Shown here in pieces: positions 1-64,000 of a stretch of DNA of 64,000 nucleotides. The stretch spans positions 124,001-188,000 of the forward strand of contig JAIWWG010000040.1 of the NCBI GenBank assembly GCA_025435555.1, written 5' to 3'. The position numbers and the translations under genes were made by a program. How positions within the stretch are numbered: position 1 is the stretch's first letter; each line of letters opens with the position of its first letter. Under the pieces are notes generated by a model. The model searched no databases, was not told where the DNA came from, and saw only the letters and a list, made by a program, of their open reading frames with translations. Source of the DNA: Chytriomyces cf. hyalinus JEL632 (taxonomy: Eukaryota > Chytridiomycota > Chytridiomycetes > Chytridiales > Chytriomycetaceae).

Positions 1-1248
1 GCCAAAATCTGGATGTTCATCGTCGCTCATGACTTCGTCGAAATCAATGTCTTCGTTCAAGCCGTCTGCGGCGCCAGTGCTTGAATAATAGTTTGTCTTT
101 CGAGCTGATGATGTGAGAACGCTTGAATGAAGGGTTGGATTCATTCGCTTGAGCGTGCGTGCGAGTTCTGCGCGGTCTTCTTTTGAAAGATTCATTGCGT
201 CTTCGCCATCGATTTCTCGCGCAATTTCTTCATCCTGTTTGTTGAGCGAGTGGTTATTTTGCAATTCTTTTCTGCAAGAAATGGAGTACTCACGCTCTTT
301 TTGACCGCTAGTAGTGGCGCATTTCCCCACCGCGCCTGTCGCTTCAGTTTTAATTTTTCCTCCGCCTCTTCGGCAGTCAGAGTATGGAATTTCGGGTTCA
401 GTTTAAACTTGTGGATTTTTGTGACAGGCATGACAGCAAAAGCGTTATATTCATTCTGAAAAAGGAAAACATTAAGCTTTTTTTTTTCTGATGCTCCCAG
501 CAGTGTATTTCCTCGCGTTTGATCTTGGATTCTGAAAGTAAAAAAATCATTGATTTTTACAAACCGGCAGCTGAACGAATAAAACGCGATCTGCGGCTGC
601 TTGATTCACTTCGACGGATCCAGTGAGTACTGCTGAAGCGCTGTCTCGAATAATCCAGGGGTATCGATCTGGATCCTTCTTTTTCGCACGGGAAGTTGGA
701 TCCTCACCGTCTTCAGCAGTGCCAAAGTACATTTGCTTAATCTTTTTCTGAAACTTTGGAGTATATGGTTTATTCGGGCTGTGTGTGTTTTGTATCAGTG
801 CATGAACAAAGACAAAAAAAAAAAAAAAGACATTGATGCTCACTTGTTCCTGTTGGCATACATGTTGTGGAGTGCAGTCCTGCTTCCCGGTGCAATCTTG
901 TCCACATCAATTGGAGTCTTAGCCGAGGAAGCAGCGAGCGAGGCCATGTTCGCCTTGACTTCCGCCGAGAGGGACACAGGCGCGTCCGGGTCCTGTTTCG
1001 CAAGGCTGGTTCCCAAAGTGTCTTCGAGGTGCAATAATTCGGGAATTCTCCGATGCCTGCGAGCAACCAAGAGATGCTCAAGTCAGGAGGTGGCTGTGGG
1101 AGGTAAGTGTGGGTGAGTGTTCTCACATAGTAATCGGTTTGGCCATCTGCGCCACGCTTGTTCCAGATATCCGCGCCACATGTGCTACAACATCGCCGCC
1201 TCCTCGAGTCACCAGGCGGTATTCGGTGTAGCTGCCCCCATTCTGCAT
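1..1248 (-). CDS. TFG1: TFIIF alpha subunit (RAP74/TFG1-like), 3' end cut by the window
   Basis: General transcription factor IIF large subunit, which binds RNA polymerase II in the pre-initiation complex. Reading leftward, exon 1 starts at the ATG at 1248 and ends at a GTGAGA donor at 1126. Later exons carry a block reading DPDRYPWIIRD, then KFHTLTAEEAEEK, which resembles the conserved RAP74 N-terminal core (family text: PW-L/I-R-D and RTLTAEEAEEE). The left end is acidic (DFDEVMSDDEHPDFG), matching the acidic middle of RAP74/Tfg1; the C-terminal winged helix lies outside the window. At least three introns interrupt the gene, one rich in A/T runs near 820. The upstream space to the next ORF is about 220 bp and may act as a divergent promoter. 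The identification rests on pattern memory; the first exon is the least certain part. Confidence 0.7.
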
Positions 1249-1466
1249 TTTATCCACCCCGATTTTATGGATAGTTTTTTTGTTTAAATAAATACTGAAA
1301 AAAGGTTCATGAGCAAAGGGTTAAAAGAAATTTGCACTTGACTTCTGCAAGTGGAGATTTAATCCAAGCCACTCCCACATTGAGCAAACAAACTAAGACG
1401 CACACGCAAAAGGAAATTACAAATCAGTCTGATTTAAATTTAAATTTATCCATCTGAAAATGCCCA

Positions 1467-2303
1467 ATGAACCCCGCATCTGTCCAGCCCATGCTGGCTG
1501 CCACCACCTTCTGGGAATCGAACCCGTCCTGCTACTTCCCAACTACACCATACAGCTCAGACTCACTCGCAACTGCAGTCAGATGCAAGATCAGCGCGCT
1601 GCTCGGCCTGGACAAACAGACTCTGCTGACCCCAGGAGGATCCAATCACACCACGACGGTGCTCGAAGGGACACTCAACATGTTGATTCAACGCAATGCG
1701 CAAGTGTCTACGCTCGTTGTGGCGTCCAGTGCAGACACCGACATGTACATCTCCTTCCCTGATATGATTTACCCTCGCGGCGTGTATGCACTGTGGCAGG
1801 ACAATCTTATTTTGAACGGCACTGGCACCATTATCAGACCCGAGAATGGACCCGTTCGAAACGACGCGTACACATACCCGACACAGGGCAAGTCGTATTA
1901 CACAGCTGATGGCGGCTGCTTGGGGGAAACAAGCTGCGGGGGTGAAGAGTACTTTGATGGCAAGTACAACCCTTCGACTGGGCAAACTGACGCTGAGTGG
2001 AAATTTGCCTGGGGCTGTGCTCGTTCAATCCAAGGCGGCAACTTTGTGTTGGAGAAACGTCTCACGTATCATCCAAACACGGTCTTCTCCAGCATGGACA
2101 TCAGCTACTTGGCCAACATGTCTTGGGCGGTTCCATTTGGTATCCCGCTTGACGAGGGAGCTCATCCGCACTGTCAGGAGGTGGCCGAGGGTTTCCGCTT
2201 TCAGCACAAGGTGCGCTTTGAATACTTGGGAGTCTATGCCGAAAGTCATCGCTCAGGCCAGTGCAAGTGCGAAACTTTTTGCGACCAATGCGTTGCGTAT
2301 TAA
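1467..2303 (+). CDS. Orphan ORF, 278 aa, Cys-rich C-terminus
   Basis: I do not recognise this protein. The reading frame is open over 278 codons with an in-frame stop just upstream of the ATG, so no 5' extension without splicing is possible. It lacks a signal peptide or membrane segment, but has several N-x-S/T sites and a cysteine-rich end (QCKCETFCDQC) that would suit an extracellular fold. A Gly/Cys-rich stretch lies near residues 145-160. It could be the 3' exon of a secreted protein whose first exon has been lost. The first roughly 35 codons overlap a tRNA-like sequence on the other strand, so the true start may be later. Confidence that it is expressed is moderate, because the ORF is long for a random frame. 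Confidence 0.45.
   Translation: MNPASVQPMLAATTFWESNPSCYFPTTPYSSDSLATAVRCKISALLGLDKQTLLTPGGSNHTTTVLEGTLNMLIQRNAQVSTLVVASSADTDMYISFPDMIYPRGVYALWQDNLILNGTGTIIRPENGPVRNDAYTYPTQGKSYYTADGGCLGETSCGGEEYFDGKYNPSTGQTDAEWKFAWGCARSIQGGNFVLEKRLTYHPNTVFSSMDISYLANMSWAVPFGIPLDEGAHPHCQEVAEGFRFQHKVRFEYLGVYAESHRSGQCKCETFCDQCVAY
1497..1566 (-). repeat. tRNA-like relic (A-box and B-box) inside the orphan ORF
   Basis: On the minus strand 1550-1539 reads TGGTGTAGTTGG, a good pol III A-box, and 1524-1514 reads GGTTCGATTCC, a perfect B-box. The two boxes are only about 14 bases apart, too close to leave room for an anticodon arm, so this is not a working tRNA. It looks like the head of a tRNA-derived element or a chance match within coding sequence. 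Confidence 0.35.
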
Positions 2304-2465
2304 GTTTGACGGCGAAGAGAACCATGAAGTTAATATCAATTTTACGTGACTTGCAGACCCAAATCTGAACCAATGAAATTTAACCAACCATCAACACTCA
2401 ATTGATGCATTCAGCCCACACCAAACTGATCCAACTTTGCAGTAAACTCATCATCCATTCCAATA

Positions 2466-3895
2466 AACGCGAAACACCACTCCAGGATTCCCAGAATGGT
2501 GCGCGTGCATGGAAAATTGCGACACCCTTATTGGGCCCTTTGGGCACCGTGTGGATTCATTTGAAGAGTTTCAGGAGCTGGCTGCAAGGTGCGCAAGGAG
2601 TTGGATTGTCACAGCACTGCGGCAGAAGGGGCTCGAGTTTTTTTGCCACGTATCGGAGACTGTCTGTGGAGGAGGACGTAATTTATTTCTTTTCCAAATA
2701 CATATGCGCAAATGATACACCGAATGAGAAATGAGAAGCCATGAAGCACTGCAAAGGGCCTCCTAATGATGGTGGTGGTATTGTGTGTGTGTTCTCCGCA
2801 TTTTCGGTTCAAAAATTTACTTAAAATAAGCATAAATATTAATTGGAATATATTTACCCCACACTTTAAAATTTAACAGCCAAGCAAGTCACGTGACTCT
2901 TCGGTCCAAATGTTTGCACGTCTCGCATGCAGCGCAGGAGCGTGTCACGCGTGGCTCTCGACAGCCAGCGTGAGAGGGACCCATCTCCAACCTCGCGTTT
3001 AAATCTCAGCGCCGTATCGCGACAGCAGCAGCCACAAATACATGCGCAGTCATCTCGCGTATCCTGATTGGTCCGTTAAGGTGGCGCCTGACAAACCCAA
3101 ATAAAAAACGCATAAAAGGAAGCCATCCGCTTGCACATTCTATTCTATCCACAAAAACTCAACCCCAAAAACTCATACTCCCAAAATGGCGGCTGCTTCA
3201 CTGCGGCTACCAAATATATTTTATCGGCTCCATCATCTCGGATGAGCAGTCTTCCCTCCCCTGCTGCTTGATTCTTGAATCATGCCGCGATCCCCGGTTT
3301 TCCCCACTTTCTTGCCCTCTGCAATCCCGTCCGTGGAGTGGCAAGCGTGTCTGATGCAGCACGTCCTTAAAAAAGTGGAACCAAATGATGAAACATTCCC
3401 CGCTCTTGTTTGCCCGTTCAGGGACCACTCCATCGTGCATAGCCCTCTACCTCAAAGACATGCGACGCGTTAAACGCAACAAACAACAACATATCCTCGG
3501 TCGGGTCACTTGCAACGGAAAAGAACTGCACAAGCACCACACCTACGCAAGCAGCGTGACCGGGCCAACAACAAGTCCAAAAAACCAAACTGAACGGGAC
3601 CCGCGCGGCACGCATCAAGCATCGACGGTCTCGTGTTTTGCAACGACATCAACAACGGCGCCGTCCAAAGGAATGATGGGATGATACGAATGGGTGGAGT
3701 CTGTACGGGAAGTTTCTGAGTGGTGGGAGTTGGTTTGGCCGTGTTCTTTGGCCTTGCATCGTCTTTAATTCCTTGGAGCTTTGTGTCTGCTCAATTGGAA
3801 TAAAACAATATTCGCGTCCAAAGATCACTTGTACTTTACCACTTGTTTATTGAAAGAATTCATCGCAATTAAATTCAGATCTGCTGCTTCGTTGA
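2466..3895 (+). repeat. Dispersed repeat, copy A (promoter-like plus short ORF)
   Basis: This block recurs at 27500-28920 (copy B) and, from about 2800 on, at 45860-46828 (copy C). It opens with a degenerate coding-like stretch (2497-2690, containing EFQELA). An AT-rich spacer follows, then a CCAAT-type motif (attggt near 3067), a TATA-like cataaaagg near 3111, short broken ORFs and an AATAAA-type end near 3800. From about 3390 to 3895 copies A and B appear identical, including a 99-codon ORF at 3385-3684; copy C breaks that ORF. No terminal repeats, target duplications or transposase are visible. It reads as a duplicated gene-like unit rather than a standard transposon. Confidence 0.8.
3385..3684 (+). 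CDS. Short ORF in repeat copy A, 99 aa, doubtful
   Basis: The frame encodes a basic 99-residue peptide with no recognisable domain. The same 99 residues are encoded without change at 28411-28710, but the third copy (from about 46470) is truncated by frame changes. Identity between A and B extends into flanking non-coding DNA, so it reflects recent duplication rather than selection on protein. I list it only because the unit has a promoter-like 5' side and a poly(A)-like signal. Confidence 0.15.
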   Translation: MMKHSPLLFARSGTTPSCIALYLKDMRRVKRNKQQHILGRVTCNGKELHKHHTYASSVTGPTTSPKNQTERDPRGTHQASTVSCFATTSTTAPSKGMMG

Positions 3896-4396
3896 TCTCT
3901 CTCAATCCCAACTTTGTCACCGCCATCTTTCTCTCATCCACCAGGGGCCCCACCTTGTTCCCTGCCTTCACTCCACTCGCAGCGTCGCCTCTCAAGATCC
4001 CATGTGAAAGCCAAGCACTTTCACTTTTACCAGTTCCAGAACAGAGCCCTTTCTTTTTACCAATTCCAGAATGAAAATTTTCAATTTTTTCATGGGCTCA
4101 AAATGCCAGAATGGGTATATAAACAGCGACGCGCCCACTGAAAGTGGTTTCATAAACTCACAAGAAAGAGAATGTCCCCACCCAAACCTGAACGCCTGGA
4201 CAAAAGGACCTTGCGTCGCAGGCATCTCTCACACCCTCGCCGTCTCCTCTGTCCGCCACTACCCTCGCAAGGCCATGACGACTCAAGCCAACGTTGCACG
4301 CGTCTCATTCGTGAGAGCAGATCGGAGCCTTCTTCATCCCTCTTCCCACCTCACCTTCCCAATCTACCCATTCTTTATGAGCAGGACTTGTCTGCA
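3896..4396 (+). repeat. Second repeat block, copy A, with TATA box and 89-codon ORF
   Basis: The block matches 30025-30524 with few differences. A clear TATATAAA at 4116-4123 lies about 50 bp before an ATG at 4172. The ORF from there (89 codons, ending at 4441) starts MSPPKPERLDKRTLRRRHL and is very basic; it runs on into the tRNA-derived element. In the second copy the same ORF stops earlier, after 70 codons. This looks like the promoter and truncated 5' end of a duplicated gene. In copy A the block is joined directly to the first repeat; in copy B about 1.1 kb lies between them. Confidence 0.7.
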
Positions 4397-4708
4397 CGCC
4401 TGGCCAAGTGGTCTTGCGTAGCGACTCTCTCCGGGCAATGATGATAACATCTGTTGTGACTACATTTGTATGACGAAAAACTGCTCGTCAGTTTGAGCCT
4501 CCCCCTCCCCATACCCATCCCATCCTTCCCGGCTTCATCCTTTGCAGGACTCGAACCTGGGTTTCTTAGGAGGCTTTCCTTCTCATCCCCTCTGTACTAC
4601 ACAACCCATGCTGGCTTGACCAATGTTTGTAACTGTAATCTCCATCATGTGACTGTCACGCTGCACTCAATTTAGAATTCAAACACAGAACCGACGGGTT
4701 TTTCAATT
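4397..4708 (+). repeat. tRNA-derived SINE-like element, copy 1
   Basis: It begins with an A-box (TGGCCAAGTGG, 4401-4411). A shared core follows (CCGGGCAATGATGAT at about 4430), then a pyrimidine-rich stretch. A B-box in the opposite orientation (GGACTCGAACC, 4547-4557) is followed by a weak reverse A-box near 4600. Homology continues through a shared tail to about 4708. Related copies lie at 30525-30772 (+) and 19390-19740 (-), with a partial one at 19741-19858 (-). The two tRNA-like ends in opposite orientation are unusual for a SINE. Confidence 0.6.
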
Positions 4709-4785
4709 TTATGGAGTCAACAACATCGTAAAATAAAGGTATTTATTATTCACACAACTGCATTTGAGTTTTGATTTGAACTACA

Positions 4786-6981
4786 TCAAACGTAATACTG
4801 TTCCATCTCATTGACCAGTCTCTCTCGCTGAAGAATCAGCGCTTTCACGAACGGATGATCCCCGCGTGTCGTTGCAGAGAATCGTAAAATTGATGCGTCA
4901 AGTTCTTCCAATTCCCTTTTGCCCGAATGAACCGCGGCCTCCTCTTCCACATTGAAATGATCTTCCAGCTTAGGCAGGCGAGTGCTTCTCCTTCTAATTT
5001 TTTGCATGCCGGATATTTCGAGTTCTGTTGCTGACGACGGTGATTTTGCGTCTGCAAGGGCAGGTTGCAGGGCAAGATCCTCGTGCTCCAAATTTTCATC
5101 TAATAATTCAGAGTCGACCCATGACTCTCCAATCGCCAGCGTGCCCGAAGTCCAAGCGACAGTTTTTCGAGATGTTGTGCTCTGCCGATTGGATGTTCCC
5201 TCGTGACGATGCAGATCTGGTTCTGGTGTTTGCGTCCGCCTTCGTGCGCTTGGATCAGTTGAGATGATGTAGTTTTGAAATAAAGGAGTCTCAAACGCGT
5301 TTCCTGATTCCACATTTTTATAGATTTCTTGATTGCTTAAACGCCGCGGACTCTGATTTTCAATGCGCGTTGCGGAGTTGGAGCCGGCTGTCGGGATGGA
5401 TTCAGTGTTGAGCTCGCTTGCAGATGACGATCCGACACCGATAAATCTCTTCAGCGATCCAAGCACGAGCCGTTTGAAACCAGGTCTTTTCCCCTCTGTG
5501 TTGAATGAAGTGCGTTCGTGAAATGTTGGCTCGGCAAATCCAAACGAATCGGGCATCGTGCTGTCGCCGCTTAAACCACTCAGCCACCACCATGAGTACG
5601 GCGTGCTTGTCATGCATTCAACACCAAACCGATCCAGCGTATTTGATGCATTTGTTGGTGTGTTTTTGAAGCGGCTTGGTTGACTGCCGGAGGCACCGTT
5701 GAACGTGCTCGACCGGAAGCGGGGAGACGGGTTCGAGCGACTGATGGGAAGAAATTGATTCGTGTATGAATTTCGGCTGTCGGAGCTATTGCTTGAGTCC
5801 GCGTGAAGCAGTGGGCGAGGAAAGTCGGCGATGGAGTCGGCGGTTTCGAGTGGAGCAATGGTTTCAAGGCTTTCGAGGATTGCGTCTATGTTGACTCCGA
5901 TTTTAGTGGCTTTGGAATTGGAAGAATGTCGTGCCAAATTGGTGGCTGAGTTAGTTTCCGCTGGTGATGCAGAGTTTCGAGCTGTTGCAAGCGAGTCCCG
6001 GGAAAGGTAAAGTGCCCGTGACTGGATTGAAACCTTGGCTGACTTTCGAGAAACGCGAGTTGATTCATTTTCGAGAAAGGATTCTGCGGGATTGTCGGCG
6101 ATTGGGTCCAGGGTGTCCAAACTGCTGCAACTTCCTGCGGTGCCGAGAGTTGCCTGTGACTGATACAAGTCGTCTAAACGTCTATCCAGGCTTGAACGAT
6201 GCGGGTGATTTTTAATCTGATACGCGCTTTGGCTGCTGGCCAGTTTGGAATCAGGATATGTTTTCAGAGGAGATATGGGAATGACGATGGGGGTGATGTC
6301 CGAGTCGCTGTCTGACGAAATCGATTTCGACCTGGCCTTGAGACTTCGGTCAGTTTCCCCAGTTTGATTATCAGACACTTCTTCTTTGATGGCTGGTGTA
6401 GCTGGCGTCTGAAGAGTGACCGTAGCCTTTGAACCGCCAATAACACCTTTGACAGATTTTACGGATATCTTCTTCTTAATGCCATTTAAGAACGATGGCG
6501 CCGAAACAGACGCCGTTGACGCCAGATTCTCCTGCGAAGAAAAGGGGTCGATGGCACGATTTCGAAACAAACGAAGTGAGAAGCGACTCGTGTTGCTCGC
6601 AGTGCTTCTCGCGTCCGATTCTTCGTTCCTGCCCGAAAAGTAGCTTGATTCGGCACCCGTGCCCGACCCTGATTGGTTCGATGATTGTCGCGGTTTGCGG
6701 ATGCGGCTCATGCTCGAGGAGGATGTCGGGAGGATGTAGTCTGACCCTGAAACATCCACCGTCATTACTCCAGGGTCCGGAGTCAGTTTCGGGTTTCTTT
6801 TGAATGCGCGTTTCAAGGTGCTCGAGAAGGACGTGGCCATCGTTTTGGCTTTTGGGGTTGCTGGGTTCGTTTCCGGTGTGGAAGATGGAGATTCCAGCAG
6901 ACCTTGATGTCGAGTGGCTGTCGTGGGTGAAGACGCGTCGCGTGTCTGTTGGAGTGGCTCAGTCAGTGACATGTTTTTCAT
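4786..6981 (-). CDS. Large disordered Ser-rich protein, 731 aa, orphan
   Basis: A single uninterrupted frame of 731 codons. The protein is Ser/Thr/Asn/Pro-rich and low in hydrophobic residues, so largely disordered. Basic patches sit near the N-terminus (STLKRAFKRNPK, near residue 55) and near residues 160-180 (KKKISVKSVKG). The last 110 residues are the most structured-looking, with a predicted helix rich in E, L and R (from about ELEELDASILRF to the end). Many SP/TP sites suggest phosphorylation. No catalytic domain is recognised. It could be a cytoskeletal or signalling scaffold, but the sequence does not decide. Its 5' end lies only 40 bp from the SEH1 start, so the two genes share a divergent promoter. 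Confidence 0.7.
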   Translation of the reverse strand: MKNMSLTEPLQQTRDASSPTTATRHQGLLESPSSTPETNPATPKAKTMATSFSSTLKRAFKRNPKLTPDPGVMTVDVSGSDYILPTSSSSMSRIRKPRQSSNQSGSGTGAESSYFSGRNEESDARSTASNTSRFSLRLFRNRAIDPFSSQENLASTASVSAPSFLNGIKKKISVKSVKGVIGGSKATVTLQTPATPAIKEEVSDNQTGETDRSLKARSKSISSDSDSDITPIVIPISPLKTYPDSKLASSQSAYQIKNHPHRSSLDRRLDDLYQSQATLGTAGSCSSLDTLDPIADNPAESFLENESTRVSRKSAKVSIQSRALYLSRDSLATARNSASPAETNSATNLARHSSNSKATKIGVNIDAILESLETIAPLETADSIADFPRPLLHADSSNSSDSRNSYTNQFLPISRSNPSPRFRSSTFNGASGSQPSRFKNTPTNASNTLDRFGVECMTSTPYSWWWLSGLSGDSTMPDSFGFAEPTFHERTSFNTEGKRPGFKRLVLGSLKRFIGVGSSSASELNTESIPTAGSNSATRIENQSPRRLSNQEIYKNVESGNAFETPLFQNYIISTDPSARRRTQTPEPDLHRHEGTSNRQSTTSRKTVAWTSGTLAIGESWVDSELLDENLEHEDLALQPALADAKSPSSATELEISGMQKIRRRSTRLPKLEDHFNVEEEAAVHSGKRELEELDASILRFSATTRGDHPFVKALILQRERLVNEMEQYYV

Positions 6982-7021
6982 TGTTTTACTGATTAGTAAT
7001 TATTTAAAATAAATAGTTAAA

Positions 7022-8583
7022 ATGCTGGCGCAGAGCAAAGTGAACACACCGCAAGATGCGAGCTTTGCCGCCTTCAAAGCAGACCACGACGACGTTGTGC
7101 ATGACGTGGAGTACGACTACTATGGGAAGCGCATTGCCGTGAGTCGTGGCCTTTTTTATGAATCGGACCCGCTTTCAAAGCCAACTCTCCCAGACGTGTT
7201 CCTCTGACCAGCGCATCAAAGTCTGGCGTCTGAAAGAGTCGAGTGCTGTCGATGCGGAGATGACTCCCGAATGGACCACCGTCGACTCATGGAAGGTTCT
7301 GACCTTGCTTGAATTCGCAGGACCTGCTTCAAACTAAATATTGCCCGACTTGGCAAATGGTCCCCGCTTTAAACCCACCGACAGGCACATGACGGAAGCA
7401 TTGCAAAAGTCGCGTGGGCGCATCCCGAGTTTGGAAACGTGATTGCATCATGCTCGTTGGACCGCACAGTCAAGATTTGGGAAGAGCACGAAAATGGTAT
7501 CGGATGTTCATTGGGCTCGAAGTGTATTAGCGTGGATAACTCATGCAGCTGTGTTTTAGAACCGTTGAACAGTGGGAGACGTTGGAAGTTGAAGGCTACG
7601 ATCGCTGACTGCAAAGCAATGGTGCAAGGGATTGAGTTTGCACCGCATCATTTGGGCTTGAAATTGGTGACTTTGTGTGCGATCGCTTCCATATTCTGCC
7701 CATAAAAGCTCATTCGGCTATCTCAGGCGACATGTTCGGCGGATGGATGGGTTCGGATTTATGAAGCTGCTGACATCATGAACATTGCAAATTGGACTCT
7801 CTCGGTTTGATCCGATTCGAACTGATTGTGCATTCATGCGCTGAATCCGTGAATTGTTCTCATTTATTGAAGGGGGAATTTGAAGCTGCTCCTGGAAGCA
7901 AAGAGACGGACCAACTTTGCATCTCATGGTGTCCATCAAGGCTTCAACCTCAACAACTTGTCATAGGTTGCGGAGATCAAAACGTGGCGCGGGTGACTCA
8001 GAGAGGAACTGACGTTAGGCGACTTTTCTGCTGACCCGGAATCTTTCAGATTTATCGTCTAAACGCCAACAATCAATGGACCGCGTTCGAACATCTACCC
8101 AAACATCTGGGCCAAGTTACGGATGTTGCATGGGCTCCAAATATGGGACGTAGCTATCAGCTGATTGCGACTGGCTGCAAAGACAATCATGTTCGTTTCT
8201 ATAAATTGACATGGGAGGACGCGTCCAAAACCGATGAAGCAGTGAGATTGGCGCAAACAGCTGCTGGAATCGCAAAAGGAAAATGGAGGGTTGAATTGGC
8301 CAGCTCTTTCAATGACCATCAATCTGAGGTATATTGTTTTATTTTCAAGTTGTATCATTTTGCATTAGTGTGTTTAGAAAATGCGACAGGTGTGGCGAGT
8401 GGACTGGAATATAATTGGTACTGTTCTTTCCTCATGTGGGCTGGATGGAACCGTTCGTCTTTGGAAATGTGAGTGTTTTTGTGGGCTTCTCTTCACCATC
8501 TTCTGAAACATCATCCCATTTGTTTCCCCTCAGCAACATACCTTGGGGACTGGTCGTGCTGTAATGTTATAAACAGTGAATGA
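7022..8583 (+). CDS. SEH1: Nucleoporin Seh1 (WD40 protein of Y complex and SEACAT/GATOR2)
   Basis: WD40 beta-propeller protein of the nuclear pore outer ring and of the TORC1-regulating SEA/GATOR2 complex. Exon 1 encodes [20 protein letters not shown]; following exons give [10 protein letters not shown], the blade [16 protein letters not shown], then [12 protein letters not shown], and [20 protein letters not shown], all characteristic of Seh1/Sec13, with Seh1-type text ([14 protein letters not shown]). The last exon pair reads [15 protein letters not shown] and ends at TGA 8581-8583. At least six short introns are needed; several retain open frames. Full length is about 350 residues, normal for Seh1. 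Its start lies 40 bp from the divergent 731-residue orphan, and it converges with the sirtuin gene, whose stop is 33 bp away. Confidence 0.9.
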
Positions 8584-8615
8584 AGCTGTGGTCGGAATAA
8601 AGATTTCAGATATTT

Positions 8616-10160
8616 TTATGATGCTCCAGCTTGGATCATTTCCTCAAACTCGTCCTCAAGCCCCAAAAGTGCGGCCAGCGCTCGACATCCATCATCGCAA
8701 CTACCAAGAAACACTGCATCTTTCCCGTTATCCGGATTAAAGTTCCCGACAACCTCATTGTTGATCAACAGTCGTGGAACATCCTTGCTCAAGAGCAATG
8801 GAAGCATCGCGAATGGTGACACTTTAAGTGACGAGCCCATGACAATCACTGCATCAGCTTTCGCAAAATCCGTTTTGAGACATGTGAAAAAACGGGCCGG
8901 AAGTTGCTCGCCGAAAAATGTTATGTCCGGCTTGACAAGACCGGCGGGACAGTGTGGGTTTTCGCAAGTGGGTATTTTGCCTGCAAATACTTGCTCCTTC
9001 ACCCATTCTTGCGTGTAAGTTGCTCCGCAGGGTGGGGTAAACGGTTCCTCTGCTTCCTCCTCTGAACTGGAATGGTTTGGATTGCTTTCATTTTCGCTGC
9101 TTTGATATTGATTCGGTTTCGGTTTCAATCGGCCGCCGACACACTTTGCTGATGCAAACGATCCATGCGCCTCGACCAAAAACTCTTCTCGAATCCCCGC
9201 CACACGTTCAAGGGTATCAATATTCTGAGTGAAATTTCGCAGCAGTATCCCTTTCTCTGCCAGCAACTTGATAAAGAAGTGCCCCGGGGTGGGTTTAAAG
9301 TTGCCTGGGTATAATTCGCGCGCCAAAAGGAAAAACGGGTTCGGATTTCGCCTGAAAAAGTCTATATCGAAAATGGATTGCGGAGACGGTAGATTGTATT
9401 TGCCGAGGTTGTCATAGAGCCCTGTTCCGGGGGTTCTAAAGTCGGGGATGCCTGCTGATGTTGAGATGCTGTTTTCCAATTGTCAGAAGACCATTGGAAC
9501 ATGATCAAAACGAATGTGCAGTTACCCTGCACCCGTCAAGACTAAGACCGATGAACATTTGTGCTTCCTCAGATGGTGTGCGAATGATTCGATGGAAGCG
9601 TGTTTCAAAATGCGCTGCTCGGCAATAACGGGCGCGCCACCGGAAGACACCGGGAGACAACCGGGAACAACCGGAAGTTTTTCTCTGAACAATGCGCGAC
9701 GCAAGAGACGGAGCGTTGCAGCGAGGGCGGGCATGCGTTTTGTGACTGCGACGAATGCGGCGCACGTGTCGCAAAAGACGCGCAGGTCGCGCAGAGACAC
9801 GCCCAGTACATGCGCTGCATCAGGACAGCTCACCTGCGTGCATTGCAGGCACAACCACTGCTCGGAAAGAACAAGTCGGAAACGGCGCCTTTTCTTGGCT
9901 TGATTTTTTTTGATTTGCCCATGAAGATTGTGGTTGAGAGTAGTTTGATCAAACAGTTACATCAAGTGTGTTGAAGAGTTGGGTTGTCCGGTTCGGTGGT
10001 TCGGCGGTGGAGTTGTTAAGTTGTTAAGGGTCAAGATCCAGAACACTGTCTCACCAGCAGTAAATAGCCTGACCGCCGTTTCGATGCGCTGCAGATGCGA
10101 TGCGAATGCTTCCTCGGTTGCGTGCAGGCATTCGTGCGTCCACCTGGGCATGCTGTCCAT
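8616..10160 (-). CDS. Sirtuin with N-terminal UBP-type zinc finger (Sir2 class I-like)
   Basis: NAD-dependent protein deacylase. The Sir2 core is complete: LTGAG joined by a splice (GTAACT donor near 9526, CAG acceptor near 9480) to ISTSAGIPDFR; then FTQNIDTLERVAG; VEAHGSF with the catalytic His; zinc cysteines in KCVGG, PCGATY and TCENPHC; LVKPDITFFGE; GSSLKVSPFA. An acidic/Ser insertion sits between the first two zinc cysteines. Upstream of the core, in frame, is a zinc-finger-like segment: an N-terminal CLH, then WLCLQCTQVSC and LRVFCDTC, matching the ZnF-UBP pattern (ubiquitin C-terminus binding, as in HDAC6 and USPs). The first intron runs 10054-9899 with consistent phase. The fusion implies targeting to ubiquitin-linked substrates, which is inference. 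Confidence 0.85.
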
Positions 10161-10203
10161 TTCGATGACAATTCTTTTTTAACTTTATTTACTTTTTGCG
10201 TAT

Positions 10204-11457
10204 TTACAGCTTCAACCAGTCGTGCTCCAGAACTTGCTCCAGCGTGTACCGTCGCACTGGATTCACGCGGCACATTTCGTGCAAAAGATGGAGCGCATCC
10301 CCCTCGACACCATCCAGAGCATCGAAAGGGAATCGTCCGTGATCGGCACTGACAAGATCAAAGAATCCAACGACATCCTTCTGCATAGATTCGCATGCTG
10401 CTGGTAGTCCGCCATCGTCGTTTAGTAACACATACAGAACTAAACCTGTGTGGGATGGAAGTAAATATAGAACTCTGATTCTGAAAATGGGGCCATTAGC
10501 CTCACCTAGCGCAAATACATCAGCCGCAGATCCGTCCTTTGGTTGATCGGCAAAGGGAGAATCGGGGAGAAATTCTGGAGCAGAGACCAGCTTTGTTCCT
10601 GACCTAGTTGTCAGTGCATGGCTGGATGAAGCTTCATTAAAATCACGCCTACCGTATTTCCGAATGTCTGCAATCGGTTTCGCATGGCCAAAGTCAACAA
10701 GCCGGATGATGGGAGACGGCCAGACTTTATCCACTGGGCCGCCTTGGGAGACAACGATATTTTCAAGCTTGATGTCGTTGTGGCTGTATCCCCTTCCTTT
10801 CATTGCCAGCAATGCCTGGGATATTTGTCTGACGATCTGCTTGACATGTTCTGCTGGTATCCGTGCCCTTCCAGTTTCTTCAAACATCCGAGATCGTACA
10901 GCATAAGACCACGCAAACAAATCGTTTGCCCCATTCGCGACCCTCAGCGTCCGCACAACGCCGTCACTGCCAGATCTGAACCGCAGCGGCTGCAGCTCAT
11001 CCACCGATGCCGACGGATGAGCACTCCCACATACATCTGTGACCAGATACCAGTGGCTCTCGTCCTCCCAATGCTCAACGTACTGCACCAGATACTCCGA
11101 TGCCGTGCACACTGCCCGCATGGCCGAGATTTCGTCCCCAGCTCGCACGCTGCCTTTATAGATGATCTTGACTGCCACTGAGACTCCAGACATATCGACT
11201 CCCACGAGAACGCATCCGTTCGCACCAAATCCAACCACTTCATGCACAACGTACTTGCTTAGCTGCAACTGGTTGCTGCTGAATCCGGCGACGATCGCTG
11301 CACGCATTTTCTCCTCCTTTGTCAACCCCGCATGGCGATCTTTGCCTGAAGGGGCGCTTGTGGCGGCTACATGTGTGTCTGCAGTACTTGACGGGATGTC
11401 TTCGGCCGTGTCGGGATGGGCAAAGACCCAGCGTCCCAGCGTCCCGATCAGAGACAT
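10204..11457 (-). CDS. HGD-family protein kinase K1 (catalytic loop HND)
   Basis: Predicted Ser/Thr kinase, first of nine paralogues in the window. Order of motifs: GLTKEEKMRAAIVAGF (N-terminal family signature), glycine loop VVGFGANGCVLVG, VAVKIIYKG with the ATP lysine, DLFAWSYAVR, catalytic loop YSHNDIKLENIVV, DFGHAK, SAPEFL, and DVFALG interrupted by a short in-frame intron (about 10446-10505) before LVLYVLLND. K1 is the divergent member: HND in place of HGD, and an extra stretch of about 15 residues in the activation segment before SAPE. I chose the ATG at 11457 rather than 11547 because it leaves space for a promoter shared with the divergent LicD-like gene. Catalytic Lys, Asp and DFG Asp are present, so it is probably active. 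Confidence 0.85.
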   Translation of the reverse strand: MSLIGTLGRWVFAHPDTAEDIPSSTADTHVAATSAPSGKDRHAGLTKEEKMRAAIVAGFSSNQLQLSKYVVHEVVGFGANGCVLVGVDMSGVSVAVKIIYKGSVRAGDEISAMRAVCTASEYLVQYVEHWEDESHWYLVTDVCGSAHPSASVDELQPLRFRSGSDGVVRTLRVANGANDLFAWSYAVRSRMFEETGRARIPAEHVKQIVRQISQALLAMKGRGYSHNDIKLENIVVSQGGPVDKVWPSPIIRLVDFGHAKPIADIRKYGRRDFNEASSSHALTTRSGTKLVSAPEFLPDSPFADQPKDGSAADVFALGEANGPIFRIRVLYLLPSHTGLVLYVLLNDDGGLPAACESMQKDVVGFFDLVSADHGRFPFDALDGVEGDALHLLHEMCRVNPVRRYTLEQVLEHDWLKL

Positions 11458-11565
11458 GAACTCGAACGCGGGTGGTATCTTTGACTTGAGCTTGTTTGGA
11501 AATGGGCACACAAATTGACAAGTTGGTGCAACTTTGGAATTTCGCAAACAACCTCACTTGCAAGG

Positions 11566-12811
11566 ATGCGGAAAGCCGCGTTCAGACGCTTTTTAACATT
11601 ACAGGCTTTAATCCTCTGCACCGTGGCAGCGCTGCCTGTCTTGTATCTCGCCTTACCAAGGGCTGTGGTCATCTCGCCTTACGTGGAGAATGACACCCAG
11701 CGAACCCACCACCAGTACCAGTATGAGGAGCATGCGGACAACCATTTTGCATACCTGTGGAAATCAGAAGTGTCGAATCCAGCATCCTCTCAGAAGTTTA
11801 TCTTCCTCGAAATCGCGGCCGCAAACGACAGCCAACCAGAGCAAACAGCAGCCGCCACTTTCCGATCCCAAACTAACTGCGGGTCCAAGAAAGAGCAATT
11901 ACCGACATATCCTTCCCAGTTCGAAGCAATTTGCCAACGCGTTTCTGGCTTTGACACTGGCGACTTTCGCAATCTTTCACACACCCACTTTTCATTGTCT
12001 CAACGTACACCCGCAGCTTTCAACTTTTCTCAAAAGGCCGATTTCATGCGCCAAAACTACAATTTCAAATACTTTTTCGAGGCCGGGTCCGATGGAAAAC
12101 GGGACGAACGTTTCGCCGAGAAAAGGTCATCTTGCAAAACCCACTTTCAACCAAAAAAAAGTTGAATCCTCTTCCAACACACACTTAAACAGCAGCACAC
12201 CCAAAAATCCACAAGCACCGCCAAACCACGACCTCTCAACCTCCAACAAAAGCCTCCGCGCCCTCATAAAAGCATGGTCCCAATTCTGCCGCGAGCAACA
12301 CATTTCATGGTGGCTCGCTCACGGTACACTCCTCGGTTGGCAATGGAACACTCGCATTTTACCCTGGGACACGGACTTGGACATTCAAATGACCGTTCGT
12401 GAGCTTTTGCACGTTGCTGCGCGGTTTAATCAAACGTTGCTGAATTCGCGGTTCCTTGTTGACGTGTCTCCGAGTATTGTTGTGCGTTCTGCTCAGGCGT
12501 ATAGTGCCATTGATGCGAGGCTGATTGATACAAAGACGGGGTATTTGATGGATATTACTGGGCTGGCGTTTTTGGATGGTAGCGAGGACACGGTGGTTTG
12601 CAAGAAACCGCATGCATATCAATTGACAGATATTCTACCGTTGCATGAAACCGTGTTTGAAGGGGTCAAGGTGTGGAGACCGCACGCGGCCTTGCGGATT
12701 CTGAAGGAGGAGTACGGCGAGGCTGCGTTGGTGTCGACCACGTACAGACCGTCTACAATATCACGGATATACAAGTGGAACGATGGAGGCAACGAGTGGA
12801 TTGCTTCTTGA
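11566..12811 (+). CDS. LicD/Mnn4-type type II membrane protein (phosphosugar transferase family)
   Basis: Probable Golgi protein of the LicD/fukutin/Mnn4 family, which handles phosphodiester-linked sugars in cell-wall or glycoprotein mannan. The N-terminus has a short basic start (MRKAAFRR) and one hydrophobic anchor (LTLQALILCTVAALPVLYLA), typical of a type II Golgi protein. Exon 1 ends after KYFFEAGSDGKRDERFAEK. The catalytic part, in another frame, carries WWLAHGTLLGWQWN and ILPWDTDLDIQM, the family's His-Gly-Thr and acidic metal-binding motifs. A 67 or 70 bp intron from 12126 to 12192 or 12195 restores frame, but its donor GTCATC is weak, so a frameshift in a run of eight A at 12153 cannot be excluded. 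It sits in the kinase cluster and shares a 110 bp divergent promoter with K1. Confidence 0.75.
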
Positions 12812-13100
12812 AGTTTGAGTAGCGGAATGAATGAAGTTTGAGTGATGAAGAGAGTTGGTAATCATTTCAACTGTTTTGAGAAATCTGATTTCATCCAATG
12901 AGATTCATAGTTTATTGAGGAGGGGGGGGGTGTATGTGAATGCAGTTTTTAACTTGAGATGTACAAATACGCACAGGAGGTCGTGACAGAGAGAGGCTTG
13001 GAAAAAAGAACAGGAGGCAGCTATACAGGAACAAGAGCGAAAACATGAAAAAAAAAAAAAAAAAAAATCAAGAAACAGACATCCCAAAAACAGGCGGTTT
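12812..13100. other. Intergenic, simple runs only
   Basis: Short convergent spacer between the LicD-like gene and K2. It holds a G run (about 12920) and a 19-base A run (about 13045); no gene or RNA structure is seen. Confidence 0.6.
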
Positions 13101-14623
13101 TCACGCAGCAGACAACCACGGATGCGCCAACACCTGCGCCATACTCATTCTCTGCGCCGGATCAATCCGACACATTCCATGCAATAAATTCCACCCCTCT
13201 TCACATAAATCGGGGATCCCTTCAAACGGGAAATATCCGTTGCTCTGCGCCAGAAGTTCGAAATAGCCCAATGATTGTGCACCGGTGGGTAACCGACAAT
13301 CCTTGTTCAACAACGTGTACAGACACATTCCCAGCGCGTATACGTCTGCGGAGCGGCCGTCAAGTTCTTTGCGGTTGAATGGCGCGTCGTGTAAGAGTTC
13401 AGGTGGGGATACAGCTTTTGTGCCATACGATTTGATGCCGTGGTAAATGTATTTGGAGTGCCCGAAATCGGCGAGGCGGATGGATGCAGAGTCAGAGGCC
13501 GCCTCACTAGTGTCGGTGGCAGCTTGAATAATAATGTTTTCAATCTTGACATCGCCGTGGTAGAAACTCCGGCTGTGAATCACAGAAAGAGCCACGGCAG
13601 CTTGCTTGATGATGGACTGGATGGGTTGGAATGCCAACAAAGTGTGGCCCTCGGTTTTGAACAAGTGTAACCTGAACCCCAAATGAAAAATTAAGTCATC
13701 GGCGAAAAAAGCGCGCGCAATTTCAGAAATGAGGCTTTTCTCACCGATGCACGTAACTCCAGGCCCACAGATCCGACGAGCCAGAGTGAACTGGGAACGA
13801 TCGGCCATTCACAATGATGGGCCGGAACTGCGTGTCCTTCGGACGCTCGCCAACTGCGGCGTAGCTCATCCAATCGGAGCCTGTTGATATCAAAGTTCAG
13901 ACACACGGCGAAAAAAAAAAGTGGGCACGAGAGACACAAAAAAAAATGCAGTACACACCAAACAGTTCGGTGACAAGATAGAAGTGATTCGCATCCTGCC
14001 AGTCATCCACATACTGAAGAATTGAAGATGTCGAAGCAACGTCCGCGAACGCTTTCAGCGCTTGGACCTCGCCACTGACTTGATTCAGGTTTCCCGAGTG
14101 CGGTTTGTAAATGACTTTAATTGCGACAGCTTTGAATTCGGGTTTCGACAAATCTTGCGCGGCGAGAACAACGCCATTTGAACTGTTGTTGGTGGTTGTG
14201 GTGTGAGCCTCCTGATCAACATTTCGAGGAAACCAAGTGGCGAAACACAACGTACCCAAACCCAACAATATTATGAATCGCATATCGAGAATGGAATTGC
14301 GAGTTTTCTGCAAACGCAGACGCCAAACTCATGCGAGCTTTCTCCTCTGAGGACAGCCCCTGGTACAGAGGGAGTACAGGTTTCCGCGTCAAGGATCGGG
14401 ATCGCGGGCTCTTGGCCGGGCTTAGCAGCTGCATGGTTGGAATCAAGGAACGCTGGCTGCGGATGGAGATTGACTTCGTGTCGAGCATGGTGCACACGGC
14501 GTATCGTTCGGCGTTCATCGGTAGCAGTGATGGCGTCGCGGAGGAGGTGTATCGGGGACGAGGCTGTAGTTGCTGTCGCTGTTGTTGTTTGTTGGGGTGG
14601 GGAATCGTTCCGCGAAAGTGCAA
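13101..14623 (-). CDS. HGD-family protein kinase K2
   Basis: Paralogue with at least three introns. Exon 1 has the signature LYQGLSSEEKARMSLASAF and ends at NIVGFG (donor GTACGT). Exon 2 continues SSNGVVLAAQ, VAIKVIYKP and FYLVTELFG (donor GTGTGT near 13960). Exon 3 reads GSDWMSY and SGSSDLWAWSYVHR. The last exon holds FKTEGHTLL, SFYHGDVKIENIII, ADFGHSK, GIKSYGTKAVSPPELL and the C-lobe DVYALGMCLYTLL, ending near HPWLSAA. APE is replaced by PPE. The N-terminal extension is long, Gln/Ser-rich and basic; an alternative start lies at an internal Met near 14516. All catalytic residues are kept. Confidence 0.85.
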
Positions 14624-15190
14624 TTGTGGAAATGAATCTGATTTGGAAAGTGCCTTTCATCAAAAATGCTTTTTTATGAATTTGTGTCTCTTCTGGTTTT
14701 TACATAAATTTGTTATTCATGTGTCTCTCACTCTTGTCTCACACAAAGCCGCACTGCCAGTCGCACCTTACAGTGTCGGACAGACTCGTGCGCCACTCTG
14801 ATCCACTCACCCTTTTCTTTATCCACAAACTCATCCACTCAACCAGACATCCAAACACAACAACTACAGCAGAGCTAGGCTCGTATTTCACAGTTTACTA
14901 CTCGCACGCGAGATTTTAAAAATTAATACCAAAGTAAGGGGAAAAACAAAAACATCAGTGAGGAAAAGCATGCTACAATGCGGAGGGGAATGAATACAAA
15001 GTGTCTCCATAACGAAGAAAAAAAAAAAAACAAGCATGAAGCAAAGGGCTGTCACTCGCAAGTAGTAGGAGGGAAAGGTAATGCAGGAGTCCCTGGTCCA
15101 TACGGATCAATAGGTTTTTTTCGCTGTTGTTTTGCGTTGCTGGTGGATTGTTGCGGTTGCATTTTTGCTGTACGACAGGGGTGATAAGAC
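14624..15190. other. Intergenic between K3 and K2
   Basis: About 570 bp containing the presumed K2 promoter and K3 3' end. It holds short T/A runs (about 15017-15030) and no ORF with coding character on either strand. Confidence 0.5.
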
Positions 15191-16558
15191 TCAAGCCAAC
15201 CATGGGTGCGCTAGAATATCCTCGATAGACATTCTTTTAGACGGATCAACTTGGCACATGCCGTTCATCAGCTCCCAGGCACTTTCATCCAAGTCAGGAA
15301 TTGCATCAAACGGGTATCGACCCCCATCCCGTGCCAAAAGCGCTTCGTACCCAACCATGCGAGCACGAATTGCACCAACAGCGGCCGGAAGTTCTCCATC
15401 AGAGTTTAAAAGCACATAGAGAACCAGGCCAAGGGCAAAAATGTCCGCCTTCGTGCCATCCAGACTTGCGCGATCATATGGTGAGTCAAATAGAAATTCG
15501 GGAGGAGAAACGTCTTGGGTTCCGTAGCTAGAGATGGGCATGTCGACTTTTTTTGCATGGCCGAAATCAGTGAGACGGATGGTTGGACGGTCGGCATCGT
15601 CGCTGCCGCGAACAAGGCAGTTTTCAATTTTGACATCGCCGTGATAGTAACCCTGGGCGTGCATTTGGGAGAGAGCCGCAGCCATTTGTTTAACAATGTG
15701 CTTGACGGGTTCGGTAGGAAGAAACGAGTGATTTTCCGTCTGAGGAGGAAAAAGAGCATTTTTAGCCTCAAAGATAAGAGTTGGATTTCTAAGGCAAGTT
15801 TTTTTTACCTGGAACATGTGTGCACGGTGGGCTTGGCTCCAGCTCCACAGGTCCGAGGAGCCGGATGAGAAAGGGAATACAAAGCGAGTTGTTTTGTCTT
15901 CGTGCGTGAGTTTGAAGGCGAGTGGTTTGAACGAGTCGCCAATGGCCAGTGGAGATGCCGCTTCCCAGTTCGATCCAAAAATTTGCGATACGAGATAAAA
16001 ATGGTTGGCGTCCTGCCAATCGGCAACGTACTGAGTGATAAGAGGAATATTGAAGGCGCCCGATAACGTTCTGAAGGCATCGATTTCGGATGGCGTGGGT
16101 GCGTTCAGGCTGGGCTCAGCTTTGTAAATGATCTTGATGGCGACAGTGGCCGGTGCGCCTTCGAGAGTCATGTTCTTTGCAGCGAGGACAACGCCGTTCG
16201 AGCTGATGTTAAAAAACAAAAGTTAATATAACGTGTTATGTACAGGAGGTGTTACGAGACTGGCCACGTACCCAAACCCGATGATGCTCTTGACCTGGAA
16301 GACAGTTGTGAGTTCGACAGGGCTGTTGACAAAGGCATTGACAACAGCGGCGCGGGCCTTTGCTTCGAGAGAGAGACCGGCATAGAGAGCCTGGGATGGC
16401 TGTGCCTTCGCGCCAGATTCGGACTTTTTCCTTGACTGCTTTGGCAGCTTAGGTTCGGCGGTAGATTTCGCGGGACGCTGGGTGGTGGTGGGTTCCTTGT
16501 AGGACATTGGGGCAAAGCACATGTGACCTGGGGCAGAGGCAAAGAGGGCGACAGTCAT
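15191..16558 (-). CDS. HGD-family protein kinase K3
   Basis: Exon 1 carries LYAGLSLEAKARAAVVNAF and ends at SIIGFG with a GTACGT donor; exon 2 resumes SSNGVVLAAKN, the same intron site as K2. Then VAIKIIYKAE, FYLVSQIFGSNW, SSGSSDLWSWSQAHRAHMF. An in-frame intron of 57 or so bases follows HMFQ (donor GTAAAA, acceptor CAG) and the frame resumes TENHSFLPTEPVK. The catalytic loop is YYHGDVKIENCLV, then DFGHAK, SSYGTQDVSPPEFL, DIFALGLVLYVLL and HPWLA at the end. A basic Lys/Ser-rich N-terminus of about 70 residues precedes the signature. All catalytic residues are present. A TATA-like GATAAAAAC lies about 50 bp upstream. Confidence 0.88.
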
Positions 16559-16602
16559 TGGAGGCTGGAGAGAAGTGGGTGGAGAGAGTGGAATGTTGGG
16601 TT

Positions 16603-16611
16603 GTTTTTATC
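16603..16611 (-). promoter_or_regulatory. TATA-like box of K3
   Basis: Minus strand reads GATAAAAAC about 48 bp before the K3 ATG, the same spacing as the TATA-like motifs of K4, K5, K6 and K9. Confidence 0.4.
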
Positions 16612-17167
16612 GGAATGGGCGGTGCAACACATGGGCCATTTTCCATTCCTGTCCAATAGTGAATTTTTTATTTTTTATTCTGAACTCATGGGCACCCCCT
16701 GGAAGCGAAGGAGCGATCTGATTGGTCGGCTGGATGCTAAGCATTGGCCAACACGCCATCTGCCTGATTTATAATGCAGCCATGCAGTCTCATTGGTGGA
16801 TGCCCCACGAGTCCTTCCCCACCCCCAAGCATTCTCATGGGCCAACAACTGGCGTACTCCTTCCAACCAGACGGTACATGGGAAGTGCAACAAGGCAAGG
16901 AACGAGCATCTTCTATAAACTATTGTATTCAAAAACGCGCTTCAAAGAGCGCACACTAATAAAGGAAATCCGTCCTTTTAACAAATGACAGGCACGCGGC
17001 GTTAAAATAGCCGCCAAACACAGGCGCGCGCACAACTGATCATGCCAAGCAGATCAAGCAGCGCAAGCGCGCGGGCGTAAACCAGTAGAAAGTGAAAGCC
17101 AAGTTCACATAGGGCACAGAAACCAAAGGGAGGACTTTGTATCGGATCGACAGCTTTTTGTGGCAGT
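16612..17167. other. Intergenic between K4 and K3
   Basis: About 550 bp with two CCAAT-type motifs (attggt near 16721 and 16792) and no convincing ORF. Part of it is K3 upstream region, part K4 3' region. No repeat copy was recognised here. Confidence 0.5.
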
Positions 17168-18346
17168 TCAAGCAAACCACGGATGCGAGAGCACTTGGTC
17201 GATCGTGAGTCTCTGTGCTGGATCCACGCGACACATGCCGTTCAGCAAACTCCAGACCTGGTCGCTGCTGTCCACATCGGCAATGGCGTCGAAGGGGTAG
17301 CAGCCAGCCGCACTCGCAAGAAGGCTCTCGTATCCGGCGTTGGTGTCGTAGACTGTCTTTGGCAGGCGTCCGTCTTCACTAAGAAGCATGTAAAGAACCA
17401 TGCCCAGTGCAAACACGTCCGAGGCACGCCCATCCACGTGTCCCTGCGCGAAAGGAGTGTCCGCCAGAAACTCGGGCCCTTGAAGCTCAGCTGTTCCGTA
17501 GTGCGCAATGCCGAGCGATGCGTGCTTGGAGTGGCCAAAGTCAGCCATCTTTGCACGAAGCCCGCTCTGCACAAGAATGTTTTCAACTTTGACGTCACCG
17601 TGGTAGAATCCCCGGTTGTGCATCGACTGTAAACCCAGACCGGCCTGTTTGACCAGCTGTCGCACAGGCTCAAGCGGCAGAAGTCCGTGTCCTTCGCTGG
17701 CAACCATGAACGAGCGGTGGGCGTGCTGCCAGCTCCACAGATCGCTCGATCCGGCGCTGAACAAGTACTCGTGCACTTGAGTGCGCGTGGAGTCCCGCGT
17801 CTTAAACACAAGTGGCTTCATGTTTTCGGAAACTGCGTCGGTGGATTGGAACCAGTCTGATCCAAACAAGTCCGTCACAAGATAGTGGTGGTATGCGTCC
17901 TCCCAGTGCTCCACCATGTTGAGCAAGTACTCCGACGGCTCCTCAGACAAATGTTGGAGAACCTCAATCTCGGACGGGCTGCGTGCAACTTTTGCGGTGA
18001 CCTTCTCCTTGTAAACAATCTTGACGGCAACTCCATCTCCACGGCTGTTCCTTGCAGCCAGCACAACTCCATTGCTTCCAAATCCAACAATTCGGATGAT
18101 CTGATACTCTTCCAGAAACTTCACCGTGCTGTTTGTGAAGGCATTGATGATGGCGACCCGAGCTTTGTCTTCGCCCGAGAGTCCATCGTATAGATACTTG
18201 CCAGCGAAAGCTGACTGGGCGACCATTGCTGCCAAGGCAGGCGGGACCGAGACTCGCAATGTTTGAGTTGGTGCGGCCTTCACGAGTGAGTTATGTTTCG
18301 GTGTGAAGACGGCGTTGGCGTAAGCGTAAGTTGGAGTGATTGCCAT
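17168..18346 (-). CDS. HGD-family protein kinase K4, intronless
   Basis: A 392-residue kinase in one exon. Signature YLYDGLSGEDKARVAIINAF near residue 50; glycine loop IVGFGSNGVVLAARN; VAVKIVYKE; helix C glutamate in SPSEIEVL; HHYLVTDLFGSDW; SAGSSDLWSWQHAHRSFM; catalytic loop GFYHGDVKVENILV; ADFGHSK; HYGTAELQGPEFL; DVFALGMVLYMLL; C-lobe end LSHPWFA. The APE position reads GPE. The gene is the cleanest example of the family together with K5 and is a useful reference for the others. The 5' flank has a TATA-like motif about 65 bp before the ATG. Confidence 0.92.
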   Translation of the reverse strand: MAITPTYAYANAVFTPKHNSLVKAAPTQTLRVSVPPALAAMVAQSAFAGKYLYDGLSGEDKARVAIINAFTNSTVKFLEEYQIIRIVGFGSNGVVLAARNSRGDGVAVKIVYKEKVTAKVARSPSEIEVLQHLSEEPSEYLLNMVEHWEDAYHHYLVTDLFGSDWFQSTDAVSENMKPLVFKTRDSTRTQVHEYLFSAGSSDLWSWQHAHRSFMVASEGHGLLPLEPVRQLVKQAGLGLQSMHNRGFYHGDVKVENILVQSGLRAKMADFGHSKHASLGIAHYGTAELQGPEFLADTPFAQGHVDGRASDVFALGMVLYMLLSEDGRLPKTVYDTNAGYESLLASAAGCYPFDAIADVDSSDQVWSLLNGMCRVDPAQRLTIDQVLSHPWFA

Positions 18347-18410
18347 TGTGTATTGAGCTTGTTAGTTGCTGTGGATGTTTGTGGGTGGTTGAACTGGTAC
18401 GTGGCTTTGG

Positions 18411-18418
18411 GTATAAGT
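18411..18418 (-). promoter_or_regulatory. TATA-like box of K4
   Basis: Minus strand CTTATAC about 65 bp upstream of the K4 ATG. Confidence 0.4.
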
Positions 18419-19097
18419 ACGCATTTCACGATTTGTAAACAATGCGCAACGGAATTCGAAATCTGGACAAATCATCGGCAAAATATGCATCACGCCATTT
18501 CAAATTTATGAGTTTGAAATCCCGCCGCGTCTCCACCCTCCAACACACCAATTTGGCACAGGTGGGGCATACAATATGCATCAGCATGGACATGAGCATG
18601 AAGCAACGCGCATCAGCATCGGGATAAGGATCAGACAGAACATTTTAAAAAAGTGCCACGTCAAACTAAATTTCAAATGTCAACTCGGAAATTTCGAATC
18701 CAAAAAAATTGCGAATCGCGTGTTTTCCTTTCAATGAGTCACTGCACTCTATTGCATCCACGAAGGCTGATTTGATATCAAAGCAATGTTCAAAGCGCAG
18801 TTGTGCATTCGTAATACTAACTACGTGTGGCACTCACTCTCTCTGTCAACCAACCAGTAGAACGATGTGTGTGGCAGGCGCGATAAACAGAACTGATGTT
18901 GAAGACTTCTTCGGAAGCACACTCTCAGCCTATTGGTTGTTTGCTCGCACTCACTCAATTTCAGAACTGACCAATCACAACGCGTCGGATCCGTTTGAAA
19001 GCAGTGATGACAAATAACAGCAGGAAACAGGTTGGCTCCAGCTGTGCGTTCACATTGCTGGCATAAGAATCTGGGTTTTAAAATTTACGCGTTTCTT
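18419..19097. other. Intergenic, no gene recognised
   Basis: About 680 bp, AT-rich, with a short ORF (18709-19017, +) that shows no domain. It borders the IMPase relic and may include more decayed duplicated DNA, but I could not align it to any part of the IMPase locus. Confidence 0.4.
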
Positions 19098-19301
19098 TCG
19101 AACATGAACGAGACGAGTCCGCTCTTTGGGTTGTGCAGTGTTGGAGGCTTGTTTCACTGCCCGTGGCACTTTTGACGTATACCGGGAAGCTGATATGCAC
19201 ATGCGAGCTATATACACTTGCTTGGAGGCAAGATGGAGGCATGGAATGCTGTTAATGAGCTGTGCTATCATCTCAAAACGCTGGAGTACGCGTGTGACTG
19301 A
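19098..19301 (+). pseudogene. Broken 3' fragment of the IMPase gene
   Basis: Two pieces of the IMPase gene at 30859-31975 are present in order. The first (about 19108-19198) reads RVRSLGCAVLEACFTARGTF, then DVYREADMHM, matching the penultimate exon RGVRSLGSAALEACYTARGTF of the intact gene. The second (about 19220-19301) reads GGKMEAWNAVNELCYHLKTL then EYACD and a stop, matching the intact C-terminus. The exon with the WDVAAA motif is missing. About 20 bases of the intron start survive at the first junction, with its donor GT changed to GC, so the copy came from genomic DNA and not from mRNA. The duplication continues into the downstream tRNA-derived element. Confidence 0.88.
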
Positions 19302-19389
19302 GTCGGCTTTTGAGATAACCAGCGTGTTAGTTGTCTTTTTTTGAGTCCAAATATTATACTGGACTTCATCACTATAAACAAACTCGAGA

Positions 19390-19740
19390 AACGCGTCGGA
19401 TCTGTGTTTAAAAGCGATATTCGAGTGCTGCGTCACAGTCACAAAATTAGAGATCATAGTTAAAAACGTTGGTCAAGCCATCACGGGTTGAGTGGCGCAA
19501 TTGGGAACGCGTGAGAAGAGATAGAGGGACTGCCACTTAAACGGCCCGGGATCAACCCCCAATAAGGCTGAAGCAGGGGAGCGGACGAGTCAATTTGGGA
19601 GAAGGAAATGGGAGGGGAGGCTCAGACAAACGACGACTTCTTTTGGTCATTCTGATAAGTCCCAGAAACGTTGTCATCATCATTGCCCGGAGTGAAGGCC
19701 ACAACGCAAGACCTCTTGGCCAGGCGCACTCGACCACGAA
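19390..19740 (-). repeat. tRNA-derived SINE-like element, copy 3
   Basis: Reverse complement of the element at 4397-4708: A-box region at 19722-19712 (one base changed), core CCGGGCAATGATGATG, pyrimidine stretch GAGCCTCCCCTCCC, and a shared tail reaching the IMPase relic. On the plus strand 19496-19515 contains GTGGCGCAATTGGGAACGCG, a strong D-arm/A-box match, with GATCAACCC (B-box like) at about 19549. The order IMPase end then element is the same as at 30.5-30.9 kb, so both were copied together. Confidence 0.65.
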
Positions 19741-19858
19741 TGAGCGCAGGAATGGGCCATCATTCTAACAAACTTTTTCGACATGTACATGTCCCCAACC
19801 GTTTTTGTCATCACTGCCCGTAAGGTCTGCTGCGCTAAACCACTTGGCTATGCTTCGC
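19741..19858 (-). repeat. tRNA-derived element, partial copy 4
   Basis: Minus strand starts with a canonical A-box TAGCCAAGTGG (19850-19840) followed by a core ACGGGCAGTGATGACAAAAA related to the other copies. It is truncated and lies head-to-tail with copy 3. Confidence 0.5.
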
Positions 19859-19998
19859 AAAAGGCTTGACAAACTCGTCAGCATAGGTGATCAATAAATA
19901 AGATGACCAATCAATGGCACTATGTTCCTCAAACTGCCCGTGCTGTGAAAAGCACGTAGAACACGTCCACGCTCAATTTCTACCGCAAATTACTCCAG

Positions 19999-20613
19999 AT
20001 GGGCCCTTTGACCAGCATGGACGCGTTCGAATCATCCTACAAATCCACCCCACGCCAGATATCCATCACTCAGTCTCCTGCTTTTGAAACAATTCCGCCA
20101 GATATCCTCGACCGCATAGCCCAGTTTGTTGACGCGGATTCCATTCTACCGCTGTGCCATTCAATGCCGTACTACAAGTACATAGCCACAGCCATGTTTG
20201 ACTATGCGCGTCGATTTCCGAACGACGGTTACACACCATACGAACTGTGGCCAAACATGTCTCTGCCCATGATTGAAACCCCCGAGTCGAACATAATCGA
20301 TTTTCCAGTCAAACACGTGCGCGCTGCTGGCGTGTATTCGAGTATTACTTCAAAAAAAGGCGGAGAGATCAATGTACCTTGTTCCAAGAATGTCTTGAAC
20401 TACCTTGGCGCACTTCCTGATGTAGTGTCTGTCAATCCTGGCGCCAACCCTCACGCCCTGGATGGACCGAGTTTCAGTGAGGGCTTGCCGATTCAAAGAA
20501 ACAAATCCAAACTTTTCAATTGCCTATCAAACACTGGATGCAAGCGCACTCTCTCCCAATCGATATCCAGAACGCGCTTCCGTTCATTTCAGGGCTCACT
20601 TACCTTTAAATGA
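19999..20613 (+). CDS. F-box-like protein, probably truncated
   Basis: The N-terminal part carries an F-box-like segment at residues about 28-65 (IPPDILDRIAQFVDADSILP), the SKP1-binding module of SCF ubiquitin ligases. Beyond it are about 140 residues without a recognisable substrate domain. Such proteins usually go on with LRR or other repeats; here the frame stops after 204 residues and another frame (20462-20677) overlaps the end, so a frameshift or missed splice is possible. It borders the IMPase relic and the tRNA-derived elements, a setting where decayed genes are expected. It may be a fading member of a lineage-specific F-box family. Confidence 0.5.
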   Translation: MGPLTSMDAFESSYKSTPRQISITQSPAFETIPPDILDRIAQFVDADSILPLCHSMPYYKYIATAMFDYARRFPNDGYTPYELWPNMSLPMIETPESNIIDFPVKHVRAAGVYSSITSKKGGEINVPCSKNVLNYLGALPDVVSVNPGANPHALDGPSFSEGLPIQRNKSKLFNCLSNTGCKRTLSQSISRTRFRSFQGSLTFK

Positions 20614-20973
20614 CCGGATTGTACATTCAGTTTTCAGTGAAAGAAATACGCGTCTGTCGTGCTTGAAAGATTTGTGAACAGCGTCCAGTGAATTTTGAAA
20701 TCGAATGGGTCTGTGTACAAGTCAAAGTGCAGGGTAATCCACTGTCTGTGTCAATCTCAACCGGCAGCTTGGTGAACCCACGCCTGCTTCAACAGAAGTT
20801 GTACCATCGGGAAAAAATCGAATTCAAGTTTTGATATCCAATGCGATGCGCTCTTGTATTTCTCAACACAACACACATTACCAGATCATTCGGAGCAACA
20901 AAATCTCCCACCACTCCACAACCACACCCTGACAAACACGTTTGATACAACAAATGAAAGACAGGATAGTGAT

Positions 20974-21768
20974 TTAGAACTGAAGGGCAGCACCTGGAGA
21001 AACAAAAAAGAATGAGCGAAATGTAAGAAAGGAGATGACAAAAGCGGAATACGCACCCTTGGTCTTCTTGTCTCCTCCGAGCTCGAAGTGCTTGCAACGC
21101 TTGATGGGCAGCTGGTGCTTGTACTTGCAGACGTTGCACTCCAGACGAAGTACAATTTTCTTGGTGGTCTTGGCCTTCTTGTGGAAGATAGGCTTGGTCT
21201 GACCTCCGTAACCGGACTGCTTACGGTCGTAACGTCTCTTACCTGGATGGATAAAAGTTCGGTTACTTTCATTGCTGACTGTCTTCGAATCGCCCAGTCA
21301 GAATCCCCAAAAAACCGCAGAACAGCCTTCCGATCCCGTCACGTCCATTCGATGATCCAATTCGCACATGATGTATCGCCATTCTTCCCTTGGAGAGAGA
21401 ATGAAGGGATAATATTCGTACCCTGGGCAAAGAGGGAAGCCTTTCCAGCCTTGTACTGGGTGACCTTGTGTGGGGTGTGCTTCTTGCAGGTCTTTCCCTT
21501 GCAGTAGGTGTTACGGGTCTTTGGAATATTGACCTAATGGGATATAGTTGTTAGGGCCGCTGTTTGATTCAAGTTGGTGTTTGCGGGTTGTTGATCCAAT
21601 GTTTTGCGTCCATCCAGTGATGTTATCATCCATCCATCCTCCTAGTCTCAGACTGGCCGCTCCATGGAATCGGCATCCGCATGAGGTTCGATGGCTGTGA
21701 CGGCGGTGTCTGAGGCGGTGTTGATGGGGATGGGCGGTCTGTGGTGCTGGCACATGTCGACTCACCAT
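20974..21768 (-). CDS. RPL42: 60S ribosomal protein eL42 (L36A/L44)
   Basis: Cytosolic large-subunit ribosomal protein near the E site. The first exon is the start codon alone (21768-21766), followed directly by a GTGAGT donor. The second exon reads [16 protein letters not shown] and [20 protein letters not shown]. The third reads [20 protein letters not shown], then [20 protein letters not shown]. The last exon ends GAALQF and TAA at 20976-20974. The CxxC pairs of its zinc ribbon are intact. Three introns of about 60-230 bp interrupt about 105 codons, typical of ribosomal protein genes in intron-bearing fungi. An ATG-only first exon is a known layout in this class. Confidence 0.95.
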
Positions 21769-21957
21769 TTTGCTGATGACAAAGTCTATATTAAAATGAG
21801 GGAACTGCACAACAACCGCTCTTTGCTCAAGCACATCAACCTGCGTTATTTATTCATGTTCAGGATGCACCCCGCAAAAAAATGAAAGAGGTACAGAGAA
21901 GACAGGCTTAATTTAGTTTTGTAACAAATCCACGCGAGAGGGCAACTCCCTCTGTCA

Positions 21958-22798
21958 CTATCCCAGCCTGTCACTCATAAGGTCCTGTTCGATGAACTGT
22001 TTCTGCTTCTCTCTGTAATCCCTGTTCAGACGTGGATCATCTCCTTCCACCCCAATCGCCTGTGTTTGTGCATTTCCGTCAGTTAACGCAGTCGTCAAGG
22101 CATTGAAAAACACACCATTTGTGGAGTCTTTGCGTCAATGATAAAGTGGTTATCGCAGTTCGGGCAGTACTCGTCGCTTTCGTCAAACGTCCTAATTGAT
22201 TTGCGATTGGTTCGTTTTGTTTGTTCAGATTGTCGCGTCATGACCCCCCTGCAGGCCCTTTTCATCGAGAACTCACTCCAGATCTTTGCGAAACACTTTT
22301 TTGCACTTCTTGCACGCAAACACCATCTCGGCCGTTTTCCTGTTTCACCATGAATATCAAGACGCCCGATATCCAGCTTCGAGATTCGAGAGTATACCTC
22401 AGGGTGTGATCCGTTTGTTCGGCGTGACATTCGGGGCAATCGAACCATCGTTTACAGCAGGGTGATCTGACAGAAACCTGATTGTTGATGATGGGAGCAT
22501 TGGTTCACGATGGAAATAGCTTCGAGCGAAGGGGCAATTACTTGTGCGTTCAGGATGTGTTTGCCTGTAATACAAATGCAAACAGCTGTGAATTAGCGAC
22601 AGGCAATTTTGATGCTGCGGATCCGGTTGAGAGAGAGTGTGTGTTTGAGACACCCGATTGAGCGCAAATTCGGACAACAAGTTCGGCAATTGCTTCAAAT
22701 GGATACAAGTTTCATCCAGCTCGTGGCAAGCGGTGCTTTTAGTCAGGGATGCGTGTTGCCGAGTGTCCGGATAGTGAGTGGGGTGGAAACTTACACAT
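21958..22798 (-). CDS. CHY-type zinc finger protein
   Basis: Fungal CHY zinc-finger protein of unknown exact role; the family includes Hot13, which remodels zinc-binding proteins in mitochondria. Pieces seen: KHILNAQ spliced to VSVRSPCCKRWFDCPECHAE and QTDHTL; MVFACKKCKKVFRKDL spliced to TFDESDEYCPNCDNHFIIDA. These give the CxxC/CxxH ligands in the expected order. The end reads GVEGDDPRLNRDYREKQ and stops at 21958. At least four introns are needed; the 5' exons (22560-22798) are the least certain. The start at 22798 is only a candidate because a GTAAGT follows it after four bases. The gene lies downstream of RPA43 on the same strand, 60 bp from its stop. Confidence 0.75.
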
Positions 22799-22859
22799 CT
22801 GTATTTATGTATCAAATTGTTCGGATAAAATGTGGAAAGACTTTATTATTATTCCCTGC

Positions 22860-23966
22860 TCACGCTTTCACTTTCTTCACCTTTTTTTCCTTCTTGTCGC
22901 TCTCTGACTCTGATTTGACGGCATCGGCCTTTCGTTTTTTGGGTTTTCCCTCCTCTTTCACAGCGACGACCTCATCCTTAACAGGGACCTCCTCCTTCAC
23001 AGTTTCATCCTGACTTGCTTTTTTTGAAGCCTTCTTTTTCTTTTTGGGAGCGTCCTCCTCCTTCACCGCCACCTCTTGCTCCACAGCCTCCACAACAAAC
23101 TCGTCCGCATCTTCCACCTGCGCGTCGTTTTCCTCAGCTTCCACGTCGAAGTACATTTTCGAGTTGGTTTTAGCGTCAGTTGAAGCTGCGTCAGCAGTTT
23201 TACTGGACTTTTTGCTCTTCTTTTCGGGTACTTCGACAGCAATAATTGGTGTCGGGTGAGGTGGAACTTTGGATGAGTCGAGAGCAATGAGCCCAGTTTT
23301 GTACGGATCTGTTATCAGTGATCCAGTCAGTGTCAACATGTTATTGTTTGTTGGTAGCCTATCAATAGTATCGGTCAGCACGAGACGCGGGGAGGGGGAA
23401 AAAAAACGGTCATCGAAAGTCTTGAAACCAAAAGAAGACAAAAAACTCACCCAACGACCGTAAATTTGACAATTGAACCCGGCGCAATTGAGTCCGCAGT
23501 TTCGTTCCCATCCACACACCGAGTCCAGACTTTGGTTGCATTGCTGAATTTAAACTCCGTCTTCCGCACGTGTTCAGCAGCTATCGATGCGTTGAAAACA
23601 CCATGAACGAGAAGACCAATGTGGTCTGATGATACTTTGTTGACAAGTCCGACGAGAATAGAACCCTCGGTGGGCGCGAATAGGACGAACCGACAAGTTG
23701 CATTGAAATGAGTGTTTGGCGAGTCGTACAGTACGTTTCCAGCGTCTTCGACAATTTGGACATTCGAGTATGAGATGGGTACGCCTTTCAGCTCGGGGAT
23801 GTATCTGAGACAAGTGCCATGTTAGATCCCACGGCAGGCAAGTCGAACGAGGTAGGTACCTCATCAGATACGAGTCAAGCTGCTCATGCACGCCGCGCAG
23901 ATGGTCGCCGATGAAGCAAGGGGCGAGGTGGAAGTAGATGCGAGTGTTGATGGTTTGGAGGGCCAT
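22860..23966 (-). CDS. RPA43: RNA polymerase I subunit RPA43
   Basis: Pol I stalk subunit, the Rpb7-like partner that contacts the initiation factor Rrn3. Exon 1 reads MALQTINTRIYFHLAPCFIG, then LDSYLMRY. Exon 2 has IPELKGVPISYSNVQI, then FVLFAPTEGSILVGLVNKVS and HIGLLVHGVFNASI, the OB-fold with the family's GLLVHGVFNASI motif. The last exon carries a long acidic and Lys-rich tail ending KKVKKVKA, a nucleolar-type low-complexity region common in fungal A43. Two introns. The length, about 330 residues, fits the family. The divergent neighbour begins 85 bp away. Confidence 0.88.
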
Positions 23967-24050
23967 GTTAAAATGTAAACTGTTGGAAAGAAAAAAGAAA
24001 ACAATCAAACTTGAATATTCCGCGTCCACGATTTCAAAAACATTTCAAGA

Positions 24051-24886
24051 ATGCAACCAGCTCTTCTCTGCCTCTGTGTCTTTGCACAGATGGTGTCAGC
24101 CCTAAACGCCACCTCGCTCCTCTTCAACTCTACTGCAGCTAGCTTCGTACCTGTCGCTCTTCGCGCTGTACTCAACACAGGCCCGCCTCCTTCATCTGGC
24201 GCATACGGTACCGCTGTCTGGGCGGGACAGAGCACTGCAGTCAGATTCACTGCACCTCCAGACGTTCCAGGATATGGAGCCACACTGGCAGAGGTGTGAT
24301 GCATTATACATGACATTCGTGGAACTGTGTGCTTAGCTCTTTGTGTCAGGTCCAGCTCACAGTCGCAGCAAACAGATACTCGCCGAGCAACCTGAGACTG
24401 TCGGTCTTCCAAGACTCTGGTCGCAATTCACCAGGGTACGTGATTGACTTGACCGACCTCAGGCGTGTCATTGCAATACTTACGCGTTTCCATAAGAACA
24501 ACAGTTCTCGAGTCGCGCGTGATTCGCCTTCCCGCATACGACGGAAGAGTCACGATTACAGCCACGCACCCAGGAAACTTGTACTTGTACCCCGGCGAGC
24601 TGTTTTGGTGAGTATCCAAGTCGTGTTGTGAGTCATGGCTCATTATCATCTGTTCATCAGGGTCACACTCGAAGGAGATGCTAGATATGTTCAGGATGCA
24701 GTTTCTTGGCTGGACTCTCCCAACGGAGTTGCATGGACTGCATTCAATGCCCAGTCTGTGGGTCTGAAGGAAGCTGGGGAAGACACTCAGACTCTGATGG
24801 GAAGCAAGAGCAGCACGGACACTGCCGCTGGATGGGTTGTTGAGCGAGCAACGCGCGCTTCCTCTATTCGCGTTCTTGTTGCGTAA
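24051..24886 (+). CDS. Secreted protein of unknown family
   Basis: A signal peptide is evident (LLCLCVFAQMVSALNA, cleavage probably near residue 18). Downstream are N-glycosylation sites. Three introns are needed: a donor GTGTGA after ATLAE, one after the SGRNSP region, and GTGAGT at 24610 with acceptor CAG before VTLEGDARYVQDAVSW. The end reads SSIRVLVA and TAA at 24884. The mature part is beta-rich, with YVQDAVSWLDSPNGVAW resembling jelly-roll or beta-sandwich adhesins, but I cannot name a family. Expected location is the cell surface or exterior. It is divergently arranged with RPA43. Confidence 0.6.
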
Positions 24887-24955
24887 AGTGGGAACGTGGA
24901 ACTTGTCAACAATGTTCAAACTGTTGAACATAAAAAAATCATAAAATAAACAGCA

Positions 24956-26156
24956 ATGTCCAAGGCAAAGAAACTCAAAACCGATGACGGTGAGCACGAG
25001 CGAATCGATGGAAGAACTTGCATGGAAACTGACGTCTATTCCCAGACGAAGCAAGCGCTGCGATTCTCAAGTATCAACGATCGTTCGCTCACACGCCAGG
25101 TAGCGCACTCATCCCCACTTCTTCAGATACCTCATTGGCCAGAACCGCCCTTACAGTCCACTTGATGTTTTTACCAACCTGCTTCAAAAGTATGGCAAAA
25201 CTCAAGTCGGAAAAGTGCTCACACAACTCGCGGAAGACAGTTACGATCGAACTCCCCCTTCTCTTTCCGATTGCACGTAAAAGCCCACCCCTTCAAATAT
25301 CTCTAACTTATATTCGAATGCTCATGTATACAGAACAAATCACGGCCAAAACTTTCGGCAAATCCGTCATTTACTTTCCAAACCAGGTTGAGTTCCGCTT
25401 TTCCGCCGAATCAGGCAGACGGCAATCGAAGTAACTCACATCTCTCGTTTTCACACAGGATGCATCAGATACTCCGAGCCCTGAAGAAACGCGCGAAATG
25501 GACATCAAGATTGCCGGTTTGAGGGACGAGCTTGCGATTCTCAAGACTGAGGTTCGCAGCGTATTTCTGTCCAGCTTCACTCCATATACACACTCATTCT
25601 CATTCATGGTGTTTCGACAGGTTTCTTCGAAGGAGAAAGGTTACTTTTATTACTCTGTCTTGCTATGGACCGCTTACGCTCTGTTCCAACAGCTCTCTCT
25701 ACTCTCACGAATTCGAAAAGAACACCCGATCTCGTCGAATCGCTAGAAACTTTGGCGCAAGAGGTTTTTTTGTTCAATCCTGATGTCCGAAAACAGAAGC
25801 GTAAAATATTTTCAACGCCAGAACGAAAAACTAGAATCCCGCCTTGCCGGACTTCGCAATGGAACTCGAAAATTGACAATCGCTGATAAACAGAAAGCGG
25901 ACGCTGAGCTCGAAGTGTATCGAAAACACTGGAGACTGCGCAAAAAGATGTTCAAAGATGCGTGGAGCACGATTAGTGAAAACATGCCAGTCAAGAAGGC
26001 GAAAGAAACTTTGGTTTGTTTCCTTTACTCTGTCGAACTTGGCTGATCAGCGAATGTTTTTTTGTATTTCTGCAGGAAGAGATTGGGATTGAGAATGACG
26101 AGGATGTGGGAGTGAGTTTCGAACGGGATCCTTTGGAAGGACTCATGACACTGTGA
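24956..26156 (+). CDS. HOP2: Meiotic pairing protein HOP2 (PSMC3IP)
   Basis: Partner of Mnd1 that stimulates Dmc1/Rad51 strand invasion in meiosis. Exon 2 reads QNRPYSPLDVFTNLLQKYGK, the winged-helix N-terminal domain, followed by VGKVLTQLAEDS. Exon 3 has TAKTFGKSVIYFPNQ, corresponding to the conserved KxYGKQxIYF of Hop2. Later exons form the coiled coil (EKLESRLAGLRNGTRKL), then VYRKHWRLRKKMFKDAWSTI and KAKETL joined to EEIGIENDEDVGV, the C-terminal motif of the family. About seven short introns are present. The tail ends at 26156. Presence implies a meiotic cycle in this organism. Confidence 0.9.
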
Positions 26157-26209
26157 ATGCAACAAAATAAAGAATGCGCTGTTTTGCAAAATGAACATGT
26201 GACTTTGGT

Positions 26210-27228
26210 TTATTCGACAGCATCAGACAATATTTCGAGAATCTTTTTCTGAAAAGCGAGCTCAGTTGGATCGGTCGTGCTTCGAAAGAACGGGGCTTTG
26301 ATCTTGAATGGAGGGATCAGTGCCAGCCTGTCGAGATCCAAAAAAGAATTAAAAGAAGTAAAAGGGGGGGACCAACCATTTCCAGTTCATACTGCTGCCG
26401 CTTCAGCAAGTCCATCAGCTGTGTGTATATGTATTTGTCCAATTCATCCAAGTCGCGCGCAAAGTTATCTTCCATTTTTCGCGATATTTCATCCATGTCC
26501 TTCCCCATGATCTCACTGACAGCACACAACAACGAAACAAAACATCAGTGAGCATAACACCCCCCCCCCCAAAAAAAAAAAACAAGAAGTATTTACGCTG
26601 CATACGACTGCTGCTTCGCCTTATCATGCCGCTCAAGAATAATCCGCCGCTGTTCTGCAATGGACACTTCCAGTTTCCGCTGCGATGATCGCAGCGCATT
26701 AATGCTGGCTTGGACGCGAGCATCTTCGCCCATATCTGCCAAATGTCGTAAAAGTGCAGGAGAGAACTTGGGCGAGTCTAGACTGAATGCATTCGGCGGT
26801 GTTTGGTTTTCGCGCATAAAATCAGGCAGGAATGCATTTGATGCGAGTTGTGAGACTGGTTGTGGCTCTGAAGATGGGGTTGACGGGAAGAGATTCGCTT
26901 TGACCTGGTTGATGAGCGATGCATTGAGAGGGATCGCCAGGGCCTTCGACACATCAAAAACGGGAGGTGCGCTGGATATAGGAGGTGGTTCTGACTGTGG
27001 TTGCGCTGTTGGGGTTGCGAGAGATGGGAGGGTTGGGAGAGTTGGGACCGCCTGGATGGCCGGAGCGGTGGCATTCAGCGAGGCCGCAAGAGCCTTTAGG
27101 GCGCCGAGATCGATGGATGGCGCATTGCTCGGGTTTGTTTGAGGTGGTGTGGATTGGGTGGGTGCCCGGTGTCCTTCAGCCGTTGCAGTAAATCTGCAAT
27201 GTTGCTTGCCATCTATATTATGTTTCAA
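26210..27228 (-). CDS. Uncharacterised protein with C-terminal helical domain
   Basis: The N-terminal half is Pro/Ala/Thr-rich and disordered. The second half is helical: LLRHLADMGEDARVQASINA, RKLEVSIAEQRRIILERHDK, then after an intron KMEDNFARDLDELDKYIYTQ and LLKRQQYELEM. A last exon in one frame gives PPFKIKAPFFRSTTDPTELA and FQKKILEILSDAVE with TAA at 26212. The end (DP-x-E, then Q-x-x-IL-x-x-L) is weakly like the DGCR6/gonadal family, but I would not assign it. One intron holds a C10/A12 run (26565-26582). A better-looking start may be the nested ATG at about 27214 (MASNIADLLQRLKDT), which would need another splice. Function unknown. Confidence 0.55.
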
Positions 27229-27499
27229 CTTTGCAGTTCAGAGACAATACTCGCTGGCCCGTAACGGATTTCTGAGAAACTATCTAATCGCTGTATTTCC
27301 CTTTGATCACGGCGGCGGCTCACAGTACTTGCACCGATTCCAAGCTTTTCATGACGTCCCGTACTGATATGGAACCATGAAGTTCCAATGATTCCGTGAC
27401 AACCGTTTCATGACACTGTTGACATTGTGTTAAACAGACTGAAACGCGTACCGGCTCGACACGAACACTCACAATGATCTGCATCGCCAACTCCAAAAA
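27229..27499. other. Intergenic, nothing recognised
   Basis: About 270 bp between the helical protein gene and repeat copy B. No coding, RNA or repeat signature recognised. Confidence 0.5.
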
Positions 27500-28920
27500 A
27501 ACGCGAAATACCGTTCCAGGATTCCCAGAATGGTGCGCGGACATGGAAAACTGTGCCCTTTTTGGGCGTTTCGTGCACCGTGTGGAGTTATTCAAAGAAT
27601 TTCAGGAGCTGGCTGGCAAGGGGTGCAAGGAGTTGGATTTTACAACATGAGGCAGAAGGTTCTCGAGATTTTTGCCACGTATCGGAAGTGCATGTTGGAG
27701 AAGTGGTGGCAACTATTTAGCGACTTGATGGCTGCAGCCGTTTTCTACTCACCAGCGCCGACGGTGCACCGATTGAGAAATGAGAAACTACAGAGTATTG
27801 CCCGATGGTGGTATTTGTGTTCCCCGCATTTTCGGTTCAAAAATTTACTTAAAATAAGCATAAATATTAATTGGAATATATTTACCCCACACTTTAAAAT
27901 TTAACAGCCAAGCAAGTCACATGACTTTCACGTCCAAATGTTTGCACGTCTCGCATGCAGCGCAGGAGCGTGTCACGCGTGGCTCTTGACAGCCAGCGTG
28001 AGAGGCACTCATTGCCAACCTCGTATGTAAGTCTCAGTGTCGTACCTTGGTCGCAGCAGCCACAAATACATGCGCAGTCATCTCGCGTATCCTGATTGGT
28101 CCGTTAAGGTGGCGCCTGACAAACCCAAATAAAAAACGCATAAAAGGAAGCCATCCGCTCTCATATTCTATCCACAAAAACTCAACTCCAAAAACTCATA
28201 CTCCCAACATGGCGGCTGCTTCAATGCGGCCACGAAATTTATTTTATCGGCTCGATCATCTCGCATGACGAGTCCATCCCCTCCCCTGCTGCTTGATTCT
28301 TGAATCATGCCGCGATCCCCGGTTTTCCCCACTTTCTTGCCCTCAGCAATCCCGTCCGTGGAGTGGCAAGCGTGTCTGATGCAGCACGTCCTCAAAAAAA
28401 GTGGTACCAAATGATGAAACATTCCCCGCTCTTGTTTGCCCGTTCAGGGACCACTCCATCGTGCATAGCCCTCTACCTCAAAGACATGCGACGCGTTAAA
28501 CGCAACAAACAACAACATATCCTCGGTCGGGTCACTTGCAACGGAAAAGAACTGCACAAGCACCACACCTACGCAAGCAGCGTGACCGGGCCAACAACAA
28601 GTCCAAAAAACCAAACTGAACGGGACCCGCGCGGCACGCATCAAGCATCGACGGTCTCGTGTTTTGCAACGACATCAACAACGGCGCCGTCCAAAGGAAT
28701 GATGGGATGATACGAATGGGTGGAGTCTGTACGGGAAGTTTCTGAGTGGTGGGAGTTGGTTTGGCCGTGTTCTTTGGCCTTGCATCGTCTTTAATTCCTT
28801 GGAGCTTTGTGTCTGCTCAATTGGAATAAAACAATATTCGCGTCCAAAGATCACTTGTACTTTACCACTTGTTTATTGAAAGAATTCATCGCAATTAAAT
28901 TCAGATCTGCTGCTTCGTTG
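27500..28920 (+). repeat. Dispersed repeat, copy B
   Basis: Matches 2466-3895 in the same orientation. The 5' part (27500-27830) has diverged, with several indels relative to copy A. From about 28411 to 28920 I find no difference from copy A, including a 99-codon ORF at 28411-28710. The central part carries the same CCAAT-type and TATA-like motifs (28095-28150). Such a sharp change in similarity along one unit suggests gene conversion or a younger secondary duplication of the 3' part. Confidence 0.8.
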
Positions 28921-30024
28921 AATGAGCACCGGTTATTTGATCGCGTTTCCCTCCGTCAGTGATCTAATACAGATGTTGTTGGGGAAACGTGATGGTGCAT
29001 GGAGGCAGTTGGCCCAGCCAAAAACACCAAAAAACTCATACTCACTTTGCACTCTCGAATGTCCAAGCAGATGAAATTCGTCCTGGCCATTGCCAGACGC
29101 ACGCGCAACAAAACACACGAGACCGCAACCATCAAGAAGAGCAGAGAGCGTGGCGGCGGACTGTTTTGCGCACCTCCGGCAGAACCTCTTCGTTTGCTGT
29201 TGAGAAACTGGCGCTGAGCCTCTGACAACTGTGTGGGTAGGGTGAGCAGGTTGTCTGACGAATAGGATGCGACGACCAACCCTCGCGAGGAAGCTGGTCG
29301 TTTGTTTGGGCTTTGCGTCAGCGAGAGTATCTTCGGCCGATGCTTGCGCAGATTCCGGAAGAGCTGTCTGAGATCGGGACTTGCAGTTGCGGCTGCTTCA
29401 TTTATTTTTGTTTTGTGGTTTTATTGACAAAGCAAACTATTGCTTGACACACGCTTTGGTTGCAGCCCAGGTTACAATCAGGCCAGCGGGGGAACGCGCT
29501 TAGCGAGAATGCAATGTCCGAGAATATCGATATTGGAAAGAAGAAATAAAGCCGCTTCTCGGGTCATGCCATTGTGGTCAATGGCACGAGCCGCTGCAAC
29601 CGCGGCCAGTTCTCTTGCTGCTGTCCACACACTTGGTAGCATGCTTTGCTGGGTGTCGCTGCTTGAGCCACGTGCAAAACGAGTCCTGTCTGTTCACCAA
29701 ATGCCGCCTGTTTTTGTTGTTCAAGCACGCGCTCTTCTTGTGTAACGCATTCCGACTCTTGGCACCCCTTCAGCAACCAGAAGTCCCGTCTCTCCCTCTC
29801 TCTCCCTGCCTCTCCCGTCCTTCCCGTCGTCTGAACGCGTGATCAGATGGCGGCATCGCCGTGCTTTGCTGGTCGTTCATTGTGTCACCCATGTGCAAAA
29901 TCAAGGATTTTCTTGGCAGTGAGCGGTGCTTGTTTTTCGTTGTTCGTTCACGCGTCCTTCTTGTGTGTCTAGCACCGCCCCAACTACAAGCACATTGCCC
30001 GCCACTCTCTCCTTCTCGTCTCTC
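28921..30024. other. 1.1-kb segment between repeat blocks, absent from copy A
   Basis: In copy A the two repeat blocks meet at 3895/3896; here 1104 bp separate them. The segment has a minus-strand frame (28956-29279; longer if unspliced, up to about 29400) with one hydrophobic stretch (SLLFLMVAVSCVLLRVRLAM). It also has an internal imperfect direct repeat (about 29649-29757 and 29860-29980). No target-site duplication or transposase is visible. It is either sequence deleted from copy A or an insertion into copy B. Confidence 0.6.
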
Positions 30025-30524
30025 TCTCTCAATCCCAACTTTGTCACCGCCATCTTTCTCTCATCCACCAGGGGCCCCACCTTGTTCCCTGCCTTCATGC
30101 CACTCGCAGCGCACCCTCGCAAGAGACCCCATGTGAAAGCCAAGCACTTTCACTTTTACCAGTTCCAGAACAGAGCCCTTTCTTTTTACCAATTCCAGAA
30201 TGAAAATTTTCAATTTTTTCATGGGCTCAAAATGCCAGAATGGGTATATAAACAGCGACGCGCCCACTGAAAGTGGTTTCATAAACTCACAAGAAAGAGA
30301 ATGTCCCCACCCAAACCTGAACGCCTGGACAAAAGGACCTTGCGTCGCAGGCACCTCTCACACCCTCGCCGTCTCCTCTGTCCGCCACTACCCTCGCAAG
30401 GCCATGACGACTCAAGCCAACGTTGCATGCGTCTCATTCGTGAGAGCAGATCGGAGCCTTCTTCATCCCTCTTCCCACCTTACCTTCCCAATCTCCCCAT
30501 GCTCTATGAGTAGGACTTGTCTGC
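30025..30524 (+). repeat. Second repeat block, copy B
   Basis: Near-identical to 3896-4396, with TATATAAA at 30245-30252 and the ORF start at 30301. The ORF stops after 70 codons at 30513 because TAG replaces the CAG codon at that point (TATGAGTAG against TATGAGCAG). Confidence 0.75.
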
Positions 30525-30772
30525 ACGCCTGGCCAAGTGGTCTTGCGTAGCGACTCTCTCCGGGCAATGATGATAACATCTGTTGTGACAACATTTGTAT
30601 GACCAAAAACGAAGTCGGTTTGAGCGTTTCTTCGGAGGCATGCTTTCTCATCCCGTGTGTACTACGCAACGCATGCTGGCTTGACCAGTGCTTGTAACTG
30701 TAATCTCCATCATGTGACTGTCACGCTGCACTCAATTTAGAATTCAAACACAGATCCAACGCGTTCTTCAAG
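30525..30772 (+). repeat. tRNA-derived SINE-like element, copy 2
   Basis: A-box TGGCCAAGTGG at 30530-30540 and the shared core. The middle is shorter than copy 1: the pyrimidine stretch and reverse B-box are missing. The shared tail runs to about 30772 and abuts the 3' end of IMPase. Confidence 0.65.
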
Positions 30773-30858
30773 TATATTTTAGTTTTAAATCCAGTGATTC
30801 CAATAAAATACTTGCACTCAAAACAAGAGAATAAAAACGGCAGCGTCCAAGGTGAAAC

Positions 30859-31975
30859 TCAGTCACGCTCATACTCCAGCATTTCGAGATGAGAGCGCAG
30901 CTCTTTGACAACAGCCCATGCCTCCGTCTTGCCTCCTTCCATGGGCCGCACGACAATAAACTTGCGCTGAGCCAGATCCAGAAACTCTTCATTGGATCCT
31001 TCTGGGACGGCTGGATCAAAGTTGGCAATCACACCGCCGGCCTCTTCCACGATCACGGCGGCAGCAGCAACATCCCACCTGAAGTCAAGTAAGCATCAGA
31101 AAACAACGGACGATCCAGCATCAGGAGGTGAATTATAGCTCACATGTGCACACCAGCTTCCCAATACAGGTCAAACGTGCCACGGGCAGTGTAACAAGCC
31201 TCTAACGCGGCACTTCCCAAAGAACGGACTCCTCTCTGTCAATGTGGAAAGGAACGCGTAAACTTCAAACACAAAGATTCGAACGCCAATACACGCACAG
31301 CTGGAGCCTTCAACACACTCGTCAAGCTCTTCAACTTTGAATCGAGCCTTTTATCGCGTTCGTAGCCATACTCGGTGCTGATGAGCGATCGAGCAAATCC
31401 AGCCCACGGCTTCAACCCATGCAACGGCAATGCATGCGTCACTCCATCTGCATCAATCATCCACGCTCCTAGTCCTTTCGCAGCATAAAAAGTCTCATTA
31501 AGGATCGGGTTCAAAACAACACCCACAACAGCCCGTTTCTCAAACACCAGTGCAACCGACACACACGTGTAAGGAAACCCATGCACAAAGTTTGTAGTTC
31601 CATCGACGGGATCAATGACCCACGTGTAATTGTCCGTCAGTTGAGCATTGTCGTATGTCTCCTCGCCAATAAAGCTGTGGGTTGGGTGAAGTTGGCGGAG
31701 GTGGGCAAAGAGAAGTTGCTCGACAGCTTTGTCTGTGGCAGTGACGAGATCCGATGAGTTGGATTTGAGATCGAGGATGCCTTTAATGGGTTGTGTGTGA
31801 ATTAGAATGGGTGATGGTGTTCAGAAGGCATTCTCACCTTGCAGACTCCTGTTCGTGAAGGCGGCCTTGATGACGGGTGCAGCGATACGGGCGGCTTTAG
31901 ACAGGGTCAGTGGGTTGCATTCTGTTGTGGTACACGGTTCGCACCTTCAAGAGCCGAAGCCAGCAAGGATTCCAT
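30859..31975 (-). CDS. Inositol monophosphatase (IMPA)
   Basis: Mg-dependent inositol-1-phosphate phosphatase, the last step of inositol synthesis and recycling. Exons give AARIAAPVIKAAF; DLKSNSSDLVTATDKAVEQL; FIGEETYDN with the metal-binding Glu; WVIDPVDGTTNFVHGFPY with the DPxDGT motif; RGVRSLGSAALEACYTARGT; and RWDVAAAAVIVEEAGG with the WD motif. The protein ends LEYERD. All metal ligands are present. Introns lie at about 31838, 31240-31300 and 31085-31140. The start at 31975 (MESLLASALE) would need a 23-base intron to join frames, so the very N-terminus is uncertain. A broken copy of the 3' half lies at 19098-19301. Confidence 0.9.
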
Positions 31976-32023
31976 TGGTTTATCCTATTTAAAATCATAG
32001 CCATAAATAAATACTCAGCGCCA

Positions 32024-32780
32024 ATGGAATCATTCACAAACTCAAACTCCACATGGCCAAACCTACGAGGTGCCTCCCTCTTCAGCCGGCTATGTTCTTC
32101 AACCTTCCATAGTTCCTATCGCGAGAGCGCAAGGCTAACACGTGCTTATACAGGATCTATCGCCACCAACGTGATTGTCCTCTCTCTAATGCGCTTCGGA
32201 CTTGGCCTCATGCCGGGAATGACGGCGGAGGCTGCATGGACGCTGACATCTTTAGTATATGATACGGTGCGTGCAGCGCATGTTTGTCCGATTCTTTGTG
32301 CTTTGGGTGGAACTGACTGAGTCGTTGATAGGTCACGTTCATCATGTTTCACTGGATTCTGGGCGTGCCGTTTGCGCTGAATCAGGGCGAATTCGAAGAT
32401 CTGACGCTGTGGGAGCAAATGGACAAGGGCGAGCCATTCACACCAGCAAAAAAGTACTTGACCATGATTCCAATCATTCTGTGAGTGTTGTATTTGATGT
32501 GTGTTTATAACGGCTGCTTATTCTGCTGGGTTCTCTGTGCTTTCTTCTCTGGGTAACGCGCGCCAGGTTCCTGCTGGGCACACATTACTCGCACTACAAC
32601 GTGCCCACCTTCACCATCAATCTCGTTGCATTAATTGTTGTGCTCATTCCAAAGTTTCCAGTCATGGTAACCTTGTTTTTCTTGAGTGATGTGTGCTTGT
32701 TTGATTGGTTGACGCTCGTTCCACGTTTGCAGTACAAAGTGCGAATCTTTGGCATCAACGAGAAGTCAAACACGGATTAA
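32024..32780 (+). CDS. ORMDL family protein (Orm1/2)
   Basis: ER membrane protein that restrains serine palmitoyltransferase and so tunes sphingolipid synthesis. Exon 1 ends VYDT; exon 2 reads VTFIMFHWILGVPFALNQGE, then DLTLWEQMDKGEPFTPAKKY and LTMIPIIL; exon 3 reads FLLGTHYSHYNVPTFTINLV; exon 4 ends YKVRIFGINEKSNTD. These are hallmark sequences of the family. Three short introns. Four hydrophobic segments fit the known topology. The Ser/Thr-rich N-terminus (residues 2-35) resembles the region phosphorylated in yeast Orm proteins. It is transcribed divergently from IMPase, with about 50 bp between the starts. Confidence 0.95.
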
Positions 32781-32928
32781 AAGGAAATTATTTATCGCTG
32801 AACGTGTTCTTGCGGAATTGGACGACTTTTGATATGATGATAAAACTTGAATAAATACTTGGGGTGAACAGCCAAAACATGCATGCATTTATTGCCCATT
32901 TATTTCCTTGTTATTCTTGCCATGTAAT

Positions 32929-34932
32929 TCACTCAATTCCTTGCTCCTTCAGTCTCGCTAAATCTTCCTTCAACTCATCGTTGCGCGGATCAAGCGCAAT
33001 CGCTTTTTCATAATCCTTCACAGCATCGATCACCCGTCCAAGAAGATTCAACGCCGCCGCGCGTCGAACGAAAACTTTCACTTGTACCGCGTCGTGCGCC
33101 GGTCTCGCAGACATTGCTGCGACTGGGTCTCGGTCGGAAAGAATTTCGTGTTCCTGATTCGTGACTGAGAGTGCGAGAGTGCAGTCTTGGATGCATTCAT
33201 TGTACGCTCCGAGTTTGAGGTGGCAGACGGCGCGATTTGAGAGGCATCTGATGTGTGATTGTTGTTCAGATTCGGCACTCAATTTTTGAACAAAGATTCT
33301 TACGACGAGAATTGTGGATCCAGATCCAGTGCAGCAGTGTAAGCTTTGGAAGAGCAGATAATGATCAGCGCTAGGGAAACCAAGCAGAGAAATCTCTAGT
33401 TCACCATTTATGGCGCCCTGATAGTTTCCAGTTTTGAAGAATGCGTTTCCCTTGTCCTTCAAGAAGATTGCTATCATACCAGCAAAGCTCTCAAGAGTCA
33501 GCGTCAGCGCCTGAAGCATTCAAAGATCAACTCACGGTTCTTTTCATCAACCGATAAAGGATCAAACAAATTGTCGCGTCGAGATTTCGCATCTTTTTCG
33601 TACGCTTGATTGATGCGGTGTACCCACTTGACTGTGTTTTTGGATTATGTGAGTGAGAAAGCAATACACAGGACTCATGGGAAGAAGACAAACCGTCTTC
33701 GCTCTCGCGCGCCGTCGAAGTCGGGATCAAGCCACGACTTGTGAATGTAAAGTTGATGGTCCCAGTTTCTCGCGGTTGAGGTTTCGATCCTTTCAGTTCT
33801 GCGTTTGTTTTGGATGTGCGTGTCAGTTTTGAATTTGAAAGGCCCCAGAAAATGCGCTCTCAACTGTCCATCTCCTTCCGCACTTTTGCCTTGATTGCTT
33901 CCATATCAATGCCGTCATCGTCGCTTTCTTCTTCAATTGCTTCAACAGGGATTTGCGTGTTTGATTCGTTGATTTCTTCTTCGACTGCAGAAATGCGCTA
34001 AGTATTTACTGCAAGTGCTGCAAAACATTAGCGAACCTTTGTCCGTGTCGAAAATGGCCGAGTCCACTTTCGAGACATTCGAAATCGCTTTGGATGAAAC
34101 AGTCCTCTCAGCATTCCGCACTGGCGTTGCTTCAATAGACTTTTTCGAAGCCATGGCATCTTTCCATTGCTGGATCCCTTCCTATGAACGAATGCAAGTA
34201 AGCGCAGCTCAACCACCACACAACATCATCAGAATTCACTCACCTCAGCAGCTCGCTGCTCCTCCAAACGCGCGTGTTCAAATTTGGCCTTTTCAGCACG
34301 TTCCACGTTCAATTGTTCCTGAATCAGTCGGTAATGTTCTTCCCGCTTCTTGATTGCCTTTTCTTTCTTTTGCTGCGTTTTTTATGAATGAGGGAGAGAG
34401 TATCAGCAACTGCAGTAAACTATGAAAAAAGAGCTTGAAACCTTTTCGACGCGTTCGTGATCTCGCTTGAACGCGTCTGCTCGACGTGTTTTCATCTCCT
34501 CCGCTGAGAGTTCACCATCATCCGGTTTCAAAGACCCCCACAATTTGTCTTCAACCTGGATACATCAAAGAGTGGTCAAAGTATCGTTGCGCGTGAGTGG
34601 CACGGTTATCGATAAAACAAAACAAACGCGCACCTTTCTGAGATTGAATTTAACACATCCATCACCAACCACAGCTTCAGAATCTTCAGTATCGACTTGA
34701 TGCAAGAGATCGGCTTCATAGAAAAAGGGCGGAAAGTTGATTTTGATGTACGAGTCGTTTGCTGTGTTTTGTTGGCGCAGATGAGCTGCCTATGCAATGC
34801 ATGTATACGTGAGGGCAGAGAGTGGGTACCGTAGATGTCTGCCTTGGATGAGTGCACTCCGTTGAGAGGCACCGAAACAAAAACGCGTTCGGCTGTTTCC
34901 GTGAAGTCCTCTGTTTTGACCACAAGCGGCAT
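32929..34932 (-). CDS. DNAAF4: Axonemal dynein assembly factor 4 (DNAAF4/DYX1C1)
   Basis: Cytoplasmic co-chaperone that preassembles axonemal dynein arms, needed for motile cilia and flagella. The N-terminal CS domain reads MPLVVKTEDF, RVFVSVPLNGV, then YIKINFPPFFYEADLLHQVD and VGDGCVKFNLRK. A charged coiled-coil middle follows (KKEKAIKKREEHYRLIQEQL). Next comes TINFTFTSRGLIPT followed by ARESEDGL, the family's linker. The C-terminal TPR domain begins LKDKGNAFFKTGNYQGAING and includes SNRAVCHLKLGAYNECIQDC, KVFVRRAAALNLLGRVIDAV and IALDPRNDELKEDLARL. About seven introns. This gene is the best evidence for flagellated cells in the source organism. Confidence 0.92.
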
Positions 34933-34961
34933 TATTTAACTGTAAATTTGAATAAAAACCA

Positions 34962-35758
34962 ATGTCAAAGCCAGACGAAGTTCTCGATGACGACGAAGCT
35001 GTGCCGTTCCTTCTCGATCTTCAAACGACTTCCACGGCGCAAGAAAGAGAGGTTTGTACGTGCGTTGATGGGAAGGGTTTGTTGTTGATGAAACCGTCTG
35101 TTCCAGATCTTGAAGAGCGAACACTCGCGACAGCTCGCAATGGATGGTATCGCCCTTCCTCAAACAAGTTTCGATCTCGCGTACTCGTTTGGTACTTATT
35201 ATTGATCAAGGCATTGGCATCTCCAGCACTGTCTTACCTCTTATTCTCATGGTCAACAGTACGAAGCCCTCACAAAAGAGACCAGGAACAAAGTCTACCG
35301 ATACTATTAGGTGTGTGCTAGCAATCGCTCATCTGTCGTCTATGTTTTAACCTTCTTCTTTACCCGCGAACATTGGTGCTCTGTAATCCATCTGCTTCCC
35401 TGAACAAGAACTCTTGAGCGAACACCCTTCCCGATCTCGCGACTGCCTCTTTTACCTAGCTCTCGCGAACTTTAAACTAAAACGATACGCCGAATCGCGC
35501 AAATTCAACAACCAATTATTACGATTGGAACCGCAAAATGCGCAAAGTCGGCAACTTCGCAGCGTGATTGAATTTCAAGTGCGGAAAGATGGGCTTGCGG
35601 GGATGGCGATTGTAGGGACTCTTGTGGGATCTTGTGTGGGGTTGGCGTGTGTGATTGCGGTTGTGCGGTACGTTCAAGTTGAAGGCAGGGAGAGGGCTGT
35701 GTTGGCGGTGTGGATGGTTGGAGAGAAGTTGATGAAGCGGTTTGGCTGGAAAGGGTGA
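34962..35758 (+). CDS. FIS1: Mitochondrial/peroxisomal fission protein FIS1, paralogue a
   Basis: Tail-anchored adaptor with two TPR-like repeats on the outer mitochondrial membrane, recruiting the dynamin fission machinery. Exon 1 encodes EAVPFLLDLQTTSTAQERE. Middle exons include ALPQTSFDLAYSF. The main exon reads SRDCLFYLALANFKLKRYAE and NNQLLRLEPQNAQSRQLRSV, then KDGLAGMAIVGTLVGSCVGL as tail anchor. Unlike typical Fis1, about 30 residues follow the anchor (VEGRERAVLAVWMVGEKLMK), which would face the intermembrane space or form an extra helix. Splicing in the middle (35190-35410) is not fully resolved. It is 30 bp from DNAAF4, divergently. Confidence 0.85.
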
Positions 35759-35855
35759 GAAAGGGCCCACGTCACGTTGGAGACACAGAGTTATGATTCG
35801 TTAAAAAATAATCTCTAAATATTAATATATCCCTGATAAATCCACACGAGAAAAC

Positions 35856-36526
35856 ATGACCACCAGCTCTGACGAGAAACTGCCGTTCCTGATGGACCTG
35901 CAGACAAACTCGAAAGCAGATGAAATCCAGGTCCGTAACAAACTGCGAATTCGCTTCTTAATCTGATCGCAACTCAACTATTTCCCAATACAACTCAGGC
36001 GCTCCGCGCCGAGTTCGAGAAGCAGAGCGCACCTGGAAACCGCGTCATTCCTCAGACAAAGTTTGATCTTGCGTACACCCTCAGTTGAGTTTACATGGAC
36101 TCTCATCTATCTCTGATACTGACAACACCTTCAGTCAAAAGCTCTTTCAAGAAGGACCAAGAGGAGGGCCTCAAGCTGCTTCATGGTACATGAATCTATC
36201 CCTTTTGATTGAAATCGGGATCTCGATGAAAGGATCTGATGCAACGACAACCCCCAGAGCTCTACAAGGAGCATCCCGCCCGTCGCAGAGAGTGTCTCTA
36301 TTACCTTTCCATCGGCAACTACAAACTGGCCCAATACGTCGAAGCGCGCAAGTTCAATGAAATTCTACTTCAGATGGAACCACGCAATGCCCAGAGTTTG
36401 AGGTTGAGGGATCTCATTGACAGCAAAGTGCGCTCAGATGGAATGATTGGAATCGCGATTGTGGGAGGTCTTGTTGCGTCTGTTGTTGCGGTGGGTTTTG
36501 CAATGCTCGGGGGCAAAAGAAAGTGA
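35856..36526 (+). CDS. FIS1: FIS1, paralogue b
   Basis: Tandem second FIS1 gene, 97 bp after the first. Exon 1 reads SDEKLPFLMDLQTNSKADEI; exon 2 ALRAEFEKQSAPGNRVIPQT, then KFDLAYTL. The last exon reads HPARRRECLYYLSIGNYKLA and ARKFNEILLQMEPRNAQSLR, then DGMIGIAIVGGLVASVVAVG, ending GGKRK. The short basic tail after the anchor is the normal FIS1 form, so b looks like the conserved copy and a the derived one. The small exon around 36140-36190 (VKSSFKKDQEEGLKLL) is supported by similarity to the family's central helix. Confidence 0.88.
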
Positions 36527-36575
36527 TTGAGTTCCCCAATAAAAGCCTCTTATTTCATGCGCGCATTCTCTCGTT

Positions 36576-39474
36576 TCAAAACCTTTTTGGTAATGGCTTT
36601 TCATCTTCCCTTTCTTCTTCGTCGCTGTCTTCTTCGTCTTGATCGCTTTCTTCGTCATCGTCCTCTCCGCTGTCTTCTTCATCGTCATCATCGTCTACTA
36701 TAAGCGAGCAGTTAGTCCAACAACACCACCATCGACACATTAAACGAGACCTTCTTCTTCGCTCTCCTCTTCTTCGCTACTTTCCAAAAAGTTGTTCAAG
36801 TCGGAATAGCTCTTCTTTGGTGGAACCCCACCACCACTGCTCGCTCCAAACGCGCTGCGTAATTGCGCATTCGAACTCTTGCTCTTAACATCTTGATCTC
36901 TGGCGCTGACACTGCGTACTGGCGCGACCCATGTGCCATTCACAGCCGTATCAGGGGTATTGCGCATTGCGGCTCCTTTGGGGGTCGCGCTCCATGGGGG
37001 TAGCGGGGCGTAGCCTTTCACGGCAACGTTGAATGAGTGACTGAGACTTCCCAATGTGAAGCGCGTTTGGCCAGCTGTATCATTTAAACAGATAACAGCA
37101 TTAGATACCATTTCACTCGACACAATACAAAAAGCACGTACCCTTGATTTCAACATTCGGCGCAACTTTGGGTGCCAAAAGAATCCCCTTAAGCCGCTCT
37201 TTAAACAACCCAACACCTCCAACATCATCCTTATCGGCAAGCGCCACAAGCCGTGCCAAAAACCGCGCCCGATCACGTACATCGAAACTCGCATCAAACC
37301 GTGCAAGTTCAATCACGTGATCAAACAAACTCCGAACTATCGCCCCGGCACGCGCGTCGGGAACATTTGCGCCAAGACTTACGAGTTTTGCGCCGAGCGT
37401 CAGGATTTGCAGTTTGACGATTGGTGCGGATTCGTTGTTAAAGTTTTTGACGGATTGGCGGAATGCGTCTTGTCCGATTTTGGGAACGTGTTCAGAGTTT
37501 TGGCCAATCAGCCAGAGGATAGAAGCGCGAGCTTGTGGGGCGGAGATGCTGTTGAGGCTGCGCGCCAATGTGATGATGAGATTGGTGTTCTTGGCAGTGC
37601 TCGTTTGCAGCAAAAGACGTGTCACAATCACTGCCTCAGACACAATTATGTCTTTTTGGTCGATGGAGTCAGAATACGGATCTTATAAGTCGGAAAAATG
37701 ACACGAACCTTGGTCAGACTGAATGAGACCCATCAAACAACCGAGACATTCTCCCGCCACATTAGGAACTTTTGTACACACAACTCCCATCAGTTTGACA
37801 CACTTGACAACAAGTCCCAAATGCCAACTACGACACAACCCAGCCAATTCCTTCACAATGACACTCGCATTCGTTTCGCACGCGAGTAACCCAAGAATTT
37901 CAAGTTTCAAGTCCTTGACGAACGAAGCGTCATCGTAAAAGATGAAAAAATTTCGCGCGTATGGTTGAAGTAGAGTCGGGTAGACTGCGGCGATTGTTGC
38001 CAAATTTTGTAGGACAAAGTACTGATGTTCGGCGTTTGTAGTGGCAAGAAGTCTCAATAATGCAGCGACGGATTTTGGAATGGTGGATGGAGGTGCGGAA
38101 TGGATCAGCAATCTTGACGCTGCAAGCACGACCTGTGTATGCGGGGGGTCAGAATCAGAATTATTGGCAGTCAAAGGAAACTGAAAAAAATACCGAGGGA
38201 TTGCGATTTTGAAGAAGAGGAACAACCGACTGAATCAAGAGAGCATGGTCTGGGTCTAAATCTCCGCCAGATGGATCCGTAAAAAACTGCCTCGCGTATC
38301 TAATCATGAGCCCAAGGATATCAATTTGCGCCCACTCATCGGCATCAATCAAAAGAGTGCACAGTTTTCTGAAATGTTTGTGCACAATATCGAATCGATC
38401 AGGGCAAATAACGTTCATGCTTAGAATTGCAGAGCCAAGAACGAGTGTGGACACGTCGCGAAGAAGGAGCTCGATCAGTTCAATCAAACTCTCCAGCGAC
38501 GCTGGATCCAGGCTGAATGGGTACAAAGATGAGATGATACTGCATGAAATATACCGCGAAACTCTGCTAAGCACCTGTAAAGCTTTGGGATTGCATTCGC
38601 TGCAGCCTTTCGCACATAGGGTGACATGTCTCCAGCGCATTTCTTCAAAGCCATCATGACTGCACAATTGCAAGTTGAGCATCAGCAGTTGCGACGAGTT
38701 TATAGTCAAGAAAAACGGCACTTACTCAGTGGTGCAATCATTTCAACTGTACAGTACGATCAGTTAGAAACCAACCCAACCACTCCATCAATCCAATAAT
38801 ACCTTTAATACTCGACATGACGCGCAAAGCCATCGCACGAATCATTGGGTTCCTATCCATCAAATCCCGTTGGAAAGTGTTGATGGACAGCAACGAAAGA
38901 TCCGGCTCCAATTCGGCATAGCGCAACAAGTAAATGTAGACCAATTTGCGGACTTCGAACGAACTCGATGCAACGTTTTTAACAACGTCTGGTAAGAATT
39001 GTCATATTAGCCTGCTTTTCGCTTTGTTTTTGTGTTGATGTTGATGCACCTGGGAAGAATCCGCGCACGTCTTTCCCCTTCGATATCATCTGCGCAATGG
39101 CGTGAATTCAGTGTACATCGGTGGGAGCGACACGGATCCCCAGGATCGATTCAAGTTACCGCAATCAGTCGCTTGAGAGCCATAATCTTTTCCTGGTCGA
39201 ACTGCAAAGAGCAAGACTTATCAGCCCCTGACTTCGAAGACAACTCTGGTGCCATTGCGTGCTAATCACCTTCGAATCGAGGAGAAAGCGGATGTCGCCG
39301 ACCCTCTCCTCGCATGTTTCGTACAGGTTTCCCATTGTGATCTCCTTGGACATGCTGGACGCCGTTTCCATTGCGGCATTCCCTGTATTTCGCTCTGAGC
39401 TCGAGAACGTGGGACCATTGCGCGTGGGTGGGTGGGTTACCAATCAGGGCGGCCTTTGAGAAGAGGGTGTCCAT
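36576..39474 (-). CDS. APL6: AP-3 adaptor complex beta subunit
   Basis: Large beta-adaptin of the AP-3 coat, which carries cargo from Golgi/endosomes to vacuole or lysosome. The first exon is [12 protein letters not shown]; after a 55-base intron come [20 protein letters not shown] and [14 protein letters not shown]. The trunk reads [56 protein letters not shown], then [20 protein letters not shown]. The AP-3 beta-type [20 protein letters not shown] follows; then a Ser-rich hinge and an acidic tail ([17 protein letters not shown]) ending KPLPKRF. The acidic Ser hinge is the mark of AP-3 beta rather than AP-1/2. About ten introns. The ear domain of animal AP3B is absent, as in fungi. Confidence 0.88.
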
Positions 39475-39535
39475 TTGCTGTGTTCAATTATATTTTGGAT
39501 TTATTTAACTTTTACTGACCCACCAATGTGATTGA

Positions 39536-39612
39536 AGCAAGTACAGGAAACATTTGTTGAGATGAAGTTCGAAAAGAGCGGTTATTTGATCACAGAGAAA
39601 TGCTGTTTGACA
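39536..39612 (+). pseudogene. Duplicated exon fragment of SEC8
   Basis: The sequence matches an internal SEC8 exon and its upstream intron end at about 44578-44680, starting gattgaagcaagt. It encodes ETFVEMKFEK and, after a two-base deletion, ERLFDHREMLFDMRTL, compared with ETFVEMKFKKERSFDHREIL in the intact gene. The inclusion of intron sequence shows DNA-level duplication. The fragment sits just upstream of the AP-3 beta start. Confidence 0.88.
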
Positions 39613-39861
39613 TGAGGACGTTGTTCAGACGCAGTCAAATAAAAAAAAGGAATCCGAGAGGTGCTGCTTCTTCCTGGTTTAAATCTTATGAAGTGACACG
39701 TTCGTTTATTTGCTTTTTCAACGTTTTCTTGATGAGTGTTGTTCATCAGTTCACGTACTTTTTGAGTGCTTTTCTGCTTTTGTGAGGGGAGAGCGACCTA
39801 ACGACGCCGTGGTCACGTCCGAGTGGCCACAGGACCTGTTCCGGACGTTTATGCCCCCGCC

Positions 39862-40422
39862 CTAATCGCTTCTGGAGTCCAGGTAACAGATACGAGTGTC
39901 ACAAGCAGTGGAAATCTTACCGCAGGAGCCTTGGCCGTATTTGCGCCACGAAACTGCGTAAATTGTTGGCCGACTAAGAGCTTTGTGAGGTCCACTCTCA
40001 GTGCTCTGTGCGGTTACGCTAGCTAACATTTGGCCAAACATGTTCATGAGGGCGTCAGACGGCTGCTGGGGTGGGTCTGTGCTTTGCAAACCCTCCAACA
40101 TCATCGCATCAAGCGTTGCAAGAGTGCTATCTGCCTCTGCAATCTGAATCGAGAGATCTTCAATCTCAGCTTGGATGGAAACCATTGCCATTCTGGTTGT
40201 CGGTAAGAAAAACCACGTGAAACACACCAACAAAAAAAAAGAAAGAGGCACAGCCACTTCCCCTGGCATTTGATTCCGCGGCAGTGAGCTCGTTTTATTC
40301 CCACGCTCAACAATACGCCACTCTTTCGACTTCTCATGACGGTGATACATAGGCTTGATCCTCTCCTGCCTCTTGTGCTTCGAAATCTCTTGTTTGGAGC
40401 GAGAGCTAGGAACCATCTTCAA
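39862..40422 (-). CDS. Possible small gene or relic, coiled-coil segment
   Basis: A minus-strand frame is open across this interval. One part (about 40190-40020) looks coding: [20 protein letters not shown], then [12 protein letters not shown], amphipathic and coiled-coil like, preceded by a poly-pyrimidine tract and CAG that would serve as a splice acceptor. The upstream part ([20 protein letters not shown]) is basic. I recognise no family. It lies between the SEC8 fragment and a helicase pseudogene, so it may be a relic too. Confidence 0.3.
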
Positions 40423-40559
40423 CCAAAAGAAATAAACAACAGACTTTTGAAGAATGCTCGTGGAGCCTCAACAACCAATTTTGGCTCAATGCTAATACAA
40501 TCGCGCAGCACCATATTTGCCGAAATTTCGCCTTTGAAACTCAGACACATTGTTATAAA

Positions 40560-40860
40560 CACTCTCCACAGCCGATAACATTTCCCAGGCCCAGTGCTTC
40601 CAGCCCGTCTAGCACGTTGACGCACCTGCGCGCAACTGATGGGAATCACAACCAAATTACCCATACCAAGCTTCAAATCGTACGTGTTTTACTTCACAAA
40701 GCCAGGATCAATTGCATTTATAGATTTTCAATCGTGATACTTGTTTCGGCAACGTTGGTTGCGAGAACTAATTTCGGTTCAAAGATTTTCGATTGCTGTT
40801 CGAGTGCAGAATAGACGGGTAGGAATAATGAGTTCGGGGAGCTTGGTTCCCAGCGCTTTT
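40560..40860 (-). pseudogene. DEAH-box RNA helicase pseudogene fragment
   Basis: Reading leftward: SLFLPVYSALEQQSKIFEP, then LVLATNVAETSITIENL (motif V of DEAH helicases), then IDPGFVK followed by a TAA stop, then [20 protein letters not shown] and [20 protein letters not shown] (motif VI, normally Q-R-x-G-R-A-G-R-T-G). The in-frame stop, loss of spacing after FEP, and change of the motif VI glycine and second arginine (QRARRAGS) show it is dead. The N-terminal ATPase lobe is not found in the window. Confidence 0.85.
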
Positions 40861-41378
40861 CATTCGCCCCGCCAATTTCTTCAGCTCCGGCGAGTTGAAA
40901 AATCTTGAGGTCCAGCACATTTAAGCCGCAGATGCCAATCAAAGCAGCTCGGTCAAGAACAGCAAAATGCCGCCAGGAGGTTCGCTCAAGTGAATTTACA
41001 TGACAGCAATTATGGGTAGTCTGATTCGGGTGCTTTTGCATACAGGGGTTCAACATGGGAGTGTTCGTCCAGGAATTGGGGCAGACTGTTTTTGCCCTCA
41101 GGGTAAATCGGCGCGAGTCCAGATCCGCAGTTGAAAAAGCTAACAGCAGTGAAAGAGAGGGTGGGCACTTGCTTTGTCTGTGGGAGTGGAGAGTGTGTTT
41201 CGTTGGATTGGACTCATGCACCTAAAATCGAACCGCTGGGGTTTAAGGCGAACGAATTTGCTTCAGCAATGAATGCGTCTACGCTCCTGTTTCTTGCAGG
41301 CGGTTCCGCTGTTGCACTCGACGCGCATGATTTATTTACGATTTATTTTAACTTTTACTAAAACCATCAACACACACG
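40861..41378. other. Relic-rich spacer upstream of SEC8
   Basis: About 520 bp. The minus frame continues open to 41221 but loses helicase similarity, and a plus ORF (41131-41361) has a CxxC-like start (CFVCGSGEC) without a domain match. It also holds the SEC8 promoter. Confidence 0.4.
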
Positions 41379-44300
41379 ATGTTCTCCAAAAGCAACCGGG
41401 ACACGCGGGACCGGGAAAAGGAGCGCGACAAGGATTCGAGCCGAGACAGGGAAAAGGACCGAAAGTCGCGTCGCGCGTCAGACTCTGTCAAGGAGCGGGA
41501 CGACGCCCAAAACAACGCTGCGGCAAACAACTCTCTTAAACCAGTTTCCGAAGATGACCTGGCAGACACGAAACTCGGCAAGTTTTCTGGACAGCGGTCG
41601 AATGAATCGGACACTTCTCTGCCGAAGGAGGTCACCTCCGTCATGGACGCTGTCAGGGTCAACTGGGACTTTATGTCGAACATCAACGTGAGATGCATCT
41701 CATTTTATTACTCTCGCGTTTTAAAACAATGCCCGAATCCAGTTCAATCCAGTGCCGCATGCACTCTCGCTGCTCGACTCCACCGCAAACGGACTGGACA
41801 TTAAAAAGTTTTACGCAATGCACGAGCGCTTGGAAGCCGTGATGGACATTATCGTAAACGGTAGCTGTGATCACTGTTGATTCGGAGAAAGTTGACGCGC
41901 TTATTCGAATTGGGCAGATTACCACCAGGCCTTCAACGACAGCATCCAAACATTCAGCACGGTCATGGAGAACATCTCAGGTCTGACTGTCTCTCGGCAG
42001 CTTATATAAATTGATGATTCTTGCATCCAGATTCGCAAAAGAGGGTCAGCGAGATGAAGTCAGAGCTGGAATGGTGCAAGGAACTGCTGCAGAGCAAAAA
42101 GTTCGACATATTCCCGCTGTGGGTGAAGAGCATCCAATACAAGGAGATGATCAGCATTCTGGAAACCATGTAAGCAGCGGTGGTGGCGGTGTGTTGACGT
42201 GCTGACGTTCATGCCCCCACAGCGAAACTCTGCAGGGTGTCCCTGACAAGATCGAATCGCTGATATCCGGAAAATACTTTTACCTGGCTGTAACTTGTCT
42301 CATGGAGTCGCTTGCTACTCTAAGCTCGCCTGAATATGTGGATATTGGCGCGCTGTTCAACATTCGCTCGCATCTGGAGGAAGTGAAAGAGGTTTGCACG
42401 TTCTTGATAGCATGGCTCCAGCATTCAACAACATCAATGCCACCAGAACCTGCACGAAACCTTGATTGACGAACTCAACAGCCACATTTATCTGAAAAGC
42501 TCACACAGTCTTGATCGAATGAAAGTCCAAGTCAGCGACGTGGACGCGGCTGCGGCAGAGTACTCTTATCGAAGCTCAGATGCGAGTGAGTTTCCATCAT
42601 TTTTTCGTTGTTGCGTTGAAACAGCTGAGGGACATTTCTTTCGCAGGACTCGCAAATTCGTCAAACACATCGCTGCACTCGACAAAGACAACCGCACATG
42701 TATGCAATGGGCAGCTCCACACGCAAGCAAATACTAACGCAGAAATGACAGGCATTCCACGAAGATCTGGACTTGAACCCAGAGCAGGATTCGTTCCATT
42801 ACATGAGCATCATTGTGGAGTGCCTGCACATAATCGGACGCCTGCCGGAAGCAGTGGAGGTACTTGAATAAGATACTATCAGAGCGCGCATTTACTCCCC
42901 GAAACATCAGATTCTCAAAGATAGGCTGTCGGTGGAGTTCTTTTACACAGTCGAACGAACGATCCAAGAAACAGACCAGCAGAAGGGCCATCGCTGCGGC
43001 GAAAAGAGCGGCAGTTCACGAGCGCAAGATCTCGTCGGGCTCTCTGAAAGGATCGAGGACGCATATGTGTTACGCGACCTTCTGTGCTGTCTGTTTGAAA
43101 AGATGGAGTGCATCATTGTGGCGCATCAGTATGTCCATAAGCTGTGTGAGAATCGGGTAACTACTTATTTTTTGACCACACTTGCTTGTATATATTCTTA
43201 ACCTCGCTCTCTGTTTGATGCTTCCTTGCCAGATTGGAGAGTACGTGGACCCAGTTGAATGTGAGTGTGACTGCGAACCCCCGCTCCGCTAATTCTCCGA
43301 ATCAGTGTATTCTATTCAAGAAGTCTGGAGCACAGTTCAGAACGAAGTGAGTCTATTTTGCACTGTCTTCCCACCTCGTTAACATCCACTTTCATTTTCC
43401 AGGTCAAGTCCCTCCTCTATGACTACTTGACCCGTACCTCACTGACAACGGACTTTGAATCTGCGATCGTTTCAATGAATGACGTTCTCAAAGAAAAGAG
43501 ATCGTACAAGGGAAAAGACCAAGGAAAAAAGGTACCCTCCGTGTCATCTACTGTGTCTCGTCGTCCCCTCTAAACCCATTCAACTCCAGCAACTCTTCAA
43601 ACTGTCCACAGCTCCAAACGCGGAAATGACAGCAGCATACATGAAGCTGCAAGGAGTACAAGAACTGCAAGCATTCTCCAATGCGACTATTGCTGTGACT
43701 GATGAGCACTCACTCTCTTCAGCTGGTATCGTGGACAAGTACGCAAACGCTGTCACCGCAGGCCATCGTTTGCTCATCAGTCCCGATCCATACAATGTGC
43801 TGATTGCGTTCAAACCCACAATGAATTTTGTGCAAAAGATTGAGTATATGATTTCGCACCAGTTGAGTCACATTCGTGATATTATCCTCCAGCCAAATGC
43901 GCTAACGTGCCATCATGTTTAGGACCGGGAAGTTCACAATATTTTTGGATGATTTCATTTTGAGTGTGTTTTTGCCATCGATGGAAGAGCGCGTGTTGGA
44001 GTATTTTCATGGATTTGTGAACGGTGAAGATTGTTTCTCGCCCAGGTGCGGTACCCTCTTGTTTAATTCTTTGGAAAATAGGAAGCGAAGCATTTGTCAC
44101 TGATTACAACCAAGACCTCGCCCAAATGCCGCTCGTGAAGGTGAAACAGCCATAAAACTAGTGCCCATCCTCTAACCCACTGTCCAGAGTGTTGTTGCCC
44201 TCACAGTCCTCATTCAAGCCATGTGCAGGACCTTGTTCATTATGCCCGTACACCAAATTGAATTTATCCGAATGATTGAGATGGTCCTTGTCAAGTACTA

Positions 44301-45751
44301 CGAAAAGATTCTGTCTCGATATCGATCTTTGATGGCCGGAGAGCAGCTGCATGAGGACTACCAAGGCGTCGGGATCATCAGCGCCGGTTGGGCATGCGAG
44401 GATGATATTGTGCAGCTGCTGCTCAAGAACACGTATTTTACACCTGGGGTTTGTATCGTTTGTTTTTTTTTGGTTGGTTCAACTGATTCATTCCTGTAGA
44501 TTCCAAATCTTGCAGTGAACAAGGCGTTAGCGGAAAGTGTGAGTACATATTAAACTGAGTTGAATCACATCATGCTAATTGAAGCAAGTGCAGGAAACAT
44601 TTGTTGAGATGAAGTTCAAGAAGGAGCGGTCGTTCGATCACAGAGAAATATTGTTCGATACGAGGACGTTGCAAGCCATTGCACACATGCATTACAGCAT
44701 CGTGAGTACTCGAGCTATTTGGGTTATGCGATGCAGCAGGTATTAAAGCTTTAAAACCGCAGGACTGGTTCATTGCCCAGATCGGACACTTGCGGGTGAC
44801 GGAAAAGTCGATCCGCAAGATTCCCCCGCTTCTGAAACCGCGGGTGAAGGAGTCTGCGGATTCATCAAATGCCCTGGTACGCATTCAAAAGAAAATTATA
44901 CGCGTGAGGATGCTCACCTCTTGTTCAGAATGATCCCAGCAAGTCCACCGAAAGTCTTCCTCCCCTCACCTTTGAGACTGAAGACGATGTCCAGCTTCCA
45001 CTCAATGCTGAAATGACTGGCCGATTTGACTCTATCCTCAACTACTACAACGAATTGTCCGAGACGTACCTGTTTGCGCTTCATGTCGAGATCCGGTGTC
45101 ACGCCATGTACTATCTGGACTTGGCAATGCGCGAGGGCAGCTACTTTCTGGAGCATGAGCCGTATGAACCCGACTCGTATGTCAACATCTTGAACCAGGA
45201 TTTAATCATGATTCAAGAGACGGTTGCTGTCGCATTTCCACTGCGCAAAGTCAGGTAAAAGTTGCATAACCATGCATATCCACACTCGACGTTTTTAACA
45301 GCGCATATCAGATTCTTGTATGACGGCCTTTCATACCTAATTATGCATGTCCTCCGCGTGAACCTGAAATACGTCAAACGCATCAACCACTTTGGAGTCC
45401 AGAAACTGCTTCGAAACGTGGAGTCTCTGCAGCAGAGCTTGACCAACATTGCCGCCGCGCATGAGAAGGGACTGGAGAATGTTCGCATCTATTTCGAACT
45501 CTTGAATTCGGACGGACCCGTGAGTTTGACACTTGATGTACTCAAGTGGCTGCTGCTGAACGCGTTGTTTCATACCCCGCACACAGGAAATGCTGCAGTA
45601 TATGGAAACGCATCCGGGACAGTTCTCGTTTGACGAGTACAAGGTGGTGCTGGATCTAATATTCCAGGATGTATTGGAGGACGCGAATTTGCCCAAGAAG
45701 CCGTATACGGACTGCCTGGCTGGGCTCAAGACCTTCTTTGTGAACCATTAA
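41379..45751 (+). CDS. SEC8: Exocyst subunit Sec8 (EXOC4)
   Basis: Subunit of the octameric exocyst that tethers secretory vesicles to the plasma membrane. Exon 1 has a charged, Arg/Asp-rich start and PKEVTSVMDAVRVNWDFM. The Sec8 core follows: ALSLLDSTANGLDIKKFYAM, DYHQAFNDSIQTFSTVMENI, RVSEMKSELEWCKELLQSKK, FPLWVKSIQYKEMISILETI, then DELNSHIYLKSS. The middle and C-terminal exons include YKKDYHEDYQ-like and FLYDGLSYLIMHVLRVNLKY, INHFGVQKLLRNVESLQQSL, ending ANLPKKPYTDCLAGLKTFFV with TAA at 45749. About 18 introns, the most intron-dense gene here. One exon is duplicated as a relic at 39536. Confidence 0.93.
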
Positions 45752-45859
45752 TGTCATTGTCAATTATTCTTACAACTGCCGCCTCCGTGGATATGAATGT
45801 TTAAATAAAGCTGATTTCCAAATTCCATCGGAGAATCCCGGGAATACTGCATAAAGCAT

Positions 45860-46828
45860 CCCAGTGGTGGTGGTATTGTGGGTGCATTCTCCGCATTTTC
45901 AGTTCAAAAATTTACTTAAAATAAGCATAAATATATATTGGAATATACCCCACACTTGAAAATTACCAGCCAAGCAAGCAAGTCACATGACTTTCACGTC
46001 CAATTGTTTGCACGTCTCGCATGCAGTGCAGGAGCGTGTCACACGCGGCTCTCGACAGCCAGCGTGAGAGGCACCCATCGCCAACGTCGCGTAGAAGTCT
46101 CAGTGTCGTATCGTGACAGCAGCAGCTGCAGGGCCGTGCGCAGTCATCTCGCGTATCCTGATTGGTCCGTTAAGGTGGCGCCTGACAAACCCAAATAAAA
46201 AACGCATAAAAGGAAGCCATCCGCTCTCATATTCTAACCGCAAAAACTCAACCCCAAAACTCATACTCCCAACATGGCGGCTGCTTCACTGCGGCTACCA
46301 AATATATTTTATCGGGTCGATCATCTCGGATGAGGAGTCTTCCCACCCCTGCCGCTTGATTCTTGAATCATGCCGCGATCCCCGGTTTTCCCCACTTTCT
46401 TGCCCTCTGCAATCCCGTCCGTGGAGTGGCAAGCGTGTCGATGCAGCACGTCCTCAAAAAAAGTGGTACCAAATGATGAAACATTCCCCGCTCTTGTTTT
46501 GCCCGTTAAGGGACCACTCCATCATGCATAGCCCTCTCTCTCAAAGATGTGCAACAACGCGTTGAACGCAACAAACAACAACATATCCTCCGCCGCGATC
46601 ACTTGCAAGGGAAAACACAACACAAGCACCAAACCCACGCAAGCGGCATAAACGGGCCAACAACAAGTCCAAAACAAAACTGAACGGGATCGATCCCCCG
46701 GCACGCATCAAGCATCGACGGACTCGTGTTTCGCAACAAAATCATGTGTTCTTGGATCGTCTTTAATTCCTAGGAGTGTTGTATCTGCTCATTCGGAATA
46801 AAACCATATTCGCGTCCAAAATACTTTC
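45860..46828 (+). repeat. Dispersed repeat, copy C (degenerate)
   Basis: Matches about 2790-3830 of copy A, including the AT-rich spacer, the CCAAT-type attggt, cataaaagg and the AATAAA-type end, with many substitutions and indels. The last 500 bp, identical between A and B, differ clearly here: the basic ORF is interrupted. It lies directly after SEC8, and the second repeat block and tRNA-derived element are missing. Confidence 0.8.
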
Positions 46829-47255
46829 TCCTTGTTTTCTTATCAAGTGATGAAAGAAACACTGATTTACGTGATTTCACACTGTTAAGATCTTTGCCAT
46901 TGCTTTGGTCACTTGTTTCTAATGTCCCTTTTCATTTGCTGTGCAGAGCTTTTCATCATTTTTTGTCAAAGAAAAGAGTGCATCGCCCGAAGGAGCCAGG
47001 GCAGATGCAAGGGGAATTGGTATTTCAAAAATTGACGCCGCCTTGTCAATGGAGGCGGAGGCTGGGGAAGGGTGTGATGGATATAGTTTGCAACTGGTAA
47101 GACAAGGAAATCTCAGGCGAAAGTTCACAGATGTTCTTTTTTGCGCCCTAAGCAGGATGGGTTTTTACTGGGGAAAGATACTGCCCGTTTTTTGTGAGGT
47201 CGACTGCGGATGAGTTCAGGAAACCTGCATGAACAAATAAATAAAGCGTTCGCGT
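46829..47255. other. Intergenic with small ORFs
   Basis: About 430 bp. Overlapping ORFs on both strands (46941-47213 +, 46919-47128 -) have no recognisable domain. I see no convincing gene. Confidence 0.4.
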
Positions 47256-47633
47256 TTATAGGTTGGTCATGATGGGTTGAGTAACTCCTTCAATGAACCA
47301 CTCTCGATTGATGACGACTCGCACTGTGCGCACAGGATCCGCCTCCCATACCCGCTTGTACAAGAACTTGAGTTTCAGCGCAGTTCGATGCGCAGACGCG
47401 CCATTGGGAGCGATCGAGAATTTGTGTGTGCCACCGATAACCACGAGTTGCGGCTGTGCATTTGCGGCATACACATCTCCCGTGAGTGTCAGGTCCGAGG
47501 CGCTGTCTGCGTCGATCGGGTCCAGCATCCATTCGTAGCCAGTAGTCGCATTCCCATCCAGCACAACAGAGAAGCTGCTCCCAGTAAGCATGAACGTGGG
47601 TGCATCATCCGAGCGAGGCACAACAAACTCCAT
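47256..47633 (-). CDS. Chagasin-family cysteine protease inhibitor (I42)
   Basis: A 125-residue protein with the three loops of chagasin/ICP inhibitors of papain-like cysteine peptidases. Loop L2 is LDGNATTGYEW (family NPTTGYxW). Loop L4 is VIGGTHKF (family GxGGxxxF). Loop L6 is YKRVWE (family RPW). The length is right for the single immunoglobulin-like domain. There is no signal peptide, so it is likely cytosolic and would act on the cell's own proteases unless exported otherwise. The family is known mainly from bacteria and protozoa and is patchy in fungi, so a transfer origin is possible, but the base composition does not stand out. Intronless. Confidence 0.82.
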   Translation of the reverse strand: MEFVVPRSDDAPTFMLTGSSFSVVLDGNATTGYEWMLDPIDADSASDLTLTGDVYAANAQPQLVVIGGTHKFSIAPNGASAHRTALKLKFLYKRVWEADPVRTVRVVINREWFIEGVTQPIMTNL

Positions 47634-47658
47634 CTTTCATCAGTAAGTATTATATTGA

Positions 47659-49791
47659 TTAATACCGCAGCCCGTTTTGAACCTCAATCCAATATCGCCG
47701 CCACGCTTCTTCATACGGCGCTCTCCATCGGACACCACCCATAATCTCAACTCCCAACAGTCCCATCAGTGCCAATGGCGTGTCCCCAGTCCGGATCGTC
47801 TCCAGATCCCCATCCTGATCACTGATGCTCATTACGCTCATCGCCACTTCAACAGAATTTACAGATGCACCAGCCACACCCGCAACCTCAAGCACCATTT
47901 GAGTAATGCATTGCACAACAGGAGTTATAAGAGTCGGCCTCCATCGCACCTCACTCTCCTTACTACTCATAAAATCAACTCCAGTCCTCAACCCTTCATC
48001 CACCGTTTTACAACACTCCAAAATCACTCCCAATCCTTGCTGCGCGGCAACACGGTCAAACTGGATTCGGTTCAACCACACGGCTGGAACACGACAAAGA
48101 GCAAACCATAGCGTTGTGGCAACTTCTAGGAACCGCATCCCATCCGCCCAATCCCAAGACCACGCTGAAAATACTTGAGGCACTTCGAAACTTCCTACAG
48201 TTTGGATCCATGCTTGGTTTGGTGGCAGTCCTTTTGTTGCGAGCCATTGGAATGTCGATACGAGTGCAGCATGTTGAGCAGCGTTTGTTGCTTCCAAGAG
48301 AGAAGTTTCAAGTTCTTGCCCATACATTTGAAAGATGGGCGAGTTGGGCTGTAAATGGGCCAGTAGATACATGCGAGGGCGGTGTAGAAGGCAAATGGCA
48401 GTAAAGTACTCGTGCGATGAAAAAACAAGGTTGTTTTTATCAACCATCAGTGCTTTACGGCTGAGTCGTTCGGAAAAGTCTTTGAAAATATGGGCCAGTG
48501 GTTTCTTTTCGTCTGAAGGCATCAAGATTTCGTCGGGCTTAAATTTGCAAAAGATGGACGCGATTTGGACATGCAGCTGTAAAAGTTTGGGAGACCGGAT
48601 GAGAGAGTCGACCGAGTCTGGGATGGCGGTGTGGACCTCGCGGCAGTCTGCAAAGAAGCTGCATAGCTCCGATAAGATTGGAAGGGCGGACATATGATAA
48701 GGCATCTTAATTTGGTTCAAGGGCATCTGTACACGAAAGTGCGGCATTTTGCCGACGGCCCGTTTGTCTGTGAATACAAAAGCTAGTTAGCGCCACTCAC
48801 ACGAACACAAACAGTAAACAGTTTATGGGCCCTCACTCTTGAGCATATATGCGCAGTAGCCGTATATAATTCGCTGCTCGTCTTTTTGGCTTTCTGATAA
48901 ATTCGACGACGGGTCCAAAACGTCAGGATCCACATCCATGCGAAGCTTCAGAATCATGCGCACAGCGGCTTCAAACACCATATCAGCAAAGTCCGACTCC
49001 CCATTGTCTGGTTAACGGTCGGTCGTTGAGTATGACCTTGTTCAAGATAACTATCTCGAGGTTTTTTTACCATCCGCCAGCAGCATCAGGTAAAGCAACG
49101 CCTGGACCATTCTCAGGGAAGGTTTATCCAGATTCTGCTGCACAGCCTTTCTAGCTCGCCGGTAGTACGCAAGCACCTCCATCTCCGACAAGTTCAAATC
49201 AGACTGATACATTTGGGCCGAGTGCGCACAAAACACCAGCCGCAACGGTGGCGGTTCCAAAAAGAAGTTCTCCATAAACGCGTCCCAATCAATGAACCCG
49301 CCGTTTCCAGCTGGATGCGCCACCAGTAAGGCATAGTCCTTGTACGAAGGCGCCAAGTCCGGATCAACGAGTCTGGCGTCTTTTTCATTGTAATTGAGTT
49401 CCATGTTTGTACTGGTTGTGAGGTGGATGATTTTTTGCATCATATCCGCGTCGTCGTAGTAGCAGGAGGCGTTGGCTTTGAAACAGTTGGCGCAGGTTGG
49501 CAGGGACTGTGCGGTATGGCCGTGGGAGGTGGTGGGTGATCGTTGGGATGGATGTGGAGTAAAGAGGAATCGTGGCAACGGTGAGAAGAGTATGTTTAAT
49601 GGTGTGTGGGGGTATGATCAAGAGGAGACCAGGGCACTGACCATGTCGCACTTGCGGTGCTGCTTGCGACAACGCTGGCATCGCAAGGCCACTGCGTAGC
49701 TGCACTTTGCGCCGATTGAAGCACAGTTGATACAGCAAGGCTGGACACGGTCACAGGTGGTGCCACTGAGTTTGCAGTTGCGGCAAGACAT
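47659..49791 (-). CDS. Fungal transcription factor with tandem Zn2Cys6-like clusters
   Basis: The N-terminus reads MSCRNCKLSGTTCDRVQPCC, then INCASIGAKCSY: a six-cysteine cluster with Zn2Cys6 spacing. A second set follows, RCQRCRKQHRKCDM, spliced to LPTCANCFKANASCYY. So two clusters stand in tandem, an unusual arrangement. The rest resembles the fungal middle-homology region (DWDAFMENFFLEPPPLRLVF, then VRMILKLRMDVDPDVLDPSS). The last exon has long helices (FDRVAAQQGLGVILECCKTV). At least four introns. Target genes are unknown. Expected role: nuclear DNA-binding regulator. It shares a roughly 75 bp divergent spacer with TAF9. Confidence 0.85.
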
Positions 49792-49864
49792 TGTTGCGCT
49801 TTCCGTGTGGCAGATATTTATGGATCTCCCTCTTTTGAGTTTACTTTTTAAATCGAGGAAAATA

Positions 49865-50971
49865 ATGACGCCAGCTGAAGCACCACCGAGCCAGTCTCAA
49901 CAGCAACAGCAACATCAGGAGCCACTCGAACTGCCGCGGAATGCTCGAATTGTATCTCTCATCATGCAGGCCATGGATGTCACCGACTACCAGCCAGCAG
50001 TCCTGCCACAGCTAATGGAGTTTGTCCACAGTTGCGTTTAAAACCCTCGCACCGACAATACAGAAGCAGTCGCATTAATTATTATCGCTTGTTTGTATTT
50101 AAAAGGATACGTACTGGACGTGGTCGCGGACGCCCAGCTCTTTGCAGACCATGCGGGAAGGACCGAGATTGACGCAGACGATGTGCGATTGGCCGTCGAA
50201 GCAAAAATGTCGCATTCGTTTACCGGTGCTCCGTCGAAAGAGGTACGACTTGTTTTGTCCTGCTGTTTTGTTTTTTTTTTGCGAATTGGGGGTGTTCAGC
50301 AACACTTTTGTTGCTCAGGTCCTTGCAAGCATCGCCGAAGCAAAGAATGTGGCTCCACTTCCTGTTGTGAACGAAAAGTTGGGTCTGCGTCTGCCTCCCG
50401 AGAGGAATGCTTTGACTGGACTCAACTTTCAAATCCTGCCACGGGTTTGTACTTTTCACTTTCGTCACAAAACCGGCTCTATACACGCGCTCCTGAACAT
50501 CCCTTATTCATCTTTAAATCTCTGTTGCAAAAGAAACCCAACTTTGAAGACCGTCTACAAAAAGCCGCTGCCGCCCAAACTGCCGCCAACGCGACGACAC
50601 AGCAGCCGGTTCAACCGCAACAACAATTTCAGCAACAGCAACAATTCATGCCCTTTGGTGGTGCACCCGTACCTCAGCCGTTCATGTTTGGTGGAATGGG
50701 TGCGCAGATGAATATGAATATGGGGATGGGTATGGGCATAGGAATGGGCATGAATCCTAACATGGGTATGAACATGAACATGATGGGAGGAGGCGGGGCA
50801 GGTTTCATGCCGATGATGGGACAGAATATGATGATGATGGGTGGTGGTGGTGGTGGAGGTCAGCCGATTGCAGCTATGCAAATGCCGACGCAGGGTCAAG
50901 GCTTCTTGTCACAGTTTTCAGCAGGAAACAGTCAGGAAAGCAGTGGAATGGAAGAGGATTACGACGATTAA
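49865..50971 (+). CDS. TAF9: TFIID/SAGA subunit TAF9
   Basis: Histone-fold TAF that pairs with TAF6 in TFIID and SAGA. After a Gln-rich start come ELPRNARIVSLIMQAMDVTD and PAVLPQLMEFVH, then after an intron GYVLDVVADAQLFADHAGRT and EIDADDVRLAVEAK: the complete histone fold. The next exon carries VLASIAEAKNVAPLPVVNEK and LRLPPERNALTGLNFQI, the conserved TAF9 extension. The C-terminal exon begins KPNFEDRLQKAAAAQTAANA and is Gln- then Met/Gly/Asn-rich (MNMNMGMGMGIGMGM), ending GMEEDYDD. About three introns. The Met-rich tail is unusual for the family. Confidence 0.92.
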
Positions 50972-51182
50972 AGGAGACAGTTGAATACCCGTGCACCCCT
51001 GTCCACGTCAATCCCAGCAGACAATCTTTACTTCTTGCCCTTGCACCCTCGCTTCCACGTTGCGCTTGAGCGAGTGAATTCAGTGTGGCGTCAACGACCA
51101 AAAAATTTAAGCACGCCACCGAACCAATTTAACTGTCAAAAACCGAAAACCCAATTCAACAACAGCAACCACACTTGTTCAC

Positions 51183-52193
51183 ATGATTCCCATCTGGCCC
51201 GAGATTGTTGCCGTGTTCGAAGCATACAGACGCCATGATCCTCTCGCCCACGGCTTTGCAATTGAGTTTGGCGACAAGTACCCCATCTGGACTGCCGCCA
51301 TCTTTGCCATCCTCCTCTCGACAGTCATGCTGCCAGGCACACTTGCCATCACACTCCTTGCCAACTACTTTTACCCGCAAAAGATCAAACCGCATGCCCA
51401 CATTACCCGCCTCACCCGCCACGACGACAGAAAGAAAGTAGTCTTGTGCAGTCTGCAGCAAGAAGAATCAAAACCTTTCCCAAACGCAAGTCCCTTTGTA
51501 TGCAAGCTGGATGCAGCATTGCGAGACTGCGGTGTCTCGTTCCAAACCGAGGTTGTCAAGTACGAGGAACTACCCACAGGGAAAACTCCACTTGTGCATT
51601 GGAACAATGAACTGTTGATGGACTCGCAGTTGATTGTGGAGCGGTTTGTGGCTGAAGGTGTGATTGAGAAGCATCCGGATGCGTGGATGTCTGATGCTGA
51701 GAAGGCAGGTGCGGCCATGCTTCGTCACGGGTTCGAAAACTTTATGTACTGGGGAATGATGAAGGAGCGGTGGATGGATCAGTGGAAAGTGTCCAAGCAC
51801 GTGTTTTGGCCAAAAAAGACAACGGACTGGACGCTGCGCTTCATTGTATGCGAGCTGTTTATTCAGCCCAACGTTGTCAGCGCCATCAAAAAAGCGGGTG
51901 TGCTCAGCTATAGTGTGCAAGACTGGGATAAAATCGTGGACGACTTTTACAGCCATGCAGCAGTGATTCTTGGGGACAAGCAGTACTTTTTCTCGAGCGA
52001 GCAAATGTGCATGGCGGATTACGCCGTGTTTGGGCACATTTTGAATGTGTTGGATTTTGAAGAGATGAACCCGAAGCTGGCAAAGTCGATCAAGAGACAT
52101 GCCAACTTGGTTGCGTTTGCAGATCGCGTGAAGGCGAAGCTGTACCCTGAGCTTGCAATGAGCCTGGTTGCTGGTGGTGGTGGAGAGGAGTGA
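51183..52193 (+). CDS. FAX/metaxin-like GST-fold membrane protein
   Basis: A 336-residue single-exon protein. Residues about 35-62 form a transmembrane segment (WTAAIFAILLSTVMLPGTLA). The rest follows the 'failed axon connections'/metaxin-like GST fold: SPFVCKLDAALRDCGVSFQT, YEELPTGKTPLVHWNNELLM, DSQLIVERF (thioredoxin-like N domain), then the helical C domain with ADYAVFGHILNVLDFEEMNP. The Ser/Cys of the GST active site is not evident, so a structural or redox role is possible. The fungal homologues I know are uncharacterised; some sit on mitochondria or the ER. Confidence 0.8.
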   Translation: MIPIWPEIVAVFEAYRRHDPLAHGFAIEFGDKYPIWTAAIFAILLSTVMLPGTLAITLLANYFYPQKIKPHAHITRLTRHDDRKKVVLCSLQQEESKPFPNASPFVCKLDAALRDCGVSFQTEVVKYEELPTGKTPLVHWNNELLMDSQLIVERFVAEGVIEKHPDAWMSDAEKAGAAMLRHGFENFMYWGMMKERWMDQWKVSKHVFWPKKTTDWTLRFIVCELFIQPNVVSAIKKAGVLSYSVQDWDKIVDDFYSHAAVILGDKQYFFSSEQMCMADYAVFGHILNVLDFEEMNPKLAKSIKRHANLVAFADRVKAKLYPELAMSLVAGGGGEE

Positions 52194-52600
52194 GTATGGG
52201 TGGATGGATGGATGGATGAATGTGTATGTATGTTTCTGGATGAGTAGGAGCCGTTCATTGGTTGAGACGGAAGAAATAAAGACAAAAAGGGATAAAAAAA
52301 AAAAAAAATTAAGGAGCACCAGTTAGAGTGAAAGCGTGCGGGGTTGTGTATGACCAGACACTTAAACCAACAGACACGAAGGCGGACAGAGTCGCGATGG
52401 ACTCTCTTGCTCGCAAGCATGCATCGATCGCAACAAACACGCAGTCGTGCGCGTTGTTTGACGGGAGGGGGGCACCCGCGTTGCTTGCTTGGCCGTCAGT
52501 GAACAATTGTGCCCGTTTAATCAACTGCTAAACAAGAAATATCAACAAACAACACCAACAACCAACCCACCCACCTCTACAGCACCCAAAAGACCCAAAG
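52194..52600. other. Intergenic with GGAT microsatellite
   Basis: About 400 bp between the FAX-like gene and the small membrane protein, beginning with a short tggatgga microsatellite at 52200-52218 and a 14-base A run near 52293. No gene recognised. Confidence 0.5.
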
Positions 52601-52957
52601 ATGGACATGGAACCGTCTCTTCCGAATGGACCAGCTCCCACGGTCGTCATCGTCGGTCTGGCGTGTTTCGCAGCCATTGCAATGCTCGCGTCCATTGCCC
52701 TTGCAGTCAAATTGTATCGACAAGGCGACTGCCACTACACTGATTCGACCGATCCAAAGACACAGCGCATTGCTGATGCCAACAGCAAGCAACAACAACA
52801 GCAAACAAGCGATCCTCCTTCTTACAGACTCCGGAACATCCATTGCTGCTCCACTCTTGCGAGATTGCCTGCTGTGTTTCGGGTTACTGTCAACAAGAAC
52901 CGTGAGACGGAGGTGGATGTGGAACATGGTGTGCGTGATGTGGCAGTGAAGGAGTGA
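52601..52957 (+). CDS. Small single-pass membrane protein, unknown
   Basis: 118 codons. A single hydrophobic segment (VVIVGLACFAAIAMLASIAL, residues about 15-34) is followed by a Gln-rich linker and a polar tail. The segment begins close to the N-terminus, so it may be a signal anchor. No family is recognised. The 5' flank contains a C/A-rich leader and the ORF is the only long one in the right frame, but coding bias is not strong. Confidence 0.5.
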   Translation: MDMEPSLPNGPAPTVVIVGLACFAAIAMLASIALAVKLYRQGDCHYTDSTDPKTQRIADANSKQQQQQTSDPPSYRLRNIHCCSTLARLPAVFRVTVNKNRETEVDVEHGVRDVAVKE

Positions 52958-53361
52958 ATGGACACAAGTGGCTTGAATAGAATAAACAAGTGTGTGTATT
53001 GGTTGTTATCAAGTGATGTCTTGTGTGTGATCCATGCATCACTGATGTATGTGTATGTGTGTGTGTATGTATATGTGTGTGGTGTGTTGAATCTGTGCTG
53101 CATTGGTTCAAATGGTGTGGCGGAGCAGACATGATCAGACACCACCCACCAGTGAGCTAAGCACAAACAAAAGACAAAGACAAAAGAGGGGTGGAAGAAG
53201 AAAAACAAATGAAGAAATAAAAAAAAAAGAAATAAAAAAAAGTGTTTTGGGGGTGGAACAAGTGGAATAAAATAGCGTGGCTGTGCCACATGTTCCGGGA
53301 GTGGTTTCTCATTGGCTGAACTCACATTTCAAAGACTCGGCCACGTCACTCCCAAAATTGC
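52958..53361. other. Intergenic with (GT)n microsatellite
   Basis: About 400 bp. It holds a GT/AT-rich microsatellite (about 53042-53082) and A/G-rich runs (53160-53260), with the K5 promoter at its right end. Confidence 0.6.
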
Positions 53362-53368
53362 TTATAAT
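53362..53368 (+). promoter_or_regulatory. TATA-like box of K5
   Basis: TTATAAT about 55 bp upstream of the K5 ATG. Confidence 0.45.
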
Positions 53369-53418
53369 GCCATCACAGCGCACTCCACGATTCACTCCAA
53401 CCAAATTCAAACTTCCAA

Positions 53419-54636
53419 ATGGCCATCGAAACATACCAAAGAGATTCTCGTGAGCAGACTCCAGACAGCCCACGTCTGTCTCCATCTACTGCCGATACAC
53501 CATCACCATCAGCACAAGCTGCCAAGGTAGTGGTCTCACCAGCTCTCGCCGCCATTGCCGCAAAATGCCGCAACTCCTCGCAGCTATATGACGGCCTCAA
53601 CTCTGAGGAGAAGGCCCGCCTGGCCATTGTCAAGGCCGTCGCAGCAAACCCGCACCAGCTCCTTGCCGAATACTCTCTGCGCAGAGTCCTTGGCTTTGGC
53701 TCGAACGGCGTCGTCATTGCCGCCATCCATATCAAGTCTCGCTCATCCGTCGCAATCAAGCTCATTTACAAGGAATCTGCTTCAAAATCGCCAGCTTCGG
53801 TTCCTGCTGAAGTCAACATTCTGCGACTTTTTGCAAAGTCACCCTCGAATCTGCTCAGGCACATTGCCGATTTCCAGGACTCGAATCACTTTATCGTCAT
53901 TACCGAGCTGTTTGGAAATGACTGGCTTGCTGCCGAGTCTCTCGCTGACAGCCCTGCGTCAGGAAATCTGAAGCCATTGGTTTTCAAATCTCACTACAAA
54001 GAAGAAGCCCTGCATGAGCTGGACTTTTCCGCTGGATCAAGCGACTTGTGGGCTTGGGCATACTCGCACCGCGCACACGTCATGAAGACGGAAGGTCACT
54101 CGCTGTTGCCACTTCTCCCAGTCAAACAAATCATCAAGCAACTCGCTTCAGCCCTTTACACAATGCACTCTGCCGGATTCTACCACGGCGACGTCAAGAT
54201 TGAAAACGTGCTCATCAACTCGACGCCAACGGGTCCTGGTGTTCGTCTCGCTGACTTTGGTCACGCCAAGCATGCAAGTTTGGGTATCAAGAGCTACGGG
54301 ACAATTGAAGTGTCTGCTCCCGAGTTTCTCCGAGACAGTCCGTTTGTGGCACCGGAACTTGACGGTCGCGCTGCCGATGTGTTTGCACTCGGAATGCTGC
54401 TGTACGCGCTTCTGGATGAACACGGTGCTCTCCCAGAATCTGTGGAAGCTGCCAAGGTTGGAAAACTGAGCTACCACTCGTTGATTATGCGAAACGGCGG
54501 CCAGTACCCCATGTCTGGATTGTGCGACTTGGACGATGAAGGATGGAACTTGATCCAAGGGATGTGTCTTGTGGACCCTGACCAGCGAGTCTCGATCGAT
54601 GAAGTTCTTGCGCACCCGTGGTTGATTGTCGACTGA
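53419..54636 (+). CDS. HGD-family protein kinase K5, intronless
   Basis: 405 residues in one exon, first gene of the right-hand kinase array. Signature QLYDGLNSEEKARLAIVKAV near residue 55; VLGFGSNGVVIAAIH; VAIKLIYKE; SVPAEVNIL with the helix C Glu; FIVITELFGNDW; SAGSSDLWAWAYSHRAHVM; TEGHSLLPLLPVKQIIKQ; catalytic loop GFYHGDVKIENVLI; DFGHAK; GIKSYGTIEVSAPEFL; DGRAADVFALGMLLYALL; C-lobe MCLVDPDQRVSIDEVLAHPW. All catalytic residues are intact. The N-terminus is Ser/Pro-rich (about 40 residues). The pattern is closest to K4 of the left array, which is also intronless. Confidence 0.93.
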   Translation: MAIETYQRDSREQTPDSPRLSPSTADTPSPSAQAAKVVVSPALAAIAAKCRNSSQLYDGLNSEEKARLAIVKAVAANPHQLLAEYSLRRVLGFGSNGVVIAAIHIKSRSSVAIKLIYKESASKSPASVPAEVNILRLFAKSPSNLLRHIADFQDSNHFIVITELFGNDWLAAESLADSPASGNLKPLVFKSHYKEEALHELDFSAGSSDLWAWAYSHRAHVMKTEGHSLLPLLPVKQIIKQLASALYTMHSAGFYHGDVKIENVLINSTPTGPGVRLADFGHAKHASLGIKSYGTIEVSAPEFLRDSPFVAPELDGRAADVFALGMLLYALLDEHGALPESVEAAKVGKLSYHSLIMRNGGQYPMSGLCDLDDEGWNLIQGMCLVDPDQRVSIDEVLAHPWLIVD

Positions 54637-55012
54637 AAAGTTGTGCGCGCAAGTCGGACTTTTTTCCCAATCAAACCATTTTCCTTCTCCCCTCTCAATC
54701 TCATGAGGGAAGCCTACGTTCTTTGCGGCTGACGAGTGTTTTCACAAGCTCTAATCTTTCGGCTCGGCATCTGTCTTCCATCTCTCACGCACTTTGGAAC
54801 CGAAAAAGCGAGAACCCCCAGCTCAAGAAAAGGATAAAAAAAAAAAAGTCTGCTGGTCTTTTAAATTGACTGCGACGAGACTCTATTTTTAACATTCTGT
54901 TTTTTATATATTCTCCTCTCTTCTTTTATTAAAACGAGTTCACGTTGAACTTGAAAATAAACACCCCACTTTGTCTAAAACTCTCTTTTTGGGAATCTTT
55001 ACTGCCCACCTT
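54637..55012. other. Intergenic, convergent 3' ends
   Basis: About 375 bp between the convergent K5 and TPR genes. Short A and T runs only; no gene seen. Confidence 0.6.
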
Positions 55013-57278
55013 TCACAAATAAAGAACGCACACTGAAAGCCCAAGCACAAACAGTGCAAGTCCAATTCCAATGTCAGTCATGGTCTGCCGCGGAATAAAT
55101 CCAAACAAATCCTGATTCTTGCTCCCACCCTTCTTTGGAATAACACGCTCCACAGTCTCCACTTTCCCTTGATACTCTCCAGTATCAATTTTCTCATCAA
55201 TCCGTTTCGTCTCCACAGTAGTAGTCTCCTCACTAAACGAAACCTCCTTCTTCCTTCCCTTCATTTTATTCTTTTCCCCCGCCGCCACCGCCGCCGCTAC
55301 AACATTTTGATTCAATCCAGCATAATATCCTTCAACATACTCCCAAGCTTTTCGCCAATCATCACACGTATACATGACAACCGACGCCCCATGCGTTCCA
55401 TTCACAAGTTGACCCATCCAGTTACTGCATTTGACTGCATGTCCGTCTCGGCGAGCGCGGGCCGAGTTCCAAAGACCCAGGAAGTCTAGGACAGTGTCTT
55501 CTTGCTTTTCGCCGTCGCCGCGCAGAACGAGGACTGCGTAGGATCTGTGGTTTGAAATGTAGGGGAAGAGTGCTGTGCCGAGGAACGCGTGTGCATCGGC
55601 TTGGTGTGTGAATACGAGTGTCCATGATTTGTTGAGTAGTTTTTTGGAGGTTGTGGATGCGTTTTGGGTCAGGAGGTGGAATAAGATGAGAGTTGACAAG
55701 AGTGGGTGGTCTGGGAGAATGTATTGGAACCAGGACGGGTCGTCTGCAGTTTTCTTTAAAAAAAATGCGTGTCGGTTGAGTTGTTTCCGCCCAGTTTTTC
55801 GAAAGAATCAGAGGATGCTTTTTTTTTTTTTTTTTTTTACCTGCGATGCAACGTCTTTTTTGGAATCAGGTGACAAGAGGTTCATGACGCGTCGTTCGAA
55901 ATCCAGATTCTCCTTGTTTGACAGAATTGGCGCAATTTCATCATCCCACGCCGCGAAATCAAGTTCCTTTAGCTTTTGCGAAAAGAACGTCTTGACATCC
56001 TGTGTTTTTCCAGAAAATCAACCAACAAGGACATCAAAAACAACGGGAAACTTTTTGTAACAAACCCAAGAATTGTGTCGAAGATCCATCATCATTCCCA
56101 TAATTTTTTTGGCATGATTCAAGTCCCCTTCGTTTGCAGTTTTCTTATCGCCGGTTACTTTTGTGGAATTCGATGGAGCCACTTTCCCTACTTCGACAGC
56201 CTCCATGTACGCTCTTTTCAGTTCGGCGTCTTCTGGTGAACAATCAAGGCCAGTTTGGAATGCAGAAGCTGCTTCGGTATATTTCGATTGTTTCATCAAC
56301 ACGGCCCCTAACGTTTTTCCTTGCATGAGTTGCAAAGATTTCTCTCTCAAGGACAAGGCAATGCAAGAAGATACTACCTTTGCGATACCATCCTTTCGAC
56401 CATTCTGGTTTTAAACCGACACATCGTTCTGCCATCTGCGAAACTGTTGTCAACGGGTTGTCGTAAACGACCCAAACAGAAAAGAAAGGCTCACCTGCAA
56501 CGCCATATCCAATTGTCCCATTTTCAAAAACGCTAAACTCGCATTCGAAAGAGCCGCAGTGTTTGTGGAATCCAATGCGAGCGCTTTTTGATACAATTCG
56601 AGCGCCTTTTCAAGTTGACCGTCCTACCTCCCAAAGAAACACAAATAAGATAACTATAACATCCCTCGTTGTTGTGCTAAAGTGGAGAGAAAAGCAAAAA
56701 TGCACACACCTTGAACGCCTTGTTCCCTTCATCTTTCACTTTATCAGCCTCTTCCGTCTTTCCAGCCTCATTCTTCATCAACTCGGTGGCCATACGTTTA
56801 TACGCCATGAATCCTTCCTTGTCGCCCATGGCTTTGGCTGCATCGGCGGCGTAGGAAGCGGCCGCGGTACGGGTCGAGTAGCAGCCTGTGTAAAGTTCGA
56901 CACCGGTTTTGACGTTGGGCAATTTGATTGCATCTTGTGCGTCTTTGAGGGCGTTGGGGTATTGTTTTAGTTGGATGTCTGTTTGTTGGTGTGTGTGAGA
57001 AATGCGATTGACGGAGAATAAGAGAACACGCCCGCAGAGGAGCCATGCGGGTGATTCCATTATTTTCAAATATGTAAAAGAGACAAGTCAATCGTACAGC
57101 AAGATGCTCGAGACAGAACAGCAAGGGCCGCGTTAAACTCGCTCGGATCTTTCGAAGCGCCCAGGTTGACAAGGACTGAGAACAGTTCGATTGCACGGGG
57201 CAAGTTCTGGTTCGCAATGGCGTTCTGGGCTTCGGCAAGAAGCATTCGCGGCGTTGTTCCTGGTGGCAGTGTGTCCAT
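55013..57278 (-). CDS. Tail-anchored TPR protein
   Basis: The N-terminus reads AEAQNAIANQNLPRAIELFS, a TPR helix pair. Later exons give DIQLKQYPNALKDAQDAIKL, then KVKDEGNKAFKDGQLEKALE followed by YQKALALDSTNTAALSNASL, a TPR module of the Hsp70/Hsp90 cochaperone type. Next are KQSKYTEAASAFQTGLDCSP, DVKTFFSQKLKELDFAAWDD, and a unique C-terminal region with SYAVLVLRGDGEKQEDTVLD. The last residues, QTMTDIGIGLALFVLGLSVC followed by VLYL, form a membrane anchor at the very end, so the protein is tail-anchored on the ER or mitochondria. About seven introns; one holds a 21-base T run (about 55818). It lies inside the right kinase array but on the opposite strand. Confidence 0.75.
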
Positions 57279-57853
57279 CTCTGTGGTTCAACTGAATAAT
57301 TATCTCTGATAAAAAAAGTCAATATATTGACCGCACCCTTGTCGATGCATGGGCGGCAAGTGACAGAGCGTGTACCGGAGATGCAGTGGCATGCAAAGGG
57401 AATAAAGGCAGGGCAGACAGTATGTTGTAATTGGTCACTGTTTTACACTGCTCGTGTCCCGTGTCTTTCAAAACTGCCTCCTTGCCCTCTCAAACAGAGG
57501 ACGTTGGTATCATATCATCCAAGATGCGCTGCAGAAGACAGACCCACCCCTTGCTTCAGTTTGTTCCATTTTTGTAAACACAGGTGAAATAAATTGCGGC
57601 CTTCCAAGCCAAACAAGACCAGCCACCCACTTTGGCCGACGCTCTCTTCTATCCGTCTGCATCACAGAGAGAAGAGAGCCATTTCGAAGCAGACAAGCTC
57701 GCTGTAATGCCATTTCGAATATCCGCTGAAAAGCTGATAAATGCGTATCTCCGACTGTGCGTTTGTTTTGACAATTATAAATCCACAATTCGTTATTTAT
57801 TTTTGAGTGACAAGGGTCGCCCCCCAAACCAGATTTCACAACCAACGCCCCAT
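57279..57853. other. Intergenic, K6 upstream region
   Basis: About 575 bp between the divergent TPR gene and K6. Short ORFs without domains; no repeat copy recognised. Confidence 0.5.
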
Positions 57854-57860
57854 TTATAAC
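57854..57860 (+). promoter_or_regulatory. TATA-like box of K6
   Basis: TTATAAC about 50 bp upstream of the K6 ATG. Confidence 0.45.
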
Positions 57861-57906
57861 CTTCGCATCAACTCCGCTCTAAACCCAACATCAACAACTC
57901 GCAATC

Positions 57907-59173
57907 ATGCCAACTCCAGTGTCACCCACCATCCTCCCTCCAGCATCCTCCAGAGTGGACTCGGGTCTCGGTGGCTCCCTGACCCCGCCCCCTCTGCCCC
58001 CCCGCAAGAATCGGACCCGACTCTACGAGGGACTTCCCTCAGAAACCAAAGCCCGTGTTGCCATAGTCAACGCGGCATCCTTGAACCAGTCCATCTTCCC
58101 AGCCCGATACTCGCTCAACTCGATCCTCGGCTTTGGAAGCAACGGCGTCGTTCTCTCGGCGCTCGATGTCTCCAATCCCAGTCAGTTCAAACCCGTTGCG
58201 CTCAAGATCATCTACAAGGAGTTTATCGGGCACCAAGCGACCTCGTCCGAGATTGAAATCTTGCTACGTCTTCAGAGTCGAACCCTGGCCTCTGACTCAA
58301 CAATAGCTTCAGTTTCGTCATCACATGGATCGAATTTGTTGGAATACGTGGACCACTTTCAAGATGTGCACCACTTTTATCTCGTGACAAACTTGGTCAT
58401 GTCCAACTGGGCCGTGACTTTGCAGGACTCGCAGTTGACACCGTTATCGTTCAAGACGGATTCTGCGACTTACAGTTTGCCCTTTTGGAATGGAAGCAGT
58501 GACTTGTACTCTTGGAATTTGTACCATCGGGCGCATTTGCAGGCCACCGAGGGTCATAAGTTGTTGCCGTTGATGGTTGTGAAGCATATTGTTCGGAGTA
58601 TTGCGAACGCGCTTTCGAAGCTTCACAATGATGGATTCTACCATGGGTGAGTCGTTTCCTTTTTTACCGATCGCGAAAAACAAACGTGCTTACCAAGCAC
58701 CGACAATTCCAACCAAAAAAAAAAAAAAAAAAAAAAACAGCGACGTGAAATTCGAAAACGTTCTTGTAGAGTGCAACAAAGAGCAATACGAAGCACCCAC
58801 CGTGTTTCTCGCGGATTTTGGCCACGCGAAACATTGTACCCTTGGAATCAAAGAATACGGAACTTTTGAAATGTCGGCCCCAGATGTCCTCAGCGATTCA
58901 CCGATTGCTTCGCAAGAACGTGATGGTAGTACTGCGGATGTGTTTGCGCTTGGGATCTTGTTGTATACCCTGTTGTCTGAGGATGGACAGCTGCCCGATG
59001 CTGTGAAAACGCGTGCACCATATCATGAACTCGCGCATGCATCCTCGTTCCCATTGAAGCGGATGGAGGACATGGAGGAAGATGCGTGGGATCTGATGCA
59101 GAAAATGGTTCGAGTCGATCCGATGCAACGGGCAACGGTTGGCCAAGTCTTGTCCCATCCATGGCTGGCGTAG
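57907..59173 (+). CDS. HGD-family protein kinase K6
   Basis: Exon 1 (57907-58646) has RLYEGLPSETKARVAIVNAA, ILGFGSNGVVLSAL, VALKIIYKE, FYLVTNLVMSNW, NGSSDLYSWNLYHRAHL and TEGHKLLPLMVVKHIVR. It ends in GFYHG. The intron 58647-58740 (GTGAGT to a 22-base A run and CAG) splits the codon of the catalytic-loop glycine. Exon 2 continues DVKFENVLV, DFGHAK, KEYGTFEMSAPDVL, DVFALGILLYTLL and SHPWLA. The APE glutamate, which normally salt-bridges to the C-lobe arginine, is aspartate here. The N-terminus is Pro-rich. K6 therefore has the full catalytic set with a modified APE. Confidence 0.9.
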
Positions 59174-59516
59174 CCAATATTTTGAGCCAAGTTTTGAATT
59201 TAGTTTAAAGAAAAATGATATCCCTCCTCCCTTTTTAGTGGTCGGCGCATGTGTGTCGAAACGCTTTAATAATAAAGTAACCCTTGTACATATCTTGTAA
59301 CTCACACTGCGGTTGAAGAGATCATCATACGTGAAGCGTTGTTCAAGGAACTCCTCGCTTGCATGCCTCATTGTTCAAGTGGGTGGTGTCTGAGACCAAG
59401 TTCGGCTTGGCTTGGCAAATGCTTGGATTTTTCAGACCAACAAAAAGGCCCAAACCACTTCAAAAACGTGATTTCAACCGAATCAAAAACAAAACTATCC
59501 CACAATCGCCATCGAG
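59174..59516. other. Intergenic between K6 and K7
   Basis: About 340 bp holding the K6 3' end and the K7 promoter. It has an AATAAAGTAA near 59270. No gene seen. Confidence 0.5.
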
Positions 59517-60820
59517 ATGCCTCCCACAAAGATACATTCCATCACCTCCAACCTCCTCACACCCACGAATTCAGCCTCAGACTCCGCAGCAGCAACAGCA
59601 ACAGACAACAAGCCTGGCGCCACCTCACATCCACCCACCACCACCACCACCACGCATGATCAAGCAACAGCCGCCCCTCTCTCAAAAAACAAGCGCAAAC
59701 CTCTCTACGACGGCCTCAGCTGCGAAGATAAAGCCAAAATCGCAGTCATTTACTTTTCCCAAAACAACCCTAACGCTCACATGTATGAACTCAAATCGAT
59801 CCTCGGCTACGGCAGCAATGGTGTCGTGATTGGAGCTGTGGATGAGTATGGGTTTGATGTGGCAGTCAAGATCATTTACAAGACGTATGCGGGTGTGAGT
59901 CTGACGAATGCGCGCGAGATTGAGGCGTTGAAGTATCTTGCGGGTCAGACAGGCAGCGACGCTGGTTGTGATGGGGTCTTGCTCAAGTTTGTGGCTGACT
60001 TTCAAGATGATTTGCATTATTATCTTGTGACGGAAAAGTTTGGGTTTGCTTGGATGGATGCTGCTGGGTCGTTGCAGAAGTTGTCGTTTGTGGACGCGAA
60101 AGGGCAGAGGTGTTCGATTCCTTTTTCGTCTGGATGCTCTGATATGTGGGGTTGGGCGTACTTTCATCGGCTGCATGTGCATCGTTCTTCTGGAACAACT
60201 TTGTTGCCGCTGAACCCAGTCAAGCGAATCATACGGCACGTGGCAATCGGTCTACAGTTTATTCATAAACACGGTTTTTACCATGGGTGAGTCTCACATA
60301 TACCAAAAAAACTGCCGCCTTATAATATGAACTCGGTGTCTAAACAAGCCTTTTTGTGCCACACAGTGACTTGAAGCTCGAAAACATTCTCGTCGCCGAC
60401 TCAAACACTCCCGCAACGCATTTCATCAAAATCGCCGACTTTGGACGCTGCCGTCCCGTACACCACGGAATCCAAACATACGGCACGTTTGAAGTTTCAG
60501 CGCCAGAACTCTTGCACGACTCACCGTTCGATCCAAATACGCTTGACGGACGCGCTTGCGACGTGTTTGCGCTCGGTATGATGCTGTACTGCCTGCTCAG
60601 CGCACGCGGCGAGCTTCCCCCCGCATGTCGGTTGTTGAAGTCGCGATCGATTGGGTACGAGTTTTTGATGGATCGGTATGCGCAAACTGGGTTTCCTGTT
60701 GGAGATGTGGATGGGTTGGATGCAGAGGGGGTCGCGTTGTTGGAGGGTATGTTGCGTGTGGATGTTGCGAGGCGGTTTACTGTTGAAGAGGTGTTGGCGC
60801 ATGCGTACCTGAATTGCTGA
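59517..60820 (+). CDS. HGD-family protein kinase K7
   Basis: Exon 1 (59517-60286): a Thr/His-rich N-terminus, KPLYDGLSCEDKAKIAVIYF, ILGYGSNGVVIGAV (Gly-Tyr-Gly in the loop), VAVKIIYKT, YYLVTEKFGFAW, SSGCSDMWGWAYFHRLHV, ending HGFYHG. The intron 60287-60366 splits the same codon as in K6 and K8. Exon 2: DLKLENILV, ADFGRCR in place of DFGHAK, GIQTYGTFEVSAPELL, DVFALGMMLYCLL and a C-lobe ending HAYLNC. It is the most divergent right-array member in the activation loop start. Catalytic Lys, Asp and DFG are present. Confidence 0.9.
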
Positions 60821-61145
60821 CTCTTTTTGCTGAGCAGTTTTGGGCAGTGTTGGGTTTCTTGCGTCTGTGTATATGTAGATATGTATAATTTAAATAAAGT
60901 ATAGTAACATTCTTGGTAAAGAAGCACCTGTCGATGCAAGAAATGGCGCATAAAACCTTGTCGACAATAAAAGCAGCGCAAGAGTCGGCGCATAGACCGA
61001 ACCAACAAAAAGACCATCCACAAGACTCGGTTCAAATGACACAAAGAATAGCCTCTTTCAATCAATCTCCACTTTCAGCTGAAGCACTCTCAAATTTTCG
61101 TCAACAAAAATCAAATCAATTTCCTCATCAAAACAACACAAACCG
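60821..61145. other. Intergenic between K7 and K8
   Basis: About 325 bp with AATAAAG (60893) as likely poly(A) signal of K7 and a possible TATA-like gacaataaaagc (60962-60973). No gene seen; an open frame from 60913 overlaps the K8 start in another frame. Confidence 0.5.
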
Positions 61146-62539
61146 ATGCCTCATAGCCAACAACCTCATACGCAGAACGAACCCACCACCTCATGCGCAC
61201 TGTCCACAGAGAGCGACCACCACCAGCTTACCTCATATGCACCGACAGCGATCAGAGAGATCACAACACACCACACCAAACTACACGAACCCTCCAACGA
61301 AGAGGAACAACAACAACAAACACAGCACACTGCCACCGCTGCTGCTGCGAAATGGCACGGTCTCAACTCCGAACAGCGCGCCCGAGTCGCCGTGCTGAAT
61401 GCATTCCGGTATTGTCCGAGCGCTTTCCTGGAAACCTATGTGATCCACCGAGTCATTGGTGAGTGGTGTTGTTTGATGGAGTGTGAGAGTGTGAGGGCTC
61501 ATGACTCGCTGGAAACAAAGGCTTCGGATCAAACGGCGTAGTCCTCGCCGCGGAATCAACAGTGACGGGCGAATGCGTTGCTATCAAAGTGATTTACAAG
61601 AAGCGACAAGGACGGATAAATGACCCGCTGCCGAGCGAGATTGTGCTGCTGAAGGAACTGTGCAACGTGTCACAGTTTATTCTGCGGTATGTGGATTGCT
61701 GGCAAGATGTGAATCATTACTACATGGTGCGTTTTTTGATGGTGGTTGTGTTGGTGATGGTGTCTGATTGTGTTAAACAGGTCACAGAGCTCTTTGGCAA
61801 CAACTGGAACGATGTCTACTCTGCGAATAATTCTGAGTTGCACCCAATCATCCTGCGTAGCATGAATTCAGAGATGTATGTGTTTAGCATGGCTGTTGGA
61901 TGCAGCGACCTGTACAGCTGGTCGTTTGCATACCGATGCAAGTTCTTTAACATGACTGGATACTCAATGCTGCCCATGAAGCCCATTAAGTTCATCGTGC
62001 GTCAGATTGCTGCTGCGCTGTACCACTTGCACAAGCGTGGATACTACCACGGGTGCGTGTTCTTTTTATGAGCGTGATTCAAGCCCTTTGAAATTAAAAA
62101 TTTACATTCTTCCAGGGACATTAAACAGGAAAACATTCTTGTGCAACTGCCCGATGCACCACAGAGCTCCGATGAACGCGCCGACGTCGACCGACCCCGT
62201 ATCCGACTCGCCGATTTTGGCCATGCGCGCCTAGCCTCTCTCGGTTGCGCCCGATACGGCACACGCGCAACTTCAGCACCCGAATTTAGCCGAGCCTCAC
62301 TTTTCCACGGCAATGAATTGGAATTGGACGGGCGATGCGGCGACGTGTTTGCGCTTGGACTGATTTTGTACTCGTTGCTTGGATCCACTGGGGAATTGCC
62401 ATCTTCCGATTGCATGGAGGATGATATTCCTGATCTTGAAGAAGCGGCGTGGGAGCTTTTGGATGGCATGTGTTGCCCGGATCCCGCGAAGCGTGTCAAG
62501 ATTGATCAGGTTCTTGTCAACGAGTGGTTAAGCGAGTAG
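61146..62539 (+). CDS. HGD-family protein kinase K8
   Basis: Four exons. Exon 1 has a Gln/Thr/His-rich N-terminus and KWHGLNSEQRARVAVLNAF and ends at VIG (intron 61459-61520). Exon 2 reads GFGSNGVVLAAES, VAIKVIYKK and HYYMV. Exon 3, after the intron near 61725-61780, reads TELFGNNW, VGCSDLYSWSFAYR, GYSMLPMKPIKFIVRQ and GYYHG. Exon 4 reads DIKQENILV, ADFGHARLASLG, YGTRATSAPEF, DVFALGLILYSLL and a shorter C-lobe ending NEWLSE. The signature is weakened (LNSEQRAR) and the C-lobe loses about 20 residues around the usual GY-x-x-L segment. Catalytic residues are intact. The first intron is two residues earlier than in K2 and K3. Confidence 0.88.
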
Positions 62540-62856
62540 TTCCTCTATTTCGTATCGATCCTTTTTTTTTTTTCTTTTTTTATTACGTCATTCCATCTTC
62601 TTCATTTCTCATGGAGTGCATCACTTTCTTTCTCTTTTTTATTTGCTGTGTATATGTTGGGTTGCTGTTTACCTTAATTTTGTTTTTGGAACCCTTTTTT
62701 AGTTTGGGTTTTTTGTGTATATGCCTCAGCATCCGTAGTACCTCATAAGTTATGGGGGCATTTGCACTTTCTTCAAACAGTTGACCTAGCATTGGTTTCT
62801 CATTCTCTTCTCCCCTTTTCTTTTATTTCTTTCTCTCTGATCATCTCTCTTCTGAT

Positions 62857-62891
<35 letters not shown>

Positions 62892-63344
62892 CGCTGTCTG
62901 GCTCGCCCTTTCTTCTCTTTCTTAATTCTCTCTCGCTGGACAGCTTGCATCTTCTCTTTCTCTTTCAGTACACGCAATAAAAAAGGATCTCATACGCACT
63001 GTCAGTGATTACATAATGCACTTTAAATGCATATATTTAGAGTGTATTTTTAACAACAAAGTCACGACAGCGTCACGAGAGAGATACTCACAACCGGATA
63101 CAGTCTCTGTCTGCATCATCCCATCTACTCTACATCCCACCCTCTCTCTACACCCAATAAGTGGAATGGATGTATGGATGGATGGATGGGTGGATGGGTG
63201 GTTGGATGTGCTTTTGGGGGTGAAAAAGACACAGGTGGAACCTTCATGAATTTTCCATCCCAAAAAACACACTCAAAAATTGCGAATAAAGCTCCACATC
63301 ATTCTTTTGCTTTTCATATATTACAAATGCCACCCACCACAGAG
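62540..63344. other. Intergenic with (TC)n and GGAT microsatellites
   Basis: About 800 bp without a supported gene. It holds T-rich runs (62560-62700), a (TC)n microsatellite at about 62858-62888, and a GGAT/GGGT repeat at about 63170-63205. Open frames here are repeats translated. Confidence 0.7.
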
Positions 63345-63350
63345 TATAAA
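63345..63350 (+). promoter_or_regulatory. TATA box of K9
   Basis: TATAAA 59 bp upstream of the K9 ATG, the clearest core promoter in the array. Confidence 0.6.
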
Positions 63351-63408
63351 ACCCACAAGCGCCCTTCTCTTCTCCCTCAAACACCTACCTAGACATCACA
63401 TCCAAGCA

Positions 63409-64000
63409 ATGCTGGCCATCAACAACACCAACACTCCACTGCAAACAGCCACTCAGCTGCACTTTACTATCAAGCAGAGTCCGCTCTACGACGGTCTCTC
63501 CAGCGACACGAAAGCACGTACAGCCGTGCGCAACGCCTTCACACACAGTCCCGCGAAAATGCACCGAGTCTACTCCATCGCTCGTGTGATTGGGTTCGGA
63601 TCCAACGGCGTTGTGCTTGCCGCGAGAGCTGCCAACGGGACCCCAGTTGCCATCAAGATCATTTACAAGGAATTTGCTGGGAAGATGGGCGGTGCGCTTT
63701 CAGAGATTGAAGTGCTCAAGTATCTGTCACGTGCGGGACATTCGGCGCATTTGTTGAATATGGTGGATCATTGGGAAGACTCGCACCACAACTATATTGT
63801 GACGGAGCTTTTTGGTATGTCCGATTTGTTTTATATACACCAACTATACGAAAAAGATGACTGACAAGATATACTTCTAGGCTCTGACTGGTCGCAAGCT
63901 TCTGATGCTCAGTTCGAAACACTGGAACCAGTCACTTTCCGCTCTCGATTCAGCGGCAAAGTCACCGAACACAAGTTTCCCTTCTCGGCTGGGTCAAGTG
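63409..64000 (+). CDS. HGD-family protein kinase K9, 3' part beyond the window
   Basis: The ATG at 63409 follows a TATA box by 59 bp. Signature PLYDGLSSDTKARTAVRNAF; VIGFGSNGVVLAARAANG; VAIKIIYKEFAG; GALSEIEVLKYLS; HWEDSHHNYIVTELFG. An intron from 63814 (GTATGT to TAG near 63880) follows ELFG; exon 2 begins SDWSQAS and continues to FPFSAGSS at the edge. The intron site is the same as in K2 of the left array (ELFG before SDW), a sign of common ancestry. The catalytic loop and C-lobe are outside the window. Confidence 0.88.

What the first reader, a model, noticed from the sequence alone, without database searches (positions are those of the whole stretch)
10204..64000. Nine-member expanded kinase family with an HGD catalytic loop and a new N-terminal signature
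K1-K9 all carry the order: L-Y-x-G-L-S-x-E-x-K-A-R-x-A-(I/V)-x-N-A-F, glycine loop GFGSNGVV, V-A-(I/V)-K-x-I-Y-K, LFGSDW, SSDLWSW-x-x-A-H-R, a catalytic loop YHGD-(V/L/I)-K-x-E-N, DFGHAK, a short activation segment Y-G-T-x-x-(V/M)-S-A-P-E and DVFALG. The HRD arginine, which normally contacts the phosphorylated activation loop, is glycine (Asn in K1), so these are non-RD kinases that may not need activation-loop phosphorylation. I know of no named family with this combination; a match to a described group cannot be excluded without a search.
Basis: partly seen in the sequence, partly recalled or inferred. Interest (0 to 1): 0.82.

Follow-up and report, generated by a model that had tools for sequence, protein, structure and literature searches.

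The report
Chytrid kinase family lacking HRD arginine
A small aquatic fungus carries a cluster of nine related protein kinases from a family seen so far only in chytrid-type fungi, which lacks an arginine that most kinases use as part of an on-switch and looks like a distant sister of the nutrient-sensing kinase PASK.

Summary
Nine kinase genes (K1-K9) lie in the window in the order of motifs described, but several quoted motifs are not in all nine: LFGSDW 3 of 9, DFGHAK 4, SSDLWSWxxAHR 3. The HxD middle residue is Gly in seven, Asn in K1, Ala in K9. The genome is a chytrid, Chytriomyces cf. hyalinus. Of 101 homologues taken as family, 89 bear chytridiomycete or monoblepharid names, 12 none. 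HxD is Gly 93, Ala 4, Leu 3, Arg 0, one gap. They form one clade in three trees, with a conserved N-terminal helix and a hairpin between hinge and helix D. Two trees, one without hinge and catalytic-loop columns, place them beside PASK/PIM (99/99; 100/98); CHK2, the best PDB sequence match, is rejected as sister (p 0.019 with Rad53; 0.035). Best explanation: active Ser/Thr kinases that do not need activation-loop phosphorylation, as reported for PASK, in an old, expanding tandem cluster. Activity is inferred, not shown. HGD alone is not unique, and non-RD does not prove phosphorylation independence. A new family of a known kind; the papers searched listed none like it.

The parts
10204..11457 (-). 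K1 kinase gene; introns 10652-10599 and 10505-10446; catalytic loop HND
   Evidence: gene model, GT-AG introns; the start is the first Met of the open frame, not shown by experiment
13101..14518 (-). K2 kinase gene; introns 14255-14183, 13958-13881, 13744-13672, all GT-AG; HGD
   Evidence: replaces the automatic model
15191..16558 (-). K3 kinase gene; introns 16271-16203, 15808-15740; HGD. The counterpart on contig C36 is interrupted by a 5.36 kb insertion
17168..18346 (-). K4 kinase gene, no intron; HGD
   Evidence: dN/dS against the C36 copy 0.045
53419..54636 (+). K5 kinase gene, no intron; HGD; modelled structure m31b365ea492d (model residue 1 = codon at 53422)
   Evidence: dN/dS against the C36 copy 0.098
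57907..59173 (+). K6 kinase gene; intron 58647-58740 splits the catalytic loop HG|D; APD in place of APE
59517..60820 (+). K7 kinase gene; intron 60287-60366 in the catalytic loop HG|D; DFGRCR
61146..62539 (+). K8 kinase gene; introns near 61461-61519 (not pinned to the base), 61727-61780 and 62053-62115 (the last in the catalytic loop); same as public protein P0051
63409..64000 (+). K9 kinase gene, 5' part (ends outside the window at C178:188614); intron 63815-63880; catalytic loop HAD, outside the window; same as P0020
54184..54192 (+). HGD catalytic-loop codons of K5 (Gly in place of the HRD Arg)

Best explanation
K1-K9 are protein-coding, catalytically complete Ser/Thr protein kinases of a family so far seen only in chytrid and monoblepharid fungi. 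The family lies beside PASK and PIM and had lost the HRD arginine before its known members diverged. It probably works as a phosphorylation-independent, 'always folded' kinase: the pocket that would bind a phosphorylated activation loop is gone, and the residue at the usual phospho-threonine site is often Lys or Arg. A conserved helix before the glycine loop and a beta-hairpin between hinge and helix D are likely to set the active N-lobe position or recruit partners, and regulation would come from expression and partners. The cluster is old and evolves by duplication and loss. Shown: family, sequence features, low dN/dS at the pairs tested, model fold. Inferred: activity, independence from activation-loop phosphorylation, role of the helix. 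Unknown: substrates and cellular process.
For: Catalytic Lys, helix-C Glu, His/Asp of HxD, Lys/Asn of the loop, DFG Asp, APE and helix-F Asp are kept. HxD middle residue: Gly 93, Ala 4, Leu 3, gap 1 of 101, Arg 0. Residue at the PKA Thr197 site (site name recalled): Lys/Arg in 49 of 101. One clade 100/100, 100/99, 100/100 in three trees. Family plus PASK/PIM is one side of a branch, 99/99 and 100/98 with another alignment and the hinge and catalytic-loop columns removed. Alternative sisters rejected: CHK2 p 0.035, CDPK 0.0008, CaMKI 0.014, MARK/SNF1 0.015, Rad53 0.011 (groups chosen after the first trees were seen). The chytrid's own PASK-like kinase C195 scores best of 22 non-family kinases against the family profile (180.0 bits; CHK2 170.6). 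PASK is reported active without activation-loop phosphorylation (PMC4586542 and PMC12231308, passages). K5 model mean pLDDT 90.7 with helix 61-75; the Rhizophydiales member P0134 keeps helix (95-109) and two strands. Best-aligned solved folds include DCLK1, PhK gamma, DAPK and CDK2-cyclin A. dN/dS 0.098 and 0.045 for K5 and K4 against C36; 0.052-0.073 among C166, C188, C221, where dS is 1.2-1.9 and thus rough.
Against: No activity or expression data. AlphaFold2 tends to give active-like models (recalled), and I saw no coordinates, so the packing of the helix is not seen. Twenty of 101 members have Ser/Thr at the usual phospho-site, and the YGT threonine is kept in 100 of 101. EFR shows that a non-RD kinase can be controlled by activation-loop phosphorylation, and the same paper says non-RD kinases have low activity in vitro. 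Without PASK/PIM rows the tree put the family next to CMGC kinases at 92/89. PDB searches rank CHK2 first, not PASK; against the family profile human PIM1 and human PASK rank only 11th and 12th of 22 (133.9 and 123.1 bits). PASK/PIM as a group is weak (95/62). The K3 counterpart on C36 is interrupted, so one copy seems dispensable.
Confidence: 0.6

Rival explanations
1. The kinases are non-RD but still switched by phosphorylation of the activation segment (the conserved YGT Thr, or the Ser/Thr present at the usual site in some members), by autophosphorylation or by another kinase.
For: Ser/Thr at the PKA Thr197 site in 20 of 101; YGT Thr in 100 of 101. Signalling by EFR, a plant non-RD kinase, is started by activation-loop phosphorylation.
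Against: The HRD Arg that would hold a phosphate is absent in 100 of 100 rows with a residue; Lys/Arg sits at the usual site in 49 of 101. PASK, in the nearest group, is reported to work without it.
Confidence: 0.2
2. They are pseudokinases, or kinases of small molecules like the APH, Kdo or Bud32 types that also carry HGD (recalled), rather than protein kinases.
For: Partial Pfam matches to Kdo (38 of 56 members scanned) and APH (2 of 56).
Confidence: 0.08
3. The family is a divergent branch of CHK2/Rad53 or of another described CAMK family, as some public names (Checkpoint kinase 2, DCLK3 and others) suggest.
For: CHK2 is the best PDB match by sequence and profile, and shares DFGH.
Against: CHK2 as sister is rejected, p 0.019 (with Rad53) and 0.035. 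No FHA domain in 56 of 56 members scanned. The names contradict each other.
Confidence: 0.07

Closest known systems
PASK (PAS domain kinase)
   Same: Nearest in two trees together with PIM; hinge E-x-[HF]-G, then a linker, then DL[FW]; K-x-EN loop; reported active without activation-loop phosphorylation
   Different: HRD in human PASK and in the loci C195, C46, C23 (HGD in C219); DFGSA in place of DFGH; no PAS domain found in 56 family members scanned
PIM1
   Same: On the same side of the branch as the family; GTxxxSPPE resembles the family's GTxxVSPPE; in the Foldseek list
   Different: HRD and DFGS; only one PIM sequence was tested
CHK2 / Rad53
   Same: Best PDB sequence match; CHK2 shares DFGHSK with K2 and K4
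   Different: HRD; FHA domain (recalled) absent here; rejected as sister
FunK1 fungal kinases (PF17667) and FslK
   Same: Fungal, expanded kinase families; FslK has 6 chytrid members of 241 (PMC3937382, abstract and passages)
   Different: PF17667 is below its cut-off (11.4 and 18.6 against 24.1 bits). FslK is said to be close to tyrosine kinases; not tested by tree here
Plant non-RD receptor kinases such as EFR
   Same: HRD Arg lost (Cys in EFR) (PMC8463890, passages)
   Different: Membrane receptors of another kinase group; no relation by descent claimed

Membership tests
Eukaryotic protein kinase | Lys in beta3, Glu in helix C, HxD Asp, loop Asn, DFG Asp, APE, helix-F Asp | tested here: met
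   K1-K9 9 of 9 at these sites except APE Glu, which is Asp in K6; homologues 91 to 101 of 101 per site, the rest mostly gaps
Non-RD kinases | no Arg before the catalytic Asp | tested here: met
   K1-K9 0 of 9 Arg; homologues 0 of 100 Arg, 1 gap
CAMK group | closest to CAMK kinases by profile and tree | tested here: inconclusive
   nearly all of the 60 rows shown are families I recall as CAMK; the tree without PASK/PIM joined CMGC at 92/89; trees join PASK/PIM, which I recall as CAMK; the single-sequence search with P0134 also lists Aurora A
PASK | inside the PASK clade | tested here: not met
   human PASK and chytrid PASK-like C195, C46 group together without the family, 99/86 and 100/95
PASK | PAS domain beside the kinase | tested here: not met
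   no PAS in 56 of 56 members scanned with Pfam at E 0.001
PASK | active without activation-loop phosphorylation | not testable with these tools
   needs an assay; reported for PASK in PMC4586542 (passages)
PIM | inside the PIM clade | tested here: inconclusive
   one PIM sequence only; on the same side of the branch as the family and PASK
CHK2/Rad53 | groups with CHK2 in a tree | tested here: not met
   AU test p 0.019 (CHK2 with Rad53), p 0.035 (CHK2) and 0.0105 (Rad53)
CHK2/Rad53 | FHA domain | tested here: not met
   no FHA in 56 of 56 members scanned
FunK1 | PF17667 above its cut-off | tested here: not met
   K5 11.4 bits, P0134 18.6 bits, cut-off 24.1; not among the families at E 0.001 for 56 members
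FslK | clade next to tyrosine kinases | not tested
   no FslK sequences fetched

The most novel reading that the evidence does not exclude
The family shows the phosphate-binding pocket of a kinase being taken apart in steps. In the PASK/PIM branch the basic residue three after DFG is already gone (DFGSAA, DFGSGA), which would have made phosphorylation unnecessary and the HRD Arg dispensable. The chytrid branch then lost the Arg for good, while many members later regained a Lys/Arg after DFGH. A PASK-like locus in the same genome (C219) seems to have made the same Arg-to-Gly change on its own. This would make a family across the chytrid-type fungi of constitutively competent kinases controlled only by dose and partners.
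Probability: 0.35. Interest if true: 0.62.

Novelty: new variant of a known kind. Interest (0 to 1): 0.5.

Why it matters
[quoted passage not shown] An expanded non-RD family across chytrid-type fungi, beside PASK, would give an independent test of what the HRD arginine is for, and a lineage-specific set of signalling proteins. It also corrects public names: members are listed as CHK2, DCLK3, ULK2, STK33 or testis-specific kinase.

Tried and rejected
Rejected: CHK2 membership despite the best PDB score (AU tests); FunK1; small-molecule kinase. Uninformative: eight literature searches. None of the listed papers had a title or abstract start about such a chytrid kinase family, but only 20 of 291 and 20 of 6,606 hits were listed, and the library holds open-licence papers only. 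Of papers I saw listings, except PMC3937382 (outline, abstract, passages), PMC8463890, PMC4586542 and PMC12231308 (passages). Kikani et al. 2010 (PMC3003402) is not held and is cited through the last two. The structure search says nothing about the N-terminal helix: aligned ranges mostly start at residue 64-80. The first tree, lacking PASK and PIM, put the family near CMGC. The automatic K2 and K8 models were replaced; the site counts and the tree used the uncorrected K2 (K8 was already replaced by P0051).

Selection of rows: the 101 family rows are P0001-P0089, P0133-P0143 and P0156. They were chosen from the search lists by score, name and the HGD/DFGH pattern, so the count of Arg is partly circular, and the score does not break at the edge (P0089 137 bits; P0090, a bee kinase, 134 bits). 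P0156 was first prepared as an outgroup row and dropped as too short. P0129 (Chytridium lagenaria, 225 residues, no kinase loop) was left out. The trees used 25 and 23 of the 101 plus six window genes (K1, K3, K4, K5, K7, K9). In one search three of 24 prepared outgroup rows (P0156, P0246, P0230) were dropped for few filled columns. Before eleven rows were dropped: P0156, P0246, P0230, P0216, P0118, P0236, P0090, the family rows P0085 and P0142, and the partial PASK-like C23 and C219. One search also dropped the STE, CDK and LAMMER rows. Pfam was run on 56 rows (K5 and 55 of the 101), and on P0081, P0134, P0086 and some window genes apart. Only K5 and P0134 were modelled. C36 was read at 1-10000, 9000-15000, 21000-30900, 50000-59999, 60000-66000 and through short loci, not at about 31-50 kb.
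Full report
What is there. The window is part of contig C178 (295,558 bases) of a 37.8 Mb genome. Public proteins P0051 (K8) and P0020 (K9) come from a contig of that same length; P0051 is labelled Chytriomyces cf. hyalinus JEL632, a chytrid. Four kinase genes (K1-K4, minus strand, 10.2-18.3 kb) and five (K5-K9, plus strand, 53.4 kb to past the end) were modelled with 0-3 introns each. K2 and K3 share an intron inside the glycine loop; K6, K7 and K8 share one inside the catalytic loop (HG|D). The middle residue of HxD is N,G,G,G,G,G,G,G,A in K1-K9.

Genome-wide. A protein search of the genome with K5 found further members on C166, C188, C221, C1, C148 and C23, and a second copy of the cluster region on C36, part of it repeated on C129. 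C1 is nearly identical to C221 (99.8%) and C23 closely resembles C148. C36 aligns to the window mostly at 84-92% identity (a 0.9 kb stretch at 97%, one at 81%) and looks like the other haplotype. The HGDxKxEN pattern has 17 exact matches in the genome, 14 of them in this family; the HRDxKxEN pattern has 41, of which at least two (C36:62441, C178:184362) lie across intron ends of K8- and K7-type genes and are noise. The other three HGD matches are C219 (a PASK-like loop, HGDIKDEN), C68 (reads like VPS15, recalled, not tested) and C205 (not identified).

Relatives. K5 as query gave 62 proteins with E at most 1e-10, all named rows from chytrids (only the 7,997 candidates sharing most words were scored). 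Profile searches added Cladochytrium, Irineochytrium, Phlyctochytrium, Dinochytrium, Zopfochytrium, Blyttiomyces, Batrachochytrium, Entophlyctis helioformis, Kappamyces, Gorgonomyces and Gonapodya rows. NCBI places these in Chytridiomycota (Chytridiales, Cladochytriales, Rhizophydiales, or unplaced), Gonapodya in Monoblepharomycota (Batrachochytrium recalled). In these, HxD is Gly 93, Ala 4, Leu 3, one gap; DFG+1 is His 101 of 101; the residue at the PKA Thr197 site is Lys/Arg in 49 and Ser/Thr in 20. The PKA site names are recalled. Listings show 17 entries for Physocladia and 9 for Irineochytrium, but one each for Batrachochytrium, Kappamyces, Gorgonomyces and Gonapodya; these are lower bounds, as the searches depend on shared words and caps.

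Age and selection. In a tree of 69 rows, K5 groups with a C. hyalinus row and Chytriomyces MP71 rows, K4 and K9 with a C. hyalinus and MP71 rows, K2 with MP71 P0043, K1 with MP71 P0143 and K3 with C. confervae P0028, while 11 Physocladia genes form a clade of their own (93/90). K6, K7 and K8 are unplaced, several joins involve long branches, and the bootstrap had not settled. So at least six of the nine (K1-K5, K9) have counterparts in other Chytriomyces and are not a recent burst of this genome. dN/dS between the window and C36 is 0.098 (K5) and 0.045 (K4), and 0.052-0.073 between C166, C188 and C221, where dS is over 1: proteins kept by selection.

Placement. Sequence and profile searches of the PDB rank CHK2 first. 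A first tree without PASK or PIM placed the family (one clade, 100/100) near CMGC at 92/89. Looking at other HGD and KDEN loops in the genome uncovered chytrid PASK-like kinases with the hinge TELHGSEW or TELHGSDW, then a linker, then FDLFECI, much like the family's TEL[FH]G[SN]DW, hairpin, SDLWxW; human PASK is the best PDB match of the one searched, C195 (2e-57). With C195, C46, human PASK, PIM1 and CHK2 in the tree, family plus PASK/PIM is one side of a branch at 99/99. With a new alignment and the hinge and catalytic-loop columns removed it is 100/98, and CHK2, CDPK, CaMKI, MARK/SNF1 and Rad53 as sisters are rejected at p 0.0008 to 0.035 (groups chosen after the first trees were seen). Taken with the root among the CMGC rows, the family is the sister of PASK/PIM. 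Against the family profile C195 ranks first of 22 outgroup kinases and C46 third, but human PIM1 and PASK only 11th and 12th. The outgroup sample is small, so this is good but not final evidence.

How it probably works. Catalytic residues are kept, so an active kinase is the simplest reading. Passages in PMC4586542 and PMC12231308 report that the PASK kinase domain is active without activation-loop phosphorylation, and the first links this to an alanine where many kinases have lysine. In the sequences here the residue three after DFG is Ala in human PASK, in C195 and C46, and in PIM1 (that this is the position meant is my inference). In the family it is Lys/Arg in 9 of 9 window genes and 61 of 101 relatives, but in only 2 of the 11 rows P0089 and P0133-P0142. 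So the likely order is loss of need for the phosphate, loss of the HRD Arg, then in many Chytridiales a new basic residue. Against a simple view, signalling by EFR, a non-RD kinase, is started by activation-loop phosphorylation.

Novelty. Eight literature searches listed nothing on this family, within the limits told under Tried and rejected. It is a new kinase family of chytrid-type fungi beside a known one. HGD in itself is not new: it is also in a fish NIM1 row (P0171), a bacterial row (P0206), a plant row (P0121) and a PASK-like locus of this genome.

Noticed in passing
window 15191-16558 and C36:9253-14611 (L055): On contig C36 the K3 counterpart is interrupted by a 5,359-base insertion with a 494-residue open frame (transposon-like by eye; no family search was run); the bases TAC occur on both sides. 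The window copy is uninterrupted.
   Followed up: partly
window 1-64000 against C36 (L040, L041, L055-L057): The second haplotype carries the K1-K4 stretch in the opposite orientation: C36 1-28 kb matches window 24.6 to 2.7 kb reversed (with gaps), while C36 50.2-64 kb matches window 1-1311 and 50292-64000 forward. A rearrangement between haplotypes, not resolved; C36 31-50 kb was not read.
   Followed up: partly
window 2783-4712, 27811-30777, 45877-46439: Two to three copies of a repeated element (parts 64-100% alike), also matched on C36 at 25.7-28.8 kb, near an end of the rearranged stretch.
   Followed up: no
L049 about 2469 (C219:57968): A PASK-like kinase exon with HGDIKDEN, while the PASK-like loci C195, C46 and C23 have HRD[IL]KDEN: apparently a separate Arg-to-Gly change. 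Gene structure not resolved, not in the trees.
   Followed up: partly
window 31242-31820 and protein P0081: An inositol monophosphatase gene lies between K4 and K5, and an Irineochytrium family member (P0081) is annotated as one protein with an inositol monophosphatase domain; may be old linkage, chance or a joined gene model.
   Followed up: no
P0019, P0021, P0032, P0034, P0037, P0046, P0058, P0078, P0134: Public names such as DCLK3, calcium-dependent kinase 4, STK33, ULK2, testis-specific kinase 6, CHK2 and Chk1 are given to members of this one family and contradict each other.
   Followed up: yes
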